From Candidatus Hydrothermarchaeum profundi (GTDB lineage: Archaea > Hydrothermarchaeota > Hydrothermarchaeia > Hydrothermarchaeales > Hydrothermarchaeaceae): a stretch of 64,000 nucleotides of DNA. Numbering within the stretch: position 1 is the stretch's first letter; each line of letters opens with the position of its first letter. Where the stretch lies: assembly GCA_002011125.2 (NCBI GenBank), contig MTMF02000009.1, positions 1,084,989 to 1,148,988 of the forward strand. The letters run 5' to 3'. Made by a program: the position numbers and the translations under genes. The notes below the pieces were generated by a model, which was not told the DNA's origin, ran no database searches, and worked only from the letters and a program-made list of their open reading frames with translations. Below, piece by piece: positions 1 through 64,000 of this stretch.

Positions 1-1
1 T

Positions 2-235
2 AAACCAGGTCAAACGTTGCTATCCTTAGCAACCTCTTATCCTGGCACAGAGCTTTATGACGGGAAACATATAGATGTTCATCCCAGTTGGGTATCAAAA
101 TTTCATGGTCATGGTTTAGGAGCTAAATTATATTTACCGGAAACTCTTAGTAAAAGGGATTACATAAGGCTTGCAGACTATATGTACAGGGAAGTAAAGA
201 GAATAAATAGGCTTTCAAGTACCCAAGGTATCTAA
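2..235 (+). CDS. C-terminal fragment of an unknown protein, cut by the left edge
   Basis: The reading frame is open from the first complete codon of the window (AAA, Lys) to a TAA stop, so this is the last 77 residues of a longer protein whose start lies outside. The visible part is hydrophilic, with a Gly/His-rich stretch (FHGHGLGAKLYLP) and a basic C-terminal helix (YMYREVKRINRL). No signal peptide, membrane segment or recognisable catalytic motif is visible. I do not recognise the family. The TTG at 17 could be called as a start but is much more likely internal. It converges on the surface-protein gene that ends at 299, with about 60 bp between them. Confidence 0.55.
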   Translation, partial: KPGQTLLSLATSYPGTELYDGKHIDVHPSWVSKFHGHGLGAKLYLPETLSKRDYIRLADYMYREVKRINRLSSTQGI

Positions 236-298
236 ATCTGCAGTGCACTTTGCATCAGAGATGTCGCAGTCTATTCTAAAATTTTAATGTCCTTATTC

Positions 299-3200
299 TT
301 ATGAGAGTTCCTTTATCTTTTCCTCGATTTTTCGTAGCTTTTCCTGGTTTTTCTTTCTTAATTCAGTATAGGTCTTTCTTGATATCATGCCACTGCTATG
401 TTGCTTCTTTAGGGTTTCTAACAGCTTCTTTATTCTCTCCTTTTCCCTTCTAAGTTCTATAAGCTCATCAGACATTTTTGGCGGGACATTCTGTGGTATA
501 GTTGTAGAGGGCTTAGATTTTTTAGCAGGCTTCTGTTCAACTTTTCTAGGAGGACCTATCCGCATAGCAGTTTTCTCCGCAAAACTTTCAAATTTCTTGT
601 ACCACTTCATGCCGAAGTATACAACGAGACCTATTGTGAGGATAAAGAAAAACGCAGTAATGCCAATCCACATGTATGGAGTCTCGGGAGTAGGAGTAGG
701 CGTCTCTGTAGGAACAACTTTGACTACTTCTACAGGAGTAGCTTTATCGAGAATACTGTTAACCTGATCTATATATTTTAAGCATCTCTCTATAGATTCT
801 AGTACTTTGGGATACTCGCCATTTTTCAGATACTCCTCCGCATTGAAAATTTCATTCGCAGCTTTATCTAGTAAATCTAAGGAGTTAGAAACATTTTTTC
901 CCTCGCTTATTGCTTTGAATACTCTCCTCTCAACTGTTCTTAATCTTTCATTGGCAGCATCTATTTCAAATTCAAAAAGTTCCTGCTTTGAGTCAAAAAT
1001 ACGCAGAATAATATCCTTTTCATCTGTTGCTTCAGTTGAAACAACTTTAACGGTTAAAATTCTAGGACCTGGAGAAGCGTTTTGGGGAACCTTAATCTCT
1101 ATAAGGACATCAAATATATCTGCAGGAAGAAGTTCCGATGTTTGGTATTTTATCATCTCATACCAATCTTCAGGGATTCCGGTAAGACTAGCCTCAACCG
1201 AATGTAGGGTTTCAGTTCCAGAATTATTCACAGTGGCAACAAGATATACCCAGCCCCCTCTCTCTAATAAGATCTCTTCAGGATGAATATCTTCAATCTT
1301 GATTTCTGTTTTTTTGAGTATCTCCTCCTCTTCAGTAACTCCTCCACCACCGCCACCACCTATTATGGGTGGAGGCAATACTTCAGCAGCGCCTCCACTA
1401 ACAATCAAAGGGATCTCGGCAACGGCAGGTGGCTTCTCAGGGTCGTATATTACTGTTCCCCGTAGCGTATATTCCCCGGGATCTAACTCTACATTGGTGA
1501 AATTCCTCTCGAATCTAAGCTCTACTCCGGGTGGAGGATTTTTAACCGTCTCCGTATAACTATAAGACGTGCCTACGATTGTATAAGTAAGAGGCAGATC
1601 CTGGATATTCGGGTCTCCAAAATAAGTAAGCAAAATAGTGAAATCTGCATTATCTCCTTTATTTATTTCTATTTTACTCTCAGCAAACCTAATATCCGTT
1701 ACACCATATTTTATTCTGAATACTTCGATATCCCACGCCCTCATAGTACCTACCTTAACCTCAAGAAAAGCCAAATAAGAGTCGACTGCAGTATTACTCG
1801 GATTAAGGTCCTCGGTATACCTATATAAGCCGTCACTAACTTTTGTCATATTTCCGATCTCAAGCCTCCTCCACACATCATAGGTAGAATTCCTGATAAC
1901 TAAGGTTAAAGAATCAGGCTCAACTCCTAGACCCGTACCCGCGTCTAGTACTTGAACAGTTATTTCCATGGTTACATTTTCGGTTGTGCTTAGATAATAG
2001 GTAGGTTGTACTCCTATCTTCACAAACAAGCTTTGATATACATCGAAGAGCACTATCTCCTCAGCTTGGGACGCTCCATACCTTGCGGTACCTTCCAGTC
2101 TATATGTTCCCGGAGTCGCGTTAATATCTAATGGGATATCTGCTATCTTAGAGGGGCTAACTACATCTGTGAAGGTTGCATTATAGATTATGTTTCCATC
2201 AGGGTCTTTTAGGAGTAAAGAAACGTTAGCTCCATCTAGATATTGTCCATCAGCATTTTTTATCTCTCCCTTTACCGATACTGTATCGCCCGCCCTATAC
2301 GGTCCCCCAGGATATAAATCGAATTGCAATGCTCCGCCTTCTAATACTGTAAATGTATCTATCACAGTACTTGAAATCGGTCCATAATATGCGGTCGCTG
2401 TAACAATATATGTACCCGAAGTTGCATTATTAGGTAAGGTATACTCAGACTTATATGCTGGTCCAGGGATCAAAGTTGAATTTTCTTCGTATAAGATAGT
2501 GTTATCTAGTGATACTGTAACTGTGAGATAGTCAACCTGGAAGAGTTGATTGTCCTTAAGGACCGTGCTAAGTATCGTTACGTTTTCGCCTGGATAGTAT
2601 AAATCTCCTGCACTTGTATCAACCGATAAACTACCGACGAAAAATACCCCAGAATCATAAGCAAAGACATTCTGCCCAATATCTGTATAATTGACATCTA
2701 CACTCCAGTAATAGAATCCTTCTACGCCTGTAAACTTGAAGCTTGTTGAACTAATACCCTCTGAGGATGTAACTAAATATTTCGGCCAGCTTCCATCTAA
2801 CCCAAAGTGATTACCGCTTTCATTGTTTAGTAGAATATCAACGATTGCAGTCGCAGCCTCTATTGGTTCTCCTATAAGATCAGTTACATTGACTTGCATA
2901 CTGCCCGAGTCATCTGGTTCAAAAATAGTTGAGCTAGTGAGTACAGTGAGTCTGAGTTTTGCGAACACACTAAAGTTTTTTGCATCGGATTCTCCCCATC
3001 CTCCAGCAGAGTCTTGTGAGTATACTACTATAGTATAATTTCCTCTGAGTAGAGTATCCTGATAATTCGCAGTCCAATTTGAAGAGTTTTCAGGATCATT
3101 ATAAAGATCTATTTGGTGAATATTACCGAAAGAGTCTGTTATATTAGCTTTAACCCATTCGATTCCTTTGCCAATCCTATCCGTCAAGTTTGCTTTTATA

Positions 3201-6190
3201 GTAACTGAGCCATTTTGCTCTATAAGCTGTGGTGAGACTTCAAAATCAATTAAAGGTCCTAGTTCTACTCGTAGATATACCGAAATATTTTGTGAAGTAG
3301 GGATAGATCCTGCGTCAATAGCGTCTACAGTAAACACAGCTACATAAGTGTTCCCAGCGTTAGCGTCCTGGGTGTCAAATTGGATATTGAAAAGATGTGT
3401 TGAGCTGTTTTCGACTATAAAAGTTGTTTCATTAGGAAAGAGATATGCGCTTCCATTTCCAGATGAAGTAATGCTGAAGTTTATAGGTACATTTCCCGTG
3501 TTATTTATTTCCACTTCGCAGTTAAATATCTCTCCAGTTTTATTTGGCGGCGCGGCGTCTTCGCATATTTCGCGACTCAGCGTCCATGTTCTCGATTCAG
3601 GTACTTCCACACTAAGAATTATTGTATCTCTGCCATCTTCACTTGTATCGCTCGAATTGACTTCTACAATACCACTATAGTTTCCAGGAGGATATCCTTC
3701 TGGGATTGTAACATTTATCTCTACAGACTCAGAGGCTGCTGGATTTATCGATGCGAAATAATCAGGGTAAAGGGTTACATTGAATTCACTGCATACTACT
3801 CCAGAGCCACAGGAGGCATATACCTCTTCTACCTTGTAGTTTCCAATAGATTCTACTGTAAATGTTCCTACAGAACCTGAAGTGCCTTCCTGAATACTCG
3901 AGTATAGAAGGTCCTGTACTATATTTATTACGGGATTTTGAAGTACTTCCACTGTTAATGTATCTTGAGAATAACTTTCATTTCCATCGAAATTCATCCA
4001 CTCAGCTGTAGCATTTATGGTATAATTGCCGGGTGAGGTAGCAGCAGGTGCGGTTACCCTAATATCCTTGATACAAGGACTACTGCCCGGAAAAAGATCA
4101 GGGCAGTTAATTTTATTATCACTATAATTAGTACTCCATCCAGCTGAGCTGAATGAGATAGTAATATTGACTGAGGTAGCTGAACCCAGACCAGTATTTG
4201 TTACATTTACTTGGATGTCGAAGCTTTGATTATCGTTCTGAGTTATCCCATCAATATATGTGGTATTTGTGACAATACTCGTTTCGAGAGTAGTATTCTC
4301 AGCTTGATAGGTAGTGAAATTAACGGTTGAAGTGCCCGTATTGTTGCTTTTAGTAAGATTACAAGTTAAGTTCCATACTCCAACTTCGCTAGGAGATGAA
4401 TAGTTTATATAATATACTCCATTGTCGCTGTCAAACGATATATTATCTACTTCTGTCACCTTCGTGTATTCGGATGAATTATAATACTCGCAATACAAAT
4501 TTCCAAAAATTTTTGTGTCATTTCTATAGTTTTGAACTGTTACATTAGCCCTGAAAGTTGTTTGATTAACTAGGCCCACGTTATACGTCGGAGGCCAAAA
4601 GATAATTTCAATATTAAAAGTCTTAGAAAGATAAAAAGTGGTAGTAGTAGTGTTTAGCACTTGCCCATTGCTATTATAGACATACGCGGTTATTGTCCAA
4701 TTTCCTTCTACACTATCGGCCTGAAATGTATAAGTGTTAGAATAAACATTATCATTTGGAAGTTGGTCTCCGTGGGTTCCATCGTCATATAAAACTAAGG
4801 TTATATCATCGTTTGGGTTAGTAGTTCCCATATCTAACGTGGCATTTACAGAAGAGGTCTGGTTAAAATTATCCTCTGTGATATTCACAGTGATCAACGC
4901 AGTCTCATTTCTATTATAATATGGATAATCGGTTTTTACTTCAACACTTGCAGACCAGCTCTCAAGATTTCCCTGAGTTATTATGATGTTGTTTATTAGT
5001 CTATTTCTAAGTTCTAAAATAGGTTCATGGGATTCGATATCGTTAAAGTATATTACCGCTGTATCAGATATAGTATCTCCTTTTGAAAGGCTTTTTGACG
5101 AGAGATATATTCCAATTCTCGTATTGGAATCTTTGTTAGCGTAGTAATCCCCTCCGCTTTTATTTAAATTAATAACACCTATCCCTAAACCATTATCGAA
5201 AATTGAATAATAAGAATAGGGTTCGGTAGTAGTTCCCTGGATTTTATCAGGAGTTGGCGTGCCTATAGTAGACCTCCCTGTATCTAGAGCAAGAGCTGTA
5301 GTGTATGATCCTGATCCTCGAGAAATAGAATCGTTAGCCGTGAATCGCTGTTCGATTTTTATCCATTGATTATCCTCATAAAACACATATCTTTTTGTCA
5401 TGTTTCCTTTATTCGTATATTGTGGAGTAGTTTCCCCACTTGACCCCCATAATATTTCATCTCCTTCTTGTTCGATTATTTTCCTAATAGGGCCATCAGA
5501 TATAACCCTGAAGTTTTTCCTGAAATCATACTCATAATACTCGCCTGAAACACTACTATAGTAACGTATGTATTCTATTGGTAATTGGCTAGTAGGAGCA
5601 TTGAAGATAATCTCTCCGGTATCTCTTAATTTTGCAAAATACATACCAGCGGTCCTATTGAGATGGTTATAGGTATCTACTTTTATCTCTAACTTTGAGG
5701 TATTAACCCAGAACTCTTCCCCACTCTTGTTCACAAACGATAGTTCAGTGGTGTAGTTAGGAGGAGACTTTCCGTTTTCTATTGTATCAAAATAAATATA
5801 ATAATAATAGAGGGTGTTCTCAGTTCTGTTCCCTGACAAGAGCCAAACTACTTCACCTATAGCGTTTCCATTTGCATCATAGTTGGAATACTCATCAAAT
5901 TGACTTAGTATCCCCTCATTTAAGGAACCGCTGTCTTTAATAGACCCATTATCGTAATATTCTATTACTCTAATGGAATTATTATCAAAGGTTCCATTTA
6001 TTCCAAGAGATGAGAAATTTATAGGGTACTCTACAGGCCAATTAGTTCGGTTGTATGTTGATGTATTTACGATTATTCCAACCCGATAATGCCAACTCGA
6101 GTTCCACCATTCAAAGTTAGTGGCAGAGACATTTTCTAGGTTTAAAAATAAAATTACAGCAACAACTAATAATAGAGCTTTTTTGCTCAT
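299..6190 (-). CDS. Membrane-anchored giant surface protein with Ig-like domains and cytoplasmic coiled coil (1963 aa)
   Basis: Predicted type I surface protein. Residues 1-23 form a signal peptide (lysines, a Leu/Val/Ile core, then NVSA). Residues about 30-420 look like a beta-sandwich beginning with a NSSWHYRV motif, like DUF2341-type starts. Residues about 430-1600 are a series of Ig-like, CARDB-like or NEW-like beta domains dense in N-x-S/T sequons. Around residue 1610 there is a hinge of prolines followed by seven glycines and an acidic run. Next come another beta domain, a helical hairpin (about 1745-1810), a Thr/Pro spacer and one membrane span (about 1835-1857, MWIGITAFFFIL). After the span is a basic cytoplasmic tail ending in a charged coiled coil (LRREKERIKKLLETLKKQ). 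The plan parallels the giant protein at 9357 but ends in a coiled coil, not an ATPase. The ATG start is supported by AGGAG about 8 nt upstream. Ligand and function are unknown. Confidence 0.85.
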   Translation of the reverse strand: MSKKALLLVVAVILFLNLENVSATNFEWWNSSWHYRVGIIVNTSTYNRTNWPVEYPINFSSLGINGTFDNNSIRVIEYYDNGSIKDSGSLNEGILSQFDEYSNYDANGNAIGEVVWLLSGNRTENTLYYYYIYFDTIENGKSPPNYTTELSFVNKSGEEFWVNTSKLEIKVDTYNHLNRTAGMYFAKLRDTGEIIFNAPTSQLPIEYIRYYSSVSGEYYEYDFRKNFRVISDGPIRKIIEQEGDEILWGSSGETTPQYTNKGNMTKRYVFYEDNQWIKIEQRFTANDSISRGSGSYTTALALDTGRSTIGTPTPDKIQGTTTEPYSYYSIFDNGLGIGVINLNKSGGDYYANKDSNTRIGIYLSSKSLSKGDTISDTAVIYFNDIESHEPILELRNRLINNIIITQGNLESWSASVEVKTDYPYYNRNETALITVNITEDNFNQTSSVNATLDMGTTNPNDDITLVLYDDGTHGDQLPNDNVYSNTYTFQADSVEGNWTITAYVYNSNGQVLNTTTTTFYLSKTFNIEIIFWPPTYNVGLVNQTTFRANVTVQNYRNDTKIFGNLYCEYYNSSEYTKVTEVDNISFDSDNGVYYINYSSPSEVGVWNLTCNLTKSNNTGTSTVNFTTYQAENTTLETSIVTNTTYIDGITQNDNQSFDIQVNVTNTGLGSATSVNITISFSSAGWSTNYSDNKINCPDLFPGSSPCIKDIRVTAPAATSPGNYTINATAEWMNFDGNESYSQDTLTVEVLQNPVINIVQDLLYSSIQEGTSGSVGTFTVESIGNYKVEEVYASCGSGVVCSEFNVTLYPDYFASINPAASESVEINVTIPEGYPPGNYSGIVEVNSSDTSEDGRDTIILSVEVPESRTWTLSREICEDAAPPNKTGEIFNCEVEINNTGNVPINFSITSSGNGSAYLFPNETTFIVENSSTHLFNIQFDTQDANAGNTYVAVFTVDAIDAGSIPTSQNISVYLRVELGPLIDFEVSPQLIEQNGSVTIKANLTDRIGKGIEWVKANITDSFGNIHQIDLYNDPENSSNWTANYQDTLLRGNYTIVVYSQDSAGGWGESDAKNFSVFAKLRLTVLTSSTIFEPDDSGSMQVNVTDLIGEPIEAATAIVDILLNNESGNHFGLDGSWPKYLVTSSEGISSTSFKFTGVEGFYYWSVDVNYTDIGQNVFAYDSGVFFVGSLSVDTSAGDLYYPGENVTILSTVLKDNQLFQVDYLTVTVSLDNTILYEENSTLIPGPAYKSEYTLPNNATSGTYIVTATAYYGPISSTVIDTFTVLEGGALQFDLYPGGPYRAGDTVSVKGEIKNADGQYLDGANVSLLLKDPDGNIIYNATFTDVVSPSKIADIPLDINATPGTYRLEGTARYGASQAEEIVLFDVYQSLFVKIGVQPTYYLSTTENVTMEITVQVLDAGTGLGVEPDSLTLVIRNSTYDVWRRLEIGNMTKVSDGLYRYTEDLNPSNTAVDSYLAFLEVKVGTMRAWDIEVFRIKYGVTDIRFAESKIEINKGDNADFTILLTYFGDPNIQDLPLTYTIVGTSYSYTETVKNPPPGVELRFERNFTNVELDPGEYTLRGTVIYDPEKPPAVAEIPLIVSGGAAEVLPPPIIGGGGGGGVTEEEEILKKTEIKIEDIHPEEILLERGGWVYLVATVNNSGTETLHSVEASLTGIPEDWYEMIKYQTSELLPADIFDVLIEIKVPQNASPGPRILTVKVVSTEATDEKDIILRIFDSKQELFEFEIDAANERLRTVERRVFKAISEGKNVSNSLDLLDKAANEIFNAEEYLKNGEYPKVLESIERCLKYIDQVNSILDKATPVEVVKVVPTETPTPTPETPYMWIGITAFFFILTIGLVVYFGMKWYKKFESFAEKTAMRIGPPRKVEQKPAKKSKPSTTIPQNVPPKMSDELIELRREKERIKKLLETLKKQHSSGMISRKTYTELRKKNQEKLRKIEEKIKELS

Positions 6191-6283
6191 TTCTTTTCTC
6201 CTGAATTAATATATGTTGAGATATTATTATATGTTGAGCATATAAAGTAAATACACGTATATACTTAGAATTTCTACAACCTT
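6191..6283 (-). promoter_or_regulatory. Upstream region of the surface protein with repeated GTTGAG elements and a TATACGT motif
   Basis: This short intergenic stretch holds two direct copies of ATATGTTGAG (6211-6220 and 6229-6238, 18 bp apart) and the 12-mer ACGTATATACTT (6255-6266). The reverse complement of that 12-mer, AAGTATATACGT, is found again at 7305-7316 between two other genes. On the minus strand the region contains ACTTTATATGC (6238-6248), a plausible TATA box. The sites are seen directly. Their role as operators is inferred from position and recurrence. Confidence 0.4.
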
Positions 6284-7294
6284 TTATTCTAAAATAATAA
6301 GAGTCACAATGCTTATGTTACGTTTAATATATTCAAATATCTCTCTTACATCGCTTATCAATTCTTTGATCGTGTGTTCTTCTGGTTTAACGACAATTTC
6401 TTTAACCTTTGCTACCCTTGTGAGAGCCTGTCTTTCTATTGGGGGGTTCTCCCCATAATTGGTAATTTCTCTTTCAGTTACATATAACTCCTTCATGGCA
6501 TCTTCTATTTCATCTAGAGTTTCTAGGGCTTTTTCTCTATTCTTAGTCCGCCATGCTTCAATTGATGCTCTGTGACACTCTAGTGCCTTTTCAAAGAAAT
6601 AAGCTATTTTTTCGTTATTTTTAGTATAATGAAAATCAATATTCGAGGAGAGTTTAGCCATATCCCTGAGATTCTCTACAAATAGAGTATAATATACAGG
6701 GTCTTTAGATTTAAGTTGCATGTCAGAAGACGCCTTTACGCTACTAGACGCTGCAATTAAATTTCTAACAAGAGTATAATACAGCTTATCGGTTTCTTGT
6801 ATTCTTTTTATAGTTTCCAGTTCAGAAGCATTATTCTCTTTATAGGCCGTTTTTAAGGATTTCAAATGGTTAGTAACTATTAACGAAAATCTACCTAATA
6901 TTTTCTTCAAAGGCATCGCTGTTCCGCCAAAATATTCTATAACAACTTTTTTTCCACTTGCTTCTGTGATCTCAAGTCCAGAGAGATTGCGTATTGTGTT
7001 ATATATCGTATCCATAATTTCTGGATCTATATTCCTATCCGAAGGTACTATTCTAATTATCTCGGCTCCATTTATATAGTGGTCAATAATACTCTTATCT
7101 AGGTGTCTACACCGGGTAATATCTACCTGAAGTCTCTTCGTCTTGGTAATTTTAGGCCTTAAAATCAGTTCTCCCGTCTGGAGTTCCTCTACTTCCACGA
7201 CCTTTCCTTTAGAAAGTTGGGCTTTCTCTACCCAAGGTTTAGGTAAGGATACTACCAGACTGGAATCCCCCATTTTTATGATCTTGCGTTCCAC
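6284..7294 (-). CDS. AbrB-type DNA-binding domain fused to PhoU-like domain
   Basis: Archaeal PhoU-family regulator. Residues 1-48 form a SpoVT/AbrB swapped-hairpin DNA-binding domain (KMGDSSLVVSLPKPWVEKAQL followed by GKVVEVEEL). Residues about 110-290 are alpha-helical with the spacing of the PhoU three-helix bundles. Family knowledge links such proteins to control of phosphate uptake, but no pst transporter genes lie nearby, so the target here is open. The start is GTG, because the AbrB domain needs the residues before the first internal ATG (codon 8). A TATA-like TTTATATA lies about 25-30 nt upstream on the minus strand, consistent with a leaderless transcript. Its promoter is shared back to back with the winged-helix gene at 7372, and similar motifs occur upstream of the adjacent surface gene, so it may regulate this block. 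Confidence 0.85.
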   Translation of the reverse strand: MERKIIKMGDSSLVVSLPKPWVEKAQLSKGKVVEVEELQTGELILRPKITKTKRLQVDITRCRHLDKSIIDHYINGAEIIRIVPSDRNIDPEIMDTIYNTIRNLSGLEITEASGKKVVIEYFGGTAMPLKKILGRFSLIVTNHLKSLKTAYKENNASELETIKRIQETDKLYYTLVRNLIAASSSVKASSDMQLKSKDPVYYTLFVENLRDMAKLSSNIDFHYTKNNEKIAYFFEKALECHRASIEAWRTKNREKALETLDEIEDAMKELYVTEREITNYGENPPIERQALTRVAKVKEIVVKPEEHTIKELISDVREIFEYIKRNISIVTLIILE

Positions 7295-7371
7295 AAAAAA
7301 TTAAAAGTATATACGTATATATAAAGTATTTCCAATATACATATAAAAATAGAATATCTCAATATATTCAC
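7295..7371. promoter_or_regulatory. Divergent promoter with palindrome and an element repeated upstream of the giant gene
   Basis: This 77-bp region drives the AbrB-PhoU gene leftward and the winged-helix gene rightward. It holds the perfect palindrome ATATACGTATAT (7309-7320), a rightward TATA-like TATAAAAA (7343-7350) about 25 nt before the ATG at 7372, and CTCAATATAT (7358-7367). Positions 7325-7345 match 9110-9130 at 20 of 21 bases. The two regulators that flank it are natural candidates for binding it, which is inference. Confidence 0.55.
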
Positions 7372-7593
7372 ATGAAACTTTCCGAGGTAGATAAGAAAAT
7401 TTTAGATTTTTTAACGAGACATAATAACCATGGACTAGTTTCTACATATAAACTTGCAAAAGAAACAGGGATTTCATGGGCAACAGCGATTACACATTGT
7501 TACAAACTGAAGTCTTATGGATATATAGAGGGGAGGGCTGAAAAGCCTAAATATGGGGATAAGGATACAATGGTTTGGTGGATCCCTAAATAG
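7372..7593 (+). CDS. Small winged-helix DNA-binding protein
   Basis: A 73-residue single-domain winged helix-turn-helix protein. An initial helix (SEVDKKILDFLTRH) is followed by the helix-turn-helix (TYKLAKETGISWATAITHCYKLKSYG), then a two-strand wing with a lysine-rich turn ending in VWWIPK. Its length is typical for archaeal MarR-like or stand-alone wHTH regulators. There is no ligand domain. The ATG sits about 25 nt after a TATA-like box, so the mRNA is probably leaderless. Its stop is four bases from the end of the converging RAD55-like gene. The CTCAATATAT sequence immediately before the start could be an autoregulatory site. That is an inference from position. Confidence 0.75.
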   Translation: MKLSEVDKKILDFLTRHNNHGLVSTYKLAKETGISWATAITHCYKLKSYGYIEGRAEKPKYGDKDTMVWWIPK

Positions 7594-7597
7594 TTTT

Positions 7598-8353
7598 TTA
7601 TCTCAGTTTTCCCCCAGAGGCTAATGTAGTGTATAGTGGGGACCTGATCGAGAGCCCCTTGTCAGTTATATCATAAACTCTAATTTCTCTTGAATGAGGT
7701 ATCCATCTCATTTTGATAATCTGGATAGTATGAAGGTAATGGCTTAATTCTTCCGTATGATAACGGCTTAATAAAATTAGACCATCAGCTACGTATTCTG
7801 CGATACCATATTTTGTAGTTATACCATCTGGGGAAACTTCTGCAACTAATAGTGCGGTAGCACCTATCTCACTTATTATCCTCCGTAAGTTTAAAATTCG
7901 TGTCCGCCTTTCAAGCTCGCTCGTACAGACATCATTAAACTCGGTGATTGAATCAATTGCTATAATTTCTGCTTTGGAATTTTTGATAACTTTTGGCAAT
8001 TCTTCTAATGAACTCGAGTATAATCCTCCCGCACTTAAAATATCTGGGGAGAGGGTAGGTAAAGCGTCAGCAAGCTTAATGCTCGCAATTGTTAGGAGAT
8101 TTTTATCTATAAATTGTTTAAGATCCCATCCGAATCTAAAAGAATTGGTTATTATTGATTCCTCACTATCACTTGCACTTATGAATAAGCAGCGTCTACC
8201 CTCCGTTAGGTTAGCATGGATGAATTGTAGGGCACTTATCGTTTTTCCAGATCCTGCAGGCCCGGCTATCACTACCATTTGGCCAGGTAGAAAACCCCCC
8301 CCTAGCATGCTGTCTAAAACTTCATTACCCGTTGTTATCCTCTTCTCCCTCAT
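7598..8353 (-). CDS. RAD55/KaiC-like RecA-superfamily ATPase
   Basis: A single RecA-fold ATPase of the archaeal KaiC/RAD55 group (251 aa). The N-terminal RITTGNEVLDSMLGGGF is the usual lead-in. Walker A is GPAGSGKT (residues 31-38), Walker B is EIIAIDS (about 129-135), and a LLVAEVS strand follows. There is no second KaiC domain, so it is not a clock-type double KaiC. Relatives include ArlH-like and other signalling ATPases, but no archaellum genes are nearby. It overlaps the upstream transposase-derived gene by four bases (ATGA), which implies translational coupling. Its role in this surface-protein neighbourhood is unknown. Confidence 0.85.
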   Translation of the reverse strand: MREKRITTGNEVLDSMLGGGFLPGQMVVIAGPAGSGKTISALQFIHANLTEGRRCLFISASDSEESIITNSFRFGWDLKQFIDKNLLTIASIKLADALPTLSPDILSAGGLYSSSLEELPKVIKNSKAEIIAIDSITEFNDVCTSELERRTRILNLRRIISEIGATALLVAEVSPDGITTKYGIAEYVADGLILLSRYHTEELSHYLHTIQIIKMRWIPHSREIRVYDITDKGLSIRSPLYTTLASGGKLR

Positions 8354-8889
8354 ATTGACCTCGCTATTAACGGTTCAATCTGTGTTCCCATTATCGCCTT
8401 TGGAGTAAAACCTACAAGCTTAACTGCTTTTTTTATTACCTCTTCTATCTGTTTATTTGTTTTCTTTTTTGATAACCTCGTGCTTAAGATATTTCCGTTA
8501 GAGTCATAAATAGTTAAAAGATGCTTTTTTTCTCCGTTTACAACAGTTATAGATTCATTAATATACCACGTATCTGAATGGGGCCTTAGTGTATAGGAGT
8601 TTATAAAATAAGAAAATTTCCTCGCCCAATTGTGAACTGTAACATGCGATACGTCTATTCCACAGCTTTTAAGATATTTTGAGACATCTCTGTAGGTTTT
8701 TTTATAACGGTAGTGGAGGATAAGTCCAAAAGTTATTATTGTGTTTGGAAATCTCATTTTGGAAAAGTAGGTATCAGTTTTTGAGGTAAATTGTTTGCCA
8801 CAAGAGGTGCACATATACCTTTGGTAACCTTTTCTATCTAACCCATTCCTTTTTACTAAATTAGAGTGACATCGTGGACAGAAAACCAT
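8350..8889 (-). CDS. Degenerate transposase-derived zinc-ribbon/HTH protein, probably domesticated
   Basis: A 179-residue relative of IS6/IS240-type transposases. Residues 5-34 form a zinc ribbon (CPRC and CTSCG pairs around a basic loop). Residues about 45-95 resemble the helical DNA-binding part (THE HTH end is VSHVTVHNWARKF). The rest matches the start of the DDE nuclease: TWYINES where active enzymes have a W-x-x-DE motif, then LLTIYDSNGN and a basic LSKKKTNKQ. The first catalytic Asp is replaced by Asn, the position of the second (normally TD) reads IMGT, and the protein stops before the catalytic Glu. It therefore should not transpose. Its ATGA overlap with the RAD55 gene and intact frame argue for a retained DNA-binding role, although a recent truncation is possible. 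Confidence 0.6.
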   Translation of the reverse strand: MVFCPRCHSNLVKRNGLDRKGYQRYMCTSCGKQFTSKTDTYFSKMRFPNTIITFGLILHYRYKKTYRDVSKYLKSCGIDVSHVTVHNWARKFSYFINSYTLRPHSDTWYINESITVVNGEKKHLLTIYDSNGNILSTRLSKKKTNKQIEEVIKKAVKLVGFTPKAIMGTQIEPLIARSI

Positions 8890-8933
8890 TTACTCTCATT
8901 TTTAATTAAAGTTGAGCGTACTATTTAAGGCTT

Positions 8934-9092
8934 TTTGTTAAGTTGTAGCATGCTATATGATCGTGGATAGCAAGATTATTAGTAAAAATAACATTCTATA
9001 ATTTAACAAACTAATAAAAATTTCAATTGATAGTGGATTATTCAGTTCAGTTCCTTTAATTAATACTAAAAAACATATCATAACTTAACAAA
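8934..9092. repeat. 11-bp inverted repeat flanking 137 bp
   Basis: TTTGTTAAGTT at 8934-8944 and its exact complement AACTTAACAAA at 9082-9092 bracket an AT-rich non-coding stretch. They may be footprints of a small mobile element linked to the neighbouring transposase-like gene, or regulatory half-sites. No target-site duplication is evident, and chance is possible in such AT-rich DNA. Confidence 0.3.
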
Positions 9093-9100
9093 TATATATC

Positions 9101-9130
9101 CATATATATAGTATTTCCCATATACATATA
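9101..9130 (+). promoter_or_regulatory. Probable promoter/operator of the giant-protein operon
   Basis: A TATA-like CATATATATA (9101-9110) is followed by a 21-bp stretch (9110-9130) starting AGTATTTCC and ending ATACATATA. That stretch matches the divergent promoter at 7325-7345 at 20 of 21 bases. The nearest start codons are ATG 9155 (small ORF) and ATG 9357 (giant gene). The upstream 8890-9100 stretch is otherwise AT-rich without a convincing gene. Promoter activity is inferred. Confidence 0.5.
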
Positions 9131-9154
9131 GATTTTCATAAGGAAAAAAATTAC

Positions 9155-9340
9155 ATGCACCCGGTAATAGACGAGGAGTTGAAAAAGGCCTTTAGAGGAG
9201 AGAAAAATATTGGCCCCAACTCGCTAATTAGGAACATCCTAAGCATTGTAATATTCTGTTGCAAACCAATTCAACAACTTTACTCGCGGCTATGTAAAGA
9301 CAGCATTAGAGTACGAAAATTGATTATTAAAATTAATTAG
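9155..9340 (+). CDS. Possible small leader ORF (61 aa), uncertain
   Basis: A short frame beginning ATG 24 nt after the shared promoter element and ending 16 nt before the giant gene's start. The product would have an acidic/basic N-terminus, a short hydrophobic middle (ILSIVIFCC) and a strongly basic tail. I recognise no family. The position between the promoter and the giant gene fits either a real small protein or leader, or simply untranslated 5' leader sequence. Only comparison with relatives could separate these. Confidence 0.25.
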   Translation: MHPVIDEELKKAFRGEKNIGPNSLIRNILSIVIFCCKPIQQLYSRLCKDSIRVRKLIIKIN

Positions 9341-9356
9341 GCGGATTGGGGGTTTC

Positions 9357-12300
9357 ATGTCTAATTCCTCTAGGGAAAGGCCTGTATTGTCAGTATGGAT
9401 TCTACCGTTTATATTAGTTTTGACTATCCTCGCTTCATTAATGGCAAATTCACAAACGCAAGATGCGAATATAACAATACTCAATCCATATGAACATCCA
9501 AGATTGGGGGGAAACTGGACAATATACTTCACTACCACAGGAGAAGGAAGTCTATCGATCTATGATCACTCGTTCCCAGAGGAAGTCGAGTTTGTTGACC
9601 TTTATAAGAAGAAGAATAGTGAATGGAAAGTTGTTCCAGTAACTATCAATGATGATCTTATCCAAGCATATTGGGCATATTCTCAAGGAAAAGTTGTTTT
9701 TAAAGTTAAAACTCCTAAGAAACATATTCTTGAGATCCGATACGGTGAGCAAAAGGTATATGCTCATAATTTTGCTTCGCTTTCCGTAAATCTAAACGCT
9801 CCATCAAGAGTTCTTCGAGGGGATATCATAAACATCTCAGGGTACGCAATGAATCACAATTTATCTTCGGTTTATATTAACTACTCACTTCCAGAAGGGT
9901 TTGATATTATTTTTGGGGAGTCAAAAAAATACTGTGGAGGCTCTCCAATCTGTTGGAATAATATAACTATAAATACTTCTAGAGTCTCATTGGGAGAACA
10001 TGTTGTAAAATTAGAAGCCTGCTCATATGACATATGCGAATCTAATACTACTAAGTTAGTTATTGAAAATGTTAAAACTGTAGTAGGCGAGCCTTTACAG
10101 GGAAGGGCTATTATTGGTTTGCCAGTAGAGTGGAAGCAGGACTTCAATATATGGAACCCATCTTTAAGGAAGGTGTATAACTATACTCTTCCACTTCCAT
10201 TAGACGCTTTCGATATAAATGCGGGTAGTATAAGGGTAATAGATAATGTTCTACAGGAGATCGATGGAGGAGAAAACCTCTCTTTTTCTGTAAAATACTA
10301 TACTTCACCTCCTCTTCTAACCTCTGAAGATAAGTTACTTCTCCTCCAAGATCTCCTGCCTGATAACAGTATCGACATAAAAGTATACGAAGACGGAGTT
10401 CAATTGTTTAGTGCGTCTAATATTGACATGCTTAAAGAACTTCAATTAAAAGTGCCAGTAAAAGCGATAACAGTGTTTCAAAATTCTAGCGTAGCCTACG
10501 AGAATGTAGAGGTTAATGTGTCAGTTGAAGGAGTTCTACTTAAAAATAAAACAAAGTTAGAACCAATTAGAGCGGAATTATCAAATGGTAGCTTATTTTG
10601 GATAATTCCTCGACTTGAAAACAGCGAGACTTTTTACATTATTTCATCATATAATAAGTCTCAAGGAGAAGCTAGGGTTGGAGAAATTGTTCGATGGAGG
10701 CTAGATTTAGGTAAAAGGATAGTAGAGTACTCCACCCCATCACCAAAAATCCTAGAAACCGAGATACTAGAGAATGGAAAATGGAGTAAGGCAATTAACA
10801 TTAAGAGCGATGTTCTATTAGAGAATGTAACCGTAAATTCAACGATACCTGAAGTAAATTTCACTAAGGGTAAGAAACTAAAAATTAAACCCAAAAAAAG
10901 TTACTTCAAGGTAAATGAAAACCCGGAATTTGAAGTAGAAGTAGACACAAATATAAGTCTGATCTGGACGAATGGTACTACTCCTCTATTTAATGAAAGC
11001 ACCGACGTAACTAATGAAACATCGCATAGTGTAAGATTCTTAGATACGGATAATAATGGATTTAGTGACACTATTGTTTGGACTATTCCCTATCTAGATG
11101 AGCAAAATTACATAATCGAAAAAGATTCAGGGATAATTACTGCTGAAGTCGAGGATAGTCATGGAGTAAGAGCAGGAGTAAAGCCTAAGGTTATCAATGT
11201 AGGAGGAGGTAAATACAAACTTGAGATACCTTCAACTCGGGCTATTAAGCCAGGGTTATACAAGCTAGTAGTTGAAAGTAATGGGGAAAGAGAGGAGCTT
11301 TGGTTCCAGTGGGGATTAATCTCGATTAACACAGAAAAAGCTGTTTATCACCCAGACGAGGACGTAAAAATAATCATGGTTGTTTTGGATAAGGAAGGGC
11401 ATCTAGTATCTGGAGCAGATGTTAATCTGATTGTAAATCCTCCAATAGGACGCCCAACTACCTACTCTACTTCCGATAAAACAATTGTGGAAACCCAAAG
11501 AGGAATATATGAGGCAGTATATCGAGCAAGTCGCGAGGGAAATTATACCCTTTTTGCGTCCGTCAAAGCTCAGGATGTTGTGAGTTCTATAGACTCCTAC
11601 TTCACTGTTAGAGACTTTTATGAATTTGATATTTTGAGGAATATTCCTGTGACTATTGACCCAAGAGTTGGGCCGTTTAACTCTAGTATAAAAGTGATCT
11701 CTTATGTAGGCCATGGTACTCTAACTTTAAGAGAATACTTGCCAGCAGTGTTTGATGTAAATGCTGGTAATGCTATAATTAAAGAAGAGGGGGATACTAT
11801 TATCTTAGAATGGAAGAACCTTACAAATGGTTCTAAAGTGGTATATAAGTTCAATACGCCCTTTATATGGCCTTACTTATATATGATTGGTCCTGTTGAA
11901 ATTATTTATGATAATGGGACTTATGTTGAGGCAAGGCCTTGGATGCTTGCTGTTGATCCCTCAGAGGAAATATGTAATTGGTATGAAGATACCGTATCTT
12001 GGACTGCATTTGGAACAACAAACTTGGGTGCTATAGAATACTACAACTGGACATTAGATACTCCTTGCCCTGGGTCTTTGGATTGTTATATCGCGAACAT
12101 TTCAGTTTATATAAAATATACAGATCAAGGTACTGGGGCTGGTGCAGATCCAGGTCAAAGTTATGTGCAGATAGCTAATTTCACTGAAAGAAATCCAGAC
12201 CCCTCTCTGGCTAATTATAGTCGTTATGCTGCATATTCTCCAGACACTGCAGGCGGAGAGACTGTAGAAAGATGGGAGTGTGGAGAAAGCACGTCGCCAA

Positions 12301-15300
12301 ATACCTGTAGCCTTTCATTAGGAAGCGGATATAATGCTAGTGATTACTACTCTGTAAAAATAGAAGTACCTGCAAAATATAGTGCAGCAGTATCTTCAGT
12401 AAAATACCTCTGGTGTTATAATACCTCAAATCCTGCCTTAGTGGATGCCAATGTAACCCCAGCGAGAGGTGGTTGGGGTGAGATATTCAATTTTACCGTG
12501 AATGCTAGTGATCCACAAAATTCGACTGTAAACATCAGTTTATGGAAGTCCTATAGCATTCTTGATCCAACTTGGATACTAATAGATAACTATTCTTTAT
12601 ACCCCTCAGATCCCCCTGTAATTGTTAATTTTACTGGTAGATTTTTCAAACAATCTGATGTGGACAGTACTATATACTATAAATTTAATGCCACAGATGG
12701 ATCTAACACGAATGAAACGGAGATTAGATCATTAATAATAGAAAAGGACGACATAATTATCCAACACGGTAGTGGGAATGGAACGACCGTTAACCGTAGT
12801 GATAGTCTATCTAATTATAGTGTAAATTTGACTACAATAGTTTTCGATACTGATAATCAAACCAATGTTAGCGATGGCATACCTGGAAAACTTTGGATAA
12901 CACATGATGCTTCCCTTGGGTATCAGGTCGGAGATCAAGAAGGTGCTAGTACGCTAAATGGATATCTTCGAGCTTCAGCGACTGATGGGGTATTTAATCC
13001 TGACTGTAACTATAAGGCAGGAGTTCAGAAGTGGTACATGGAGATTACTGATAATTCATACTATAAAACTAATACATCTATAAACTACAGTGGAGACAAC
13101 TTCACTATTACTATACTGGGGGACCTTTCGATTTCTTCCTATAACATCCTGCCTTCAGCTACTATTGAAATTGGGAATAATGTAACAATAATATCGGATG
13201 TTCAAGACGATTGTGGGAGCGATATTGATGATGCGTCTGTGACCTTTAGGATAGTAAATAATACATATGGATACGACAATACCTACAGCGCAGATTTTAT
13301 TCCCTCATCTGACGATTATAGATTTAACCTTACAACCAACTTCAGTACTATTGAAGGTGTCTATAATGTTTATATAAATTCATATAAAGAATATCATTGG
13401 AATGGAACTGCAACAACTCAATTTAGATTATACTATAATCCATTATTAGAGGATGCGTCTGTTAGCGCATCAGAGATAGATGTCGGGCAGTATCTCAATT
13501 TCACAGTCAATGTAACTGATACTTTTAATGACACAGTTAGCATTTACCTCTGGACTAAGAAGGGGATAGGAAATTGGACACTTGAAAATTCAACCACTTG
13601 CACTGACTATGTTTTCCAATGTACTAATTGCAGTGACTTCGTAGCATATTGTTATAAACAATTCAGCGGCGGAGATGCTGGGACTTGGAGTTTCAAGTTT
13701 AATGCTACAGACGATAAGGGCAATACCCGAGAAACAGATATCGGATCTTTCCAAGTAAATAATGTTACACTTGTGTGGAACCACGTCCAGGGCAATGATT
13801 CTCTTGCTAATAGAAGCGGAACGCAGAATACTACGTTGGTATTGAATATTACTAAGCAGTCTGACGGTAGTCCCATAACGAATGAACAAGTGGAATTATG
13901 GGTGAGTACGGAGGGGGATATAGAAATCTCTTCGACAAAAGTAATGACTAATACAACAGATTCTTCGGGGTTAGTGTATTTTGATTTCGATCCAAGTTGT
14001 TCAATAAATGTAGGAGTACAGGAATGGAAAGGAGTAATGGCAGGTAGCGCAGGATACACGAATCCTGATTCATGGGAAGACGCTAACTTATATCTCGCTG
14101 TAACTGTTAATGGCACCTTGCAGAATTCGATAGACGAGCCTAATGGAGATGACAATACAACTGCGGGAAACATTATCACGCTTCAAGGAGTCATAGTCGA
14201 TGATTGCGGCAACGCCATGAATATAACCAACGGAACAGGGTATGCCACTGAAAATATAGCTTTCAATCTTACCAATGGAGGATTCACAGAATCTTGTACA
14301 CCTATAACCTTGATTGGGTCTAATGTATACAAGTGCTCATGGAACACAACGGGCAAGCCATCGGGGTGGTACAATGTCACATTTTCAGCTGATGAAGACT
14401 ATTACTATGGTAGCACGGTTACCCAATACGCTCCAAATACTTTCTTCCTTTTCACCCCTCCTGTTCTAGAAGATTATTCTGTAACTCCAACATCTGCTGG
14501 CTGGGGTGAGGGCAATTTCACATTTAGAGTTAATGTATCAGATTATACAGATTATTCAGGGCTTACCGTGAATGACACTGTTAGTGTACATCTATGGGAA
14601 AATCCTGGATCTGGTTGGACGGAGATATCACCTACAAACTATGCATGTACCGGATGCGATGATGAGCAGTTTACTTGGAGTAAGGAATATTCTTGTACCG
14701 AAGGCGGGGCCTCTGAAGTTGGATCGATTTTCTATAAGATAAATGCGACCGATGATTTTGATGGAGAAAGTCAGACTGAGACTCTTTCTTTTACTGTGGA
14801 AAAAGATGATGCAAAAATATATAATGTAACTCCCTCTTGGAATGCCACGATTAATAGATCCTCGGGTGTTACCTTTATTGTACAAATAAATGATACAGAT
14901 CGTAATACGCCGATATCAAATATAAATGAGTTCGGAAGGATCTATGTTACAATAGACGCCGATCTTGGTGCATGGGATTCACCTATCTTCAGTAGTACAA
15001 ATGCAACTGGTTACTTAAATAGGACTTTGACTGGTGGAGAAACTGGGACATGGTGTACTGGGGGTTATAAGCTAGGACAAGGCTACTGGAAAGCTGAAAT
15101 AAAAGACAGAGCCTGTTATAAGGATAACACCACAGTTGATATTCCCTTTATACTCTACGGAGACCTCATTAATACAATTCAAGAGCCAGATGGAACACAG
15201 AACTATACAAAAGGTGCCGGCAGTATAAGAATGAATGGCACGATCATAGATGACTGCTCGGCTTCTATTACCGGCTCAGGTACAACCGTTATATTCGAGA

Positions 15301-18300
15301 TATCTAATGGAGCTTATACCGATACATGTGTTGGCAACCCTGTAGGGAGCTATTATATCTGCGATTGGACTCCTCCACAAGGAGCGCCACTCGGATGGTA
15401 TAATGTTACTATGACTTCCTCCAAAAGCAACTATAATAACGGTAGCGATACTGTTAATAATGCCTTCTTCCTCCGAAGTGTTCCACGACTTGAGAATCCC
15501 TCTATACAAGCAGGAGCCTGGGGTCAGTCACCATTCAATTTCACAGTAACCCTGAAAAATGATAATAATGTGACTACATATGTATATCTATGGCTTTATA
15601 ACGCATCGTCTGGTTGGAATCTAGAAGATACGAGAATATGTACTGATTCTGAATGTTACAGTTATCAGGCAAACTTTTCACGAAACTTCTCGAAAGATGA
15701 GGTCGGTTCTTGGCAGTATAAGTTTAATGCTACGGATATTTCTGGCGCTACTAATAATACTCTCTCACCATCTTCTTTTGAGGTTCTAAAAGATGATGTG
15801 ATTGTCTCTTATATAGCTGGAGATGGAGTTGAAGTTAATAGATCTTCTGGCTCTGTGATTCTACGAGTTCAGATCAATGATACGATTAGAGGGAATATAG
15901 TAGTAGATGAGGGTACCAGTTGCGCATTTTGGATCGAGAAAGACGGGGTAAACTACGCCTCAGCTTTAATCAATACTACAGACTCTCTAGGATACTGTAC
16001 GTATTACTTCACTCCAGGAAATGATTATGGTGCAGGTGAGCAGAACTGGACAGCGGGTACTTATAACGATCCTTATTATAACAATAATAATCTCTCTGTT
16101 GCAAAATATTTGATAATTTATGGAGATCTGTCTGCTAATATATCAGATCCAGGGGATAGCAACATAGGGGATCTAATAACCATAAGGGGGCGGGTGATAG
16201 ATGATAATTCCAGCGAGGTAGTCGGTGCGAATGTAATATTTGAACTAAGAAGAGAACCTACCGATAGCTGGGAGATCTGTGGTGTAACCTATAACGAGAC
16301 TGGATCGAATGCTGGATGGTACAATTGTACCTGGAATTCTACTGGAAAAACTGCAGGTAGTTGGGATGTCAGGATGAAGGTAAGTAAGTCTTACCATAAT
16401 CCAAATGAAACCATTGAGATAGACTTATTCAATCTAATTAGTCAACCTCCTTCGGGCACAGGGCTTAGTGTTACGCCACCTGTAGGTGGTTGGGGAGAAA
16501 CATTCACGTATAATGTGTCTGTTTCTGATCCTGAGAATGACAATGTTACATGCAAACTTTGGGTCAATACCTCTGGTAGCTGGGAGTTAAAAGGGTCTCA
16601 GATACAGACTGCGCCTTATAATTGCTCGATACAAGTTTCGGATTACACTACGTTAGATATTAACTCCAATTACTCATTCAAGTTCGAATTAAATGACTCA
16701 AATAATTTAGTAAATACAAGCCTAGCCTACGGAGAAATAGAAAAAGATGATACTTCTCTGGATATCCTAGTCAATGATGAAGATGCAATAAGAGGACAAA
16801 CCATTGTATTCTCAGGAGTATTAACTGACACGGATAATGGTAATCCTATCAGCGGAGCCGCTATTAATCTTACTAAAGACGGCGAATATGTTCCTTACAG
16901 TAATACTACAAATTCTACAGGCGGGTATGTGATTTACTATACAATTAGCAGTAGTGAAGCATTTGGCGGTCACAACTTTAGCGTAATCTATGAAGGCAGT
17001 TCTTCACTAAAGGGAAGCATTTCTAGTAACATCTCAGTGAATATTAGTCCTTCGCTCACGCTATTAGATTTAACTACAGATGACAATAAAGGCTGGGGAG
17101 AAACATGGAATTTCAAAGTAAATGTTACTTCTGATCCGGCGGCACCTAGTGTTACCATCTGGTTGCAGTATAATAGATCAGGGTCTTGGGTTAACATAAA
17201 TTATACCGAGTGTGCAGACTGTACAACAACTACAACAAAAATAATTACCTCAAACTGGAGCAGAGATGACTCAAATCTAACGAGATACTACAGGTTCTAT
17301 GCAAATGACAGCAATCAAAACAATGCTACAACGCCATCTGGAAATGTAAATATACAAAAAGACGACATTGTAATCCAGGGGGAAGGCGGAGTAGGAGCGA
17401 CAATAAACAGGTCTAATTCTATAAATCTCTCCTCAAGGGTAATAGACCTCGATACGGGTGCATATGAAGTCGATATAAATACCACCTCCGCCTTCTCCAC
17501 TTGGATAACTGCTGATGGGGAAAACTATACAGAGGTAAGTGAAGAAAAAAATGAGACTCACTTCTACTACACTTTTACGCCCACTTGTGGAGGACAGTAT
17601 CAACTTGGGACTCAAAAGTGGAAAATGAATGTCAGTAACGCTGCTTACTTTAAGGACAACGAGTCAGCAGAATATACAATAACCATACTGGGAAGCTTGT
17701 CAAATATCTTAATCCAGCCTAACGGTTCTACAAATTATACGATTGGAGACACCATAATACTAAGAGGTAATGTGTCAGATGATTGTGGTAACGCAGTTAC
17801 AGGAGCAACTGTAAGCTTTAAACTTGAGACCAATGGCGCTACCTACTTATGTGAGGGTGCCAGCGTTAGTGATGAAGGGAACGGTTGGTATAATTGCTCA
17901 TGGGATTCTAGTGGTAAACTTAATGGCACATGGTATAATGTAACCATAATAGCTAGTAAAACCAATTATTGGAATGGTAGTGATTCTATTGCTAATGCAT
18001 TTTATCTTTCCACAAGACCTGTATTAGAAGATGTCTTAGTATCGCCTCCTACGGGAGGATGGGGAAAGAGTCCCTACTACTATACTGTTAATGTAACCGA
18101 TACCGATGGGAATAATGTCACAATACGATTTTATCTGAGAAATGAAACAGGAGAATGGATTTTAAGAAATTCTACTAGCTGCGTAAACTGTAATGATTAC
18201 ATTGTAAATTTCTCTTGGAGTTATAGCTATACTGATGTAGGTACTTGGTTTTTCAAGTTCAATGCCACAGATGAAAGTGGAAGTACCGCTACTACCTCAG

Positions 18301-21300
18301 GAGAAGAAAATCATACGATTTCTAAGGATGATATTCTAGTCTCATACCTAGCTGGAGATGGTGTTGAGGTTAATAGGTCAGGAAACGACTACGTGAATCT
18401 TTCTACTTTCATAACCGATACTGAAAGGAACGTCAATGTTACGGATGCTAGTGTCAAAATTTGGGTTACAACAGACGGCACTATTTTTGATAATGGGACA
18501 ACTGTTACTCCTGAAGGTAACTATTATGTCTTCCAATTTAATCCTCCTGGAGCTCCATCATGCAATTACTCGGCAGGAGTGCAAAAATGGAAGATGAACA
18601 TTACTGGTGATCCAAGGTACCTGGATAACACTTCTCAGGAATTCTCAGTTAAAATTTATGCGGATATGGATATTGCTATTCTAGAGCCAAACTCAGAGGA
18701 TATAACTATCGGCGACTCTATCACAATAATTGGAAATGTGACAGATGACTGTGGGGTGCCTGTGACAGATGCTTCCGTATTCTTCAATATAACTAGGAAT
18801 GGAGCCTACGTAGGAAACTGTACGGCTACTCATGTCGGGGGAGGTAACTACTCTTGTAGTTGGGATTCTACGGGGAAGACCGAAGGCTGGTATAACGTCA
18901 CAATGATATCAGAAAGGTCTTATTATTATAATAAGACGTCCTTGAAATCTAATGCATTCCGCCTGGTAGGGGCTCCAAAACTCGATAATCCCAGTTATTC
19001 GACTTCCTCTGGTGGAAATGGTTGGGGTGCGACTTACAATTATACAATAACTGTGACAGACACTGAGGAGGATACAGTAACTGTGTACTTCTGGATTAAG
19101 AAAGCTGGAGGAACATGGGCATATCAAGGAAACCAAACTTGTACTAATTGTAGTGGATATGTGATGTCATTTTTAAAGAACTTTACTTGCAACGACCAGG
19201 GTACTTGGTTTTTCAAGTTCAATGCCACAGATCAGGGAGGCAATACAAATACAACATCAGAATCTGATAATTATCATAATGTAGAAAAGGATAGAGTTTC
19301 ATTTACTCATGTTTCTGGAAACGGAACAGAAGCCACTACGGTAATACCCACTACTTTCAAACTCTATCTAGGGGATATCGATAAAGGAGAGGCAGTAGCA
19401 GATGGAACTGAGGTGATATTCAATGTTACTTATGATGGAACGAATTATTTCGAATATGGTCCTAATTTGACCCAAGGCGGAAATGTTTCATACAGCTTCT
19501 TGCCCAATATGAGCTTCACTTCGGGCTGGCAGAGTTGGACTGGGCAGCATATAGAGGATTCTTGCTATTTATATAATATATCAAGTATTTACGTAGTAAA
19601 TGTCACCCTTAAATATCCTCCATATATCGAAAACGGCACAGTAAGCGGAGTAACTGGCGGAGTTTCAAAAGGCTGGGGAGAGACATGGAATTTCAGCGTA
19701 TGGGTGAAGGATGTTGACGATGCGGTGACAGTAACTTTATGGAAGACAGATTTATCAGGTTATGTTGAAGATTCTAACTGGGAAAATATTAGCCAACAGG
19801 TCTATACTGATATTGGCAACTGGCAGCAACTTAACTTTTCACCTATTTTCACGCCTTCTGATATGGGTACATGGTACTACAAATTTAACGCTACTGACGA
19901 AGCAACGAATACTAATTCTACTCAGAGGTCCCTAAACTCTAACTTTACAATAACTAAAGAAGGCATAATCTTTGAATATGACGCATCATGGGCTGAAAAT
20001 AACGAATCCATACCAGCAAATAGAAGTGGAACTCAGAGTAAGGAACTCTTAATATTAGTAAAGGACATTAATGGAACTCCCCTTTCTAACTTTAATGTAA
20101 CATTTCAGATTGAACGAAAAGGGGAGGGTACTAACACTTGGTGGGATTATGATGTAGTAACTAATTCAAGTGGCTACGCTAATTTGTCATTTGATCCTAC
20201 CTGTGATAACGCTAGTACTGTAGGGGTAGATGAGAGATTTGAAGTTGGAAAGCAGAAGTGGAGAGTTAAAGTTGTTGGACTAAGTGATTATAATGATTCT
20301 TATTCTGATGAATATAATCTTACAATCTGGGGAGACACTAGGATTTACTTTGACTATCCATTAAACCAAACATATACTCTTCCTAATAGGGTACCCTTTG
20401 AAGGCCGTATTTTTGATGACTGTGGAGAAAGCCTGCCTAACGCGGAGGTAGAGTTCTGGGCTCTAGGAGCAACACATTACCTCTGTGGAAACACAAGTAG
20501 TGGAGATGCCTATGAGCCTGTTCCGGGACTTTATAGATGTAGAAATGAGGGAGAAGATGGATGGAAAACATCAGATAAGCCGACAGGCTACTATAATGCT
20601 ACCTGGAATATTACCCTTTCCTATTACTATATTAACAATTCAATTAGCGGAAGGATAGTTCCGATAACTGACAATCTTACATTAGCTAAATCGCCAGGAT
20701 GGTTTGAGCTAACAATTTCAGCAAATGCACCTGATTTAAGTGAAGCTGATGTAGAACCAAGGAGAGATGGATGGGGTGTTAAACGCAATTTTAGTGTAAA
20801 AGTCACAAATCAAAATGGAGATGTAATGAACATAAGCCTCTGGTACCAGCCTCCTGCTCAAGCAGAAATATTGTTGGCTTATACTGGTAATGTAACTTCT
20901 AATGGTTCAGACATCATCTATTTCCGTGATATATCCTTCGACTCTAGCCTATCAGGCCAAGTTATGAAATTTAAATTTTATGCCTCTGACAATGATGGAG
21001 ATAGTTATACTGGTGCAGGAGACTACAATGCATCGGGGGACGCTACTCTCGCAGACAATGAATTTTATCTCGAAAAAGATGACGTGGTAATTGAGTATGT
21101 TTCTGGAAATGAAACTACGGTTAGCTCTAGTGGGGTTGTGGGAGAGCCATTAACATTAAGAATTTATGATAGTGATAGGAAAACGTACAACATAGCGCCA
21201 AGTGCGACTGTGATATTTAATGTCACAGTAGATGGTGAAAATTATACAACGGTTAATACGTCTACAACCAACGATACAGGCTATGCCGAGGGGACTTTCA

Positions 21301-24300
21301 CCGCCACGTCCCCACCATTCCCCGCAGGTGTATCAAAACAAAAGTGGGTAGGATACATACCAAACTCAGATTCATATTACAAATATACCCTCTCTAATAT
21401 TTACAATGTAACTATAGATATCAATAATCCGCCTGACATGACGGATGAAAAAGTAAATGGAGTTACTGAAGGAGCCTCTGAGGGTTGGGGCTTTGTATTC
21501 AACTTTTCTGTAAAAGTCAGAGATGACAAGAATGCTACAACTAATATAAGTCTATGGGTAGATACGGCCAATACTGCTGATTATGAGTTGATTAATTACA
21601 CGATTTGTGATGCCTGTGGTTCTGCGGGATGGGTAACAATTAATCTTAGCGCAAAATTCACAGCAAGTGATATAGGATCAGCTTCATACTACTTTAAGGC
21701 CGTAGATAATACCTCAAATGAAAATGTAACTTCAGCACATACCTTCACAATTGAAGAAGATGAAGTAACTTTTGAAGTAGATCCTAATAGCAATGGCACA
21801 AACATCATAGTTAATCGAAGTGCAAATGCGCAGCCCCTTAATTTAACAGTTAGATTAAGAGATGAAAATGGTAGTTATCTGGGTGGGGGAATATCGAATA
21901 CACTAACGATTTCGAAAGTGGGAGTTTACCCTGGGGCTACATGGGATTCAGGCCGCACAGTAATTACAAATGCAAGTGGTTACGCAGTATACGAATTCAC
22001 TCCAACTTGCGATAATGAGTCTACATCTTTAGTGGATGAAGAATATGAGGTGGGTCTACATAGCTGGTACATAAAAGTGGATGACTCAGAGTCCTTATAT
22101 CAACCAAATCAATCTGACTACTATACTTTCAAAGTAATGGGCACTTTGATGAATACCATAGACGAGCCAAAAGGAAATGTAACCTATGATGCCGGTGAGA
22201 TTATTCTTATACAGGGTTTCATTGAAAACTATTGCGGTGAGCCCATAACCACAGATGTTTCAAATGTGTGGTACAATTTAACTAATGGACCCTACGAGTA
22301 CAGTTGCACAAATGTTACTAGGACAGGAGCAAATGTATACAAATGTGAATGGGACTCTACCGGTGCTCAAGCAGGCTGTTACAATGTTACAATGCATTCA
22401 AGCATGGAGAACTACTATGACAATGAGACCACAAAGCTAGCGGGAACTACATTTTGCTTAGAAACACCACCCTCGCTACAATATGCAAATGTAAGTCCAA
22501 GAGAAGACGGATGGGGTAAGAACTTTACATTTTCAGTTAACGCTAGTGATAATGAAGGTGATAACGTTACAGTAAATCTGAGTTATGCTATTGGCTCTAA
22601 ATCATCTGCGTGGTACCAGATTTTGCCCTCTAAAACGTTCACCGCAGGTCTAAATCAAACTAGATTGGAGTGGAATAAAAGCTATAGCTGTAGTGAGGTA
22701 GGGAAGACGCTGTTCTTTAAATTCTATGCAATTGATACTCAGGGATTTACGGATGAGACTACTGCATCAAGCTATTATATCGACGGCTCTGATTCATTCT
22801 CGATAACAAAGGATGATGTCCAGATCTTATATTCAGGAGGCAATAATTCAGAAGTAAATAGGTCTGGCAATGATACTGCTAGACTGGTCCTGAGGGTCTT
22901 CGATGTCGACAGTAATTCCTACGTGAATTCTACTCCCACGAATGTTTATTTCAATGTTACTATAGATGGAGAGAACTTTACTCGGGCATACGACACCTCT
23001 GGGGTTTCTTATGCTACCACAAACTCAACGGGCCACGTAGTTTTCGACTTTAACGCCACTTGCGAGCATCAAGTAGGCCAGCAGAAGTGGATTGGATATA
23101 TAAGTGGGGATAGTTGTTATCTCAACCAGGTTTCATCTGATTATGTTTTAACGGTTATAGGAGACTTAACAACAGAGATAAACACAGGTAGAGCTAATAA
23201 ATCTTATTATCAGAACGAGGATGTTGACCTCTGGTTTGAAGTCAGAGATGAATGCGGCAGTTTGATTCCTGGGGCCACTCTTGACGTATTGGTTTATTAT
23301 AATTCGACTTTAAATTACAGTTGCTCGCCAGTAACTGATCATAATAATGGTACTTATAACTGTACTTGGCAGACTGCTAACACTACAGATTATCCAACTG
23401 GTGCTTGGAAAGTTAGGGTCATCTCTTCAAAGCTTCCAAATTATAATAACGGCTCCGACATCAAAACTGAGGCAATACTTTTGTCTTCTGCGTTGAATTC
23501 TGCACCTGAACTTAGTAATGCTGTAGTAGAGCCTAATGGATGGGGAGGCCTAACCAACTATTCTGTTACAGTATTTGATGTAGATGGAGATGACGTAAAT
23601 GTAAGTTTATATGAAAATAAATCTGGCTCTTGGGTTTATATTGGTAGTGAAATCTGTAGTACCTGTTCAAGTAGCACACAGATTAATTTCTCGGTATCTC
23701 ATAATTGGACTGACGTTGGGACAATGTTTTATAAGTTCACAGCCTTTGACGGCACCATTGAGACGGAATTGATACCTGCATCTTATCAAATATTGAAAGA
23801 CAATGTAAGCTTCCTAGGCGTGGATGGAGAAGCATCTGTTAATAGGTCAGGTACGCAGACAGCGACTCTTAACTTCTCGGTATATGACATCACCAACAAT
23901 AGTTATGTAGCCGATTATGGAAAGCCCGAAGCTAACTGCTCGGTATGGATGACGAAAGATTATTCTAGCTATTATCTGTCAAACATTTCGGTAACTTCTA
24001 ACAGCCTTTGCACGGTAGAATTTGACCCTGATGAGTCATATGAAGTAGGAGTCCAATACTGGAAGGGAGGAGTTTACAACGATAAATACTACGCAGACAA
24101 GAATACCTCAAATCGGACCATATTAATTATAGGCGACTTATACAATGCGATCACAACTCCAGATGGTGATTCATACAACATAGGTCAGACAGTAACGATC
24201 AGATTTAATGTAACAGATGATGCCGGAAAAAATCTAACGGGATTAACTTCACAGAACTTTACTATCTCCCTCGAGCATAATGGAAACGTTTATAGTTGTA

Positions 24301-27300
24301 CAGATATAGTTGAAGAGGGAAATGGCTGGTATAACTGCACTTGGAATTCCACAGGAGCAGAGAGCGGTAATTACAATATAACCATTATATCCTCAGCAAC
24401 TTACTACAATAATGGTAGTACCATTAAAGAAAATGCCTTCTTTATCCAAGCTGCACCGATACTTGAAAACGAAACAGTTGATCCCGAGACTAAATACTGG
24501 GGCAGCTACTTCACTTTTAATGTAACCCTAACAGATGATGATGACACCGTCACCGTAAGGCTCTGGCATAGAAGAAATGGTACTACTACGTGGTATAAGA
24601 TAAACGAAACAACCTGTGTTGACTGTGTTGGGGCAGTAATATCATTTACAAGATTATATTCTTCAACAGAGATCGACACATGGGAATGGAAGTTTAATGC
24701 TACTGATGGAGTTTCAGATGTTGAAACAACTACGAAGAATCTGACAGTTACTAAGCGGAATGTCACAATAACCCTCGTATATGGAGATGGCGGTGTAGTC
24801 TACCGTAATGGAACAGACTCGCTATCGCTCATACTTCAAGTAAAAGATGCAGTTGATGGCAGTGTTCTGCCAATTTCAGCTGGCGGTGGCGGATTCTATG
24901 TTACAACGGACTACAATAATTGGGGTACAAGGATAGATGCTCCAACTAATTCCTCTTATCTCACTACCCCGCCTGGAGAGTTTGACCCAGACTGCACTTA
25001 TCTGACAGGTAATCAAAAATGGAAAGGCGTTTATGATGGTACTAGTAAATATTATTCAAAGGAGACACAGAATTATACATTGAATATATATTCTTCTCTT
25101 TCCAATACAATTTTAGAGCCACTAAATAGCCAACCAGTTCAAAAAGGACAATCTCTCTTAATAAAGGGTTACGTGGAGGACGAGTGCGGGGGAGTTGAAG
25201 GAGCTAGTGTAACCTTCGATCCATACATAGGGTCTACCTCATATGCGGCTCTTTGCGCTTCTCCAGCTCCTGAAGAGGGAGGAGGCAATTATACTTGTAA
25301 TCTAGATACCTCTCTAATAGATGATGCAGATTTAGGATATTATAATATTACCATCACCTCATCAAAAGGAGCTCCATATAATTATACAACTGATGTAGAG
25401 ACAGAGGTCAACGCCTTCAAGCTAGGATTCAGACCTGAGCTTGTCAACTCTTCTGTATCCCCTTCTTCTGATGGCTGGGGTTCCAATTTCACTTTTTCTG
25501 TTAGATTTAGAGATAGAGAAGGAGACCAAGGAAATATTACACTTTGGATAGCATACAACGAATCAGGTCCATGGTATCCTATAGTTTCTAGAAGTGAAAC
25601 GAATTCTTTGTGGACTACGTTGACCGATATCGAAAGCTTCACTAAGGAAAACTTCACATCCGCATTAAATGGAGTAGTTTACTTCAAGTATAATGTTTCA
25701 GATTCCAATGGATTTACAAATGAGACTGGTGTTAAGAACTTCGCACTTGAAAGAGATAATGTGACGATTTCTTTCGTTGAAGGAAGTGGAAGCGTTAACA
25801 GACTGGGATCAAATACTATAACCTTAAAAGTTAGAGTAAACGACACAGATGCAGGTAATGTTCCAGTTGGGGCATCAGTAAAGGGCAGGATTTATACTGA
25901 TGTGGAGTACAACGATACTACAACAGATAATGATGGTTATCTATATTATATCCTAGATCCCAGCTGTGAGCCACTTTACTCTGCAGGACCGCATACCTGG
26001 GTAGGTGGAACATTTAACGATACTTATTATGATGATGAAAACTCCTCGCAATCCACCTTTAACGTAACAGGTCAGCTTTATAATAATCTATTAGAGCCCT
26101 TACTTGGAGCTAGCTTTAATGTTAATGACAATATTACCATCAGATTCTATGTTTCCACCGACTGCTCTGCTGAGGGGAACCAAACTATAGATAACGCTAC
26201 GATAGAATTAATCCATAATCAGTCAGGCTATACTTCAAGCTGTTCAGTGATTACTGAGGAAGCACCTGGGGTGTATAACTGCACTTGGGATACTTCAGGT
26301 AAACTTGAAGGAAATTGGAGCATAAGAATAAATTCCAGTAAGCAATACTTCAATAATGCGTCTACGCTGTGGGTAAATCATTTAATGCTTGATAACAATC
26401 CACCTAACGCGACATTAGCAAACCAGACGGTTGAAGTAGTACCTGCCCAAGGTCCATGGGGCATATCCTATGCCTATAGAGTAAATATAAGTGATCCTGA
26501 AGGAGATAATGTTTCCTGCATACTGTATGCAAACACGAACGGAACATGGGTTATGAGGGGCTCTGTAACCGTAGAGGGAGGAAGTGGTGTTTGTACTATC
26601 ATACTGCCTAACTCGACTTTCAATAAGGCTGACTACTACTATAACTATTCTGGTAATAATGTAAAATTCTACTTTGCTATAGATGATGGCCAATCCGGAG
26701 AGGCATTCAACACTACTATAGTATATTCACCATCTTTTGAGAAGGATGATGTGGTTGTAACATATGGAGGTCTTGGAAACGATACGTATCTTGTAAGAAA
26801 TAGTGATAATCAAATTTTGAGGCTCAGAATTAATGATACAGATGCAGGAATTCCAGCGAATAATGCGAATGGAACAATTTGGATTACTAATGTCTCGGGA
26901 ATATGGATACCAATAGGCTCTAACACTACGGATAATAATGGTTATTTATCAATTAACTTTACACCTGATTGTTCGTATTCAATAGGAAAACAAAATTGGA
27001 CAGGAGGGACTGATGGAGACCTCTACTATGTTAATAGAAATACCACAGATAATCTAGTCATTACTATTATGGGTGGACTATCAAGCAATGCTTGGTCTTT
27101 AAATGAATCACATTCGCTGGATAGTAATTTCACGAGAGGGGAGGAGAATATAACGATTAGGGCCAATATCACAGATGAGTGCAGTGCATTAGTTTCAAGT
27201 GCAAATGTGGAGTTCACACTTTCTCAGGGCAGCCAAAATTACACTTGTAATGTTGTAGAGGAAGCTTCCCAAGTGGGATACTATAATTGTACGATAAGCA

Positions 27301-30300
27301 CGAATGATACATGGTCAGCGGGGTGGTATAATCTTACCGTCACCTCATCGAAGTCAAATTATCAGATGGATAGTAATCTAATAGAAAACTTCCTTTTCAT
27401 AGAGACAAAACCAAAGCTGACAGAACCTAATGTAACAACCTCTAACGGGAGCAACGTTGGCGGTTATTCAGAAATATTCAACTTCACAGTAAAACTCACA
27501 GATGAAGATTTAGATGAGGTTACAGTATACTTCTGGTATAAAAAAGTTGGAGATAATTGGACTCTACTTGGAACTGAACAGGCATCGGGTATAGGGGTAG
27601 TTGTATATAAAACCTTAACTCAGAAACCCCTTGGAAATTATCTTGCTAAGTTTAATGCTACTGATCCACGGGGATATATCAATGAGACAGAAACTGTAAA
27701 CTTTACTATTGAGGGGGATGATGTAAACTTCATTGCTCTTGAAGGAAATGGTTCTTCAGTTGTTAGGACTAGCGGGAGTGTAAATCTCACAGTGAGGGTT
27801 ACAGATCTAGATACTGATCCAGAAAGCGTGGTTGACGCATTCACTCAGGGCAAAATATGGGTTACCACCGATGCAGAATTAAATATTTGGGACTCCGGTA
27901 TTTCAGCGCAGACTTACCCGGACTCTGATGGAGTACTGAGGACTCTCTCCGATGAGCAAATAACATTTTCACCTGACTGTAATTATAAAGTAGGAATCCA
28001 AAAGTGGAAGGCAGGATTAACGGATACCGGTGACAAGTACAAAGAGCAGAATTCAAGTGAATGGTTAGTAACTATAACATCTTCTCTCAACGCCAACATA
28101 ACTTATCCAATTAATAAGACGTTCCTAAGAGGAGACTCAATACTAGTTAACGGTACTGTGGGAGACGAGTGCACAACAAGTGTTGAGGGAGCTAATGTAA
28201 CCTTTAATCTAACACACATGAGTACTGGAGATAACCTAACATGTCAGGCACAAGACGATGGCGAGGGTAACTATTCATGTACAATTTCGACCACAGGGTT
28301 AAGCGATATATGGCTTGGTTATTACAGCATCACAATGATAGTGGAGAAACCTCACTACACGTCGGCCTATGATTTTGAAAATCGATCACTATTTTTGGCA
28401 TCCGCTCCGGTAATAGATTCTGCAACCCTTACTTTACCGAAAGGAAAAGTATCAGAAGCAAAATGGGGAGATGGAATATATCAATGGGATATAAACATCA
28501 TAGACAACGACCAAGACAATGTTACTGTAGAATTGTGGAAAAAAATAGGGTCTGGCAATTGGGTTAAAATAAACTCCACGGTTTCAGTATATCCAGCTAG
28601 AACGATTTCCTTTAAGCATTACCTAAATTGCAGTGATATCGGCACCAACTATTGGAAAGTGAATGTAACTGATATTTGGGGATATACTGCTACCACAGAT
28701 GGTACTGATAACTTCGGAGTTGACAAAGATGATACCACGGCAGTTCAAGTAACTCCTGACGGAGTAGAAGTTAATAGATCTGATACAGAGCCTGGTAATA
28801 CTTTGATAATTACTTATCGCATTTGGGATTCATCTAAAGGTGACTACGCTGAGGGAGCAAATGGATTCTTTAATATAACTTATGACGGGGTAAATCAGAC
28901 TCCCAACCGGTATAATACTAGCGACTCAAACGGTTATGTCCGATTTTACTTTAATCCTGAAAATAACTTCTCAGTAGGTCCTCAAACGTGGAGAGGAGGC
29001 GTAATAAATGATGGTTGCTATTATGACTCGAATGTATTAGAGAGAACCCTTTACATAAACGGTACTTTAACCCTAAACTTAACTCAACCGGCAAATGGCT
29101 CTGTCTTCGCAGTTAATGATAATATTACTATAAGATTAAATATCTCTTCGGACGGTAGTGAAGTTCCTTCCGATGCCGTAGTTACTATTCAGTTGATAGA
29201 CAAGAACAATAACGTAGAATCATGTACGCCTGTGTTAAATGAGGGAGGTGAAAACGCAAGCTGGTTTAACTGTACATGGGATACGACTGCTCATGTTGGT
29301 GGAGCATGGGATATACTGGTAAATGCTTCTAAATCTTATTTCAATTTTAATTCAACGTTATTTATTGACTGGTTTAATTTGACTAATACTCCGCCCAGCA
29401 CGGCTAATATAAATGTAACTCCGAGTATAGGAGGCTGGGGGAGGAACTTTACTTTCACAATTGACGTAGATGATACCCAGAACGACGATGTAACATGTAC
29501 GCTTTATACAAACACTACCGGAGTGTGGATTGAGAGGGGAAATGACACGGTGTATGGTGGGCATGGAACCTGTACAGTTACCGTTTCTCCTTTCTTGGGT
29601 AATGGTTTTAATTATTCTGATGTAGGAAATGATAACTATTTCAAGTTCAGAGTGGATGATAAAACGGAAGGTAATGTATTTGAAGTAAATTCTTCTGGAC
29701 CAATAATAGAAAAAGATACTATACAGCTAATTTATATACAGGGCGATAATTCCGAAGTAAACCGCTCTAACTCACAGACAACAACATTTGTATTATTCGT
29801 AAATGACACTGATAAAGGCATTGGAGTGCAAGACCCGAACGTTTCTGTAAAATTTAATGTTACAACAGACGGGAGTAGTTATAATTTTGACGGTGAGAAC
29901 TATACTAATTCCTCTGGCTATGTGATTTACTACTTTGACCCTGGTGATATTTACAATATAGGGATACAAAACTGGACTGCATATGTTGTCAATGATTTAG
30001 CTTATAAGAACGCAGTTTTGGGGGTATATACTACTACCATTCTCGGGGATCTTAATTACCAGATTGAGGAGCCGCAAGGATCTAGGATATTGAGAGGTAA
30101 CAATGTCACAATAAGGCTAAATATAACAGATGACCGTAGTACACCGCAGTTAGTTCCTAATGCTGCAGTAAAGATAATTTTGACTTCAAACTTGACCGGG
30201 CAGAGCTTTGTTTGTAATGTTAATAATGAAACCGGAGCAAATGCTGGGTACTATAACTGTACATTTGAGACAAATAGTACGGTTCCAGCAGGAGCTTATA

Positions 30301-33300
30301 ATATCACGGTTGAGGCCTCTAAGAGTTATTATAATAATATTAGTGAAGATGTTCCTTACATCGCAGGCGTAAGTTCATTTTTCCTTGAAACTAAACCGCA
30401 TATCGAAAACCCGGTATTGATCACCACTACAGCAAATGGTTCATTAGGAGACGGAGGTTGGGGAGAGGATTACAACTTCAGCGTTTATGTATATGACTAT
30501 GATATGGATACTTTAACGGTAAAACTATGGATTAACCTCAGCACTGGATGGACACAAAAAGGTACAACATTAGTTGATGGTAATGGAACGGTTTCATTCA
30601 TTTTCAACGACGTTGACACTATAAACAAGGATGAAGTAGGTGATAGAAGCTTTTACTTCTGGGTCAGTGACTCGATATATAACAATCAAACTGATTACCA
30701 GAACTTTACAGTAGGAAAGGACGATGTATCATTTACCTTGATATCTGGAAACTCCACTTTCAACAGGTCAACTCCTGGAGATTACTTCTTGAATGTGAGC
30801 ATTTATGACTCTGACTTAGGAGTTAAAATGGAAAGTGGCATAACTACTAATTTTTGGTACACCAAAGATGGAAGTACATTTGTTAGAAGCCCCAATGAGT
30901 TTACCGACTCTAATGGTGAAGCAAAAACAAAAATTACTATAAGTTGCGGCGGAGGATTCTCCGTTGGTCCACAATACTGGTTTAATGAGTTTTCAGGAGG
31001 AGCTTATTATAAGCACGTTAACTCCACGATTTATACCTATACTGTTGTGACAGAGCCTTTGACAGCCGTTATAGAGACACCTAACAATGAGGAGCCGCAT
31101 CTTAGAGGAGCTTCTGATCCTATAAACATAAGTGTAAAAGTCACTGATGATTGTGGAGGGGTTGAGAATGCTTCACTAGTAATTAATATCCTCGGACCCA
31201 GTATTAAAGAATGCACGAATATAGTTAATATAAGTGGAGGGTATTATAATTGCACTGTATCTGATACTAGTACATATTCTTATGGAATTTATAATGTTAC
31301 ATCAAATGTCACTAAAGCATTTTATAACGGAACATATGTTATAAGTGAGAGTGCTTTTGCTATAGCTTCTGCTCCAGGTTTGCCTACTATCTGGGCGGAT
31401 ACTCCTCAAACACCTTACTACACCGATAATAGTTGGGGAGAAACATGGAGATTCTACGCTAGAGTGGAAGATGCCGATGGCGGTGATGTGAACGTTACTC
31501 TATGGAGCAATAAATCTGGTGCGTGGGAGCTAGTGAACTCTACTATGTGTTATTCCTGCTATGGTGGCGATATCTACTTCTATGAAAATAATCTCTTTAC
31601 AGGCGACGATATAGGAAAACAATACTTCAAATTCAATGTAACAGATCAATATAATTATACTACGGAGTCTCTAGATAATGTAACCGTAAATCCGGATGAT
31701 TTAGAAATTAACATAATCTCTGGCTTTTCTGAAACTGTAAATAGAGAAGGGAATGATACTGCACTCTTTGTAATCAGAATTAAGGATAAAGATAGAACTA
31801 AGGCATTAGGCATCGATGTTTATCTAGGAGAAGGGAGGAGTGGAATGTTCTGGGTGACAACGTCTGGAATAGAAAACGGGCCGGTTGATTCAGGAACATC
31901 GAATACTACTGAGTCTAATGGTTATTTGCGGTTAAACTTTGATCCAGATTCAAATATCCATGGAGTAGGGCTACAATACTGGGATGGAGGTATAATTGGA
32001 GATCCATGGTATACAAGTAGAAACTTATCACAAGATAAGGGCCAGAAATATGAGGTTACCATAATCGGGCAACTTAAAAATAACATAACTAATCCTACTT
32101 ATGGTACTAATATTACTGTTGGAAGTTTAGTTGATATTAATGTGAGTATTTTCACGGATAATTCCACTCAGGATTATCAAGAGAATACTAGTGTTGTGAT
32201 AAAAGTAAAATCATCAACTGGAAGCTGGATTAATTGTGAACCAGTAATTAGCGAAGGTGATGGGAAATACACTTGCACGTGGGATACAACCGGATTAGAA
32301 GGTGGCAATTGGAGTATCCTGGTTAATTCATCTAAACAATATTATAATGATAATGCTACGATATTCTGGAATTGGACGTATCTCAAGAACACTCCTCCAA
32401 ATGCAACAGGTCTGAAGGTTAGTCCGAGTACAGGTGGCTGGGGCGAGAATTTCACGTTTTCAGTGAATGTTACTGACGCTCAAAATGATACAGTAACCTG
32501 TACACTCTATACCTCTAATGATAATGGAGCTACATGGATTTTACGAGGTAATGACACCGTTATAGACACGTATCCCGGGCCAGCTATATGCTCAGTGCAA
32601 GTCTCACCATATTTTGGAAATGGATTTAACAGCTCGGATATAGGGAAGAATCATACCTACAAGTTTGAGATAAAGGATACAACTATTGGGAACGAGTTTA
32701 ATGTATCACCAGTTTCAGGTCCTCAGATAGAGCCAGACGATGTTACGATAGTCTACGTATGGAATAGTAGCGACATAGTGAATAGAGATACAGGAAATAT
32801 CGACTTTATTTTGAAGGTTTATGACAATGACCTTAAAAACTATGCTGAAGGAGCTAATATCACTATTTGGATAACTACAGATGGAAGTAATTATAGTGGT
32901 AACTCAAGTTTAACTAACAGTTCTGGAGATATACTTATCAGTTTTGATCCAAGCTGTGATTATACCGCAGGAGTACAATACTGGTTTGGCAATATAACGG
33001 ATTGGAGATTTAAATCTGCTAATACTTCTATTTATCTCTTAACTATAATCGGGAGCCTTGATAATCCATTTACACAACTTACTACACCTAATGTTGGATC
33101 AGAATTTTTGAGAGGAGAAAATATATCCTTCTCCGGTAGCGTTTATGATGACTGCTCTAATATTGTTAATGACGCAAATGTATCCTTCATATCTACTCAC
33201 ACTTCTTCTGGCAATGAATATCTATGCCAAGCCACCTACAACAATACGGACCAAGTATACAAGTGTACAAGAAATACTTCGGGAATGGAAGCTAGGTATT

Positions 33301-36300
33301 ATAATGTCACAATGAACATATCTAAGGCATACTACGATGACTACGCTATAACTTATGAAAACAGGTTTTACATAATAACTGAACCCGAATTTTCAGGTAT
33401 CTCTGTGAATCCAACCCAAGGAGGTTGGGGCGAAGTATTCTCCTTTACAGTTAATATAACTGATGACGACCTTGATAATGTAACATTATGGTTATATGCC
33501 CGGAGATACGGTACAGCTGAATGGAATAATCTAAACTCCACAAGCATTGTTGGAGCATTGAACGAGACAGTAACTTTGACAGCGAGTCGCTTTGATTCAG
33601 TTACATATAATGCGTGGCAAGGACCTGATAATGAAACTTGGGAGTTTGTATTTAGAGCAAGGGATAATAGCTCTAGGAACAATGATCTTTACAGTTCTAC
33701 AGTAAACTTCACAATAGAACAGGATGATGTAAGGTTTGAGATAGTCTCAGGCGACGGAGAATCGATATGGAGAAATGGTACGGATACTGAAAGACTTGTG
33801 GTAAGAGCAATAGATGCTGACACTAATCAACCATTACCGGCGAGTATGAGCATAAATTTCAGTATAACAGTAAATGGAACTGACTTTGAAACTTCATTCA
33901 AAAACATAACCAACAGCTCGGGATATGCGGTATACGAGTTTAGTCCAACCTGCAGTTATACAACAGGAATACAATATTGGAAAGTAACCTCAGATAATAA
34001 CCAGTATTACAAAAATAGTGAATCGGACAATTATACAATCATACTTTATGGAAATCTATCTTCTACAATAGAACTTCCAGATATATCTGTTCCAGGATAT
34101 AAGGCATATGCTTATCTTAGAGGTACTGATGTACCGATCTCAGGTTTATTAGAGGATGACTGTGGGAATCCTGTTGAAAATGCAACTGTAACATACACCA
34201 TAGAAAAAGGAAATCCCGTAAAAATTGCTCCAGGCGCTTCTGTCGGACTAGGTTACTATAACTATACATGGACAGAGTCAGGAGGCAAACCCTATGGCTA
34301 CTACAATATTACTATGAGTTCTAGCAAAGACTATTACGCTAGCAATACCACAAAGAAAGAAAACGCCTTCTATTTGGCGGATGATCCGTATCTCGGAACC
34401 CCTGCGCTTACAGTAGAGGATGATTATGGATGGGGTGAGGACTTCACATTTTCAGTACCTCTTGAGGATTGGGATGGCGACATTGTTAATGTAACTCTAC
34501 TAAAGAAAAAAGAAGGAGAAAATTGGACGGTAATTGATTCTAAGAATGCTACTACTTCTACGGTGCAATTCATCGAGAGCTTTACTCCAGACGACATGGG
34601 ACTAAACTATTACAAGATAAATGCCACCGATCCATGGGGCTTTTCTACAGAAAGCACCATTAAGAATTTCACGATAATCGAAGATGATATAGCGGTGTAC
34701 ATAAATGAGGGCGGAGGCAAAGACGTAAATAGAAAGACAGGTTCACAGCTCCTAGAGGGCTGGTTTAAGGATATAGATACGGGGCAAGGGGTTCCAGATG
34801 GAGTTGAAGGTAAAATTTGGGTAACCCTTGATGGATCAACTTATACTTTAGAATTTACTTGTAATACAACAACAAAGAATTCTATACCTGGTTACTGTGG
34901 AGTTTACTATACTCCGCCATGCAGCTCTGAGGTGGGTACGCAGTATTGGAAAGTAGGTGTAACTGACAGCAGATACAAATCTGTTAATGCTAGTGATAGC
35001 ATCACAGTGAAAGGACAATTAAACACAACGGTAGTAAGCCCAGATGACGGAATAATCCTAAATCGTGGAACTACAGAAGTCTTACTTAATGCGACAGTAT
35101 GGGATGAATGTGGAAATGAAAAAACTTATGAACAAAATCTTGAGGTAAGATGGTATAATAGTACATCAACAGTAAGTTCTAATTTACTGGTAACAGGCAA
35201 TAATGTGACTTGGCAGGTTCCCGATAATTATGAGTTAGGCCCAGAGACTATATACGCAGATGCAGGTAATCTACCGAACTATAATAACGCCAATACAAAC
35301 TGTGAAGCGTATTGCGGTAATGTATCGGTTGATATTTATGGCTGGAGTCAATTATACTCTATTGCCCCTGTTAATGGTACTATACTACAAGCATGGGAAG
35401 GCAGAGAAGATATCCGGTGTGTTGTGAAAGATCCTGATTTAGAGTGGCCAGGTTGGATCGTAGGTTACCCCGTAGAGTTCTTTAAAGATGGAATTTCCGT
35501 ATGGAATGATACAACAGATGATAATGGGGAAGCTATTTGGGGAAGACTAATCGCATCTGAAGGCTGGTACTTGGCGGAGGAGAGCTATGGTTGGCATAAT
35601 ATAACGTGCAGAATAAAAGACAACGCATCTAAATTTTATAATGTTTCAGTATCTGAGATAAGCTCATTAATATTTGTGAATAGAACCTTAGTTCTTGATG
35701 ATTTTTCTGCAAATCCTGCAACAATATATAGAAACGATTCATTTTCGCCTAATGAAAGCGTGATTTCAGTTACTTTAATTGATTCTGATGCAACTATTGG
35801 TGGAGAAGAGAATGCGACTGTATTCTTCTATAATCACACTATGGACTATATTGGCGAGTGCAAAACTGATAGTAGTGGGACTTGCTCAATCATATTTAAT
35901 CCCTCAGATACGATAGCTCCAGGTATATATGATATATATATGAATGCTACTTCTTCTGATCCTAAGGTTGCTAATTTAAGCATCAGTAAGATTTCTTTAA
36001 CTGTGCTCGGCAAGTTAAATGTTAATATAACATCGCCAGAGCCTAGAACATACACTAAATATAGCAGCATACCTCTAACTGCAATAATTACTTCAGAAAA
36101 TGGAGATCAAATAACAGATGCTTATGTCGCCTGGTATAACTCAAGTGGGGATATAATTGCAGTAGGTAATGGAAGTGAGACGTGGAGTACCGGGAGTTTA
36201 GCGGTTCAAAAAACAGGGGAGCAGGTTATAACAGCAAATGCAAGCAAGGACTATTACGATAGCAATTCTGGGGTTGTGACTATAGTGATTGGCGGAGAGG

Positions 36301-39300
36301 CTAAGGTTGAGTATCTTGCTCCGAAATCAGATACAAATTATCCAGATCCTATTAGCATATCATGTCTAGTAAAAGACGTCACCTATGATACTGGAATTGA
36401 AAACTATACCGTTGACTTTTGGAAATCTTATTCTGGAGAAGAGTACACTTATCTGAGTACAGAGAAGACTAATTCTTCGGGCATAGCGAACTATACCTGG
36501 GTGCCTCCTAAAAAGGGCACAGTCACTTTCAGATGTAATATAACAAGTGAGAGCAACTATACAGTGAATTCCACTAGGGGAGATAATGTATCCTCCTTTA
36601 CTATCACAATTAGGGATATAAAGCCGCCTACAATTTCTAGTGTAGTCATTTATCCCAATCAGAGCTTCGAGGCCTATACGACTGTCAATATTTCAGCAAA
36701 TATCACCGACGATTCAGGTATTGAAAACGCATGGGTACGAATTATTACGCCGAATGAGTCTGTTGTCATAATAGATATGCAAAATGTTTCTTCGATTTAT
36801 TCAGCTCAATATGACCCTCCAGTTGATGGCAGATATAAAGTTGAAATACACGCTGTAGACTTACCGCCTGACAGCAACGAGAATATGGTTTACAGCTATA
36901 TCTACGTATGGGGTAAAGCAAATGCTACGTTAAATAATACACCAATAAGTGTAAATCTATGGAATGTATTCTACAATAAAGGAGAAACATTTGAACTTTC
37001 ATTGAATTTCACAAATTATGGTAATGGCACAGCTTATGCCGTGAATATCACCTATAATGACACAGATCCTGAAGTCGATTTAGAATTCATTCCAGATTCT
37101 TGGGAGTGTGGAAATGTAAACAAGAGCGAAAGCTGTGCTATTAATGTAAATGTTACAATACCCTCTGCGACTACCCAGAGAACTATCATAGTACAAGCAA
37201 ATGCTACTTGGAGGAATCCAGACAGAACCATTAATATCTCGACCGTGACAACTGCAGCGGTTGTTAAAGATAATAGAGTAATAGAATTTGCTGTAATACC
37301 TGATATGCCCTTTATAACTCCCCACGGGACAATTAGCTCAACAAGTATTGTGCTCCTCTCGTCGGGCAATGCTAATGTAGGTAAAACCAATGTCAGTGCT
37401 AGAGACGGAGATGAAATTAATAAACTACATGATTACTGTCCAGATTGTAAAGTTAGAATTGAAAATGAGAAAATCTATTATATCAGCAGCCTGCCATGGG
37501 GGACAAACAAAACAATGCTCCTCACAGTTGAAGTTCCCACCTATCAGCCTCCTGGAACTTATATTACTCACGTCTGGGCAGAACCTGAAAACGCGGCTAG
37601 TATACAGTTCCCATTAACGATAGAGATTCCGGGAAATGCCTCTTGGCAAGTTTCACCCAATGATCTCGGTAATACTACCTCCTTCGTTCCTCTTCCAGGG
37701 CAGTATACCGAGGGTAAGATAGGAGACATAGTTATTACCAATATCGGAAATGTCAGAATCGATTACTCAGCTTCTACTCCAAGCATATCTGATATGAACG
37801 GTACTACGATACAGGCCATATTCACAGATACTGGTACCTCTGAGAACTATGCATATCCCGGAAATTCTATAGTACTGGAAGTAAACTACTCTATCCCATA
37901 TACTGCTGAAATGGGCACATACTGCGATAATATAAGAATAGATGTAACTAACGCTGAGTCAGTACCGCCAGAAGAAGCTGAACCCACATGGATATATATC
38001 CCCTTCTGCTTGGAGGTTACGGAGCCCAAGACTTACTGGAATCACACTCCAGAAGTAATTTCAGCGGAAGTTCTCCATGGTACAAGCGGTTATTTAGCTA
38101 ACGTAACCATAGTCAATACTGGTAATACGCCAGCGATTATCCATGTTTCTACTAATGGCTCAATATCCACTAATATCACTAATATTAGCTTAGAGGTGGG
38201 GGAATCTATATCGGTGCCTCTAAACTACTCAGTAAATTATACTACTCAGCGGATATACGATATCTCCTACCTCATAACGGATAATGAAACAGTTAATATT
38301 ACACGGTATACGATAGTAAATCTAACAGTCCACCCATATTCATTTGAGATTACTTATCCTACAGAAGCGGATAGAGCCGTAAATAAAGTAGCAGGAGAAA
38401 TATTAACAATACTCGTGAACGCTACATATGGAATGCCTATATCTTCAGGAATGAAGTTTACTGTTGAAATATCAAATGAGACGGAAACTATAATTTTCAA
38501 TGATTCCGAAGTCAATTCCAGTTATGATCCAGATACAGGGTTATGGGCCATTAATGTAACAATTCCAGAACTTGGAGATCCAAGTGCACCTGAGAGAGTG
38601 GCGAGCATAAATGTTTCAGCCAACTATACGGATATTGGATTTGTCCTATCAGATTACGAGCAAAACGCGTTAGTTTATAAAGACACAGTTAAGCCTATTT
38701 TATTCGTTTCGGTTACCCCTTGGTTTGGCTTAATAAATGACACAATAAACCTCTCTGTAATGGCTACAGATGCCGGAGGCATTAATAAGATCTCTGGAAA
38801 TGTGACTATTGAAAATGAAACCTATGATCTAAATTTGACATATACCGGTAATTATGAAAACACATATACATACGAAGGGAACTTCAATAATACCCGCCGA
38901 TCCGGCATATATCATGTGAGCATAGTAGCGTGGGATACTTCAAATAACTCGGAAATAATTGAAACAGATTTCGGTATATATTCCCCAATAAGTATAGGAG
39001 GGGTGGTAGAGGGGGCTAATGACACTATTGTAAATGCTAATTTCACTCTCTATGAAGCAGGTTATTACGGAGATTCTAGCAGAATATTATATAATATTAG
39101 TTCAAATGAGTCAGGTTATAACGAGACGATTGCAAACACGACGTATGATGTTGGCATAAGGGTTTATAAGCATGAAGTAATTTTCAAGGGAATAACTGCA
39201 GATATACTTTCAAGAGCGATTAAGGTTGACCGTATCTCCGAGAATATCTCGATTTCTAATCCACCTGCAATAGGGTATGCTGGCCTGGCGATTGAGGCTG

Positions 39301-41864
39301 AATATGATACAAGTGACATTACTATAAAACTGGATTTCTCAGGCGTTGCTTATAGTAATATTAGCAATTTAGCGGTCTATAGATGCTCAAATTGGAGCAT
39401 AGATCTCAGGAAGTGCTATGACTCTGAGTGGACTATGCCAACCGTAACAAAACTAGACGAAGAAAATAAGATTATTGAAGTTTGGACTTCAACTCTCTCA
39501 GCATATGTGGTCGGAGAACCAGATATATCAAGAGATATAACATCACCGGAAATAACCATAACTTCCCCAGCACAAGAAACAACATCGAGTTGCTCAGCAG
39601 ATGTTGATATGAAGGGTAGCATCGAGGAAGACGTTTCTGATCTTAGTTGGGTCGAGTATAGAATTGATGGAGGAAACTGGACGAGAGCTAATATTTCCCT
39701 GGGTACAAGTATGGTGGAAGACCTTAGTTTGACATGCACAAGCAAAAAGAGCTGCGAATTCCAGTTAAATCTCACAGATCTTTCATATGGTGACCACACA
39801 GCTGAGATAAGAGCCAATAATAGCGCGGGACTCCTCTCAGATACAGAGAAGCGTACATGGAGCATTATTTACTGTGGTTCTCCCCCGGCTCCGCCACCAG
39901 CCGGAGGCGGCGGCGGTGGAGGCGGCGGAGTAGCAGCGCCTGTTGTAAATATCACTCCACTAAAAGAAATGTTGAATGAAAGCTTAGAGGAAGTAGCAAA
40001 GGAACCTAAAGTTCCATCATTTAGTGTAGAAACAAATCTTGGCAGCGTAGAGTTGTATCCAGGTGAAGAGAAATGGTATTCAATTTGGATCACTAATCAT
40101 CTCAAGAGGAATCAGTCGGCTAATCTAACTGTAGTTGGCAGAGCAGCTAAGCATATTGAGCTTTACTGGGACGGTATTAAACTCCATACTAAAGATACGA
40201 TAACAATAGATCCTCAATCAACCGAAAACGTTAGAGTGAGAGTTTATGCGTTATCAGCCGAGAAAGAGGGTATCTCTACAGCAGACATAGTGATAAAGAT
40301 AGACGGTAAAACTCACATAGTACCTGTAACGGTGAAGGTAGTTGAGAAGAAAGAGCCGTTGATGGATGTTAAGGTGGAGGCTATTACGAAGGAGCTTTCG
40401 TTGGGTAGTCCTTTGAAGTTTTATGTTTCTCTTTATAATCTTGGTTTTAAGGAGAGGTTTGATGTTCATCTGGTGTATGCGGTTAAGGAGTTGGAGACTG
40501 AGAGGGTTTTGACTAAGGTTGAGGAGGAGATGGCTATTGAGACTTCTCTTTCTTTTGTTAGGGTTATTCCGGCTGAGAACCTTAGCTTGGAGGCCGGTAG
40601 GTATTATATTGAGGCGGCGGCCTTGTATGAGAATAAGTCTGCTTCTGCCGCGGATATCTTCACGGTGTTTAAGCCTTTCTGGACTACAACCAAAAAAATA
40701 GCAATGATAGCACTCTTCCTTATCACAACCGCGGGTGCATCCGGATATAGAGCAAGGAAGTGGTATATTGCTAGAAAGCAAGCAGCTGCTAGATATCTCC
40801 ATGCTACGCAATACAAAGATCTGCCTAAAGGACCCATGTGGATTGGGAAGATAGCTGAGACTGATATAAGAGCAGAATTTGATCCTAATGACTTAAGAAC
40901 TCATATGATTGTTGCAGGCGCTACTGGATCTGGTAAATCAGTAGCAGCCTCCGTAATCGTAGAAGAGTTACTCGAACTAAAGATTCCAGTTGTGGTATTT
41001 GATCCAACGGCCCAATGGACAGGATTTGTCAGGCCCTGTAGGGATGAGAATTTCTTCAAAGTATACTCGAAGTTCGGTATGAGAAGGGAAGATGCGAAAC
41101 CCTATCGGGGCCTAATATTCGAAGTCACTGATCCTAATGTAAGAATAGATTTCAAAAAGTATATGAATCCTGGTGAGATCACGATATTCACGTTAGATAA
41201 GCTAAAGCCTGGCGAGTATGATCAAGCCGTTATGAACATAGTTGATACCATTTTCGACATGGGCTGGGAGGAGTCTACTGAGTTAAAAATGGCTATTGTA
41301 TTTGATGAGATCCATAGACTCCACGAGAAATATGGTGGTAAGGGTGGTTATATCGCCTTAGAAAAAGGAGCAAGAGAATTCAGAAAGTGGGGTATAGGCC
41401 TCATAATGGTTTCTCAAGTACTTGCGGACTTCAAGGAGGAGCTTAAGGGTAATGTATTGACGGAACTACAGCTTCATACCAAGTCGTTGAGCGACGTTGA
41501 GAGAGTAAAAGAGAAATACGGAGAAGAGTACGCCAGTAGGTTAACTAAGCTAGAAGTAGGCGTGGGGATGATGCAGAATCCAAAGTATAATGGTGGAAGG
41601 CCCTTCTTTGTACACATCCGGCCGGTTAAGCACGAAGCCCATAAGTTGCCTGATCGGGATCTCGAAACCTATAAAGAGTTTGATAATCTATTGAGCATGA
41701 TTGAGACTACTATCGAGAACCTCAAGGCAAGCGGAGTAGACACTTTCGATCTCGAGCTAGAATTCAAACTCGCTAGAGATAAATTGAAAGAAGGTAGATT
41801 TAGAATGGCCGAGATATATGCTGAATCGCTTTTAGAGAGTTTAAAAAGGTATGAAAGAAGATGA
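9357..41864 (+). CDS. Giant 10,835-residue surface protein with C-terminal cytoplasmic HerA/FtsK-like ATPase
   Basis: One uninterrupted 32.5-kb frame, roughly 1.2 MDa at 110 Da per residue. Order: signal peptide (residues 1-33, hydrophobic core VWILPFILVLTILASLM); beta-rich N-region (about 34-870); a Cys-containing beta domain (about 878-1020); about 24 tandem A-B-C Ig-like modules (about 1030-8660); further Ig/CARDB-like domains (8660-10175); a Pro/Gly hinge with nine glycines (about 10177-10195); two juxtamembrane beta domains (10210-10440); one membrane span (about 10449-10466) followed by a basic RARKWYIARK; an ATPase with Walker A GATGSGKS (10521-10528), Walker B MAIVFDE (10645-10651) and LIMVSQ; and a C-terminal helical hairpin. 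The ATPase matches the HerA/DUF87 group, whose known members pump or translocate DNA. The topology puts the modules outside and the ATPase inside. N-x-S/T sequons are very dense. It overlaps the next gene by four bases. Confidence 0.92.
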   Translation: MSNSSRERPVLSVWILPFILVLTILASLMANSQTQDANITILNPYEHPRLGGNWTIYFTTTGEGSLSIYDHSFPEEVEFVDLYKKKNSEWKVVPVTINDDLIQAYWAYSQGKVVFKVKTPKKHILEIRYGEQKVYAHNFASLSVNLNAPSRVLRGDIINISGYAMNHNLSSVYINYSLPEGFDIIFGESKKYCGGSPICWNNITINTSRVSLGEHVVKLEACSYDICESNTTKLVIENVKTVVGEPLQGRAIIGLPVEWKQDFNIWNPSLRKVYNYTLPLPLDAFDINAGSIRVIDNVLQEIDGGENLSFSVKYYTSPPLLTSEDKLLLLQDLLPDNSIDIKVYEDGVQLFSASNIDMLKELQLKVPVKAITVFQNSSVAYENVEVNVSVEGVLLKNKTKLEPIRAELSNGSLFWIIPRLENSETFYIISSYNKSQGEARVGEIVRWRLDLGKRIVEYSTPSPKILETEILENGKWSKAINIKSDVLLENVTVNSTIPEVNFTKGKKLKIKPKKSYFKVNENPEFEVEVDTNISLIWTNGTTPLFNESTDVTNETSHSVRFLDTDNNGFSDTIVWTIPYLDEQNYIIEKDSGIITAEVEDSHGVRAGVKPKVINVGGGKYKLEIPSTRAIKPGLYKLVVESNGEREELWFQWGLISINTEKAVYHPDEDVKIIMVVLDKEGHLVSGADVNLIVNPPIGRPTTYSTSDKTIVETQRGIYEAVYRASREGNYTLFASVKAQDVVSSIDSYFTVRDFYEFDILRNIPVTIDPRVGPFNSSIKVISYVGHGTLTLREYLPAVFDVNAGNAIIKEEGDTIILEWKNLTNGSKVVYKFNTPFIWPYLYMIGPVEIIYDNGTYVEARPWMLAVDPSEEICNWYEDTVSWTAFGTTNLGAIEYYNWTLDTPCPGSLDCYIANISVYIKYTDQGTGAGADPGQSYVQIANFTERNPDPSLANYSRYAAYSPDTAGGETVERWECGESTSPNTCSLSLGSGYNASDYYSVKIEVPAKYSAAVSSVKYLWCYNTSNPALVDANVTPARGGWGEIFNFTVNASDPQNSTVNISLWKSYSILDPTWILIDNYSLYPSDPPVIVNFTGRFFKQSDVDSTIYYKFNATDGSNTNETEIRSLIIEKDDIIIQHGSGNGTTVNRSDSLSNYSVNLTTIVFDTDNQTNVSDGIPGKLWITHDASLGYQVGDQEGASTLNGYLRASATDGVFNPDCNYKAGVQKWYMEITDNSYYKTNTSINYSGDNFTITILGDLSISSYNILPSATIEIGNNVTIISDVQDDCGSDIDDASVTFRIVNNTYGYDNTYSADFIPSSDDYRFNLTTNFSTIEGVYNVYINSYKEYHWNGTATTQFRLYYNPLLEDASVSASEIDVGQYLNFTVNVTDTFNDTVSIYLWTKKGIGNWTLENSTTCTDYVFQCTNCSDFVAYCYKQFSGGDAGTWSFKFNATDDKGNTRETDIGSFQVNNVTLVWNHVQGNDSLANRSGTQNTTLVLNITKQSDGSPITNEQVELWVSTEGDIEISSTKVMTNTTDSSGLVYFDFDPSCSINVGVQEWKGVMAGSAGYTNPDSWEDANLYLAVTVNGTLQNSIDEPNGDDNTTAGNIITLQGVIVDDCGNAMNITNGTGYATENIAFNLTNGGFTESCTPITLIGSNVYKCSWNTTGKPSGWYNVTFSADEDYYYGSTVTQYAPNTFFLFTPPVLEDYSVTPTSAGWGEGNFTFRVNVSDYTDYSGLTVNDTVSVHLWENPGSGWTEISPTNYACTGCDDEQFTWSKEYSCTEGGASEVGSIFYKINATDDFDGESQTETLSFTVEKDDAKIYNVTPSWNATINRSSGVTFIVQINDTDRNTPISNINEFGRIYVTIDADLGAWDSPIFSSTNATGYLNRTLTGGETGTWCTGGYKLGQGYWKAEIKDRACYKDNTTVDIPFILYGDLINTIQEPDGTQNYTKGAGSIRMNGTIIDDCSASITGSGTTVIFEISNGAYTDTCVGNPVGSYYICDWTPPQGAPLGWYNVTMTSSKSNYNNGSDTVNNAFFLRSVPRLENPSIQAGAWGQSPFNFTVTLKNDNNVTTYVYLWLYNASSGWNLEDTRICTDSECYSYQANFSRNFSKDEVGSWQYKFNATDISGATNNTLSPSSFEVLKDDVIVSYIAGDGVEVNRSSGSVILRVQINDTIRGNIVVDEGTSCAFWIEKDGVNYASALINTTDSLGYCTYYFTPGNDYGAGEQNWTAGTYNDPYYNNNNLSVAKYLIIYGDLSANISDPGDSNIGDLITIRGRVIDDNSSEVVGANVIFELRREPTDSWEICGVTYNETGSNAGWYNCTWNSTGKTAGSWDVRMKVSKSYHNPNETIEIDLFNLISQPPSGTGLSVTPPVGGWGETFTYNVSVSDPENDNVTCKLWVNTSGSWELKGSQIQTAPYNCSIQVSDYTTLDINSNYSFKFELNDSNNLVNTSLAYGEIEKDDTSLDILVNDEDAIRGQTIVFSGVLTDTDNGNPISGAAINLTKDGEYVPYSNTTNSTGGYVIYYTISSSEAFGGHNFSVIYEGSSSLKGSISSNISVNISPSLTLLDLTTDDNKGWGETWNFKVNVTSDPAAPSVTIWLQYNRSGSWVNINYTECADCTTTTTKIITSNWSRDDSNLTRYYRFYANDSNQNNATTPSGNVNIQKDDIVIQGEGGVGATINRSNSINLSSRVIDLDTGAYEVDINTTSAFSTWITADGENYTEVSEEKNETHFYYTFTPTCGGQYQLGTQKWKMNVSNAAYFKDNESAEYTITILGSLSNILIQPNGSTNYTIGDTIILRGNVSDDCGNAVTGATVSFKLETNGATYLCEGASVSDEGNGWYNCSWDSSGKLNGTWYNVTIIASKTNYWNGSDSIANAFYLSTRPVLEDVLVSPPTGGWGKSPYYYTVNVTDTDGNNVTIRFYLRNETGEWILRNSTSCVNCNDYIVNFSWSYSYTDVGTWFFKFNATDESGSTATTSGEENHTISKDDILVSYLAGDGVEVNRSGNDYVNLSTFITDTERNVNVTDASVKIWVTTDGTIFDNGTTVTPEGNYYVFQFNPPGAPSCNYSAGVQKWKMNITGDPRYLDNTSQEFSVKIYADMDIAILEPNSEDITIGDSITIIGNVTDDCGVPVTDASVFFNITRNGAYVGNCTATHVGGGNYSCSWDSTGKTEGWYNVTMISERSYYYNKTSLKSNAFRLVGAPKLDNPSYSTSSGGNGWGATYNYTITVTDTEEDTVTVYFWIKKAGGTWAYQGNQTCTNCSGYVMSFLKNFTCNDQGTWFFKFNATDQGGNTNTTSESDNYHNVEKDRVSFTHVSGNGTEATTVIPTTFKLYLGDIDKGEAVADGTEVIFNVTYDGTNYFEYGPNLTQGGNVSYSFLPNMSFTSGWQSWTGQHIEDSCYLYNISSIYVVNVTLKYPPYIENGTVSGVTGGVSKGWGETWNFSVWVKDVDDAVTVTLWKTDLSGYVEDSNWENISQQVYTDIGNWQQLNFSPIFTPSDMGTWYYKFNATDEATNTNSTQRSLNSNFTITKEGIIFEYDASWAENNESIPANRSGTQSKELLILVKDINGTPLSNFNVTFQIERKGEGTNTWWDYDVVTNSSGYANLSFDPTCDNASTVGVDERFEVGKQKWRVKVVGLSDYNDSYSDEYNLTIWGDTRIYFDYPLNQTYTLPNRVPFEGRIFDDCGESLPNAEVEFWALGATHYLCGNTSSGDAYEPVPGLYRCRNEGEDGWKTSDKPTGYYNATWNITLSYYYINNSISGRIVPITDNLTLAKSPGWFELTISANAPDLSEADVEPRRDGWGVKRNFSVKVTNQNGDVMNISLWYQPPAQAEILLAYTGNVTSNGSDIIYFRDISFDSSLSGQVMKFKFYASDNDGDSYTGAGDYNASGDATLADNEFYLEKDDVVIEYVSGNETTVSSSGVVGEPLTLRIYDSDRKTYNIAPSATVIFNVTVDGENYTTVNTSTTNDTGYAEGTFTATSPPFPAGVSKQKWVGYIPNSDSYYKYTLSNIYNVTIDINNPPDMTDEKVNGVTEGASEGWGFVFNFSVKVRDDKNATTNISLWVDTANTADYELINYTICDACGSAGWVTINLSAKFTASDIGSASYYFKAVDNTSNENVTSAHTFTIEEDEVTFEVDPNSNGTNIIVNRSANAQPLNLTVRLRDENGSYLGGGISNTLTISKVGVYPGATWDSGRTVITNASGYAVYEFTPTCDNESTSLVDEEYEVGLHSWYIKVDDSESLYQPNQSDYYTFKVMGTLMNTIDEPKGNVTYDAGEIILIQGFIENYCGEPITTDVSNVWYNLTNGPYEYSCTNVTRTGANVYKCEWDSTGAQAGCYNVTMHSSMENYYDNETTKLAGTTFCLETPPSLQYANVSPREDGWGKNFTFSVNASDNEGDNVTVNLSYAIGSKSSAWYQILPSKTFTAGLNQTRLEWNKSYSCSEVGKTLFFKFYAIDTQGFTDETTASSYYIDGSDSFSITKDDVQILYSGGNNSEVNRSGNDTARLVLRVFDVDSNSYVNSTPTNVYFNVTIDGENFTRAYDTSGVSYATTNSTGHVVFDFNATCEHQVGQQKWIGYISGDSCYLNQVSSDYVLTVIGDLTTEINTGRANKSYYQNEDVDLWFEVRDECGSLIPGATLDVLVYYNSTLNYSCSPVTDHNNGTYNCTWQTANTTDYPTGAWKVRVISSKLPNYNNGSDIKTEAILLSSALNSAPELSNAVVEPNGWGGLTNYSVTVFDVDGDDVNVSLYENKSGSWVYIGSEICSTCSSSTQINFSVSHNWTDVGTMFYKFTAFDGTIETELIPASYQILKDNVSFLGVDGEASVNRSGTQTATLNFSVYDITNNSYVADYGKPEANCSVWMTKDYSSYYLSNISVTSNSLCTVEFDPDESYEVGVQYWKGGVYNDKYYADKNTSNRTILIIGDLYNAITTPDGDSYNIGQTVTIRFNVTDDAGKNLTGLTSQNFTISLEHNGNVYSCTDIVEEGNGWYNCTWNSTGAESGNYNITIISSATYYNNGSTIKENAFFIQAAPILENETVDPETKYWGSYFTFNVTLTDDDDTVTVRLWHRRNGTTTWYKINETTCVDCVGAVISFTRLYSSTEIDTWEWKFNATDGVSDVETTTKNLTVTKRNVTITLVYGDGGVVYRNGTDSLSLILQVKDAVDGSVLPISAGGGGFYVTTDYNNWGTRIDAPTNSSYLTTPPGEFDPDCTYLTGNQKWKGVYDGTSKYYSKETQNYTLNIYSSLSNTILEPLNSQPVQKGQSLLIKGYVEDECGGVEGASVTFDPYIGSTSYAALCASPAPEEGGGNYTCNLDTSLIDDADLGYYNITITSSKGAPYNYTTDVETEVNAFKLGFRPELVNSSVSPSSDGWGSNFTFSVRFRDREGDQGNITLWIAYNESGPWYPIVSRSETNSLWTTLTDIESFTKENFTSALNGVVYFKYNVSDSNGFTNETGVKNFALERDNVTISFVEGSGSVNRLGSNTITLKVRVNDTDAGNVPVGASVKGRIYTDVEYNDTTTDNDGYLYYILDPSCEPLYSAGPHTWVGGTFNDTYYDDENSSQSTFNVTGQLYNNLLEPLLGASFNVNDNITIRFYVSTDCSAEGNQTIDNATIELIHNQSGYTSSCSVITEEAPGVYNCTWDTSGKLEGNWSIRINSSKQYFNNASTLWVNHLMLDNNPPNATLANQTVEVVPAQGPWGISYAYRVNISDPEGDNVSCILYANTNGTWVMRGSVTVEGGSGVCTIILPNSTFNKADYYYNYSGNNVKFYFAIDDGQSGEAFNTTIVYSPSFEKDDVVVTYGGLGNDTYLVRNSDNQILRLRINDTDAGIPANNANGTIWITNVSGIWIPIGSNTTDNNGYLSINFTPDCSYSIGKQNWTGGTDGDLYYVNRNTTDNLVITIMGGLSSNAWSLNESHSLDSNFTRGEENITIRANITDECSALVSSANVEFTLSQGSQNYTCNVVEEASQVGYYNCTISTNDTWSAGWYNLTVTSSKSNYQMDSNLIENFLFIETKPKLTEPNVTTSNGSNVGGYSEIFNFTVKLTDEDLDEVTVYFWYKKVGDNWTLLGTEQASGIGVVVYKTLTQKPLGNYLAKFNATDPRGYINETETVNFTIEGDDVNFIALEGNGSSVVRTSGSVNLTVRVTDLDTDPESVVDAFTQGKIWVTTDAELNIWDSGISAQTYPDSDGVLRTLSDEQITFSPDCNYKVGIQKWKAGLTDTGDKYKEQNSSEWLVTITSSLNANITYPINKTFLRGDSILVNGTVGDECTTSVEGANVTFNLTHMSTGDNLTCQAQDDGEGNYSCTISTTGLSDIWLGYYSITMIVEKPHYTSAYDFENRSLFLASAPVIDSATLTLPKGKVSEAKWGDGIYQWDINIIDNDQDNVTVELWKKIGSGNWVKINSTVSVYPARTISFKHYLNCSDIGTNYWKVNVTDIWGYTATTDGTDNFGVDKDDTTAVQVTPDGVEVNRSDTEPGNTLIITYRIWDSSKGDYAEGANGFFNITYDGVNQTPNRYNTSDSNGYVRFYFNPENNFSVGPQTWRGGVINDGCYYDSNVLERTLYINGTLTLNLTQPANGSVFAVNDNITIRLNISSDGSEVPSDAVVTIQLIDKNNNVESCTPVLNEGGENASWFNCTWDTTAHVGGAWDILVNASKSYFNFNSTLFIDWFNLTNTPPSTANINVTPSIGGWGRNFTFTIDVDDTQNDDVTCTLYTNTTGVWIERGNDTVYGGHGTCTVTVSPFLGNGFNYSDVGNDNYFKFRVDDKTEGNVFEVNSSGPIIEKDTIQLIYIQGDNSEVNRSNSQTTTFVLFVNDTDKGIGVQDPNVSVKFNVTTDGSSYNFDGENYTNSSGYVIYYFDPGDIYNIGIQNWTAYVVNDLAYKNAVLGVYTTTILGDLNYQIEEPQGSRILRGNNVTIRLNITDDRSTPQLVPNAAVKIILTSNLTGQSFVCNVNNETGANAGYYNCTFETNSTVPAGAYNITVEASKSYYNNISEDVPYIAGVSSFFLETKPHIENPVLITTTANGSLGDGGWGEDYNFSVYVYDYDMDTLTVKLWINLSTGWTQKGTTLVDGNGTVSFIFNDVDTINKDEVGDRSFYFWVSDSIYNNQTDYQNFTVGKDDVSFTLISGNSTFNRSTPGDYFLNVSIYDSDLGVKMESGITTNFWYTKDGSTFVRSPNEFTDSNGEAKTKITISCGGGFSVGPQYWFNEFSGGAYYKHVNSTIYTYTVVTEPLTAVIETPNNEEPHLRGASDPINISVKVTDDCGGVENASLVINILGPSIKECTNIVNISGGYYNCTVSDTSTYSYGIYNVTSNVTKAFYNGTYVISESAFAIASAPGLPTIWADTPQTPYYTDNSWGETWRFYARVEDADGGDVNVTLWSNKSGAWELVNSTMCYSCYGGDIYFYENNLFTGDDIGKQYFKFNVTDQYNYTTESLDNVTVNPDDLEINIISGFSETVNREGNDTALFVIRIKDKDRTKALGIDVYLGEGRSGMFWVTTSGIENGPVDSGTSNTTESNGYLRLNFDPDSNIHGVGLQYWDGGIIGDPWYTSRNLSQDKGQKYEVTIIGQLKNNITNPTYGTNITVGSLVDINVSIFTDNSTQDYQENTSVVIKVKSSTGSWINCEPVISEGDGKYTCTWDTTGLEGGNWSILVNSSKQYYNDNATIFWNWTYLKNTPPNATGLKVSPSTGGWGENFTFSVNVTDAQNDTVTCTLYTSNDNGATWILRGNDTVIDTYPGPAICSVQVSPYFGNGFNSSDIGKNHTYKFEIKDTTIGNEFNVSPVSGPQIEPDDVTIVYVWNSSDIVNRDTGNIDFILKVYDNDLKNYAEGANITIWITTDGSNYSGNSSLTNSSGDILISFDPSCDYTAGVQYWFGNITDWRFKSANTSIYLLTIIGSLDNPFTQLTTPNVGSEFLRGENISFSGSVYDDCSNIVNDANVSFISTHTSSGNEYLCQATYNNTDQVYKCTRNTSGMEARYYNVTMNISKAYYDDYAITYENRFYIITEPEFSGISVNPTQGGWGEVFSFTVNITDDDLDNVTLWLYARRYGTAEWNNLNSTSIVGALNETVTLTASRFDSVTYNAWQGPDNETWEFVFRARDNSSRNNDLYSSTVNFTIEQDDVRFEIVSGDGESIWRNGTDTERLVVRAIDADTNQPLPASMSINFSITVNGTDFETSFKNITNSSGYAVYEFSPTCSYTTGIQYWKVTSDNNQYYKNSESDNYTIILYGNLSSTIELPDISVPGYKAYAYLRGTDVPISGLLEDDCGNPVENATVTYTIEKGNPVKIAPGASVGLGYYNYTWTESGGKPYGYYNITMSSSKDYYASNTTKKENAFYLADDPYLGTPALTVEDDYGWGEDFTFSVPLEDWDGDIVNVTLLKKKEGENWTVIDSKNATTSTVQFIESFTPDDMGLNYYKINATDPWGFSTESTIKNFTIIEDDIAVYINEGGGKDVNRKTGSQLLEGWFKDIDTGQGVPDGVEGKIWVTLDGSTYTLEFTCNTTTKNSIPGYCGVYYTPPCSSEVGTQYWKVGVTDSRYKSVNASDSITVKGQLNTTVVSPDDGIILNRGTTEVLLNATVWDECGNEKTYEQNLEVRWYNSTSTVSSNLLVTGNNVTWQVPDNYELGPETIYADAGNLPNYNNANTNCEAYCGNVSVDIYGWSQLYSIAPVNGTILQAWEGREDIRCVVKDPDLEWPGWIVGYPVEFFKDGISVWNDTTDDNGEAIWGRLIASEGWYLAEESYGWHNITCRIKDNASKFYNVSVSEISSLIFVNRTLVLDDFSANPATIYRNDSFSPNESVISVTLIDSDATIGGEENATVFFYNHTMDYIGECKTDSSGTCSIIFNPSDTIAPGIYDIYMNATSSDPKVANLSISKISLTVLGKLNVNITSPEPRTYTKYSSIPLTAIITSENGDQITDAYVAWYNSSGDIIAVGNGSETWSTGSLAVQKTGEQVITANASKDYYDSNSGVVTIVIGGEAKVEYLAPKSDTNYPDPISISCLVKDVTYDTGIENYTVDFWKSYSGEEYTYLSTEKTNSSGIANYTWVPPKKGTVTFRCNITSESNYTVNSTRGDNVSSFTITIRDIKPPTISSVVIYPNQSFEAYTTVNISANITDDSGIENAWVRIITPNESVVIIDMQNVSSIYSAQYDPPVDGRYKVEIHAVDLPPDSNENMVYSYIYVWGKANATLNNTPISVNLWNVFYNKGETFELSLNFTNYGNGTAYAVNITYNDTDPEVDLEFIPDSWECGNVNKSESCAINVNVTIPSATTQRTIIVQANATWRNPDRTINISTVTTAAVVKDNRVIEFAVIPDMPFITPHGTISSTSIVLLSSGNANVGKTNVSARDGDEINKLHDYCPDCKVRIENEKIYYISSLPWGTNKTMLLTVEVPTYQPPGTYITHVWAEPENAASIQFPLTIEIPGNASWQVSPNDLGNTTSFVPLPGQYTEGKIGDIVITNIGNVRIDYSASTPSISDMNGTTIQAIFTDTGTSENYAYPGNSIVLEVNYSIPYTAEMGTYCDNIRIDVTNAESVPPEEAEPTWIYIPFCLEVTEPKTYWNHTPEVISAEVLHGTSGYLANVTIVNTGNTPAIIHVSTNGSISTNITNISLEVGESISVPLNYSVNYTTQRIYDISYLITDNETVNITRYTIVNLTVHPYSFEITYPTEADRAVNKVAGEILTILVNATYGMPISSGMKFTVEISNETETIIFNDSEVNSSYDPDTGLWAINVTIPELGDPSAPERVASINVSANYTDIGFVLSDYEQNALVYKDTVKPILFVSVTPWFGLINDTINLSVMATDAGGINKISGNVTIENETYDLNLTYTGNYENTYTYEGNFNNTRRSGIYHVSIVAWDTSNNSEIIETDFGIYSPISIGGVVEGANDTIVNANFTLYEAGYYGDSSRILYNISSNESGYNETIANTTYDVGIRVYKHEVIFKGITADILSRAIKVDRISENISISNPPAIGYAGLAIEAEYDTSDITIKLDFSGVAYSNISNLAVYRCSNWSIDLRKCYDSEWTMPTVTKLDEENKIIEVWTSTLSAYVVGEPDISRDITSPEITITSPAQETTSSCSADVDMKGSIEEDVSDLSWVEYRIDGGNWTRANISLGTSMVEDLSLTCTSKKSCEFQLNLTDLSYGDHTAEIRANNSAGLLSDTEKRTWSIIYCGSPPAPPPAGGGGGGGGGVAAPVVNITPLKEMLNESLEEVAKEPKVPSFSVETNLGSVELYPGEEKWYSIWITNHLKRNQSANLTVVGRAAKHIELYWDGIKLHTKDTITIDPQSTENVRVRVYALSAEKEGISTADIVIKIDGKTHIVPVTVKVVEKKEPLMDVKVEAITKELSLGSPLKFYVSLYNLGFKERFDVHLVYAVKELETERVLTKVEEEMAIETSLSFVRVIPAENLSLEAGRYYIEAAALYENKSASAADIFTVFKPFWTTTKKIAMIALFLITTAGASGYRARKWYIARKQAAARYLHATQYKDLPKGPMWIGKIAETDIRAEFDPNDLRTHMIVAGATGSGKSVAASVIVEELLELKIPVVVFDPTAQWTGFVRPCRDENFFKVYSKFGMRREDAKPYRGLIFEVTDPNVRIDFKKYMNPGEITIFTLDKLKPGEYDQAVMNIVDTIFDMGWEESTELKMAIVFDEIHRLHEKYGGKGGYIALEKGAREFRKWGIGLIMVSQVLADFKEELKGNVLTELQLHTKSLSDVERVKEKYGEEYASRLTKLEVGVGMMQNPKYNGGRPFFVHIRPVKHEAHKLPDRDLETYKEFDNLLSMIETTIENLKASGVDTFDLELEFKLARDKLKEGRFRMAEIYAESLLESLKRYERR
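12440..35340 (+). repeat. Array of about 24 three-domain (A-B-C) protein modules
   Basis: Protein-level repeats of about 320-340 residues (970-1030 bp). Domain A opens with a G-W-G motif then F-x-F-x-V-x-V-x-D and ends K-F-N-A-T-D. An E-K-D-D linker leads to domain B (N-R-S sequon; F-x-P-x-C; Q-K-W). Domain C has D-D-C-G and a G-W-Y-N-C-T-W end. Approximate domain A markers: 12470, 13480, 14500, 15520, 16480, 17090, 18050, 19020, 19670, 20770, 21480, 22510, 23540, 24490, 25470, 26450, 27460, 28470, 29430, 30460, 31430, 32430, 33420, 34430. The short intervals after 16480, 19020 and 20770 lack domain C. Nucleotide identity between copies is mostly low, so the array is old. Confidence 0.85.
39881..39933 (+). 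other. Pro/Gly hinge in the giant protein
   Basis: GC-rich codons encode SPPAPPPAG followed by a run of glycines, separating the distal Ig-like rod from the membrane-proximal domains. A similar hinge of prolines and glycines lies at about 1340-1390 (minus strand) in the 1963-residue surface protein. It probably acts as a flexible joint or proteolysis-resistant linker. Confidence 0.7.
40353..40703 (+). repeat. 351-bp perfect direct repeat, copy 1 (inside the giant gene)
   Basis: Identical base for base to 42251-42601, an offset of 1898 bp. It encodes the domain from PLMDVKVEAITKEL to the first membrane residues TTKKIA. Its codon use breaks from both flanks: Glu is always GAG (15 of 15) and Lys is AAG until the last two codons, whereas neighbouring sequence mixes GAA/GAG and AAA/AAG and favours ATA and AGA. 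Confidence 0.95.
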
Positions 41865-42676
41865 GAGTTTTATTGTTAATTATAATATTATGCACCTTTG
41901 ATAAAGTGAGCGTGGTCTACGGATCTGGTATAAGTGTAGAGACCGATATGGTAGAGCCTGTATTTGCTCCTGGAGAAATTGGGAGGTATTCTGTATGGAT
42001 TACAAATAATCTGAAAGAAAATCAAACTATAACTATTTCTCCTGCTGGTAAGATATCTAACTTGTTGGAAGTTTATTTTGAGGGCAAAGAACTCTCAACT
42101 AGTAATTTTAAGCTTAGTACTGATACGACGGAACATCTTGAGTTAATTGTTAATGCTCCGGAGAATCCAGGGATATATACAGGATATCTTGTTTTATCAT
42201 CTGGATGGGGAACCCAAGCGATACCAATATCAGTAAAGGTTATTGATGATGAGCCGTTGATGGATGTTAAGGTGGAGGCTATTACGAAGGAGCTTTCGTT
42301 GGGTAGTCCTTTGAAGTTTTATGTTTCTCTTTATAATCTTGGTTTTAAGGAGAGGTTTGATGTTCATCTGGTGTATGCGGTTAAGGAGTTGGAGACTGAG
42401 AGGGTTTTGACTAAGGTTGAGGAGGAGATGGCTATTGAGACTTCTCTTTCTTTTGTTAGGGTTATTCCGGCTGAGAACCTTAGCTTGGAGGCCGGTAGGT
42501 ATTATATTGAGGCGGCGGCCTTGTATGAGAATAAGTCTGCTTCTGCCGCGGATATCTTCACGGTGTTTAAGCCTTTCTGGACTACAACCAAAAAAATAGC
42601 AGTTCTACCTATATTCGCTGGGTTAGGTCTGATATGGTATAAGAAAAAAACAGGAAATATTGGGGGGTTGAAATGA
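41861..42676 (+). CDS. Short membrane protein copying the juxtamembrane region of the giant protein (271 aa)
   Basis: Residues 1-22 form a signal peptide (MRVLLLIIILC, ending VYGSG). The first domain (about 23-130) is a diverged homologue of the giant's residues about 10212-10330; compare SVETDMVEP and YSVWITNNLKENQ with SVETNLGS and YSIWITNHLKRNQ. The second domain is identical to the giant's because it lies in the 351-bp perfect repeat. A single membrane span (about VLPIFAGLGLIW) and a tiny basic tail (YKKKTGN) follow, with no ATPase. It overlaps the giant gene by four bases (ATGA), so the two are translationally coupled. It could form mixed membrane-proximal oligomers with the giant protein, capping or diluting ATPase subunits. 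That is inference. Confidence 0.85.
   Translation: MRVLLLIIILCTFDKVSVVYGSGISVETDMVEPVFAPGEIGRYSVWITNNLKENQTITISPAGKISNLLEVYFEGKELSTSNFKLSTDTTEHLELIVNAPENPGIYTGYLVLSSGWGTQAIPISVKVIDDEPLMDVKVEAITKELSLGSPLKFYVSLYNLGFKERFDVHLVYAVKELETERVLTKVEEEMAIETSLSFVRVIPAENLSLEAGRYYIEAAALYENKSASAADIFTVFKPFWTTTKKIAVLPIFAGLGLIWYKKKTGNIGGLK
42251..42601 (+). repeat. 351-bp perfect direct repeat, copy 2 (inside the short membrane protein)
   Basis: Identical to 40353-40703. The flanks diverge immediately on both sides: GAT before versus AAA in copy 1, and GTTCTA after versus ATGATA. The sharp ends point to a recent copying or gene-conversion event confined to the juxtamembrane domain. Confidence 0.95.
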
Positions 42677-42781
42677 TAATAAATATTCATGGGCATCCAA
42701 AATATGAGCGGGTATGTATTATAGAGAGGGATAGTTTTATAGAGTATTACATATAATTATTTAAAATTGAGGTTTGCATAG

Positions 42782-44218
42782 ATGGTCTTTTGGCGAAAAA
42801 AGGAGGAAGAGGAAAAAGAAGAAGAAATAGAGCTTTTAACCGATGAGGAATATGATGCTGAGGCAGAGTTACAGAAGCAACTTGAAGCGGAGAGGGAATA
42901 CGAGAGGAAGTTGCTAGAGAAAGAAAAGAAAGAAGAAACTAGAAGGGAAGGAGAAGCATTAACTCCTGAGAGCCTCCTCCTTAAAATAGAAAAACTTGAA
43001 GGGAAGCTTGCGACATTTGAAGAGGCAAGATCTAGAATAGATGATAGGATAATGAGGGTTTCAGAGCAAGTAGGCGAATTAAGATCAATGATTCTTGAAA
43101 GAGAAAAATCATTTGGTTTTCTCGAAGCCGAATTTGAAAATATTAAAGATATTTTTGAAACAGTTAAGCCAGATGAATTTGCAAAGGAGTTAGATAGGAA
43201 AGAAAAGAAGATAATAGAAAATAAGATTCTCATAGAAAGACTCGAAGAGACTGTTGACCGCCTTGGAAAAGAGGTTTCAGAATTCAGGAAGTTGATTGAT
43301 AAAATAAAAAGTTTCGAAAACTTGGTGGAGATTGCGCAATCTGTTAGCGAGAAAGTTAGTGCAGTAGAGGAAACAAAAAAGTATACCGATAGGTTATCGG
43401 CAAAGGTGGAAACAATTTTTGCAGAGCTTACTGATAGGTTAACCGAACTCGAAGAAGATAGGAGTAAGATAATAAGGTTTGATGAGCTTTCAAAAGAGTT
43501 GCTCAGATCTCTTGATAACCTATATGTAAAATTAGAAGGAGCTGTTACTAAAACCGAATTATCTGAAGAATTAAGAAATCTTGAGAATTTTTTAGTAGAA
43601 AGATTTGCTGCTTCAGAGGGAATGAATGATAGATTAATCAGCGCAGAGGAGGCTATAAAGAATCTTGAAAGAAGGATTCGTTTATTAGAGCTGGAGAAAG
43701 TCAGTATGGAGATAACTGATAGAATTAGGAAAATAGGGCCTGAGCTGAAAGAAATGCGTAGAATTGAAGAACTCACGAGAGAAAGTCGAGAGATCCTAGA
43801 ACTAATGAAAATAGTTGATGAGGATTATAAGAGAGGAGCAATATCTGAGGAGAGTTATAATGAGATTAAAAGTAAGAATCAGAAAAAACTAGAAGAAATA
43901 AAAGATGCACTAAGGGAAGATTTCAAGAGACTAGAGAAGATGCTTGAAGTCGAGCTGACTCCCCCGGAGGTTATCAAGGAAGAGAAGGAAGAAATACCAA
44001 CTACGAACCAAGACGAGTTGGAGAAAAAAATAAAGAGGCTAGAGATAGAAAGAAAGAGTGTTTTAAATCTGTTGGAAAATCTTTCTAATGAACCTAATGA
44101 GGCGAAAAAGAAAGTGCTGGAGAAAACATATAAAGATAAGCTTGAGCAAATTTCTAATAATATAATGAGTCTAAAAAAAGAATTAGCATCTTCTGAGGCG
44201 ACGGGAGATGAGGTTTAA
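42782..44218 (+). CDS. Cytoplasmic coiled-coil protein (478 aa)
   Basis: Soluble and highly charged. A basic MVFWRKK start is followed by an acidic Glu run and a Glu/Arg/Lys-rich tail (about 35-60). Long heptad-repeat coiled coil runs from about 65 to 340 (LLLKIEKLEGKLATFEEARS is the first clear stretch). A hairpin with YKRGAISEESYNEIKSKNQ lies at about 365, a Pro/Glu linker follows, and a final helical hairpin sits at about 415-470. No signal peptide or membrane segment is present. The coiled-coil pattern recalls archaellum accessory proteins such as ArlC/FlaC, but the diagnostic ArlD/E domain is not seen, so I do not assign it. About 105 bp separate it from the upstream gene. It shares hairpin motifs with the 1963-aa surface protein and the next gene, suggesting assembly together. 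Start ATG with GAGG 9 nt upstream. Confidence 0.8.
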   Translation: MVFWRKKEEEEKEEEIELLTDEEYDAEAELQKQLEAEREYERKLLEKEKKEETRREGEALTPESLLLKIEKLEGKLATFEEARSRIDDRIMRVSEQVGELRSMILEREKSFGFLEAEFENIKDIFETVKPDEFAKELDRKEKKIIENKILIERLEETVDRLGKEVSEFRKLIDKIKSFENLVEIAQSVSEKVSAVEETKKYTDRLSAKVETIFAELTDRLTELEEDRSKIIRFDELSKELLRSLDNLYVKLEGAVTKTELSEELRNLENFLVERFAASEGMNDRLISAEEAIKNLERRIRLLELEKVSMEITDRIRKIGPELKEMRRIEELTRESREILELMKIVDEDYKRGAISEESYNEIKSKNQKKLEEIKDALREDFKRLEKMLEVELTPPEVIKEEKEEIPTTNQDELEKKIKRLEIERKSVLNLLENLSNEPNEAKKKVLEKTYKDKLEQISNNIMSLKKELASSEATGDEV

Positions 44219-46400
44219 GGAAAAAATAAGCTCATTATTCGAGGCTATTTTTCATAGGAAAAAAGATGAACAGCCTATAATGGAAGAAGTTGAAGAAGAA
44301 AATAATGAAACGGAGAATGAAGACCCTGAGAATCAACTTATAATAGAAGAAGCAGCGCCTGAATATGTGCTATTAAGCGCATTTGCAAAAGAAAAGCCTG
44401 AGATAGGATTCTCATATGCGCTGAATAAAATCGAAGAGCTCAAGAGGCAGATTAATTATCTTAGTAATGAAGTACAACTTCTCCAAATGAAAAACAATTC
44501 TCTAGCAGAAACGAATCTTCTACTAGAGAAAGATCTAGAAAAAATCGCTGTGTTTACAGCCCAGTTAGAGGAAGTAAAGGAGGACCTCAGGGAAAAAGAA
44601 AGCCTAATAATGCTCAAGGAGTCGGAGATCCAAGAGCTAAATAAAACAATAGAGATTCTCAATAGCGAGATTAATCAACTTAATAAAGACCTAGAGGAAA
44701 AGGACGAGGAAATTAAAAGACATCTAGAAACTATTCAACGCCTAGAAGATGAATCTAAGATAGCCAATCTTGAGAGGGAGATAAGAGACCTTAAGGTAAA
44801 ATTATCAGAACAGGAAGATATGCTCGCTGTAAAGACCTCTGAGGCAGAGCAATACATGCAGATGGCGGCTTCTCAAGATGCGGAGCTTAATTCTTTAAAG
44901 GCTACTTGGTGGGAATTGAATAAGGAAGTTAAGAGTCTTAGAGCCGAGCTAGAAGAAAGAACTGCATTACTGGCTTCTAAGGAAGCCATGGTAAAAGAAC
45001 TGGTGAAGAAGTCCGCAACTATCAGAGCCGAAAACGACCGACTCAAGAAGGAACTAACAGAGAAAAACAGAATCCTTGAAGACTATAAAGATATGGAGGC
45101 GCGGGTTAAAGAACTTACTAAACAGAGAGACAAAGCAGAGTTACTACTAAGAGAGGCTAAGAAGAAAATTAGACAACTAGAAGATGATTCTAAAGTTGCT
45201 GGCTTGGAAGCTGAACTAAGAGTTCTGAGGCCGTTAGCAGAAGAAGTAAAAGTTCTCAGAAGAACTGTCGAAGAGCAGAGAGCTGCTTTAGAAAAAGCTA
45301 CAGCTGAAGCCGAAGAGTACAAAACCATTGCAGCTTCTCAAGATTCTGAGTTAGGTTCCCTAAAAAATACTTGGTGGGAATTAAATCAGCAAATAAAAGC
45401 ATTGAAAGCGCAACTCGGGGAAAAAGACGAGATCATATCGTCTAAGGATAACACAATAGCAGAGCTTACCGGTAAAACTGCCGCTTTGGGTACGCAAGTC
45501 GAGAAGCTAAGGAGGGAGTTGGAAGATAGAGAGAGAAAGATCGAGTCATACGAGAGCAGATTATCAGAACTTGAGGAAGCGAGACGTAAAATTACTGAAG
45601 AGTTTGAGAAGCAGAAAAGAACATTGTCAGAGCAAACAGCCTTGGTAGAGGAACTAAAGAAAGAACTTGAGGATAGAGAAAGGAAGATAGATTCTTATGA
45701 AAGAAGGATCACAGAACTCGAAGAGGCAAAGCGTAAACTAGTAGAAGATTTTGAGAATCAGAAAAAGATACTCGCTGAAAGATTGTCAGAAGCTGAGCAA
45801 TTTAAGATGATGGCGGCAGCCCAAGATGAAGAACTTACGACGTTGAAGAATACTTGGTTTGAACAGAATCAGCAAATAAAGAGGCTTAAAAAAGAGCTGG
45901 AAGAAAAAACAAGTATTTTAGAATCTAAAGACTCCCTTATACGTGAGTTAACTAAGACTGGTGCTGCATTAAATGCTAAGATCCAACAGCTTGAAAAGGA
46001 GTTAGCAAAGAAAGATAAAGAAATATCTGAAAAGGAGAAAGAGATTCTTTTATCTAAAACAAGGGAAGCTCAGGTTTCTATTCCCGCTTCTAAGGATGCG
46101 GAGAAATTGGCTGAATATGAGAAAAAACTTTCTGAACTTGAGACTATGATAAAGTTATTAACTCAACAAAAAACTTCTATAGAGTCCGCTCAGACAGTAG
46201 TTCCTATGGGACCAGTAGAACCTGGGGCTGGAGTGTCTCATAAAATTGCGAAAGAGCTGAAGCTTTTACAAATACAAGAGAAGTCTCTCTTACGCTCTTA
46301 CGAAAATATCAAAGATAAAAACAGTCCGAAAGCTAAAATATACAAATCTAAGATTGATCAGATCCAACAGCGCATTAGAGAACTCAAAGAACATGTTTGA
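44208..46400 (+). CDS. Long coiled-coil protein with three internal TWWE-type repeats (730 aa)
   Basis: Soluble coiled-coil protein. A basic N-terminal helix (MRFKEKISSLFEAIFHRKK) is followed by an acidic stretch, then nearly continuous heptad repeats from about residue 75 to 660. Three diverged copies of a block of about 155-160 residues start near residues 211, 366 and 527. Each begins E-A-E-x-Y/F, then M/I-A-A-x-Q-D, then L-K-x-T-W-W/F-E, and Trp is unusual in a coiled coil. The C-terminus (about 680-730) is a helical hairpin homologous to that of the preceding gene product. It overlaps the upstream gene by 11 bases and the CheR gene by 8, so the three are one translational unit. It is rich in Glu and Gln and so a conceivable substrate of CheR. 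That is untested inference. Confidence 0.8.
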   Translation: MRFKEKISSLFEAIFHRKKDEQPIMEEVEEENNETENEDPENQLIIEEAAPEYVLLSAFAKEKPEIGFSYALNKIEELKRQINYLSNEVQLLQMKNNSLAETNLLLEKDLEKIAVFTAQLEEVKEDLREKESLIMLKESEIQELNKTIEILNSEINQLNKDLEEKDEEIKRHLETIQRLEDESKIANLEREIRDLKVKLSEQEDMLAVKTSEAEQYMQMAASQDAELNSLKATWWELNKEVKSLRAELEERTALLASKEAMVKELVKKSATIRAENDRLKKELTEKNRILEDYKDMEARVKELTKQRDKAELLLREAKKKIRQLEDDSKVAGLEAELRVLRPLAEEVKVLRRTVEEQRAALEKATAEAEEYKTIAASQDSELGSLKNTWWELNQQIKALKAQLGEKDEIISSKDNTIAELTGKTAALGTQVEKLRRELEDRERKIESYESRLSELEEARRKITEEFEKQKRTLSEQTALVEELKKELEDRERKIDSYERRITELEEAKRKLVEDFENQKKILAERLSEAEQFKMMAAAQDEELTTLKNTWFEQNQQIKRLKKELEEKTSILESKDSLIRELTKTGAALNAKIQQLEKELAKKDKEISEKEKEILLSKTREAQVSIPASKDAEKLAEYEKKLSELETMIKLLTQQKTSIESAQTVVPMGPVEPGAGVSHKIAKELKLLQIQEKSLLRSYENIKDKNSPKAKIYKSKIDQIQQRIRELKEHV

Positions 46401-47208
46401 TGACGATTTTTTCTTTGAAAAACTAAAGAAAAGAGTAAAAGAAAGTATCGATTTTCAAACTCAGTTTTACGGTGATAAACATCTCAAGCGGAGATTTCAA
46501 ATTAGAATGAGAGCCCTAGGCATTAAAACTTACAGAGAATACGAGCAATTACTTACTAATAACCCTGAAGAATATGATAAGCTGATAAGAGTACTAACCG
46601 TTAACGTTACTGAATGGTTTAGAAATCCAGAGGTATTTGAGGCTATTAAGAAAAAAGTCTTTCCGAGTCTATTTGAAGAAATGGAAAGAAATAATAGGAA
46701 ATACCTCCGGATATGGAGTATAGGATGCGCTGATGGCAAGGAACCATATTCTGTTGCAATCCTATTACATGAATTTCTGGGAGAGAAAATAAAGAATTTT
46801 GCTATCGTAATATTTGCCTCTGATATTGATAGAGAGGTATTAGAGAGAGCAAGAATAGGAAGATATCATGAAAGCGAAATGAGAGGCTTAAACTCGGAGC
46901 AGATTAAAAAATATTTTATCAAGGAAGATGGGACCTACACTATTATTCCCTCTATGAAAAATTTAGTAAAATTTGAGAAAAGAGATCTACTTAAGGATAG
47001 GCATCATGTTGGATTAGATTTAATTCTATGTAGAAACGTTGTAATTTATTTTACAAGAGAGCTGAAGAAGCGATTATATAAGGAGTTGTATAACTCCCTT
47101 AGAAAGGGAGGATATTTTATTTCAGGTAAAACCGAGTCTATAATGGGGGAGGCGAGAGGACTATTTTCTCCAGTTGATTTGGAAAACCGGATTTATAAGA
47201 AGGTCTAA
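46393..47208 (+). CDS. CheR-type protein-glutamate methyltransferase
   Basis: SAM-dependent methyltransferase of the CheR family (271 aa), which makes gamma-glutamyl methyl esters on chemoreceptors. It shows the N-terminal helical domain, VNVTEWFRN, the SAM loop WSIGCADGKEPYSVAILL, the acidic ASDIDREVLERA strand, and DLILCRNVVIYF. I chose ATG 46393 (MFDDDFFFEKLK) over the earlier frame opening at 46354 because it matches the usual CheR start and overlaps the upstream stop by only 8 bases. No CheB, CheA, CheW or MCP gene is in the window. It is an orphan CheR at the end of the giant-protein cluster, so its substrate may be one of the coiled-coil proteins. Confidence 0.9.
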   Translation: MFDDDFFFEKLKKRVKESIDFQTQFYGDKHLKRRFQIRMRALGIKTYREYEQLLTNNPEEYDKLIRVLTVNVTEWFRNPEVFEAIKKKVFPSLFEEMERNNRKYLRIWSIGCADGKEPYSVAILLHEFLGEKIKNFAIVIFASDIDREVLERARIGRYHESEMRGLNSEQIKKYFIKEDGTYTIIPSMKNLVKFEKRDLLKDRHHVGLDLILCRNVVIYFTRELKKRLYKELYNSLRKGGYFISGKTESIMGEARGLFSPVDLENRIYKKV

Positions 47209-47214
47209 TAATAA

Positions 47215-47224
47215 TTTTTATATT
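47215..47224 (+). promoter_or_regulatory. TATA box of the queC operon
   Basis: TTTTTATATT centred about 28 nt before the queC ATG, the spacing of an archaeal leaderless promoter. A T-rich run just after the CheR stop could also end the upstream transcript. Confidence 0.5.
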
Positions 47225-47246
47225 CCTTTCACCGAGTTTAAATATT

Positions 47247-47924
47247 ATGAAAGCGATTTCTCTTCTTAGTAGTGGCATAGACTCTCTGGTTGCTTTAAGA
47301 TTATCTATAGAGGAATTAGAAGTTCCTCTAGCATTAACATTCGATTATGGTCAGGTATCTAGAAAAAGAGAAGTAGAGTACTCATCAAAAATATGTGAAA
47401 TTTTAGGTTTGGATCATAAAGTAATTCGGATATCTTGGTTGAAGGAGATTACTAGGAGTGGACTTATAAAAGGGGACATACCTGAAGTGAAAGAAAGAGA
47501 TTTAGATTCTAAACTGGCGAAAGAAACTGCAAAACAGGTATGGGTTCCCAATCGGAATGGTTTATTTATAAATATCGGGGCATGCTTTGCGGAGGCTATG
47601 GGAGCGAAATATATAATTACTGGATTCGATGCAGAAGAAGCTGCAACTTTTCCTGATAATTCCATGGAGTTTGTAGAGGCAGTAAATAATTCTCTATCCT
47701 ACTCTACTTTAACAAAAGTAGAAGTTTTTGCCCCATTAGTAAAAATGAGTAAAACCGATATTGTGCTAGCAGGCATGAAATACGAAGCACCCTTAGAATG
47801 GAGCTGGAGCTGTTACTTTGGTGGGGAAAAACCATGTCTTAAGTGTGAAAGTTGTGTCAGGAGATCGAGGGCTTTTAATAATGCGGGAATAAAGGACCCC
47901 TTGTTAGAGAGGCTAGGAATATGA
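47247..47924 (+). CDS. queC: 7-cyano-7-deazaguanine (preQ0) synthase
   Basis: Converts 7-carboxy-7-deazaguanine to preQ0 with ATP and ammonia in the archaeosine tRNA-modification pathway. A PP-loop is at residues 7-13 (LSSGIDS; the usual form is SGGxDS, so the first Gly is Ser). It also has LTFDYGQ, VPNRN and a FPDNSMEFVEA region where many QueC proteins have a PDCR-like motif. A C-terminal zinc site carries four cysteines (CYFGGEKPCLKCESC). The 225-residue length is normal. The following three genes overlap or abut it, giving a queC-DUF366-queE-queD operon. The altered PP-loop and PDCR region make it a divergent family member, but the context supports the function strongly. Confidence 0.9.
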   Translation: MKAISLLSSGIDSLVALRLSIEELEVPLALTFDYGQVSRKREVEYSSKICEILGLDHKVIRISWLKEITRSGLIKGDIPEVKERDLDSKLAKETAKQVWVPNRNGLFINIGACFAEAMGAKYIITGFDAEEAATFPDNSMEFVEAVNNSLSYSTLTKVEVFAPLVKMSKTDIVLAGMKYEAPLEWSWSCYFGGEKPCLKCESCVRRSRAFNNAGIKDPLLERLGI

Positions 47925-48472
47925 AGTGGGTCATCGTTGAAAAAATGGAGTATAATGGGAGGCAAATATTGCCTTATTGGGCTGAGAGGTATCTAGGTAT
48001 CTCAGGTGATTGTATAGTGGCGTTTAGAGGAAAATGCGATGTTGCACCAAAATACATGGTGGATATCGAGGATAAAGAAAAAGGTGAGAAAATATATTCT
48101 CCAGATATGCTTCATTTTATTGTAGAGCATTTTGATTCTTCTTCAATCGAACTAGCCTACGCTAGGCAGAGGATTTTAGTATTCATTGCTCAAGAAAAAC
48201 TCGGCGACTTAGGCTACATATGTTCTAGAGATGGTGGGGATCTCTTTTATAATGGTAAGAAGCTTTCGGTATCTATTGCCAGTGTTTCTAGAAATTCTCA
48301 AAAAATTCATTTTGGGATTAATGTTGAGAGCGATGAGTATATGAGTTTGAGTAAAATGGGAATCAAAAATCCTGAAAAAATTATGCGAGAAATATGTGTT
48401 GGGTACTGCAGTGAAATAGAGGATATCACTAAGGATATACATAAGACAAAGCCTCTGGAGGAATTAAAATGA
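47921..48472 (+). CDS. DUF366 family protein in the preQ0 operon
   Basis: A 183-residue archaeal DUF366 protein, recognised from its N-terminal GRQILPYWAERYLGISGDCIVAFRG-like region and the LAYARQRILVFIAQE segment. I see no membrane span or classic catalytic motif, but conserved Arg, Asp and Cys positions suggest an enzyme or nucleotide binder. It overlaps queC by four bases and queE by four, so it is embedded in the pathway. DUF366 is known to co-occur with deazapurine genes. Its biochemical role is not established to my knowledge. The name of this entry is a family assignment only. Confidence 0.75.
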   Translation: MKWVIVEKMEYNGRQILPYWAERYLGISGDCIVAFRGKCDVAPKYMVDIEDKEKGEKIYSPDMLHFIVEHFDSSSIELAYARQRILVFIAQEKLGDLGYICSRDGGDLFYNGKKLSVSIASVSRNSQKIHFGINVESDEYMSLSKMGIKNPEKIMREICVGYCSEIEDITKDIHKTKPLEELK

Positions 48473-49191
48473 AAGCTCCTATTAGAGAGATATTTTGTTC
48501 AGCGCAAGGCGAGGGGCCATATATAGGAGTTAGACAAGTGTTTGTACGTTTTGAAGGTTGTAATCTTAGCTGTATATACTGTGATACACCGCAAGATAAA
48601 AAATCAGAATATTGTAGAGTGGAATCCGTGCCAGGTTCATTTGAATTCACTAATTTAAGGAACCCCTTGTCCCCAGAAGAGGTTTCAGCGACCATGAAGA
48701 GATATGCGAATGTTCACTCTATTTCATTAACTGGAGGAGAACCTTTAATATACGCAGAATTTATAAGGGAGCTTAATATTGGGGTGCCTCTCTACCTAGA
48801 GAGTAATATGTCTTTACCCGAAAAGGCCGCAAAAATAAAAGATATGGTAGACTATGTAGCAGGAGACTTTAAATTAGCTCAAGCACACAGCTCTGATCAT
48901 TATGATAGATATCTCGAGAATATGGTTGAATGTTTTAGGATTTTAGCGAAAAATAATAAGAGAGACTGTTTTTGTAAGATAGTTCTTATTGAAAATTTTG
49001 ATAAAGAGGAGATAATAAATGGGGTGTCTCTTATAGAGGACTATGTATCCGTAGTTGTTCTGCAACCTGTAACCCCCATAGGCGGGTTAAAAGCACCTTC
49101 ACCTAAGGAGGTATTGGGACTGCAAGAAGAGCTTTCCTATCTAGATGTTAGAATTATACCTCAGAGTCATGTAATTTGGGGTGCTTTATAA
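48469..49191 (+). CDS. queE: 7-carboxy-7-deazaguanine synthase, radical SAM
   Basis: Radical SAM enzyme that contracts 6-carboxytetrahydropterin to 7-carboxy-7-deazaguanine. The N-terminus has the substrate signature IFCSAQGEGPYIGVRQVFVR. The cluster motif is the QueE form C-N-L-S-C-I-Y-C (Cx3Cx2C), followed by SLTGGEPL for SAM binding. The C-terminal VVLQPVTP strand is also typical. Length 240 residues. It overlaps DUF366 by four bases, and its last stop base is shared with the queD start, so translation is likely coupled. Confidence 0.92.
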   Translation: MKAPIREIFCSAQGEGPYIGVRQVFVRFEGCNLSCIYCDTPQDKKSEYCRVESVPGSFEFTNLRNPLSPEEVSATMKRYANVHSISLTGGEPLIYAEFIRELNIGVPLYLESNMSLPEKAAKIKDMVDYVAGDFKLAQAHSSDHYDRYLENMVECFRILAKNNKRDCFCKIVLIENFDKEEIINGVSLIEDYVSVVVLQPVTPIGGLKAPSPKEVLGLQEELSYLDVRIIPQSHVIWGAL

Positions 49192-49520
49192 TGAAATTGG
49201 GAATAATTGAATATATCGATGCAGCTCATTGTCTGCCGCAACACAAAACGTGTGAGCCTATGCACGGGCATACCTATCGTATCGAAGTCGTTATAGAAGG
49301 CGAGAAGGGGAAGGATGGCATGGTTATGGATTTCGGTGAATTAAGGAAAGTAGTCAAGAAAATATTGAAGGAGTATGACCACAGGGTACTTAATGATCTG
49401 ATGGAAAAGCCCACATGTGAGAATTTATGCGAAGCTATCTATTCCAAGCTAGAAAAAGAAATAAAGTTTCCATTTACATTAAGAGTTTGGGAAGGAAGAG
49501 GTAAATGGGTTGAAAAATAG
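49191..49520 (+). CDS. queD: 6-carboxy-5,6,7,8-tetrahydropterin synthase
   Basis: PTPS/QueD-family enzyme converting dihydroneopterin triphosphate to 6-carboxytetrahydropterin, the step before QueE. Zinc-binding histidines are AAH (about residue 13) and HGH (about 26 and 28), with the catalytic Cys in KTCEPMHGH. YDHRVLND and the C-terminal VWEGRGKW complete the family pattern. I use ATG 49191, which shares one base with the queE stop (TAATG); the frame opens five codons earlier but that would overlap queE without need. No GTP cyclohydrolase is in the window, so the first pathway step is encoded elsewhere. Confidence 0.9.
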   Translation: MKLGIIEYIDAAHCLPQHKTCEPMHGHTYRIEVVIEGEKGKDGMVMDFGELRKVVKKILKEYDHRVLNDLMEKPTCENLCEAIYSKLEKEIKFPFTLRVWEGRGKWVEK

Positions 49521-49530
49521 GATTGTCAAG

Positions 49531-50151
49531 TTAAATAAGGCCGCAAAATCGGTATATATCACCTATTTTATCGGAGTATTTAAGAAATAGTGAATTAAAT
49601 CTCCCGTATTTTCTCAATTCATATTTATCTAATAATTCTTCGACTTTTATGTCTAATTTCACATTATAATTGAAAAAAAATCCAAGACCATTTCTAAATC
49701 CTTTTTTATCAATAGGATTTTCAAGTAGTTCCTTGCGATGCAGATATATATGTCCTAGTTCATGGGGGAGGCTCTTCTTATTACTAAAAACTATGAAATC
49801 ATGATTTTTATAATTTTTAATTACTTTATTTAGTGTCCCATACTTCCAAGTAAAGAATAAAATAAAACCTACTATAAGTAAAAATGATGCTATAACTATC
49901 CTATTTAGTGTAAAAGGATAGAGCGCCCATAACAAAATTGGAGCCTCTACACTTATGTAGCCCCAATATTCACCTAAAATAAACGTAAAATTAGGAATAT
50001 TTTCCATTGATTTTACTGATCCCACGAAGCCACTAAAACGCTTATTTTCTATTTTTATTTTATATTTTTTTAGTTCTTTAAACTCCTCAATGTTATTTAG
50101 GATATTATAGAAATGATCCTCTAAAGTATATCCTCCTCTCCAATTTTCCAT
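49531..50151 (-). CDS. Membrane protein with a HELGH metalloprotease-like motif
   Basis: A 206-residue protein I do not recognise. A polar N-region (1-70) with many Lys and Asn is followed by two hydrophobic spans (about 72-90, VEAPILLWALYPF; and about 95-113, IVIASFLLIVGFILFF). Then comes SLPHELGHIYLHRKELL, where HELGH fits the HExxH zinc signature of metallopeptidases such as the ImmA/IrrE group, preceded by a hydrophobic strand (HDFIVFSN). The C-terminal third is charged and aromatic. It stands alone, opposite to queD and radC, in more AT-rich DNA than its neighbours. Protease activity is suggested by one motif only. Confidence 0.55.
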   Translation of the reverse strand: MENWRGGYTLEDHFYNILNNIEEFKELKKYKIKIENKRFSGFVGSVKSMENIPNFTFILGEYWGYISVEAPILLWALYPFTLNRIVIASFLLIVGFILFFTWKYGTLNKVIKNYKNHDFIVFSNKKSLPHELGHIYLHRKELLENPIDKKGFRNGLGFFFNYNVKLDIKVEELLDKYELRKYGRFNSLFLKYSDKIGDIYRFCGLI

Positions 50152-50290
50152 AAGGATATAACATATTTTACTTTACTAAGAGGATTGTTTAAAAAACGTA
50201 GAAAATAAATAGAAAACAAGTTAATTTTTTAGCTAAGATTTTCTCCGGTATTCACTATCTACTTTAAATTTTCATTGTAAAAGTCAGGCT

Positions 50291-50974
50291 ATGAGATATT
50301 CCATAAAAATTAAAGATATGCCGGTTGATGAAAGACCTAGAGAACGATTAATGAAATACGGGCCGGACGTTTTAAGTAACGCAGAGCTTCTTGCTATAAT
50401 TCTTAGGACCGGTACCTCGAAGGAAAGTGTTTTAACTCTTTCTCAAAGATTACTCAGGTACTACAACCTCCGCCGTTTATCACAATTAAGCACTTCAATT
50501 TTAAAGTCAATATATGGTATTAGCGATGCTAAGGCATGTCAGGTCGTTGCATGTTTTGAAATTGCAAGAAGGCTTGCAAGTTTTACAGAAAGTCCACATC
50601 CCCAAATTAGATCTTCAAGAGACGTTTATAATTTAATTTCCCCAAGGTTGAAAGATATGAAAAAAGAGGCTTTTGTCGCATTATATCTCGACACCAAGAA
50701 CCATCTCATTAAAGAGGAAACTATATCGATTGGAAGTTTAAATGCAAGCATCGTCCACCCTAGAGAAGTCTTTAAATCAGCGGTTATAGAATCAGCGGCA
50801 TCTGTGATAATTATACACAACCATCCTTCGGGAGACCCAACTCCTAGTAAAGATGATGTTGAATTAACAAAGGAGATGGTAATAGCAGGGAAAATAATGG
50901 GTATAGAGGTACTTGATCATATTATTATAGGAGATTCTAGTTTTATAAGCCTTAAAGAAAAAGAATTTATCTGA
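50291..50974 (+). CDS. radC: RadC/JAB-domain protein
   Basis: UPF0758 (RadC) family, 227 aa. Residues 1-95 are helical with a helix-hairpin-helix-like LSNAELLAIILRTGTSKESVL and a GISDAKACQVVACFEIARR segment. The JAB/MPN domain carries the metal site HNHPSGDPTPSKDD (about residues 177-190), with upstream ALYLDTKNHLI. Cellular function is unresolved even in bacteria, where the DNA-repair name is historical. RadC proteins are common in bacteria and patchy in archaea, often near mobile or accessory DNA. A TATA-like CTTTAAATTT about 25-30 nt upstream of the ATG suggests its own promoter. Confidence 0.85.
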   Translation: MRYSIKIKDMPVDERPRERLMKYGPDVLSNAELLAIILRTGTSKESVLTLSQRLLRYYNLRRLSQLSTSILKSIYGISDAKACQVVACFEIARRLASFTESPHPQIRSSRDVYNLISPRLKDMKKEAFVALYLDTKNHLIKEETISIGSLNASIVHPREVFKSAVIESAASVIIIHNHPSGDPTPSKDDVELTKEMVIAGKIMGIEVLDHIIIGDSSFISLKEKEFI

Positions 50975-51183
50975 TTTTGTAATCTACAATTTATAAAAAG
51001 ATAGGCAGCTAACTTTCTATCACCTAGAGTAAAGAACCTCTGTAAGGATTTTAAAGAAAATAGAACACTTGGCATTATAGTATATCTACTAATAAACATC
51101 AAGAAGAATAGGACAATCTAATAAAGTCTGCTGGGAGTTGGTGGAGGTTCGAATCTCAACCTTTAAAAGAAGTATAGAGCAGT

Positions 51184-53043
51184 TTAGGTATTTTTTATCT
51201 GAAATAATTTTCCGTTCTTTTCTTTAATAACTACTTTAAACAAATTTCTAAATTCCTTAACTATGTGCTCCTCGTTTTCAGCTATATTCAGAAGGCATAT
51301 CAATGAAAGACCTTCTTCTATAAAGTATTTGTAAGCTTCTGAAATAAACTTAAAAACGGAATCAAAGCTTAGATTCATTATTAAACTAGATATATTTTCA
51401 AAAATAAGAGTGCTGCCAGCGGGCATTTCTTCAAATATGGTTTTAAGGTACTCTAGATCTGTAATTGGAATTCGCACTATTTCCTTATCACCTTGCGAAT
51501 CAGACAAGGTGAGGACTATTAGTTTAACTCTATCACCAAATCTGGCTTTATATTCATTTATTCTATCCTGAGATGAAATAATATAGACATCCCTGCTGTC
51601 CAAGAGATGTTTTTGAATAGTCTCTATCATTATTTTTCTAATCTTCTTAGGTTCTTCATATTCGATTAGAAAAGACTCGCCAATAAGGGCATCAATTTCA
51701 ATTTCTTCATGAGAACTCTCAGCTAAAGCACTGGTATCGGCATTAACAGGCAAACTCGCTTTACTTTCTTTTTCAAGGTTCACAGCCACTACGTTCTCTT
51801 CGATTAAGTTAATTTTTCTTTGCCATCTTTCGTATCCTGAAGCTTCGACGATTATATCATATTCGTTAATTTCTAGTTTTTCAAAATACGCTACTCCAAG
51901 GTTATCTGATGACTTCACCGCTATGACCTGGCTGTCAGTAATGCTCTTGACTGTGACGTTAGCATTGGGAACAGGGGTTGCTTTCGATTTATCGGATATG
52001 ACAATACTCAAGTCTGAATACGGTTTGCTGAGGGTAAACACCTCACCCGAGTCCATGCTTATAAAACGCTCATATTCTTCTGGATCAAAGCCCTCAGCAT
52101 TTATTAAAACTTTATAGTGCCCCCCCTCTACGCCGGAATAATCAGCTCTGCCTTGGTTATCAGTATATTTAGTTATACTTTCTCCTGTCTCTAGATTATG
52201 TAAAGTTACTTCAGCGTTAGCAACAGGCTCAGATTTCCCGTTAGTTACAACCGCTGTAAAATGATATCCCGGTGGCTGATAATGTTCTTCTCGATAGGTT
52301 TCCTCCTCGACGTATTCATTGTGAGAAGAAACCTCTTTTTTAAACTTTATAGAAGATACTTTTCTCACGGAAATTATGTTGCGGTATAAAAATGAAAAAA
52401 ATCCTCGTAAATAAGAAAACGTAGAGGAGATAGCATTTATTAAAATCTTAAAGTTGCTTTTAATAATTGAGATATAAATTATGCCAATTAAAAGTAAAAC
52501 TCCAATAAAATAAGCTACTTCGAAGCGTTTTAAATAATAGCCTACTCCTAAGCAAATAGAGAAGAAAACGAGTCTATCCGATCTAGCTTCAATAAACTGT
52601 GAACTCTTCCTCTTCCAGGACAAGAAATCCATTACAAATATGCCGGCAGACAAAATAGCTCCGGTATAGATAAAGTACTCTCGTGTAATATTGAAAAGCA
52701 ATAAGCTCTCATAACTATACTTAAAAGCCACATATAATGTGCCCCAGAATAGTAGGAGGTCTGTATATCGATCTAGTACTATAGCGTGTCTACCATTCTT
52801 TTTGATATTTAAGAATTCTTGGAATATCTCAAAAATTAATGCGCTGAGTACCATACCTCCGATTGTTGCTGCTTCGAACCACCGGGGATTTAAATTTGTA
52901 GTAGCGAAAGCCAGATAAAATGATATGAGAGTTAAAAGAGCTGTCAAGTAAGATATGGCGATAATAGAACTTGGGGCTACCTTATATCTACTAATTACCA
53001 TAGCTATGAAATGTGCCGGTGGGGTCAAGATTTTTCGAAACAT
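51184..53043 (-). CDS. Fusion: degenerate CDP-alcohol phosphotransferase-like membrane domain, two Ig-like domains, DUF835
   Basis: Six hydrophobic spans (within residues about 15-215 from ATG 53043) have the layout of CDP-alcohol phosphatidyltransferases. In the active-site region the first two signature Asp and the AR pair are lost (EIFQEFLNIKK), while LDRYTD is kept, so catalysis is doubtful. Two carboxypeptidase-regulatory-like beta domains follow (about 265-350 and 350-430; NAEVTLHN, NANVTVKS), then a C-terminal DUF835 domain (about 480-619; VYIISSQD, STLIFENISSLI, FKFISEAYKYF). DUF835 is a RecA-like archaeal domain of unknown role. I prefer ATG 53043 because a GTATATAAAA box lies about 30 nt upstream; a GTG at 53082 would add 13 residues. 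Confidence 0.7.
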   Translation of the reverse strand: MFRKILTPPAHFIAMVISRYKVAPSSIIAISYLTALLTLISFYLAFATTNLNPRWFEAATIGGMVLSALIFEIFQEFLNIKKNGRHAIVLDRYTDLLLFWGTLYVAFKYSYESLLLFNITREYFIYTGAILSAGIFVMDFLSWKRKSSQFIEARSDRLVFFSICLGVGYYLKRFEVAYFIGVLLLIGIIYISIIKSNFKILINAISSTFSYLRGFFSFLYRNIISVRKVSSIKFKKEVSSHNEYVEEETYREEHYQPPGYHFTAVVTNGKSEPVANAEVTLHNLETGESITKYTDNQGRADYSGVEGGHYKVLINAEGFDPEEYERFISMDSGEVFTLSKPYSDLSIVISDKSKATPVPNANVTVKSITDSQVIAVKSSDNLGVAYFEKLEINEYDIIVEASGYERWQRKINLIEENVVAVNLEKESKASLPVNADTSALAESSHEEIEIDALIGESFLIEYEEPKKIRKIMIETIQKHLLDSRDVYIISSQDRINEYKARFGDRVKLIVLTLSDSQGDKEIVRIPITDLEYLKTIFEEMPAGSTLIFENISSLIMNLSFDSVFKFISEAYKYFIEEGLSLICLLNIAENEEHIVKEFRNLFKVVIKEKNGKLFQIKNT

Positions 53044-53082
53044 TGGATTTACCCGAGCTAAAATTTTAGTTTTTATATACAC

Positions 53083-53466
53083 TAATAAATATCATTCGGA
53101 TAGATTTTTCTATGGATACTCTAAATAAATACAAAAAGGACCTTTGTTTTTCCTTTAAAATAACTTTGTAAATTCTCCTCTCCTTAGTCTCCATGATATT
53201 AGTTTAAACGGCTATCAAATTAAATCATAGGAGAGGCCCCTAATTAACCTCTTTCGACTTGGAAGCCAAGATCTTTTTGGACTTAATAATATAAATTATT
53301 TTTGATTTCCTGATTATATCTTCTTTAATAAAGGTAATACCAAGATGCCTATCAGTGAAGAATTTTTTTTTGTTTAAAAATAAGGAGATTATTTGTTTTT
53401 TATTGATAATTTTGGCCATGAAGAGTAAAGCTAAACTTTAAAATATATACGAGTTAATAAAAAAAC
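53083..53466. other. Intergenic region with divergent promoters and two adjacent hairpins
   Basis: No convincing gene. It contains a candidate promoter for the downstream DUF1786 gene at its right end and upstream sequence for the leftward fusion gene. In the middle, AGAGG (53232-53236) pairs with CCTCT (53248-53252), and CTTGG (53258-53262) pairs with CCAAG (53266-53270). The second hairpin is followed by ATCTTTTT, so it could be a terminator-like or small-RNA structure. The rest is AT-rich. Confidence 0.35.
53434..53447 (+). promoter_or_regulatory. TATA box of the DUF1786 gene
   Basis: A CTTTAAAATATATA-type sequence centred about 26 nt before ATG 53467, with no Shine-Dalgarno between, consistent with a leaderless archaeal transcript. 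Confidence 0.5.
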
Positions 53467-54519
53467 ATGGGAGATACCGACGGAAACCTACGTATCCTAG
53501 CGATAGATATTGGAGTTGGTACGCAGGACATTCTCGTATATGACGAAGGAAAAATTCCTGAGAATAATATTAAAATCGTATTACCTTCAATGACCCAGGT
53601 TCTTGCAAAAAAAGTTTACCATACTAAAGGAGATATCCTTTTTTATGGAGAGACCATGGGGGGAGGGCCGATAGCAAATGCTATACTTCGGCATATTAAG
53701 AAAGGTTATAAGGTATATATGACGCCTAACTCGGCTCGCACAATAAGAGATAACTTAAAAGAAGTTGAAGAGATGGGAGTCAAGATTATTGATGAAGAAG
53801 ATACTGGCAACTATGATTGTGAGAGAATCCAAACGAGGGATGTAGATTTTAATTTAATAAAAAATATTCTTGTAGGCGTTGGAGAAGACTTTAAGTTTGA
53901 TTTTATTGGCTTGGCAGTTCAAGACCATGGTTATGCTCCAAAGAAATCTGATAGAGCCTTTAGGTTCGAAAAGATAAAAGAAACAGTAGAAAGAAATCCA
54001 AAAGTAACGGGGTTTTTATATAGGGATCCACCCCCCTATTTCTCTAGAATGAGAAGCATCGTTAAGTTTGCCAAGAATTTCTGCTCAGGAGATATTGTGG
54101 TGGTTGACTCTAAAATAGCGGCAGTAGTTGGTGCAACATATGGTTTAAAAGAAAGGCCGATAGTTGCGGTTGATATTGGAAATGGGCATACTCTCGTATC
54201 TATGATTGGGGAGGATGATCGGTTCTTAGGAATATTAGAACACCATACCGGAATGCTAGATAGAAATAAACTTGAAAAATATATAATTAGATTTGCAAAT
54301 GGAGAGGTGTCTAATGAGGAAATATTTAATGACGAGGGGCATGGATGTTACATTAGAGAAAAAGTTGGTAGTAGAAATATTAAAAAATTCTTAATAACCG
54401 GTCCTAGAAGAAGACTCTTGGAAGGCTCAAAAATAAAGATAGAATTTGCCTCACCTATGGGCGATGTTATGATGACCGGAGTAGCTGGAATTATAAGCCT
54501 TATTAAGGCATCAAGGTAA
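53467..54519 (+). CDS. DUF1786 family protein, ASKHA-type ATPase fold
   Basis: A 350-residue DUF1786 protein. An actin-like/ASKHA fold is suggested by two phosphate-loop-like segments, LAIDIGVGTQDILVYD near the N-terminus and VAVDIGNGHTLVSMI at about 240. Between them are GGGPIANAILRHIKKG and a VQDHGYAPKKSDR segment. The C-terminus has LITGPRRRLLEG and SPMGDVMMTGVAG. Family function is not settled; such proteins have been linked in annotations to pyruvate-formate-lyase activation, which I cannot support here. It has its own promoter and ends 17 bases inside the converging RAD55-like gene. Confidence 0.8.
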   Translation: MGDTDGNLRILAIDIGVGTQDILVYDEGKIPENNIKIVLPSMTQVLAKKVYHTKGDILFYGETMGGGPIANAILRHIKKGYKVYMTPNSARTIRDNLKEVEEMGVKIIDEEDTGNYDCERIQTRDVDFNLIKNILVGVGEDFKFDFIGLAVQDHGYAPKKSDRAFRFEKIKETVERNPKVTGFLYRDPPPYFSRMRSIVKFAKNFCSGDIVVVDSKIAAVVGATYGLKERPIVAVDIGNGHTLVSMIGEDDRFLGILEHHTGMLDRNKLEKYIIRFANGEVSNEEIFNDEGHGCYIREKVGSRNIKKFLITGPRRRLLEGSKIKIEFASPMGDVMMTGVAGIISLIKASR

Positions 54520-55297
54520 TTCCATTTTTACCTATCGCGAATTTATAAGAACCTATTACATGTTTGGTGCCTCTCATCTTCCTTATAGATATTCGCCGTT
54601 CCTGAGTCTCAACATCTAGCTTTAAAATGATGACACCATCAAACATGAAGGTCTCAGGAGGGAACTCTGTTATACCTATACTTGCACTTTTGGCTTCTGT
54701 GATTATTAGAGAAGTAAGGTCCTGTAAAGATAATAGATTGGAAAGTCTAAGCATATTGGTTCTGGCAGTAAATTCGCTTTGGGAATAAAGATTTAGTACT
54801 GCAATAGAATCTACGACAAGACGTTTAGCATCAATTTTTCTTACCGCAGTTAATACCTGTGAGATTAATGAATCAACATCTACTCCTCCCCCAATTTTAT
54901 GTGGCTCTCTGCTATCCATTCCCAGTCTTGAGGATACTGCGTCGACTATAATTAGCTTTCTATCGGATTCTAAAGCATGGATATCCCAACCAAATGGTTT
55001 CATATTACGTCTTATTTTCTCGGGAGTTTCATCCATGGTTATATAGACTCCGGGTTCATCATTTTCTAAGGCTCCGTAATATAGATACTGCATACCGAAA
55101 ATAGACTTACCGGTTCCGGGACCTCCCATCACTAGTATAGTACTTCCCCTAGGATACCCGCCTCCTTCAAACAAATGGTCAAAGTCCCTTATGCCTGTCT
55201 TTACTATATCTATATTTATTCCCCTTCCGGTATTATGATGATGTTTATATTTAAAATTTGGGTTACATTTGTGAGTTTTTTTAGAGCAGGCTTTCAA
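54503..55297 (-). CDS. RAD55/KaiC-like RecA-superfamily ATPase (second copy type)
   Basis: A 264-residue single-domain KaiC/RAD55-family ATPase. The lead-in is VKTGIRDFDHLFEGGGYPRG, Walker A is GGPGTGKS (58-65), and a DETPEKIRRNMKPFGW region is typical of the KaiC group. Walker B is RLVVDSIAV and a LIITEAK strand follows. Residues 1-25 are an unusual basic extension with two Cys and several His (KACSKKTHKC, then HHH). It overlaps the upstream lipid-reductase stop by 17 bases, and no later ATG precedes the domain, so I keep the long start. It is not closely similar to the RAD55 protein at 7598. Likely signalling or regulatory; target unknown. Confidence 0.82.
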   Translation of the reverse strand: MKACSKKTHKCNPNFKYKHHHNTGRGINIDIVKTGIRDFDHLFEGGGYPRGSTILVMGGPGTGKSIFGMQYLYYGALENDEPGVYITMDETPEKIRRNMKPFGWDIHALESDRKLIIVDAVSSRLGMDSREPHKIGGGVDVDSLISQVLTAVRKIDAKRLVVDSIAVLNLYSQSEFTARTNMLRLSNLLSLQDLTSLIITEAKSASIGITEFPPETFMFDGVIILKLDVETQERRISIRKMRGTKHVIGSYKFAIGKNGITLMP

Positions 55298-56447
55298 CGA
55301 ATTTTATAAACTCCGGCGGAAGCTTTAGTAGGGAAGTACTTACTTCTTTTATATCTAACTTGCCTATCTTCATTCCTCGTAAAAATTTACCGATTTGATT
55401 CATTTGTTCATCTGACAACTTTTCTAGTACCTCTTTTACTTTTAAAGATCTCATTAGACCGGCTCCTACCTTCTCCCTCCACTCATTCTCGTATTTCATA
55501 AGAAATTCTTCTGAAAAATTTTGTGTATCAACCGCTTCTCGAATAACTTTAGCTGCGATTCTCCCACATACCATTGCGTTGTACATACCCCCTCCAGTAA
55601 GCGGGTCAACGTGCCTTGCGGCATCCCCTACAAGCAATACATTGTCTGTAACACTTTTGGTTATTGGACCTTGGACAGGCACTCCTCCTACAACCATCCC
55701 AACTTTCTTACCTTTTTTCAAGTAATCGTGAGAACTAATAAATCGATTTAAATATTCAAAAGCAGTATCTTTGCCAGTAGGCCTTATACCTAATCCTACG
55801 TTAGCTATATCTTCTCCTTTTGGAAAAACCCAAGCGTATCCCCCGGGAGCTATTTTTCTTCCTAAGTAAAATTCCATGACCTCAGGATTTTCCAATTTAA
55901 GTCCTACCATTTCGTATTGTACGTTAGAAGTCATCTGTGATAATTTTGTCCTGTTTTCTAGGCCTGTCCACTTACCAACAGTACCTTCTATTCCATCTGC
56001 TCCAACAACGATTTTACAGCTTACCTCGTAAACTTCATTAAAATGTTTAAGCTTAATCCTCAAAAACCCATTCTCTCTTTTAATTCCCATAGCGTATGTT
56101 CTTGTCCGTATATCTGCTCCCGCTTTAGCGGCATATAGAGCCAGATATTTATCAAACATTCTCCTTTCTAGAACATATCCATTAGGCTCATCTTCAACTA
56201 TCTCTAAGCGCTTTCCATCAGGTGAATAGATATATTCACCCTTTGTTTCCCACGCGATATATTTCTTATTTTTTGGTATGCCGAGCTCTTTTAGTCCCTT
56301 AATCCCTGTGCCTTCTCCGCATCTTACGGGCATGCCGATCTCTGGTCTCTTTTCAACGAGCAGCACGTCTAATCCTAGCTCTGCAGCAGTTTTAGCTGTC
56401 ATGCTTCCTCCAGGGCCAGCCCCAATTATAACTGTATCATAATCCAT
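55281..56447 (-). CDS. Digeranylgeranylglycerophospholipid reductase (FAD-dependent geranylgeranyl reductase)
   Basis: Saturates the isoprenoid chains of archaeal ether lipids. FAD-binding Rossmann motif IIGAGPGGSMTAKTA near the N-terminus, then RCGEGTG, VGADGIEG, the family motif GGYAWVFPKG and the second FAD site VLLVGDAARHVDPLTGGGM. About 388 residues, the usual size. I start at ATG 56447 (MDYDTVIIGAG), not the GTG three codons earlier. Its start lies 11 bases inside the upstream ferredoxin gene, which implies co-translation and fits the family's need for a ferredoxin electron donor. Confidence 0.92.
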   Translation of the reverse strand: MDYDTVIIGAGPGGSMTAKTAAELGLDVLLVEKRPEIGMPVRCGEGTGIKGLKELGIPKNKKYIAWETKGEYIYSPDGKRLEIVEDEPNGYVLERRMFDKYLALYAAKAGADIRTRTYAMGIKRENGFLRIKLKHFNEVYEVSCKIVVGADGIEGTVGKWTGLENRTKLSQMTSNVQYEMVGLKLENPEVMEFYLGRKIAPGGYAWVFPKGEDIANVGLGIRPTGKDTAFEYLNRFISSHDYLKKGKKVGMVVGGVPVQGPITKSVTDNVLLVGDAARHVDPLTGGGMYNAMVCGRIAAKVIREAVDTQNFSEEFLMKYENEWREKVGAGLMRSLKVKEVLEKLSDEQMNQIGKFLRGMKIGKLDIKEVSTSLLKLPPEFIKFVESLL

Positions 56448-56604
56448 ATATCGCACCTACAGGACAAGCTTTTACACATATTCCGCACTTTATACAAGCA
56501 TTATTATCAATTTCTACTTTCTCATTATCACTCAACTCAATTGCTTTCTCAGGGCACACATTCGAGCAAGTTCCACAATAACAGCAATATTCTTCCACTT
56601 CCAT
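56437..56604 (-). CDS. Small 2[4Fe-4S] ferredoxin
   Basis: A 55-residue protein read directly from the minus strand. It carries two complete Cx2Cx2CxxxCP cluster motifs: Cys 7, 10, 13 and 17 (CCYCGTCSNVCP), and Cys 37, 40, 43 and 47 (CIKCGICVKACP). It overlaps the geranylgeranyl reductase start and begins five bases after the PHP gene's stop. In Methanosarcina a similar adjacent ferredoxin is needed for full lipid saturation by its reductase, so an electron-donor role is well supported by context. Confidence 0.92.
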   Translation of the reverse strand: MEVEEYCCYCGTCSNVCPEKAIELSDNEKVEIDNNACIKCGICVKACPVGAIYGL

Positions 56605-56609
56605 AGCGT

Positions 56610-57827
56610 TCACTCCACGAATGAATCCAACATAGATTGAGTTCCTCTATAAAATTTTTGCTCTTTGTTTTCACCGAATATTACTCTACCATATCTCCCT
56701 CCTCCTCCTTCTTCAACTTTGAATTTACCCTCTCTGAAAGCTCTTATCAACTTAGCAAGTTCCTTATTACTTACTTTTTCAATTTCTCTAGTTGGCACAT
56801 CTATTAAAACAGAAATTTCACTTCCAAATTGAGTTACAAGTTTTTTCCAGCTCTCTTGAACTTTATCTGAATATATATTTTTAACTTTTAATGCTAGGCA
56901 GAGTATCTCAGCTAGAGGAGCTATTCTCACATATCTTGGTCTGAATGATGGGTGTCTAGGAGAGCTGCTTGTAGACAATTCTAGAACTCTATCGTAGACG
57001 CCTTTCTTTAAAAGCCCTCCACACAACTTACATCTCCAATTCAATCTAACTGCCTCTTTTAGCTCGTATAGCGTAAAGCATTTTATACAGGCGGTCCTAT
57101 GATACTTTCCAAGTCTAGGATCAAGTCCAACATTAAGAACAATTTTTTTATCGAGAATTGCGTTTTTGATGCTTTTATAGTTCAATTCAGATATTTCAAC
57201 TCGATTAAATTCTCTCCCAAGTCTATGAGGCCAGGGAGAATGCGCGTCTGAATTAGAAAGGAATACTACTCTTTTTAGTTCTCCTATAAGGTCCGCCATA
57301 TCAGTATCAGCACTTAGCCCTAGCTCTAAAAATTTTATATCACTGATGTTTTTTCCATAACAATCTCCTAAACTATCATATTCCTTATAGATACTAGTCC
57401 ATGGTACAAAAGCATGGGAAGGACCTATGATGCCTTCGCATTCTTTCACGTAATCAACCAGTTCTTCGCCGTTGAGTCTTAGATGCGGTCTTCCATCTAC
57501 GTCAATATCCGATGAAAACTTTTTTAAGGTCTCTCTAAGGCTCTCAGCAGAGCTAATTTCGGGTAAAAATATGAGATGATGAACCCGTCTATTATCCTCG
57601 ACTTCGACCGTGAGTATAAACTTGCTACCATTTATTTCATATATCCCCTCAGAATACTCTTTAAGCGATTTTATTTCGTCTAACCACTTTGGATGTAAGG
57701 CATCTCCTGTGCCGACAACATCCAACCCCTTTAATTTTCCCTGAGAAGAAATTGTATTAAAGTCCATTTTACCAGAAGTAGCTCCAGAATATCTACTATG
57801 TATATGAAAATCGCAGTCGATTTGCAT
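56610..57827 (-). CDS. PHP-domain phosphoesterase-like protein with zinc ribbon
   Basis: A PHP-fold protein of the archaeal conserved type related to TIGR00375 (about 405 aa). Metal-binding residues appear in CDFHIHSRYSG near the N-terminus, VVGTGDALHP, LTVEVED, GPSHAF and SNSDAHSPWPHRLGREF. After residue about 245 there is a zinc-binding CIKCF...CKLCGG pair, then a helical C-terminus ending in a Gly-rich motif. The family resembles the UvrD-associated or helicase-linked PHP proteins; the substrate is unknown. I use ATG 57827 (MQIDCDFHIHS), not the TTG two codons earlier. It lies head to head with the FmdE-like gene and leads the ferredoxin-reductase operon. Confidence 0.82.
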   Translation of the reverse strand: MQIDCDFHIHSRYSGATSGKMDFNTISSQGKLKGLDVVGTGDALHPKWLDEIKSLKEYSEGIYEINGSKFILTVEVEDNRRVHHLIFLPEISSAESLRETLKKFSSDIDVDGRPHLRLNGEELVDYVKECEGIIGPSHAFVPWTSIYKEYDSLGDCYGKNISDIKFLELGLSADTDMADLIGELKRVVFLSNSDAHSPWPHRLGREFNRVEISELNYKSIKNAILDKKIVLNVGLDPRLGKYHRTACIKCFTLYELKEAVRLNWRCKLCGGLLKKGVYDRVLELSTSSSPRHPSFRPRYVRIAPLAEILCLALKVKNIYSDKVQESWKKLVTQFGSEISVLIDVPTREIEKVSNKELAKLIRAFREGKFKVEEGGGGRYGRVIFGENKEQKFYRGTQSMLDSFVE

Positions 57828-57877
57828 ATTCAACCATCTCTAGGAAAATACTTAAAGGTATCTTGATAGGTGAATTT

Positions 57878-58384
57878 ATGGATTTCCAGAAAGCTATAGA
57901 ATTTCATGGGCATAAATGCTTTGGTCTCGCTATAGGTTATAGGGTTTCTATTCTGGCTTTAGATATCTTAGGGGTAAGCAGGGCGAAAGGTGAAGAGTTA
58001 GTAGCTATAGTTGAGAATAAATCCTGTGCAATTGATGCAGTACAGATAATTACAGGATGTACTCTTGGCAGAGGAAATCTTCTTATTCGTGATTACGGGA
58101 AGCATGTTTATACCTTTGCTAAAAGACCCTCTGGTGAAGCCGTCAGGATTGCATTAAAATATGAAGCGTTTTCGACTATAAAAGATAAAAAAGCTAGAAT
58201 AAATAAGGTACTCAATGATATGGCTGAGGATTTATTTACTATAGAACTAAAAAAAATAGAGTTACCCTCAGAAGCAAGAACCTACCCCTCTATAAAATGC
58301 TCTTTATGCGGCGAGCCGGTTATGGAAACTAAAACTGTAAAGGTGGGAAATAAAATATTATGTATCCCCTGTGCTAAAGGATAA
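57878..58384 (+). CDS. FmdE-like protein
   Basis: FmdE family, named from the E subunit of formylmethanofuran dehydrogenase preparations but broader than methanogens. The N-terminal EFHGHKCFGLAIGYR carries the conserved His/Cys metal motif. The middle has CAIDAVQIITGCTLGRGNL. The C-terminus is a zinc ribbon (CSLCGEP and CIPC). About 168 residues. ATG 57878 is preferred over the TTG at 57863 because AGGTGA sits 4 nt before it. No Fmd/Fwd catalytic subunits are nearby, so a link to methanogenesis is not supported. Confidence 0.85.
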   Translation: MDFQKAIEFHGHKCFGLAIGYRVSILALDILGVSRAKGEELVAIVENKSCAIDAVQIITGCTLGRGNLLIRDYGKHVYTFAKRPSGEAVRIALKYEAFSTIKDKKARINKVLNDMAEDLFTIELKKIELPSEARTYPSIKCSLCGEPVMETKTVKVGNKILCIPCAKG

Positions 58385-58385
58385 T

Positions 58386-59171
58386 TCAACCTATATATCT
58401 CATCTCTTCATCTGAGGGTGGTCTTCTCTGTATCATGCCCATCTCTTCCATAATCTTCCTTTCCATCCTTTGGGCTTCTGCAACTCTCTTCTCCGCCTCT
58501 TTTGCTTTCTTTACTAATCTCGTCAAGTCCACCTCTATATTCAATAACCGCGTTAGAACTTCAAGGACAATTCTCGCAGCATTTGAATCAAGATAAAACC
58601 CAGAAGTCTCGCCCATCAAGCATGTTCCAGGTATCCCCCGTACTTTTGCTAGTCCTAATAATAACCCAGAAACCCCGACTATCTGTCCTAGACCCTCTCT
58701 TTTTACTATGACGTTAAGCTCCTCAAGTTTTGGTATCAAATCTTTATCAGTAACCGCTCCAAAAACTTTTGGTTTCTCTACGGTTCTCCCTACTCCTAAT
58801 CCGCCAAGAGTGTATACCCTGCTTATGTTTTGGCTTTCTACGACTTCTAATATTTTCTTGCTTAGTAGATATTGCCCTTCTGAAGTAGAGCTTTGAGTAT
58901 TCCCATCTACTATTATCAGGTCTTTTTGATCGCTCTCTTCAGCTTCCCAATAATAGAATTCATTTTTCATAGTTTCTATCAAACCACTTCTCCTAACGAG
59001 CACCTGCGGCGGGAAGAGGTCTGAATGTAATATAGCAAATTTTTTGGCTCTGAGTTCTACTATCAAATGTCTGGCTGCTATCTTCCCTACGTACCCTATA
59101 CCCGGTAGACCCTCTATTAATACAGGCCGATCCAGTTTTGGTTCATTGGTAATCTTAATCTCAAAACTCAT
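58386..59171 (-). CDS. PAC2-family proteasome assembly chaperone
   Basis: Archaeal PAC2/PbaA-PbaB type protein (261 aa). Early motif VLIEGLPGIGYVGKIAARHLI, then LHSDLFPPQVLVR, and TLGGLGVGR. A mid-domain GVSGLLLGLAKVRGIPGTCLMGETSG is characteristic. A charged C-terminal coiled segment (VKKAKEAEKRVAEAQRMERK) follows, and such C-termini in the family can carry proteasome-docking signals. Its ATG overlaps the Nop10 stop by four bases, the last gene of the translation operon. Confidence 0.88.
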   Translation of the reverse strand: MSFEIKITNEPKLDRPVLIEGLPGIGYVGKIAARHLIVELRAKKFAILHSDLFPPQVLVRRSGLIETMKNEFYYWEAEESDQKDLIIVDGNTQSSTSEGQYLLSKKILEVVESQNISRVYTLGGLGVGRTVEKPKVFGAVTDKDLIPKLEELNVIVKREGLGQIVGVSGLLLGLAKVRGIPGTCLMGETSGFYLDSNAARIVLEVLTRLLNIEVDLTRLVKKAKEAEKRVAEAQRMERKIMEEMGMIQRRPPSDEEMRYIG

Positions 59172-59326
59172 TTTTCTGCCTCCAATTTGAGTTTTCTTCT
59201 ATATTTCCCATATGGGTCAAGCGGGGAAAATTTAGGCGGATGAGCACTAGAAGTTGCATTGCCACATTTCTTACAATTTTCTTGTAACGTATAAATCTTG
59301 CAATTTTTGCAATATTTTATTTTCAT
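59168..59326 (-). CDS. nop10: Nop10, H/ACA ribonucleoprotein subunit
   Basis: A 52-residue protein read from the minus strand, starting MKIKYCKNCKIYTLQENC with a zinc ribbon (Cys 6, 9, 18, 21) and the hallmark SAHPPKFSPLDPYGKYRR. Nop10 joins Cbf5, Gar1 and L7Ae in guiding pseudouridylation. It overlaps both neighbours by four bases (ATGA), giving a tightly coupled aIF2-alpha-nop10-PAC2 unit that is conserved in archaea. Confidence 0.95.
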   Translation of the reverse strand: MKIKYCKNCKIYTLQENCKKCGNATSSAHPPKFSPLDPYGKYRRKLKLEAEK

Positions 59327-60117
59327 TTTTGTTCCCTTAAAAACTTCCCCATTCCACCGAGTTTTTGTATCTCTGATATCGCTCTTTCAGCACATTTTCT
59401 AAGGGCCTCTTCAGCCGATTTGTAGTCAGGCGAAGTTACATTTATACTGAATCGTGGAGATTTTATGTACTTCACTTCGATCTTGGAATTTCCATAATTT
59501 TCATTCTTTGCAGTAATTAGGGCTTTTTTAATACGATCCACTCCATCTGGCTTATAGCATCTGAGATCCAAGTACCCTGTTATATTAACTGAGGGTAATA
59601 CTATATTTTCTTTGGCTACCGCAGTTACGATTTTTTTCCATTCTTCAGGAATTTTAAGACCCTTCAAAGCTTCTTCACCAGCAATTATGATCTCCTCAAG
59701 ACCAGTATAGACTTCGCCAAATCTATCTTCAAGCTTAAAACCCACCGCCTCGTAAGCTTCGTCTAGAGTCTTACCAATCTTTTTTGCAGCTATTTCTAAG
59801 AGTTTTTCTGCTTTTTGAGCCCTTTTCCATTCCATCATTTTATTCTTTCTCTGGGCATCACTAACCCTCCGCACAGATAAGTCGATATGGCCCTTCTTGG
59901 GGTCTACGCTTAAGACCTTGGCCACAGTCTTTTGACCTTCTCTAACAAAGTCACGGATATTTTTAATCCAGGTCGAAGCTACTTCAGAGATGTGGATAAA
60001 GCCCTCTTTCCCTTGATATTCATCTAGCTTTGCGAAGGCTCCATGAGAAAATACCTTGGAGATCGTACAGATTACCAAATCATTCTCACTTGGAAATGGG
60101 CTCTTTTTCTTAACCAA
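59323..60117 (-). CDS. Translation initiation factor aIF2 alpha subunit
   Basis: A 264-residue aIF2-alpha. S1/OB domain at about 12-86 (GAFAKLDEYQGKEGFIHISEVA, then KGHIDLSVRRV), helical domain at about 90-170 (RAQKAEKLLEIAAKK), and an alpha/beta C-terminal domain binding the gamma subunit (SPRFSINVTSPDYKSAEEAL). It forms the aIF2 trimer bringing initiator tRNA to the ribosome. Start is TTG 60117, four bases after the S27e stop, and no in-frame ATG fits the domain better. Confidence 0.93.
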   Translation of the reverse strand: MVKKKSPFPSENDLVICTISKVFSHGAFAKLDEYQGKEGFIHISEVASTWIKNIRDFVREGQKTVAKVLSVDPKKGHIDLSVRRVSDAQRKNKMMEWKRAQKAEKLLEIAAKKIGKTLDEAYEAVGFKLEDRFGEVYTGLEEIIIAGEEALKGLKIPEEWKKIVTAVAKENIVLPSVNITGYLDLRCYKPDGVDRIKKALITAKNENYGNSKIEVKYIKSPRFSINVTSPDYKSAEEALRKCAERAISEIQKLGGMGKFLREQK

Positions 60118-60121
60118 GTTA

Positions 60122-60310
60122 TCACTCCAGTACTGAAACTATTTTTGTCATTATACGTGCTTTGCCCCCAAGAGGTTCCGCTAATGTCTTCCCACAAATT
60201 AAGCATTTTACTTTACTTGCAGCTGATCCGAAAATAACCTGCTCATTGCCACAGTCAGAGCACTTGACTCTTAAGAATCTACTTCGGGGTTGAGATATTA
60301 ATTCCTCCAT
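60122..60310 (-). CDS. rps27e: Small ribosomal subunit protein S27e (eS27)
   Basis: A 62-residue zinc-ribbon ribosomal protein. CSDCGN and CLICGK form the zinc site. FLRVKCSDC and a C-terminal [14 protein letters not shown] fit the family. Its start directly follows the L44e stop, with only one base between. Confidence 0.95.
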
Positions 60311-60311
60311 A

Positions 60312-60593
60312 TCACGCCTCCTCTATTTCTAGTTTCTTTATCCGGAAACCTTCGACGCTATGAGATTTCTTACATTCTTTGCATCTCAATATTAAACTGA
60401 CTTTTTTAGTGGGTTTACCAGCACCTTTTAGCTGGGGGCGTGGAAATCCTCCATATCCTTTCATAACCCGTCTAAATTGTCTCTGTCCTGCTTTAAGTTC
60501 ACTAGCTTTTCTTTTTTTAACTCTCAGAACCTCATGGATAGTATGGGCCTTACATGAAGGGCAATAGGTCCTTTTTTCTCTTGGCATCTTCAT
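60312..60593 (-). CDS. rpl44e: Large ribosomal subunit protein L44e (eL42)
   Basis: A 93-residue basic zinc-binding ribosomal protein. [16 protein letters not shown] at the start and LRCKECKK at about 71 give the four zinc cysteines, and [11 protein letters not shown] is the conserved central loop. It is first in the L44e-S27e-aIF2-alpha-nop10-PAC2 operon. A TATA-like stretch on the minus strand (about 60628-60640) and GAGG before the ATG mark its start. Confidence 0.95.
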
Positions 60594-60656
60594 AGTAAAA
60601 ACCTCAATTCACTTGCGTTGTATAACTAATATAAATATTATGGTAGTTCTACTTCG

Positions 60657-61661
60657 CTATCTCCTTGATAAGAGGGCCCCAATTGCTCCTATAGCTGTGC
60701 ATGTTTCCAAAGGAACCCCTTTGCCGGTGATTTCAAGATGTCTGCGTGCACTAGCGAGAATATGTTTTGGTAGCCCCTGTCCTCCAAGTCCTATTAAAAT
60801 GCAAAGGACATTGTTGTCTTGTACGATTTCGGTTAGACTCGTACTCTTCTTTTGATCTGGGTTAGAAGTGGTTGCGACTATCTCTCCTAAATGAGGTGGT
60901 ATGCTTTTTAGATCTTTTATTATAAATAATCTACCCTCTTCTTTAAGTCTCCTAATGAAACTCTCTCCTTCCCCGATTTTACTTTCTGCTTCTACTATTG
61001 AGATAACTTCTCCTGTATTCGATGCTGGAAATCCTATGAGACATAGATTTAAATCAAAAGCGTAGCATACAGGAGCCGCTCTCGCAATAGCTCTAATTAG
61101 GGGATCTCTAAGTTTTTTGCCTTTATAAGTGTTAAATAAAGCCAGCGTAATTTTTTTAGCTTTTCCAGTTTTAGGATAATAAATTAGGTCTTTACTCTTT
61201 TTAAAGCTATCCTCTGAATAATTTTCCTTAATCTTATTGGATATATCTGGTATTTTAATACCAAGCAATGTAAGCCTTCTTGAAATTGTTTTTAAAATTT
61301 TTTGTTTTTGTTTAGGGTCGTTTATTGTTAATATTTTATCAATCGGTTTACTATAATCCTTCTCTCCAGCTTTAGACATCTCTATTATTATATGTTCTAG
61401 AATCTCGGCACGTCTCCATTCTTGTGGAACTTCTTCGGCAGCTTCTAATGCCATAGAAAAAATATTAGAGCTTTTCAGGTTTACATCCGCCATTCTTCTA
61501 GCTATCCATGAGAGAGCCTGAGCTTTATAGTATGGCTCAGCAATGTCAGAAGCCTTAATAATTAAAGGCTCGAAATTTTTTGCAGGACCTGTTATTTTTT
61601 TTGCGGTTCTTTTTAGAGAGCGAGCATATGATGGCCAATGTGGCAATTTCTTTCTTCTCAT
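60657..61661 (-). CDS. DUF531 protein with helical-repeat N-terminus
   Basis: A 334-residue archaeal protein. Residues 1-150 are alpha-helical repeats (YYKAQALSWIARRMADV, WRRAEILEHIIIEM). Residues about 165-334 are the DUF531 domain (KITLALFNTYKGKKLRDPLIRAIARAAPVCYAFDLNLCLIGFP ... GLGGQGLPKHILASARRHLEITGKGVPLETCTAIGAI, seen in short sections), whose deep-trefoil look suggests a SPOUT-like methyltransferase fold. No experimental function is known to me. It lies upstream of, and in the same direction as, the L44e operon, about 60 bp away. Confidence 0.75.
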   Translation of the reverse strand: MRRKKLPHWPSYARSLKRTAKKITGPAKNFEPLIIKASDIAEPYYKAQALSWIARRMADVNLKSSNIFSMALEAAEEVPQEWRRAEILEHIIIEMSKAGEKDYSKPIDKILTINDPKQKQKILKTISRRLTLLGIKIPDISNKIKENYSEDSFKKSKDLIYYPKTGKAKKITLALFNTYKGKKLRDPLIRAIARAAPVCYAFDLNLCLIGFPASNTGEVISIVEAESKIGEGESFIRRLKEEGRLFIIKDLKSIPPHLGEIVATTSNPDQKKSTSLTEIVQDNNVLCILIGLGGQGLPKHILASARRHLEITGKGVPLETCTAIGAIGALLSRR

Positions 61662-61688
61662 TTTTTAGAACTCACATAAACACTTTTG

Positions 61689-62705
61689 TTATGAATCAAA
61701 ATAGGGATACCCCCTTATAGGAATTATAGTACCACATCTTGGACATTTATTCCCCTCCAGATGCCACTCGACTATCCCATAGCCTTCTCTCCTTATTAAC
61801 AACTTCTTACATTTTTCGCAATACGTATTCTTTCCTGGATGTGAAAAGATATTTTCTAGATACACATATTTTAGCCCTTTACTATATGCTAGATTTAATG
61901 CCTTCTCCATAATTTTTTCAGAAGGCGAATCAATTTTGTCCATTTTATAGCTTGGAAAGAATCTCAACAAGATCAGTGGAGAGTCAGCTTTTTTACTTAA
62001 ATGTATAGCTTCAGAAAGATTTTTTTCGTCATCATTAAAGCCGGGTATTATAACATAAACCAGCTCCAAATGCGTATTTTTACTTTTAAAAATATCTATT
62101 AAACGTAATAAATGAGTGTTATTAAATTTAAATCCACATACTTTAGAATAGAACTCTTGGTTACCCTTCACAGTCAAGGCAACCGCGTCTATATACTCAC
62201 AGATGGTTTTCAAGCCTTCAGGGGATATCAGTCCGTTAGTGGCAAATACGTTTAGGAGCCCATTTCCTTTAGCAAGCTCCATTATCTTAGCGTAGTATTC
62301 TATATTAAGAGTAGGCTCTGAATGGGTATATACTACACCTCTGCACTTCAGTTGTTTAGATGCTTCAACTATTTTATCGGCTTTAATATACTCCGCTCTA
62401 AATTCTTCCGGTTCTACTTGTGTTATACTCCAGGTTAAACAAAAAGCACATTTTAAGTTGCAACCAAAACTTCCTACAGTGATAAATCTGTGGTTAGGGT
62501 AAAAATGGTATAAAGGAGTTTTTTCAATGTAATCTGTGCTGAAACTTGAAAGCTTCTCATAGATTGTATTGTAAAGTTTTCCTTTTACATTAATTCTAAC
62601 CTTACAGAATCCTCTCTCACCCTCTTTTAAAAAACAATAGTGAGTACATAGCCGACAGTTTACTATGTTGTTTTTAAAAGAGCGATAACAGCAAGCTTCT
62701 TCCAT
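61689..62705 (-). CDS. AmrS-type radical SAM protein with extra cysteine and zinc-ribbon domains
   Basis: A 338-residue radical SAM protein of the AmmeMemoRadiSam-system (AmrS) family. An N-terminal Cys-rich region (two adjacent Cys, NCRLCTHYC, GFCKVR) precedes the cluster motif CNLKCAFC (Cx3Cx2C). The SAM-binding portion has VVYTHSEPTLNIEYY, then NVFATNGLIS. The C-terminus carries a rubredoxin-like ribbon (CEKCKK and CPRCGTIIP). The AmmeMemoRadiSam partner proteins (AMMECR1, Memo-like) are not in this window. The substrate is unknown. It runs in the same direction as the DUF531 gene. Confidence 0.8.
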   Translation of the reverse strand: MEEACCYRSFKNNIVNCRLCTHYCFLKEGERGFCKVRINVKGKLYNTIYEKLSSFSTDYIEKTPLYHFYPNHRFITVGSFGCNLKCAFCLTWSITQVEPEEFRAEYIKADKIVEASKQLKCRGVVYTHSEPTLNIEYYAKIMELAKGNGLLNVFATNGLISPEGLKTICEYIDAVALTVKGNQEFYSKVCGFKFNNTHLLRLIDIFKSKNTHLELVYVIIPGFNDDEKNLSEAIHLSKKADSPLILLRFFPSYKMDKIDSPSEKIMEKALNLAYSKGLKYVYLENIFSHPGKNTYCEKCKKLLIRREGYGIVEWHLEGNKCPRCGTIIPIRGYPYFDS

Positions 62706-62737
62706 AGATTAAGACATCTATTTAACTTTAAGAAACT

Positions 62738-63928
62738 TCACATTAATTTGCTTAAGAAATAGCTAATAAGTTTCTCAGGTTTTTCTTGATCGGCTTCTAT
62801 GGTCAAGAAAGGTATGTCCACTCGAGATTTAATCTCACGATATGCATTGTAGACAGCTGAAGTCCCAAAGGGGCATTGCTTATTATATATTACTGCATCG
62901 ATCTCGTGGTATTTTATAAGATCTAGAAAGTCCCTTGCGGTTTCCTTGATTGTACCCATTCCAGAATGTCCTGCGTACCATTTAGCGAGAGCTCTGAGAG
63001 GGTCAGAATCGTCTTTTATTAGCTTTCTATGAGAAGTAAATCTCTGGTAGGGCCATCCCGCCGTAACAATACCCTTACTCTCCTCTATCGCATAGAGGAA
63101 CTCATTTCTAAAGCCTCCTGCGAGTAGGATTTTTTTACCCTCATATCCAATTCCTTGTTCTACCCTCTCTTTAAGTTCATTTTTAAGGATATAGCACGCC
63201 CCGAGTAATTCCTGCGTTATGCCTCCGATATAGTCTGTACATATTACCTTCAAGTTGTAGATGTCAAAACTTTTAAGTGGATGGGGCTCTTGTTTTACTA
63301 GATTATCGATTTCCTGAAACACTCGTGTGACATCGTTTGTAAGTTCAATGCTCTGCTGAAGGCTTTCATCTGTTATTTCTGTGCCGGCTAGTTTCTCTAA
63401 TTTATCTTTTAAATAGCACAGTTTATCATATATGGCTCTTTCCCTCTCCTTCCTTGTGAGACCTTCCTCAATTTCTATAAAATCAAATTCCCATTCCTGG
63501 CCAATTTTACGTAGCAGTATATTCCACTCTGGGATCTTCGGCACGAAATCTGTTATCACTAGATCATACCCGGGGCATGCACCTAAAATGGGGGACCCAG
63601 CAGCACCGCTAACATATCTACATACGCATTCTCCGATTCCAAAATGATAAATCCACTTGCTGAGTTTATAATCTCCTTTTATAATCGTTCTATTTAAGTC
63701 CTCTCTCCTCTTGTATATTATTGAAAAAACGTTAGCTGCTCTCAATACCTCTATTGGAGGATTAGCGAGGGTACCTACAACTTTTCCGCCTTTTTTAATA
63801 TGTTTTGCCCAGTTGTCCCACACACTGGCATTATGCTGGTAAATTAGTCTTATTCCCTCTAATTCTCTGATATCGCTGTAGAGAGGTAGAGCTTTTTCAT
63901 CTACTGAAAGAGCAGTTCTTGAGTACAT
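62738..63928 (-). CDS. 2-hydroxyacyl-CoA dehydratase subunit D-like protein (HgdC/BcrC family)
   Basis: About 396 residues with the family pattern for the Fe-S subunit of 2-hydroxyacyl-CoA dehydratases or benzoyl-CoA-reductase-like enzymes. Candidate cluster cysteines are in ECVCRYVSG, LGACPGYDLVITD and the C-terminal KQCPFGTSAVYNAY. Other family segments are GKVVGTLANPPIEVLRA near the start and GKKILLAGG at about 255. The second subunit and the ATPase activator are not visible, so the reaction is uncertain, and it could be a related reductase. I start at ATG 63928, with GGAGAGG upstream, not the TTG three codons before. Confidence 0.75.
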   Translation of the reverse strand: MYSRTALSVDEKALPLYSDIRELEGIRLIYQHNASVWDNWAKHIKKGGKVVGTLANPPIEVLRAANVFSIIYKRREDLNRTIIKGDYKLSKWIYHFGIGECVCRYVSGAAGSPILGACPGYDLVITDFVPKIPEWNILLRKIGQEWEFDFIEIEEGLTRKERERAIYDKLCYLKDKLEKLAGTEITDESLQQSIELTNDVTRVFQEIDNLVKQEPHPLKSFDIYNLKVICTDYIGGITQELLGACYILKNELKERVEQGIGYEGKKILLAGGFRNEFLYAIEESKGIVTAGWPYQRFTSHRKLIKDDSDPLRALAKWYAGHSGMGTIKETARDFLDLIKYHEIDAVIYNKQCPFGTSAVYNAYREIKSRVDIPFLTIEADQEKPEKLISYFLSKLM

Positions 63929-64000
63929 GTAAGACAACCCTATTAACCTCTCCTCTACGTCTATCTATCTAGCTATTTCTTGGATGATTATTGTATAAAA

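Follow-up and report, generated by a model that had tools for sequence, protein, structure and literature searches.

SPEARE giant proteins of the Nanohaloarchaeota were described in 2019 by Hamm (PMC6642349) and reanalysed in 2023 (PMC10266531); examples are BNXNv_0298, SVXNc_0300, SG9 and that of Ca. Nha. antarcticus (PMC6642349, PMC10266531). The 2019 definition requires the ectodomain to carry one laminin-G domain or more (PMC6642349). The 2023 study re-read the cytosolic domain as a VirB4/TraG-like ATPase and proposed that the Ig-like domains bind while the VirB4-like ATPase secretes (PMC10266531). For the way in which DPANN archaea seize material from their partners and exchange it with them, SPEAREs are a leading candidate device. 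Here we analyse a giant gene of Candidatus Hydrothermarchaeum profundi and its neighbors. All coordinates are positions within a 64,000-nt stretch of contig MTMF02000009.1, referred to as the window.

The giant frame and its architecture

The gene runs from an ATG at 9357 to a stop at 41864, and no stop interrupts its 10,835 codons, as a preliminary description of the window had claimed. At the local base composition an open frame of this length is expected by chance with a probability of about 10^-340, and the remaining five frames over the same interval contain 502–1,283 stops each. The product is organized as follows:

9357–41864 (+): giant SPEARE-like protein, 10,835 aa (open frame, homology)
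9357–9455 (+): N-terminal signal peptide or signal anchor, residues 7–33 (hydropathy)
9456–12470 (+): variable N-terminal tip, residues 34–1038 (comparison with other giants)
12471–35156 (+): stalk of 24 super-repeats, each about 330 aa long and a string of beta sandwiches, residues 1039–8600 (profile search, model)
35157–40694 (+): membrane-proximal ectodomain, residues 8601–10446, homologous to other giants (sequence comparison)
40353–40703 (+): copy 1 of an exact 351-nt direct repeat, in frame within the giant
40695–40748 (+): membrane span, residues 10447–10464, with basic inner flank (hydropathy; helix in model)
40836–41636 (+): HerA-type ATPase core, residues about 10494–10760 (motifs, profiles, model)
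41679–41861 (+): C-terminal helical tail (secondary structure of model)

This anatomy agrees closely with what the preliminary description had read from the sequence. The hydrophobic segment at residues 7–33 corresponds to its N-terminal signal peptide, and the ectodomain of about 10,400 residues is the sequon-rich beta structure that it had claimed: 559 sequons are present against 183 in shuffled sequences and 0 in the cytosolic part, and the units are beta sandwiches. The single span with a basic inner flank is likewise found, at residues 10,447–10,464 with basic residues following. An MG2-like domain lies within the tip (residues 658–734).

A stalk profile was built from ten units, and a genome search with it counted the 24 copies. 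One modelled unit (pLDDT 91) consists of beta sandwiches in a string, similar by fold to macroglobulin domains and to giant adhesins. Copies of the unit also occur elsewhere: 21 in G067, 18 in G096, 9 in G081, and 1–3 in smaller members. The G067 protein (L051–L052, G067:C2:31316–65095) is, at 11,259 aa, longer than the giant of the window. Since the ~330-aa unit is common to other giants in varying copy number, the sequences suggest that the giants most likely arose through tandem expansion of a pre-existing unit, which would make stalk length variable. Along the ectodomain, the membrane-proximal ~1,800 residues are homologous among giants, while the N-terminal tip varies.

The C-terminal part matches the Pfam DUF87/HerA central domain (E=9.6e-13), and this profile result supports the ATPase that had been claimed. 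Its Walker motifs are complete, as stated earlier, with GATGSGKS at residue 10,521 and IVFDE near 10,650. An alignment of 33 family members contains about 50 invariant columns, including the Walker A and B residues and an EFRKWGxG...SQ block. The AlphaFold2 model of residues 10,302–10,835 (pLDDT 89.8) finds the Sulfolobus HerA hexamer (PDB 4d2i) as its top fold match in the PDB, and a profile search of PDB sequences also puts HerA first. A second, weaker HerA-like match elsewhere in the genome, a 516-aa frame, is probably a canonical HerA-like protein.

One claim of the preliminary description failed, namely that the combination of rod and ATPase was not previously known. The architecture is that of SPEAREs (PMC6642349, PMC10266531), and span plus ATPase are 51% identical to BNXNv_0298 over 395 residues; the length of the G039 frame, 8,880 aa, is the one published for that protein. 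With the C-terminal 344 aa as query, strong homologs were found in distant genomes, many in frames of 2,000–11,262 codons, and the named assemblies among them include Aenigmatarchaeota, Nanohaloarchaeota and Nanoarchaeia. Matches in bins labelled 'Heimdallarchaeota' and 'Omnitrophota' come from contigs 3.4 and 13.2 kb long, which may have been binned wrongly. Pfam scans of residues 1–9900 (E<=0.01) and of the C-terminal 754 aa detected no laminin-G domain, and scans of the giant detected neither the protease nor the endonuclease features of the 2019 definition, which the 2023 paper argues are absent from SPEAREs too (PMC10266531). We use the term 'SPEARE-like' because these three features were not found. 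Identification of the giant as a SPEARE-type architecture is strong.

Genes beside the giant

The preliminary description, right about the giant's anatomy, missed the operon to which the gene belongs, with its coiled-coil partner, an ATPase-less twin and a linked surface protein:

299–6190 (−): 1,963-aa surface protein with NEW3 and MG2 domains, span, and cytosolic hairpin at 314–457
41861–42676 (+): 271-aa twin with signal peptide, membrane-proximal domains and span, no ATPase
42251–42601 (+): copy 2 of the exact 351-nt direct repeat, in frame within the twin
42782–44218 (+): 478-aa cytosolic coiled-coil partner, core 42962–43564, helical hairpin 43766–43912
44208–46400 (+): 730-aa coiled-coil protein, same operon

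The start of the twin overlaps the stop codon region of the giant at 41861. Over its first half it matches the giant at 34% identity, and over its second half the two are identical for 117 residues, or 351 nt. Recombination between the two copies was computed to remove 1,898 bp and to leave the ectodomain of the giant connected to the span of the twin. As both copies are in frame, such an event would fuse these parts into one protein and could thereby unplug the motor half of the giant. We found no description of an ATPase-less twin with an exact repeat in the SPEARE literature (PMC6642349, PMC10266531). Twins elsewhere show a related pattern. In Nanohalovita (G039), the ATPases of giant and twin are 87% identical and the adjoining ectodomains 25% (regions L047:8417–10300 and L047:10303–12342); the G080 twin retains an ATPase 80% identical to that of its giant, and over both genomes the adjoining ectodomains reach 25–27%. 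The contrast suggests repeated homogenisation, by gene conversion or domain exchange, in the Nanohaloarchaeota, although strong selection on the ATPase explains part of the likeness and may account for it in place of conversion.

Downstream of the twin lies the coiled-coil partner, whose family is represented at 28 of 32 loci by one of the two nearest same-strand genes downstream of the giant. Family members score with E-values of 1e-32 to 1e-77, against about 1e-4 for the best non-members. Across 101 genomes the partner core is present in 16 of the 17 with a SPEARE and in 1 of the 84 others (Fisher 1.8e-16), as counted with a profile built from SPEARE loci that may miss more distant members elsewhere. 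The one genome of those 84 that has it, G001, is 62% complete and from the same family as the window's host; its partner gene shares 57% identity and is cut off by the contig end. The SPEARE literature (PMC6642349, PMC10266531) yielded no description of such a partner. Assignment of the coiled coil to the archaellum protein FlaC/ArlC was rejected: FlaC_arch gave weak, sub-threshold matches (6 of 24) amid many generic coiled-coil families, and the two that were located lie at differing positions.

Following the partner gene, 44208–47208 (+) encodes the 730-aa coiled coil and then a CheR methyltransferase, with overlapping ends. An MCP gene is present elsewhere in the genome. Since no counterpart of the 730-aa protein was found in other SPEARE loci, its membership in the machine is uncertain, as is a link of the CheR to it. 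The adjoining row of QueC, DUF366, radical SAM and PTPS genes at 47247–49520 (+) is a deazaguanine operon of the archaeosine/queuosine type, and farther on, 51184–53082 (−) encodes a protein of 632 aa that carries CarboxypepD_reg-like repeats and matches DUF835 weakly.

In G096, G081 and G040, relatives of the 1,963-aa surface protein are neighbors of the SPEARE locus. Among 376 ORFs scanned, the helical hairpin was found only in this protein, three relatives and the coiled-coil partners, an exclusivity limited by the profile having been seeded from these same two kinds of protein. Gene neighborhood and shared hairpin make it likely that the surface protein belongs to the SPEARE machine; no surface protein with a partner-type cytosolic hairpin was found described in the SPEARE literature (PMC6642349, PMC10266531). 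A 2,252-codon frame elsewhere in the genome (G000:C9:930881–931675; L121, L122) is similar to the N-terminal portion of that protein.

Candidate mechanisms

The account that we favor, and to which we give an even chance of being right, is a SPEARE-like contact machine in which an adhesion stalk stands on a HerA-type translocase or traction motor with a coiled-coil partner. The very long and probably glycosylated stalk, with 24 units and on the order of 100 beta modules, would provide reach, and its single span would join it to the ATPase, most likely a hexameric ring beneath the membrane. At the contact site the ring would act as an ATP-driven translocase or traction motor, moving either a substrate or the stalk itself, partnered by the conserved cytosolic coiled coil. 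Probably the 271-aa twin is a co-anchor of the giant; it would dilute or replace giant subunits in the ring, and the exact repeat would open the way to gene conversion, or to swapping of the motor half in frame. We infer the hexamer, the contact, what the substrate is and which way it moves, and the role of the repeat; with one span in each subunit, it does not follow that the spans line a channel. No pore component, nuclease partner or substrate of the machine was identified. The energised contact or translocation proposed in the preliminary description stands as the best class of explanation; the mechanosensing that it also suggested is now part of a rival.

In that rival, which we consider rather unlikely, the protein is an adhesin with a regulatory ATPase: the ring clusters, tensions or releases stalks and signals through the coiled coil, moving no substrate and serving mechanosensing or fibre turnover instead. 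A conserved cytosolic coiled coil as sole constant partner fits such a role, as do a twin wholly without ATPase and the finding that genes for a secretion channel, a nuclease or a pilin do not recur next to the giant across loci. The most conserved part of the protein, however, is the ATPase, with translocase motifs and the HerA fold.

Less probable still is a DNA exchange device, in which the ATPase would import or export DNA between touching cells in the manner of CedB/CedD or conjugative coupling ATPases. HerA itself translocates DNA, and CedD is the closest NCBIfam model for the ATPase (E 2.3e-11), but this match is far under its cut-off and mirrors the common HerA/FtsK fold, and CedA-, TedC- and NurA-like genes were not recognised in the locus. 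The NCBIfam T4SS models likewise score far under cut-off. Pfam T4SS-DNA_transf reaches 23.1 bits (cut-off 20.1), a weaker match than DUF87, and no further T4SS or Ced components were recognised among the locus neighbors.

We put forward tentatively, as less likely than not, a broader version of the favored contact machine, one not recognised before. It would comprise the giant stalk-motor, a co-anchoring twin, a near-obligate coiled-coil partner and an accessory surface protein tied in through the hairpin; it would have spread horizontally between DPANN archaea and a larger-genomed lineage, with recombination at the repeat switching between motor-bearing and motor-less forms. The ATPase-less twin and exact repeat suggest a route to sharing or switching the motor, and the near one-to-one partner could serve as bait in pull-downs, as a target for localisation and as a marker in genome mining.

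Origin and comparison with known systems

The gene lies in the middle of a 1.92-Mb contig of a 2.19-Mb archaeal genome. The stalk units used in the profile share just 24–40% protein identity, no tandem DNA repeat was found in the giant gene, and its sole exact long repeat is the 351-nt one at the 3' end. Frames of this size class occur in single-contig genomes also (8,880 and 8,573 aa). An assembly error behind the frame is unlikely, because the divergence among units is too great for an assembler to mistake one for another, similar frames exist elsewhere and the contig is 1.92 Mb long.

Neither the ATPase nor the stalk unit was found in 22 other genomes of the phylum, and the C-terminal 344-aa query gave no comparably strong homolog in the same family, order or class. 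In the ATPase tree the window's sequence nests with Aenigmatarchaeota and Nanohaloarchaeota (DPANN). The window's aIF2-alpha is 52–68% identical to those of same-class genomes, compared with about 28–45% for most SPEARE-bearing genomes and 49–52% for G035 and G057. Because the ATPase nests in DPANN and phylum-mates are without the gene, while aIF2-alpha follows the host, these comparisons make it likely that the gene was acquired horizontally, at the base of the host family or earlier, in a direction that we infer. That a DPANN locus was instead fused to the contig of another archaeon by assembly or binning would fit the absence from phylum-mates and the DPANN position of the ATPase, but is extremely improbable given a mid-contig locus whose base composition is that of its flanks, DUF366 and aIF2-alpha genes of the host lineage, a left-flank PhoU-like gene closest to a genome of the same order, and a partner in same-family G001 that stands beside ordinary genes. 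A viral origin was rejected, as a query with a single protein found no relative among viral contigs. A truncated IS-like transposase at 8350–8889 (−), separated from the start of the giant by 467 bp on its upstream side and lying on the opposite strand, retains an InsA zinc ribbon and 63 of 139 positions of the DDE domain, and is possibly a trace of mobility.

Giant bacterial adhesins such as SiiE and the 1.5-MDa ice-binding adhesin resemble the giant in their tandem beta-sandwich stalk and in fold matches, but are without a fused ATPase; they leave the cell via separate type I systems. The VARTIG modules of Thermococcales likewise contain a long surface protein of Ig domains, and the smaller genes behind it align and recombine with its C-terminal part; no ATPase is mentioned there, and the recombination was inferred between species, not neighboring genes (PMC8416519). 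With HerA (PF01935; PDB 4d2i) the giant shares a predicted RecA-type core, Walker motifs and fold. It differs in being membrane-anchored and in having about 30–50 residues between span and core without the full HAS barrel, and no NurA-like gene appears among the Pfam matches of its neighbors. VirB4/TraG and CedB/CedD are related to it through the common HerA/FtsK superfamily; the pairing of a family model over cut-off with T4SS components nearby that would mark a type IV secretion VirB4/TraG was not found.

The closest system is the SPEARE, with which the giant shares a signal peptide, an adhesive ectodomain of giant size, a single span close to the C-terminus and a cytosolic ATPase. Both the long extracellular part and a homologous, conserved intracellular ATPase region are present, and a smaller second homolog lies immediately downstream. 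It departs from described SPEAREs in length (10,835 aa against a published maximum of 9,409), in a downstream twin without ATPase that has an exact repeat in common with the giant, and in a host outside the small DPANN genomes; at 2.19 Mb, that genome indicates that a SPEARE-type device is not restricted to the smallest symbiont genomes. The combination of stalk and ATPase was already known; new relative to the 2023 paper are the coiled-coil partner, the ATPase-less twin and the repeat.
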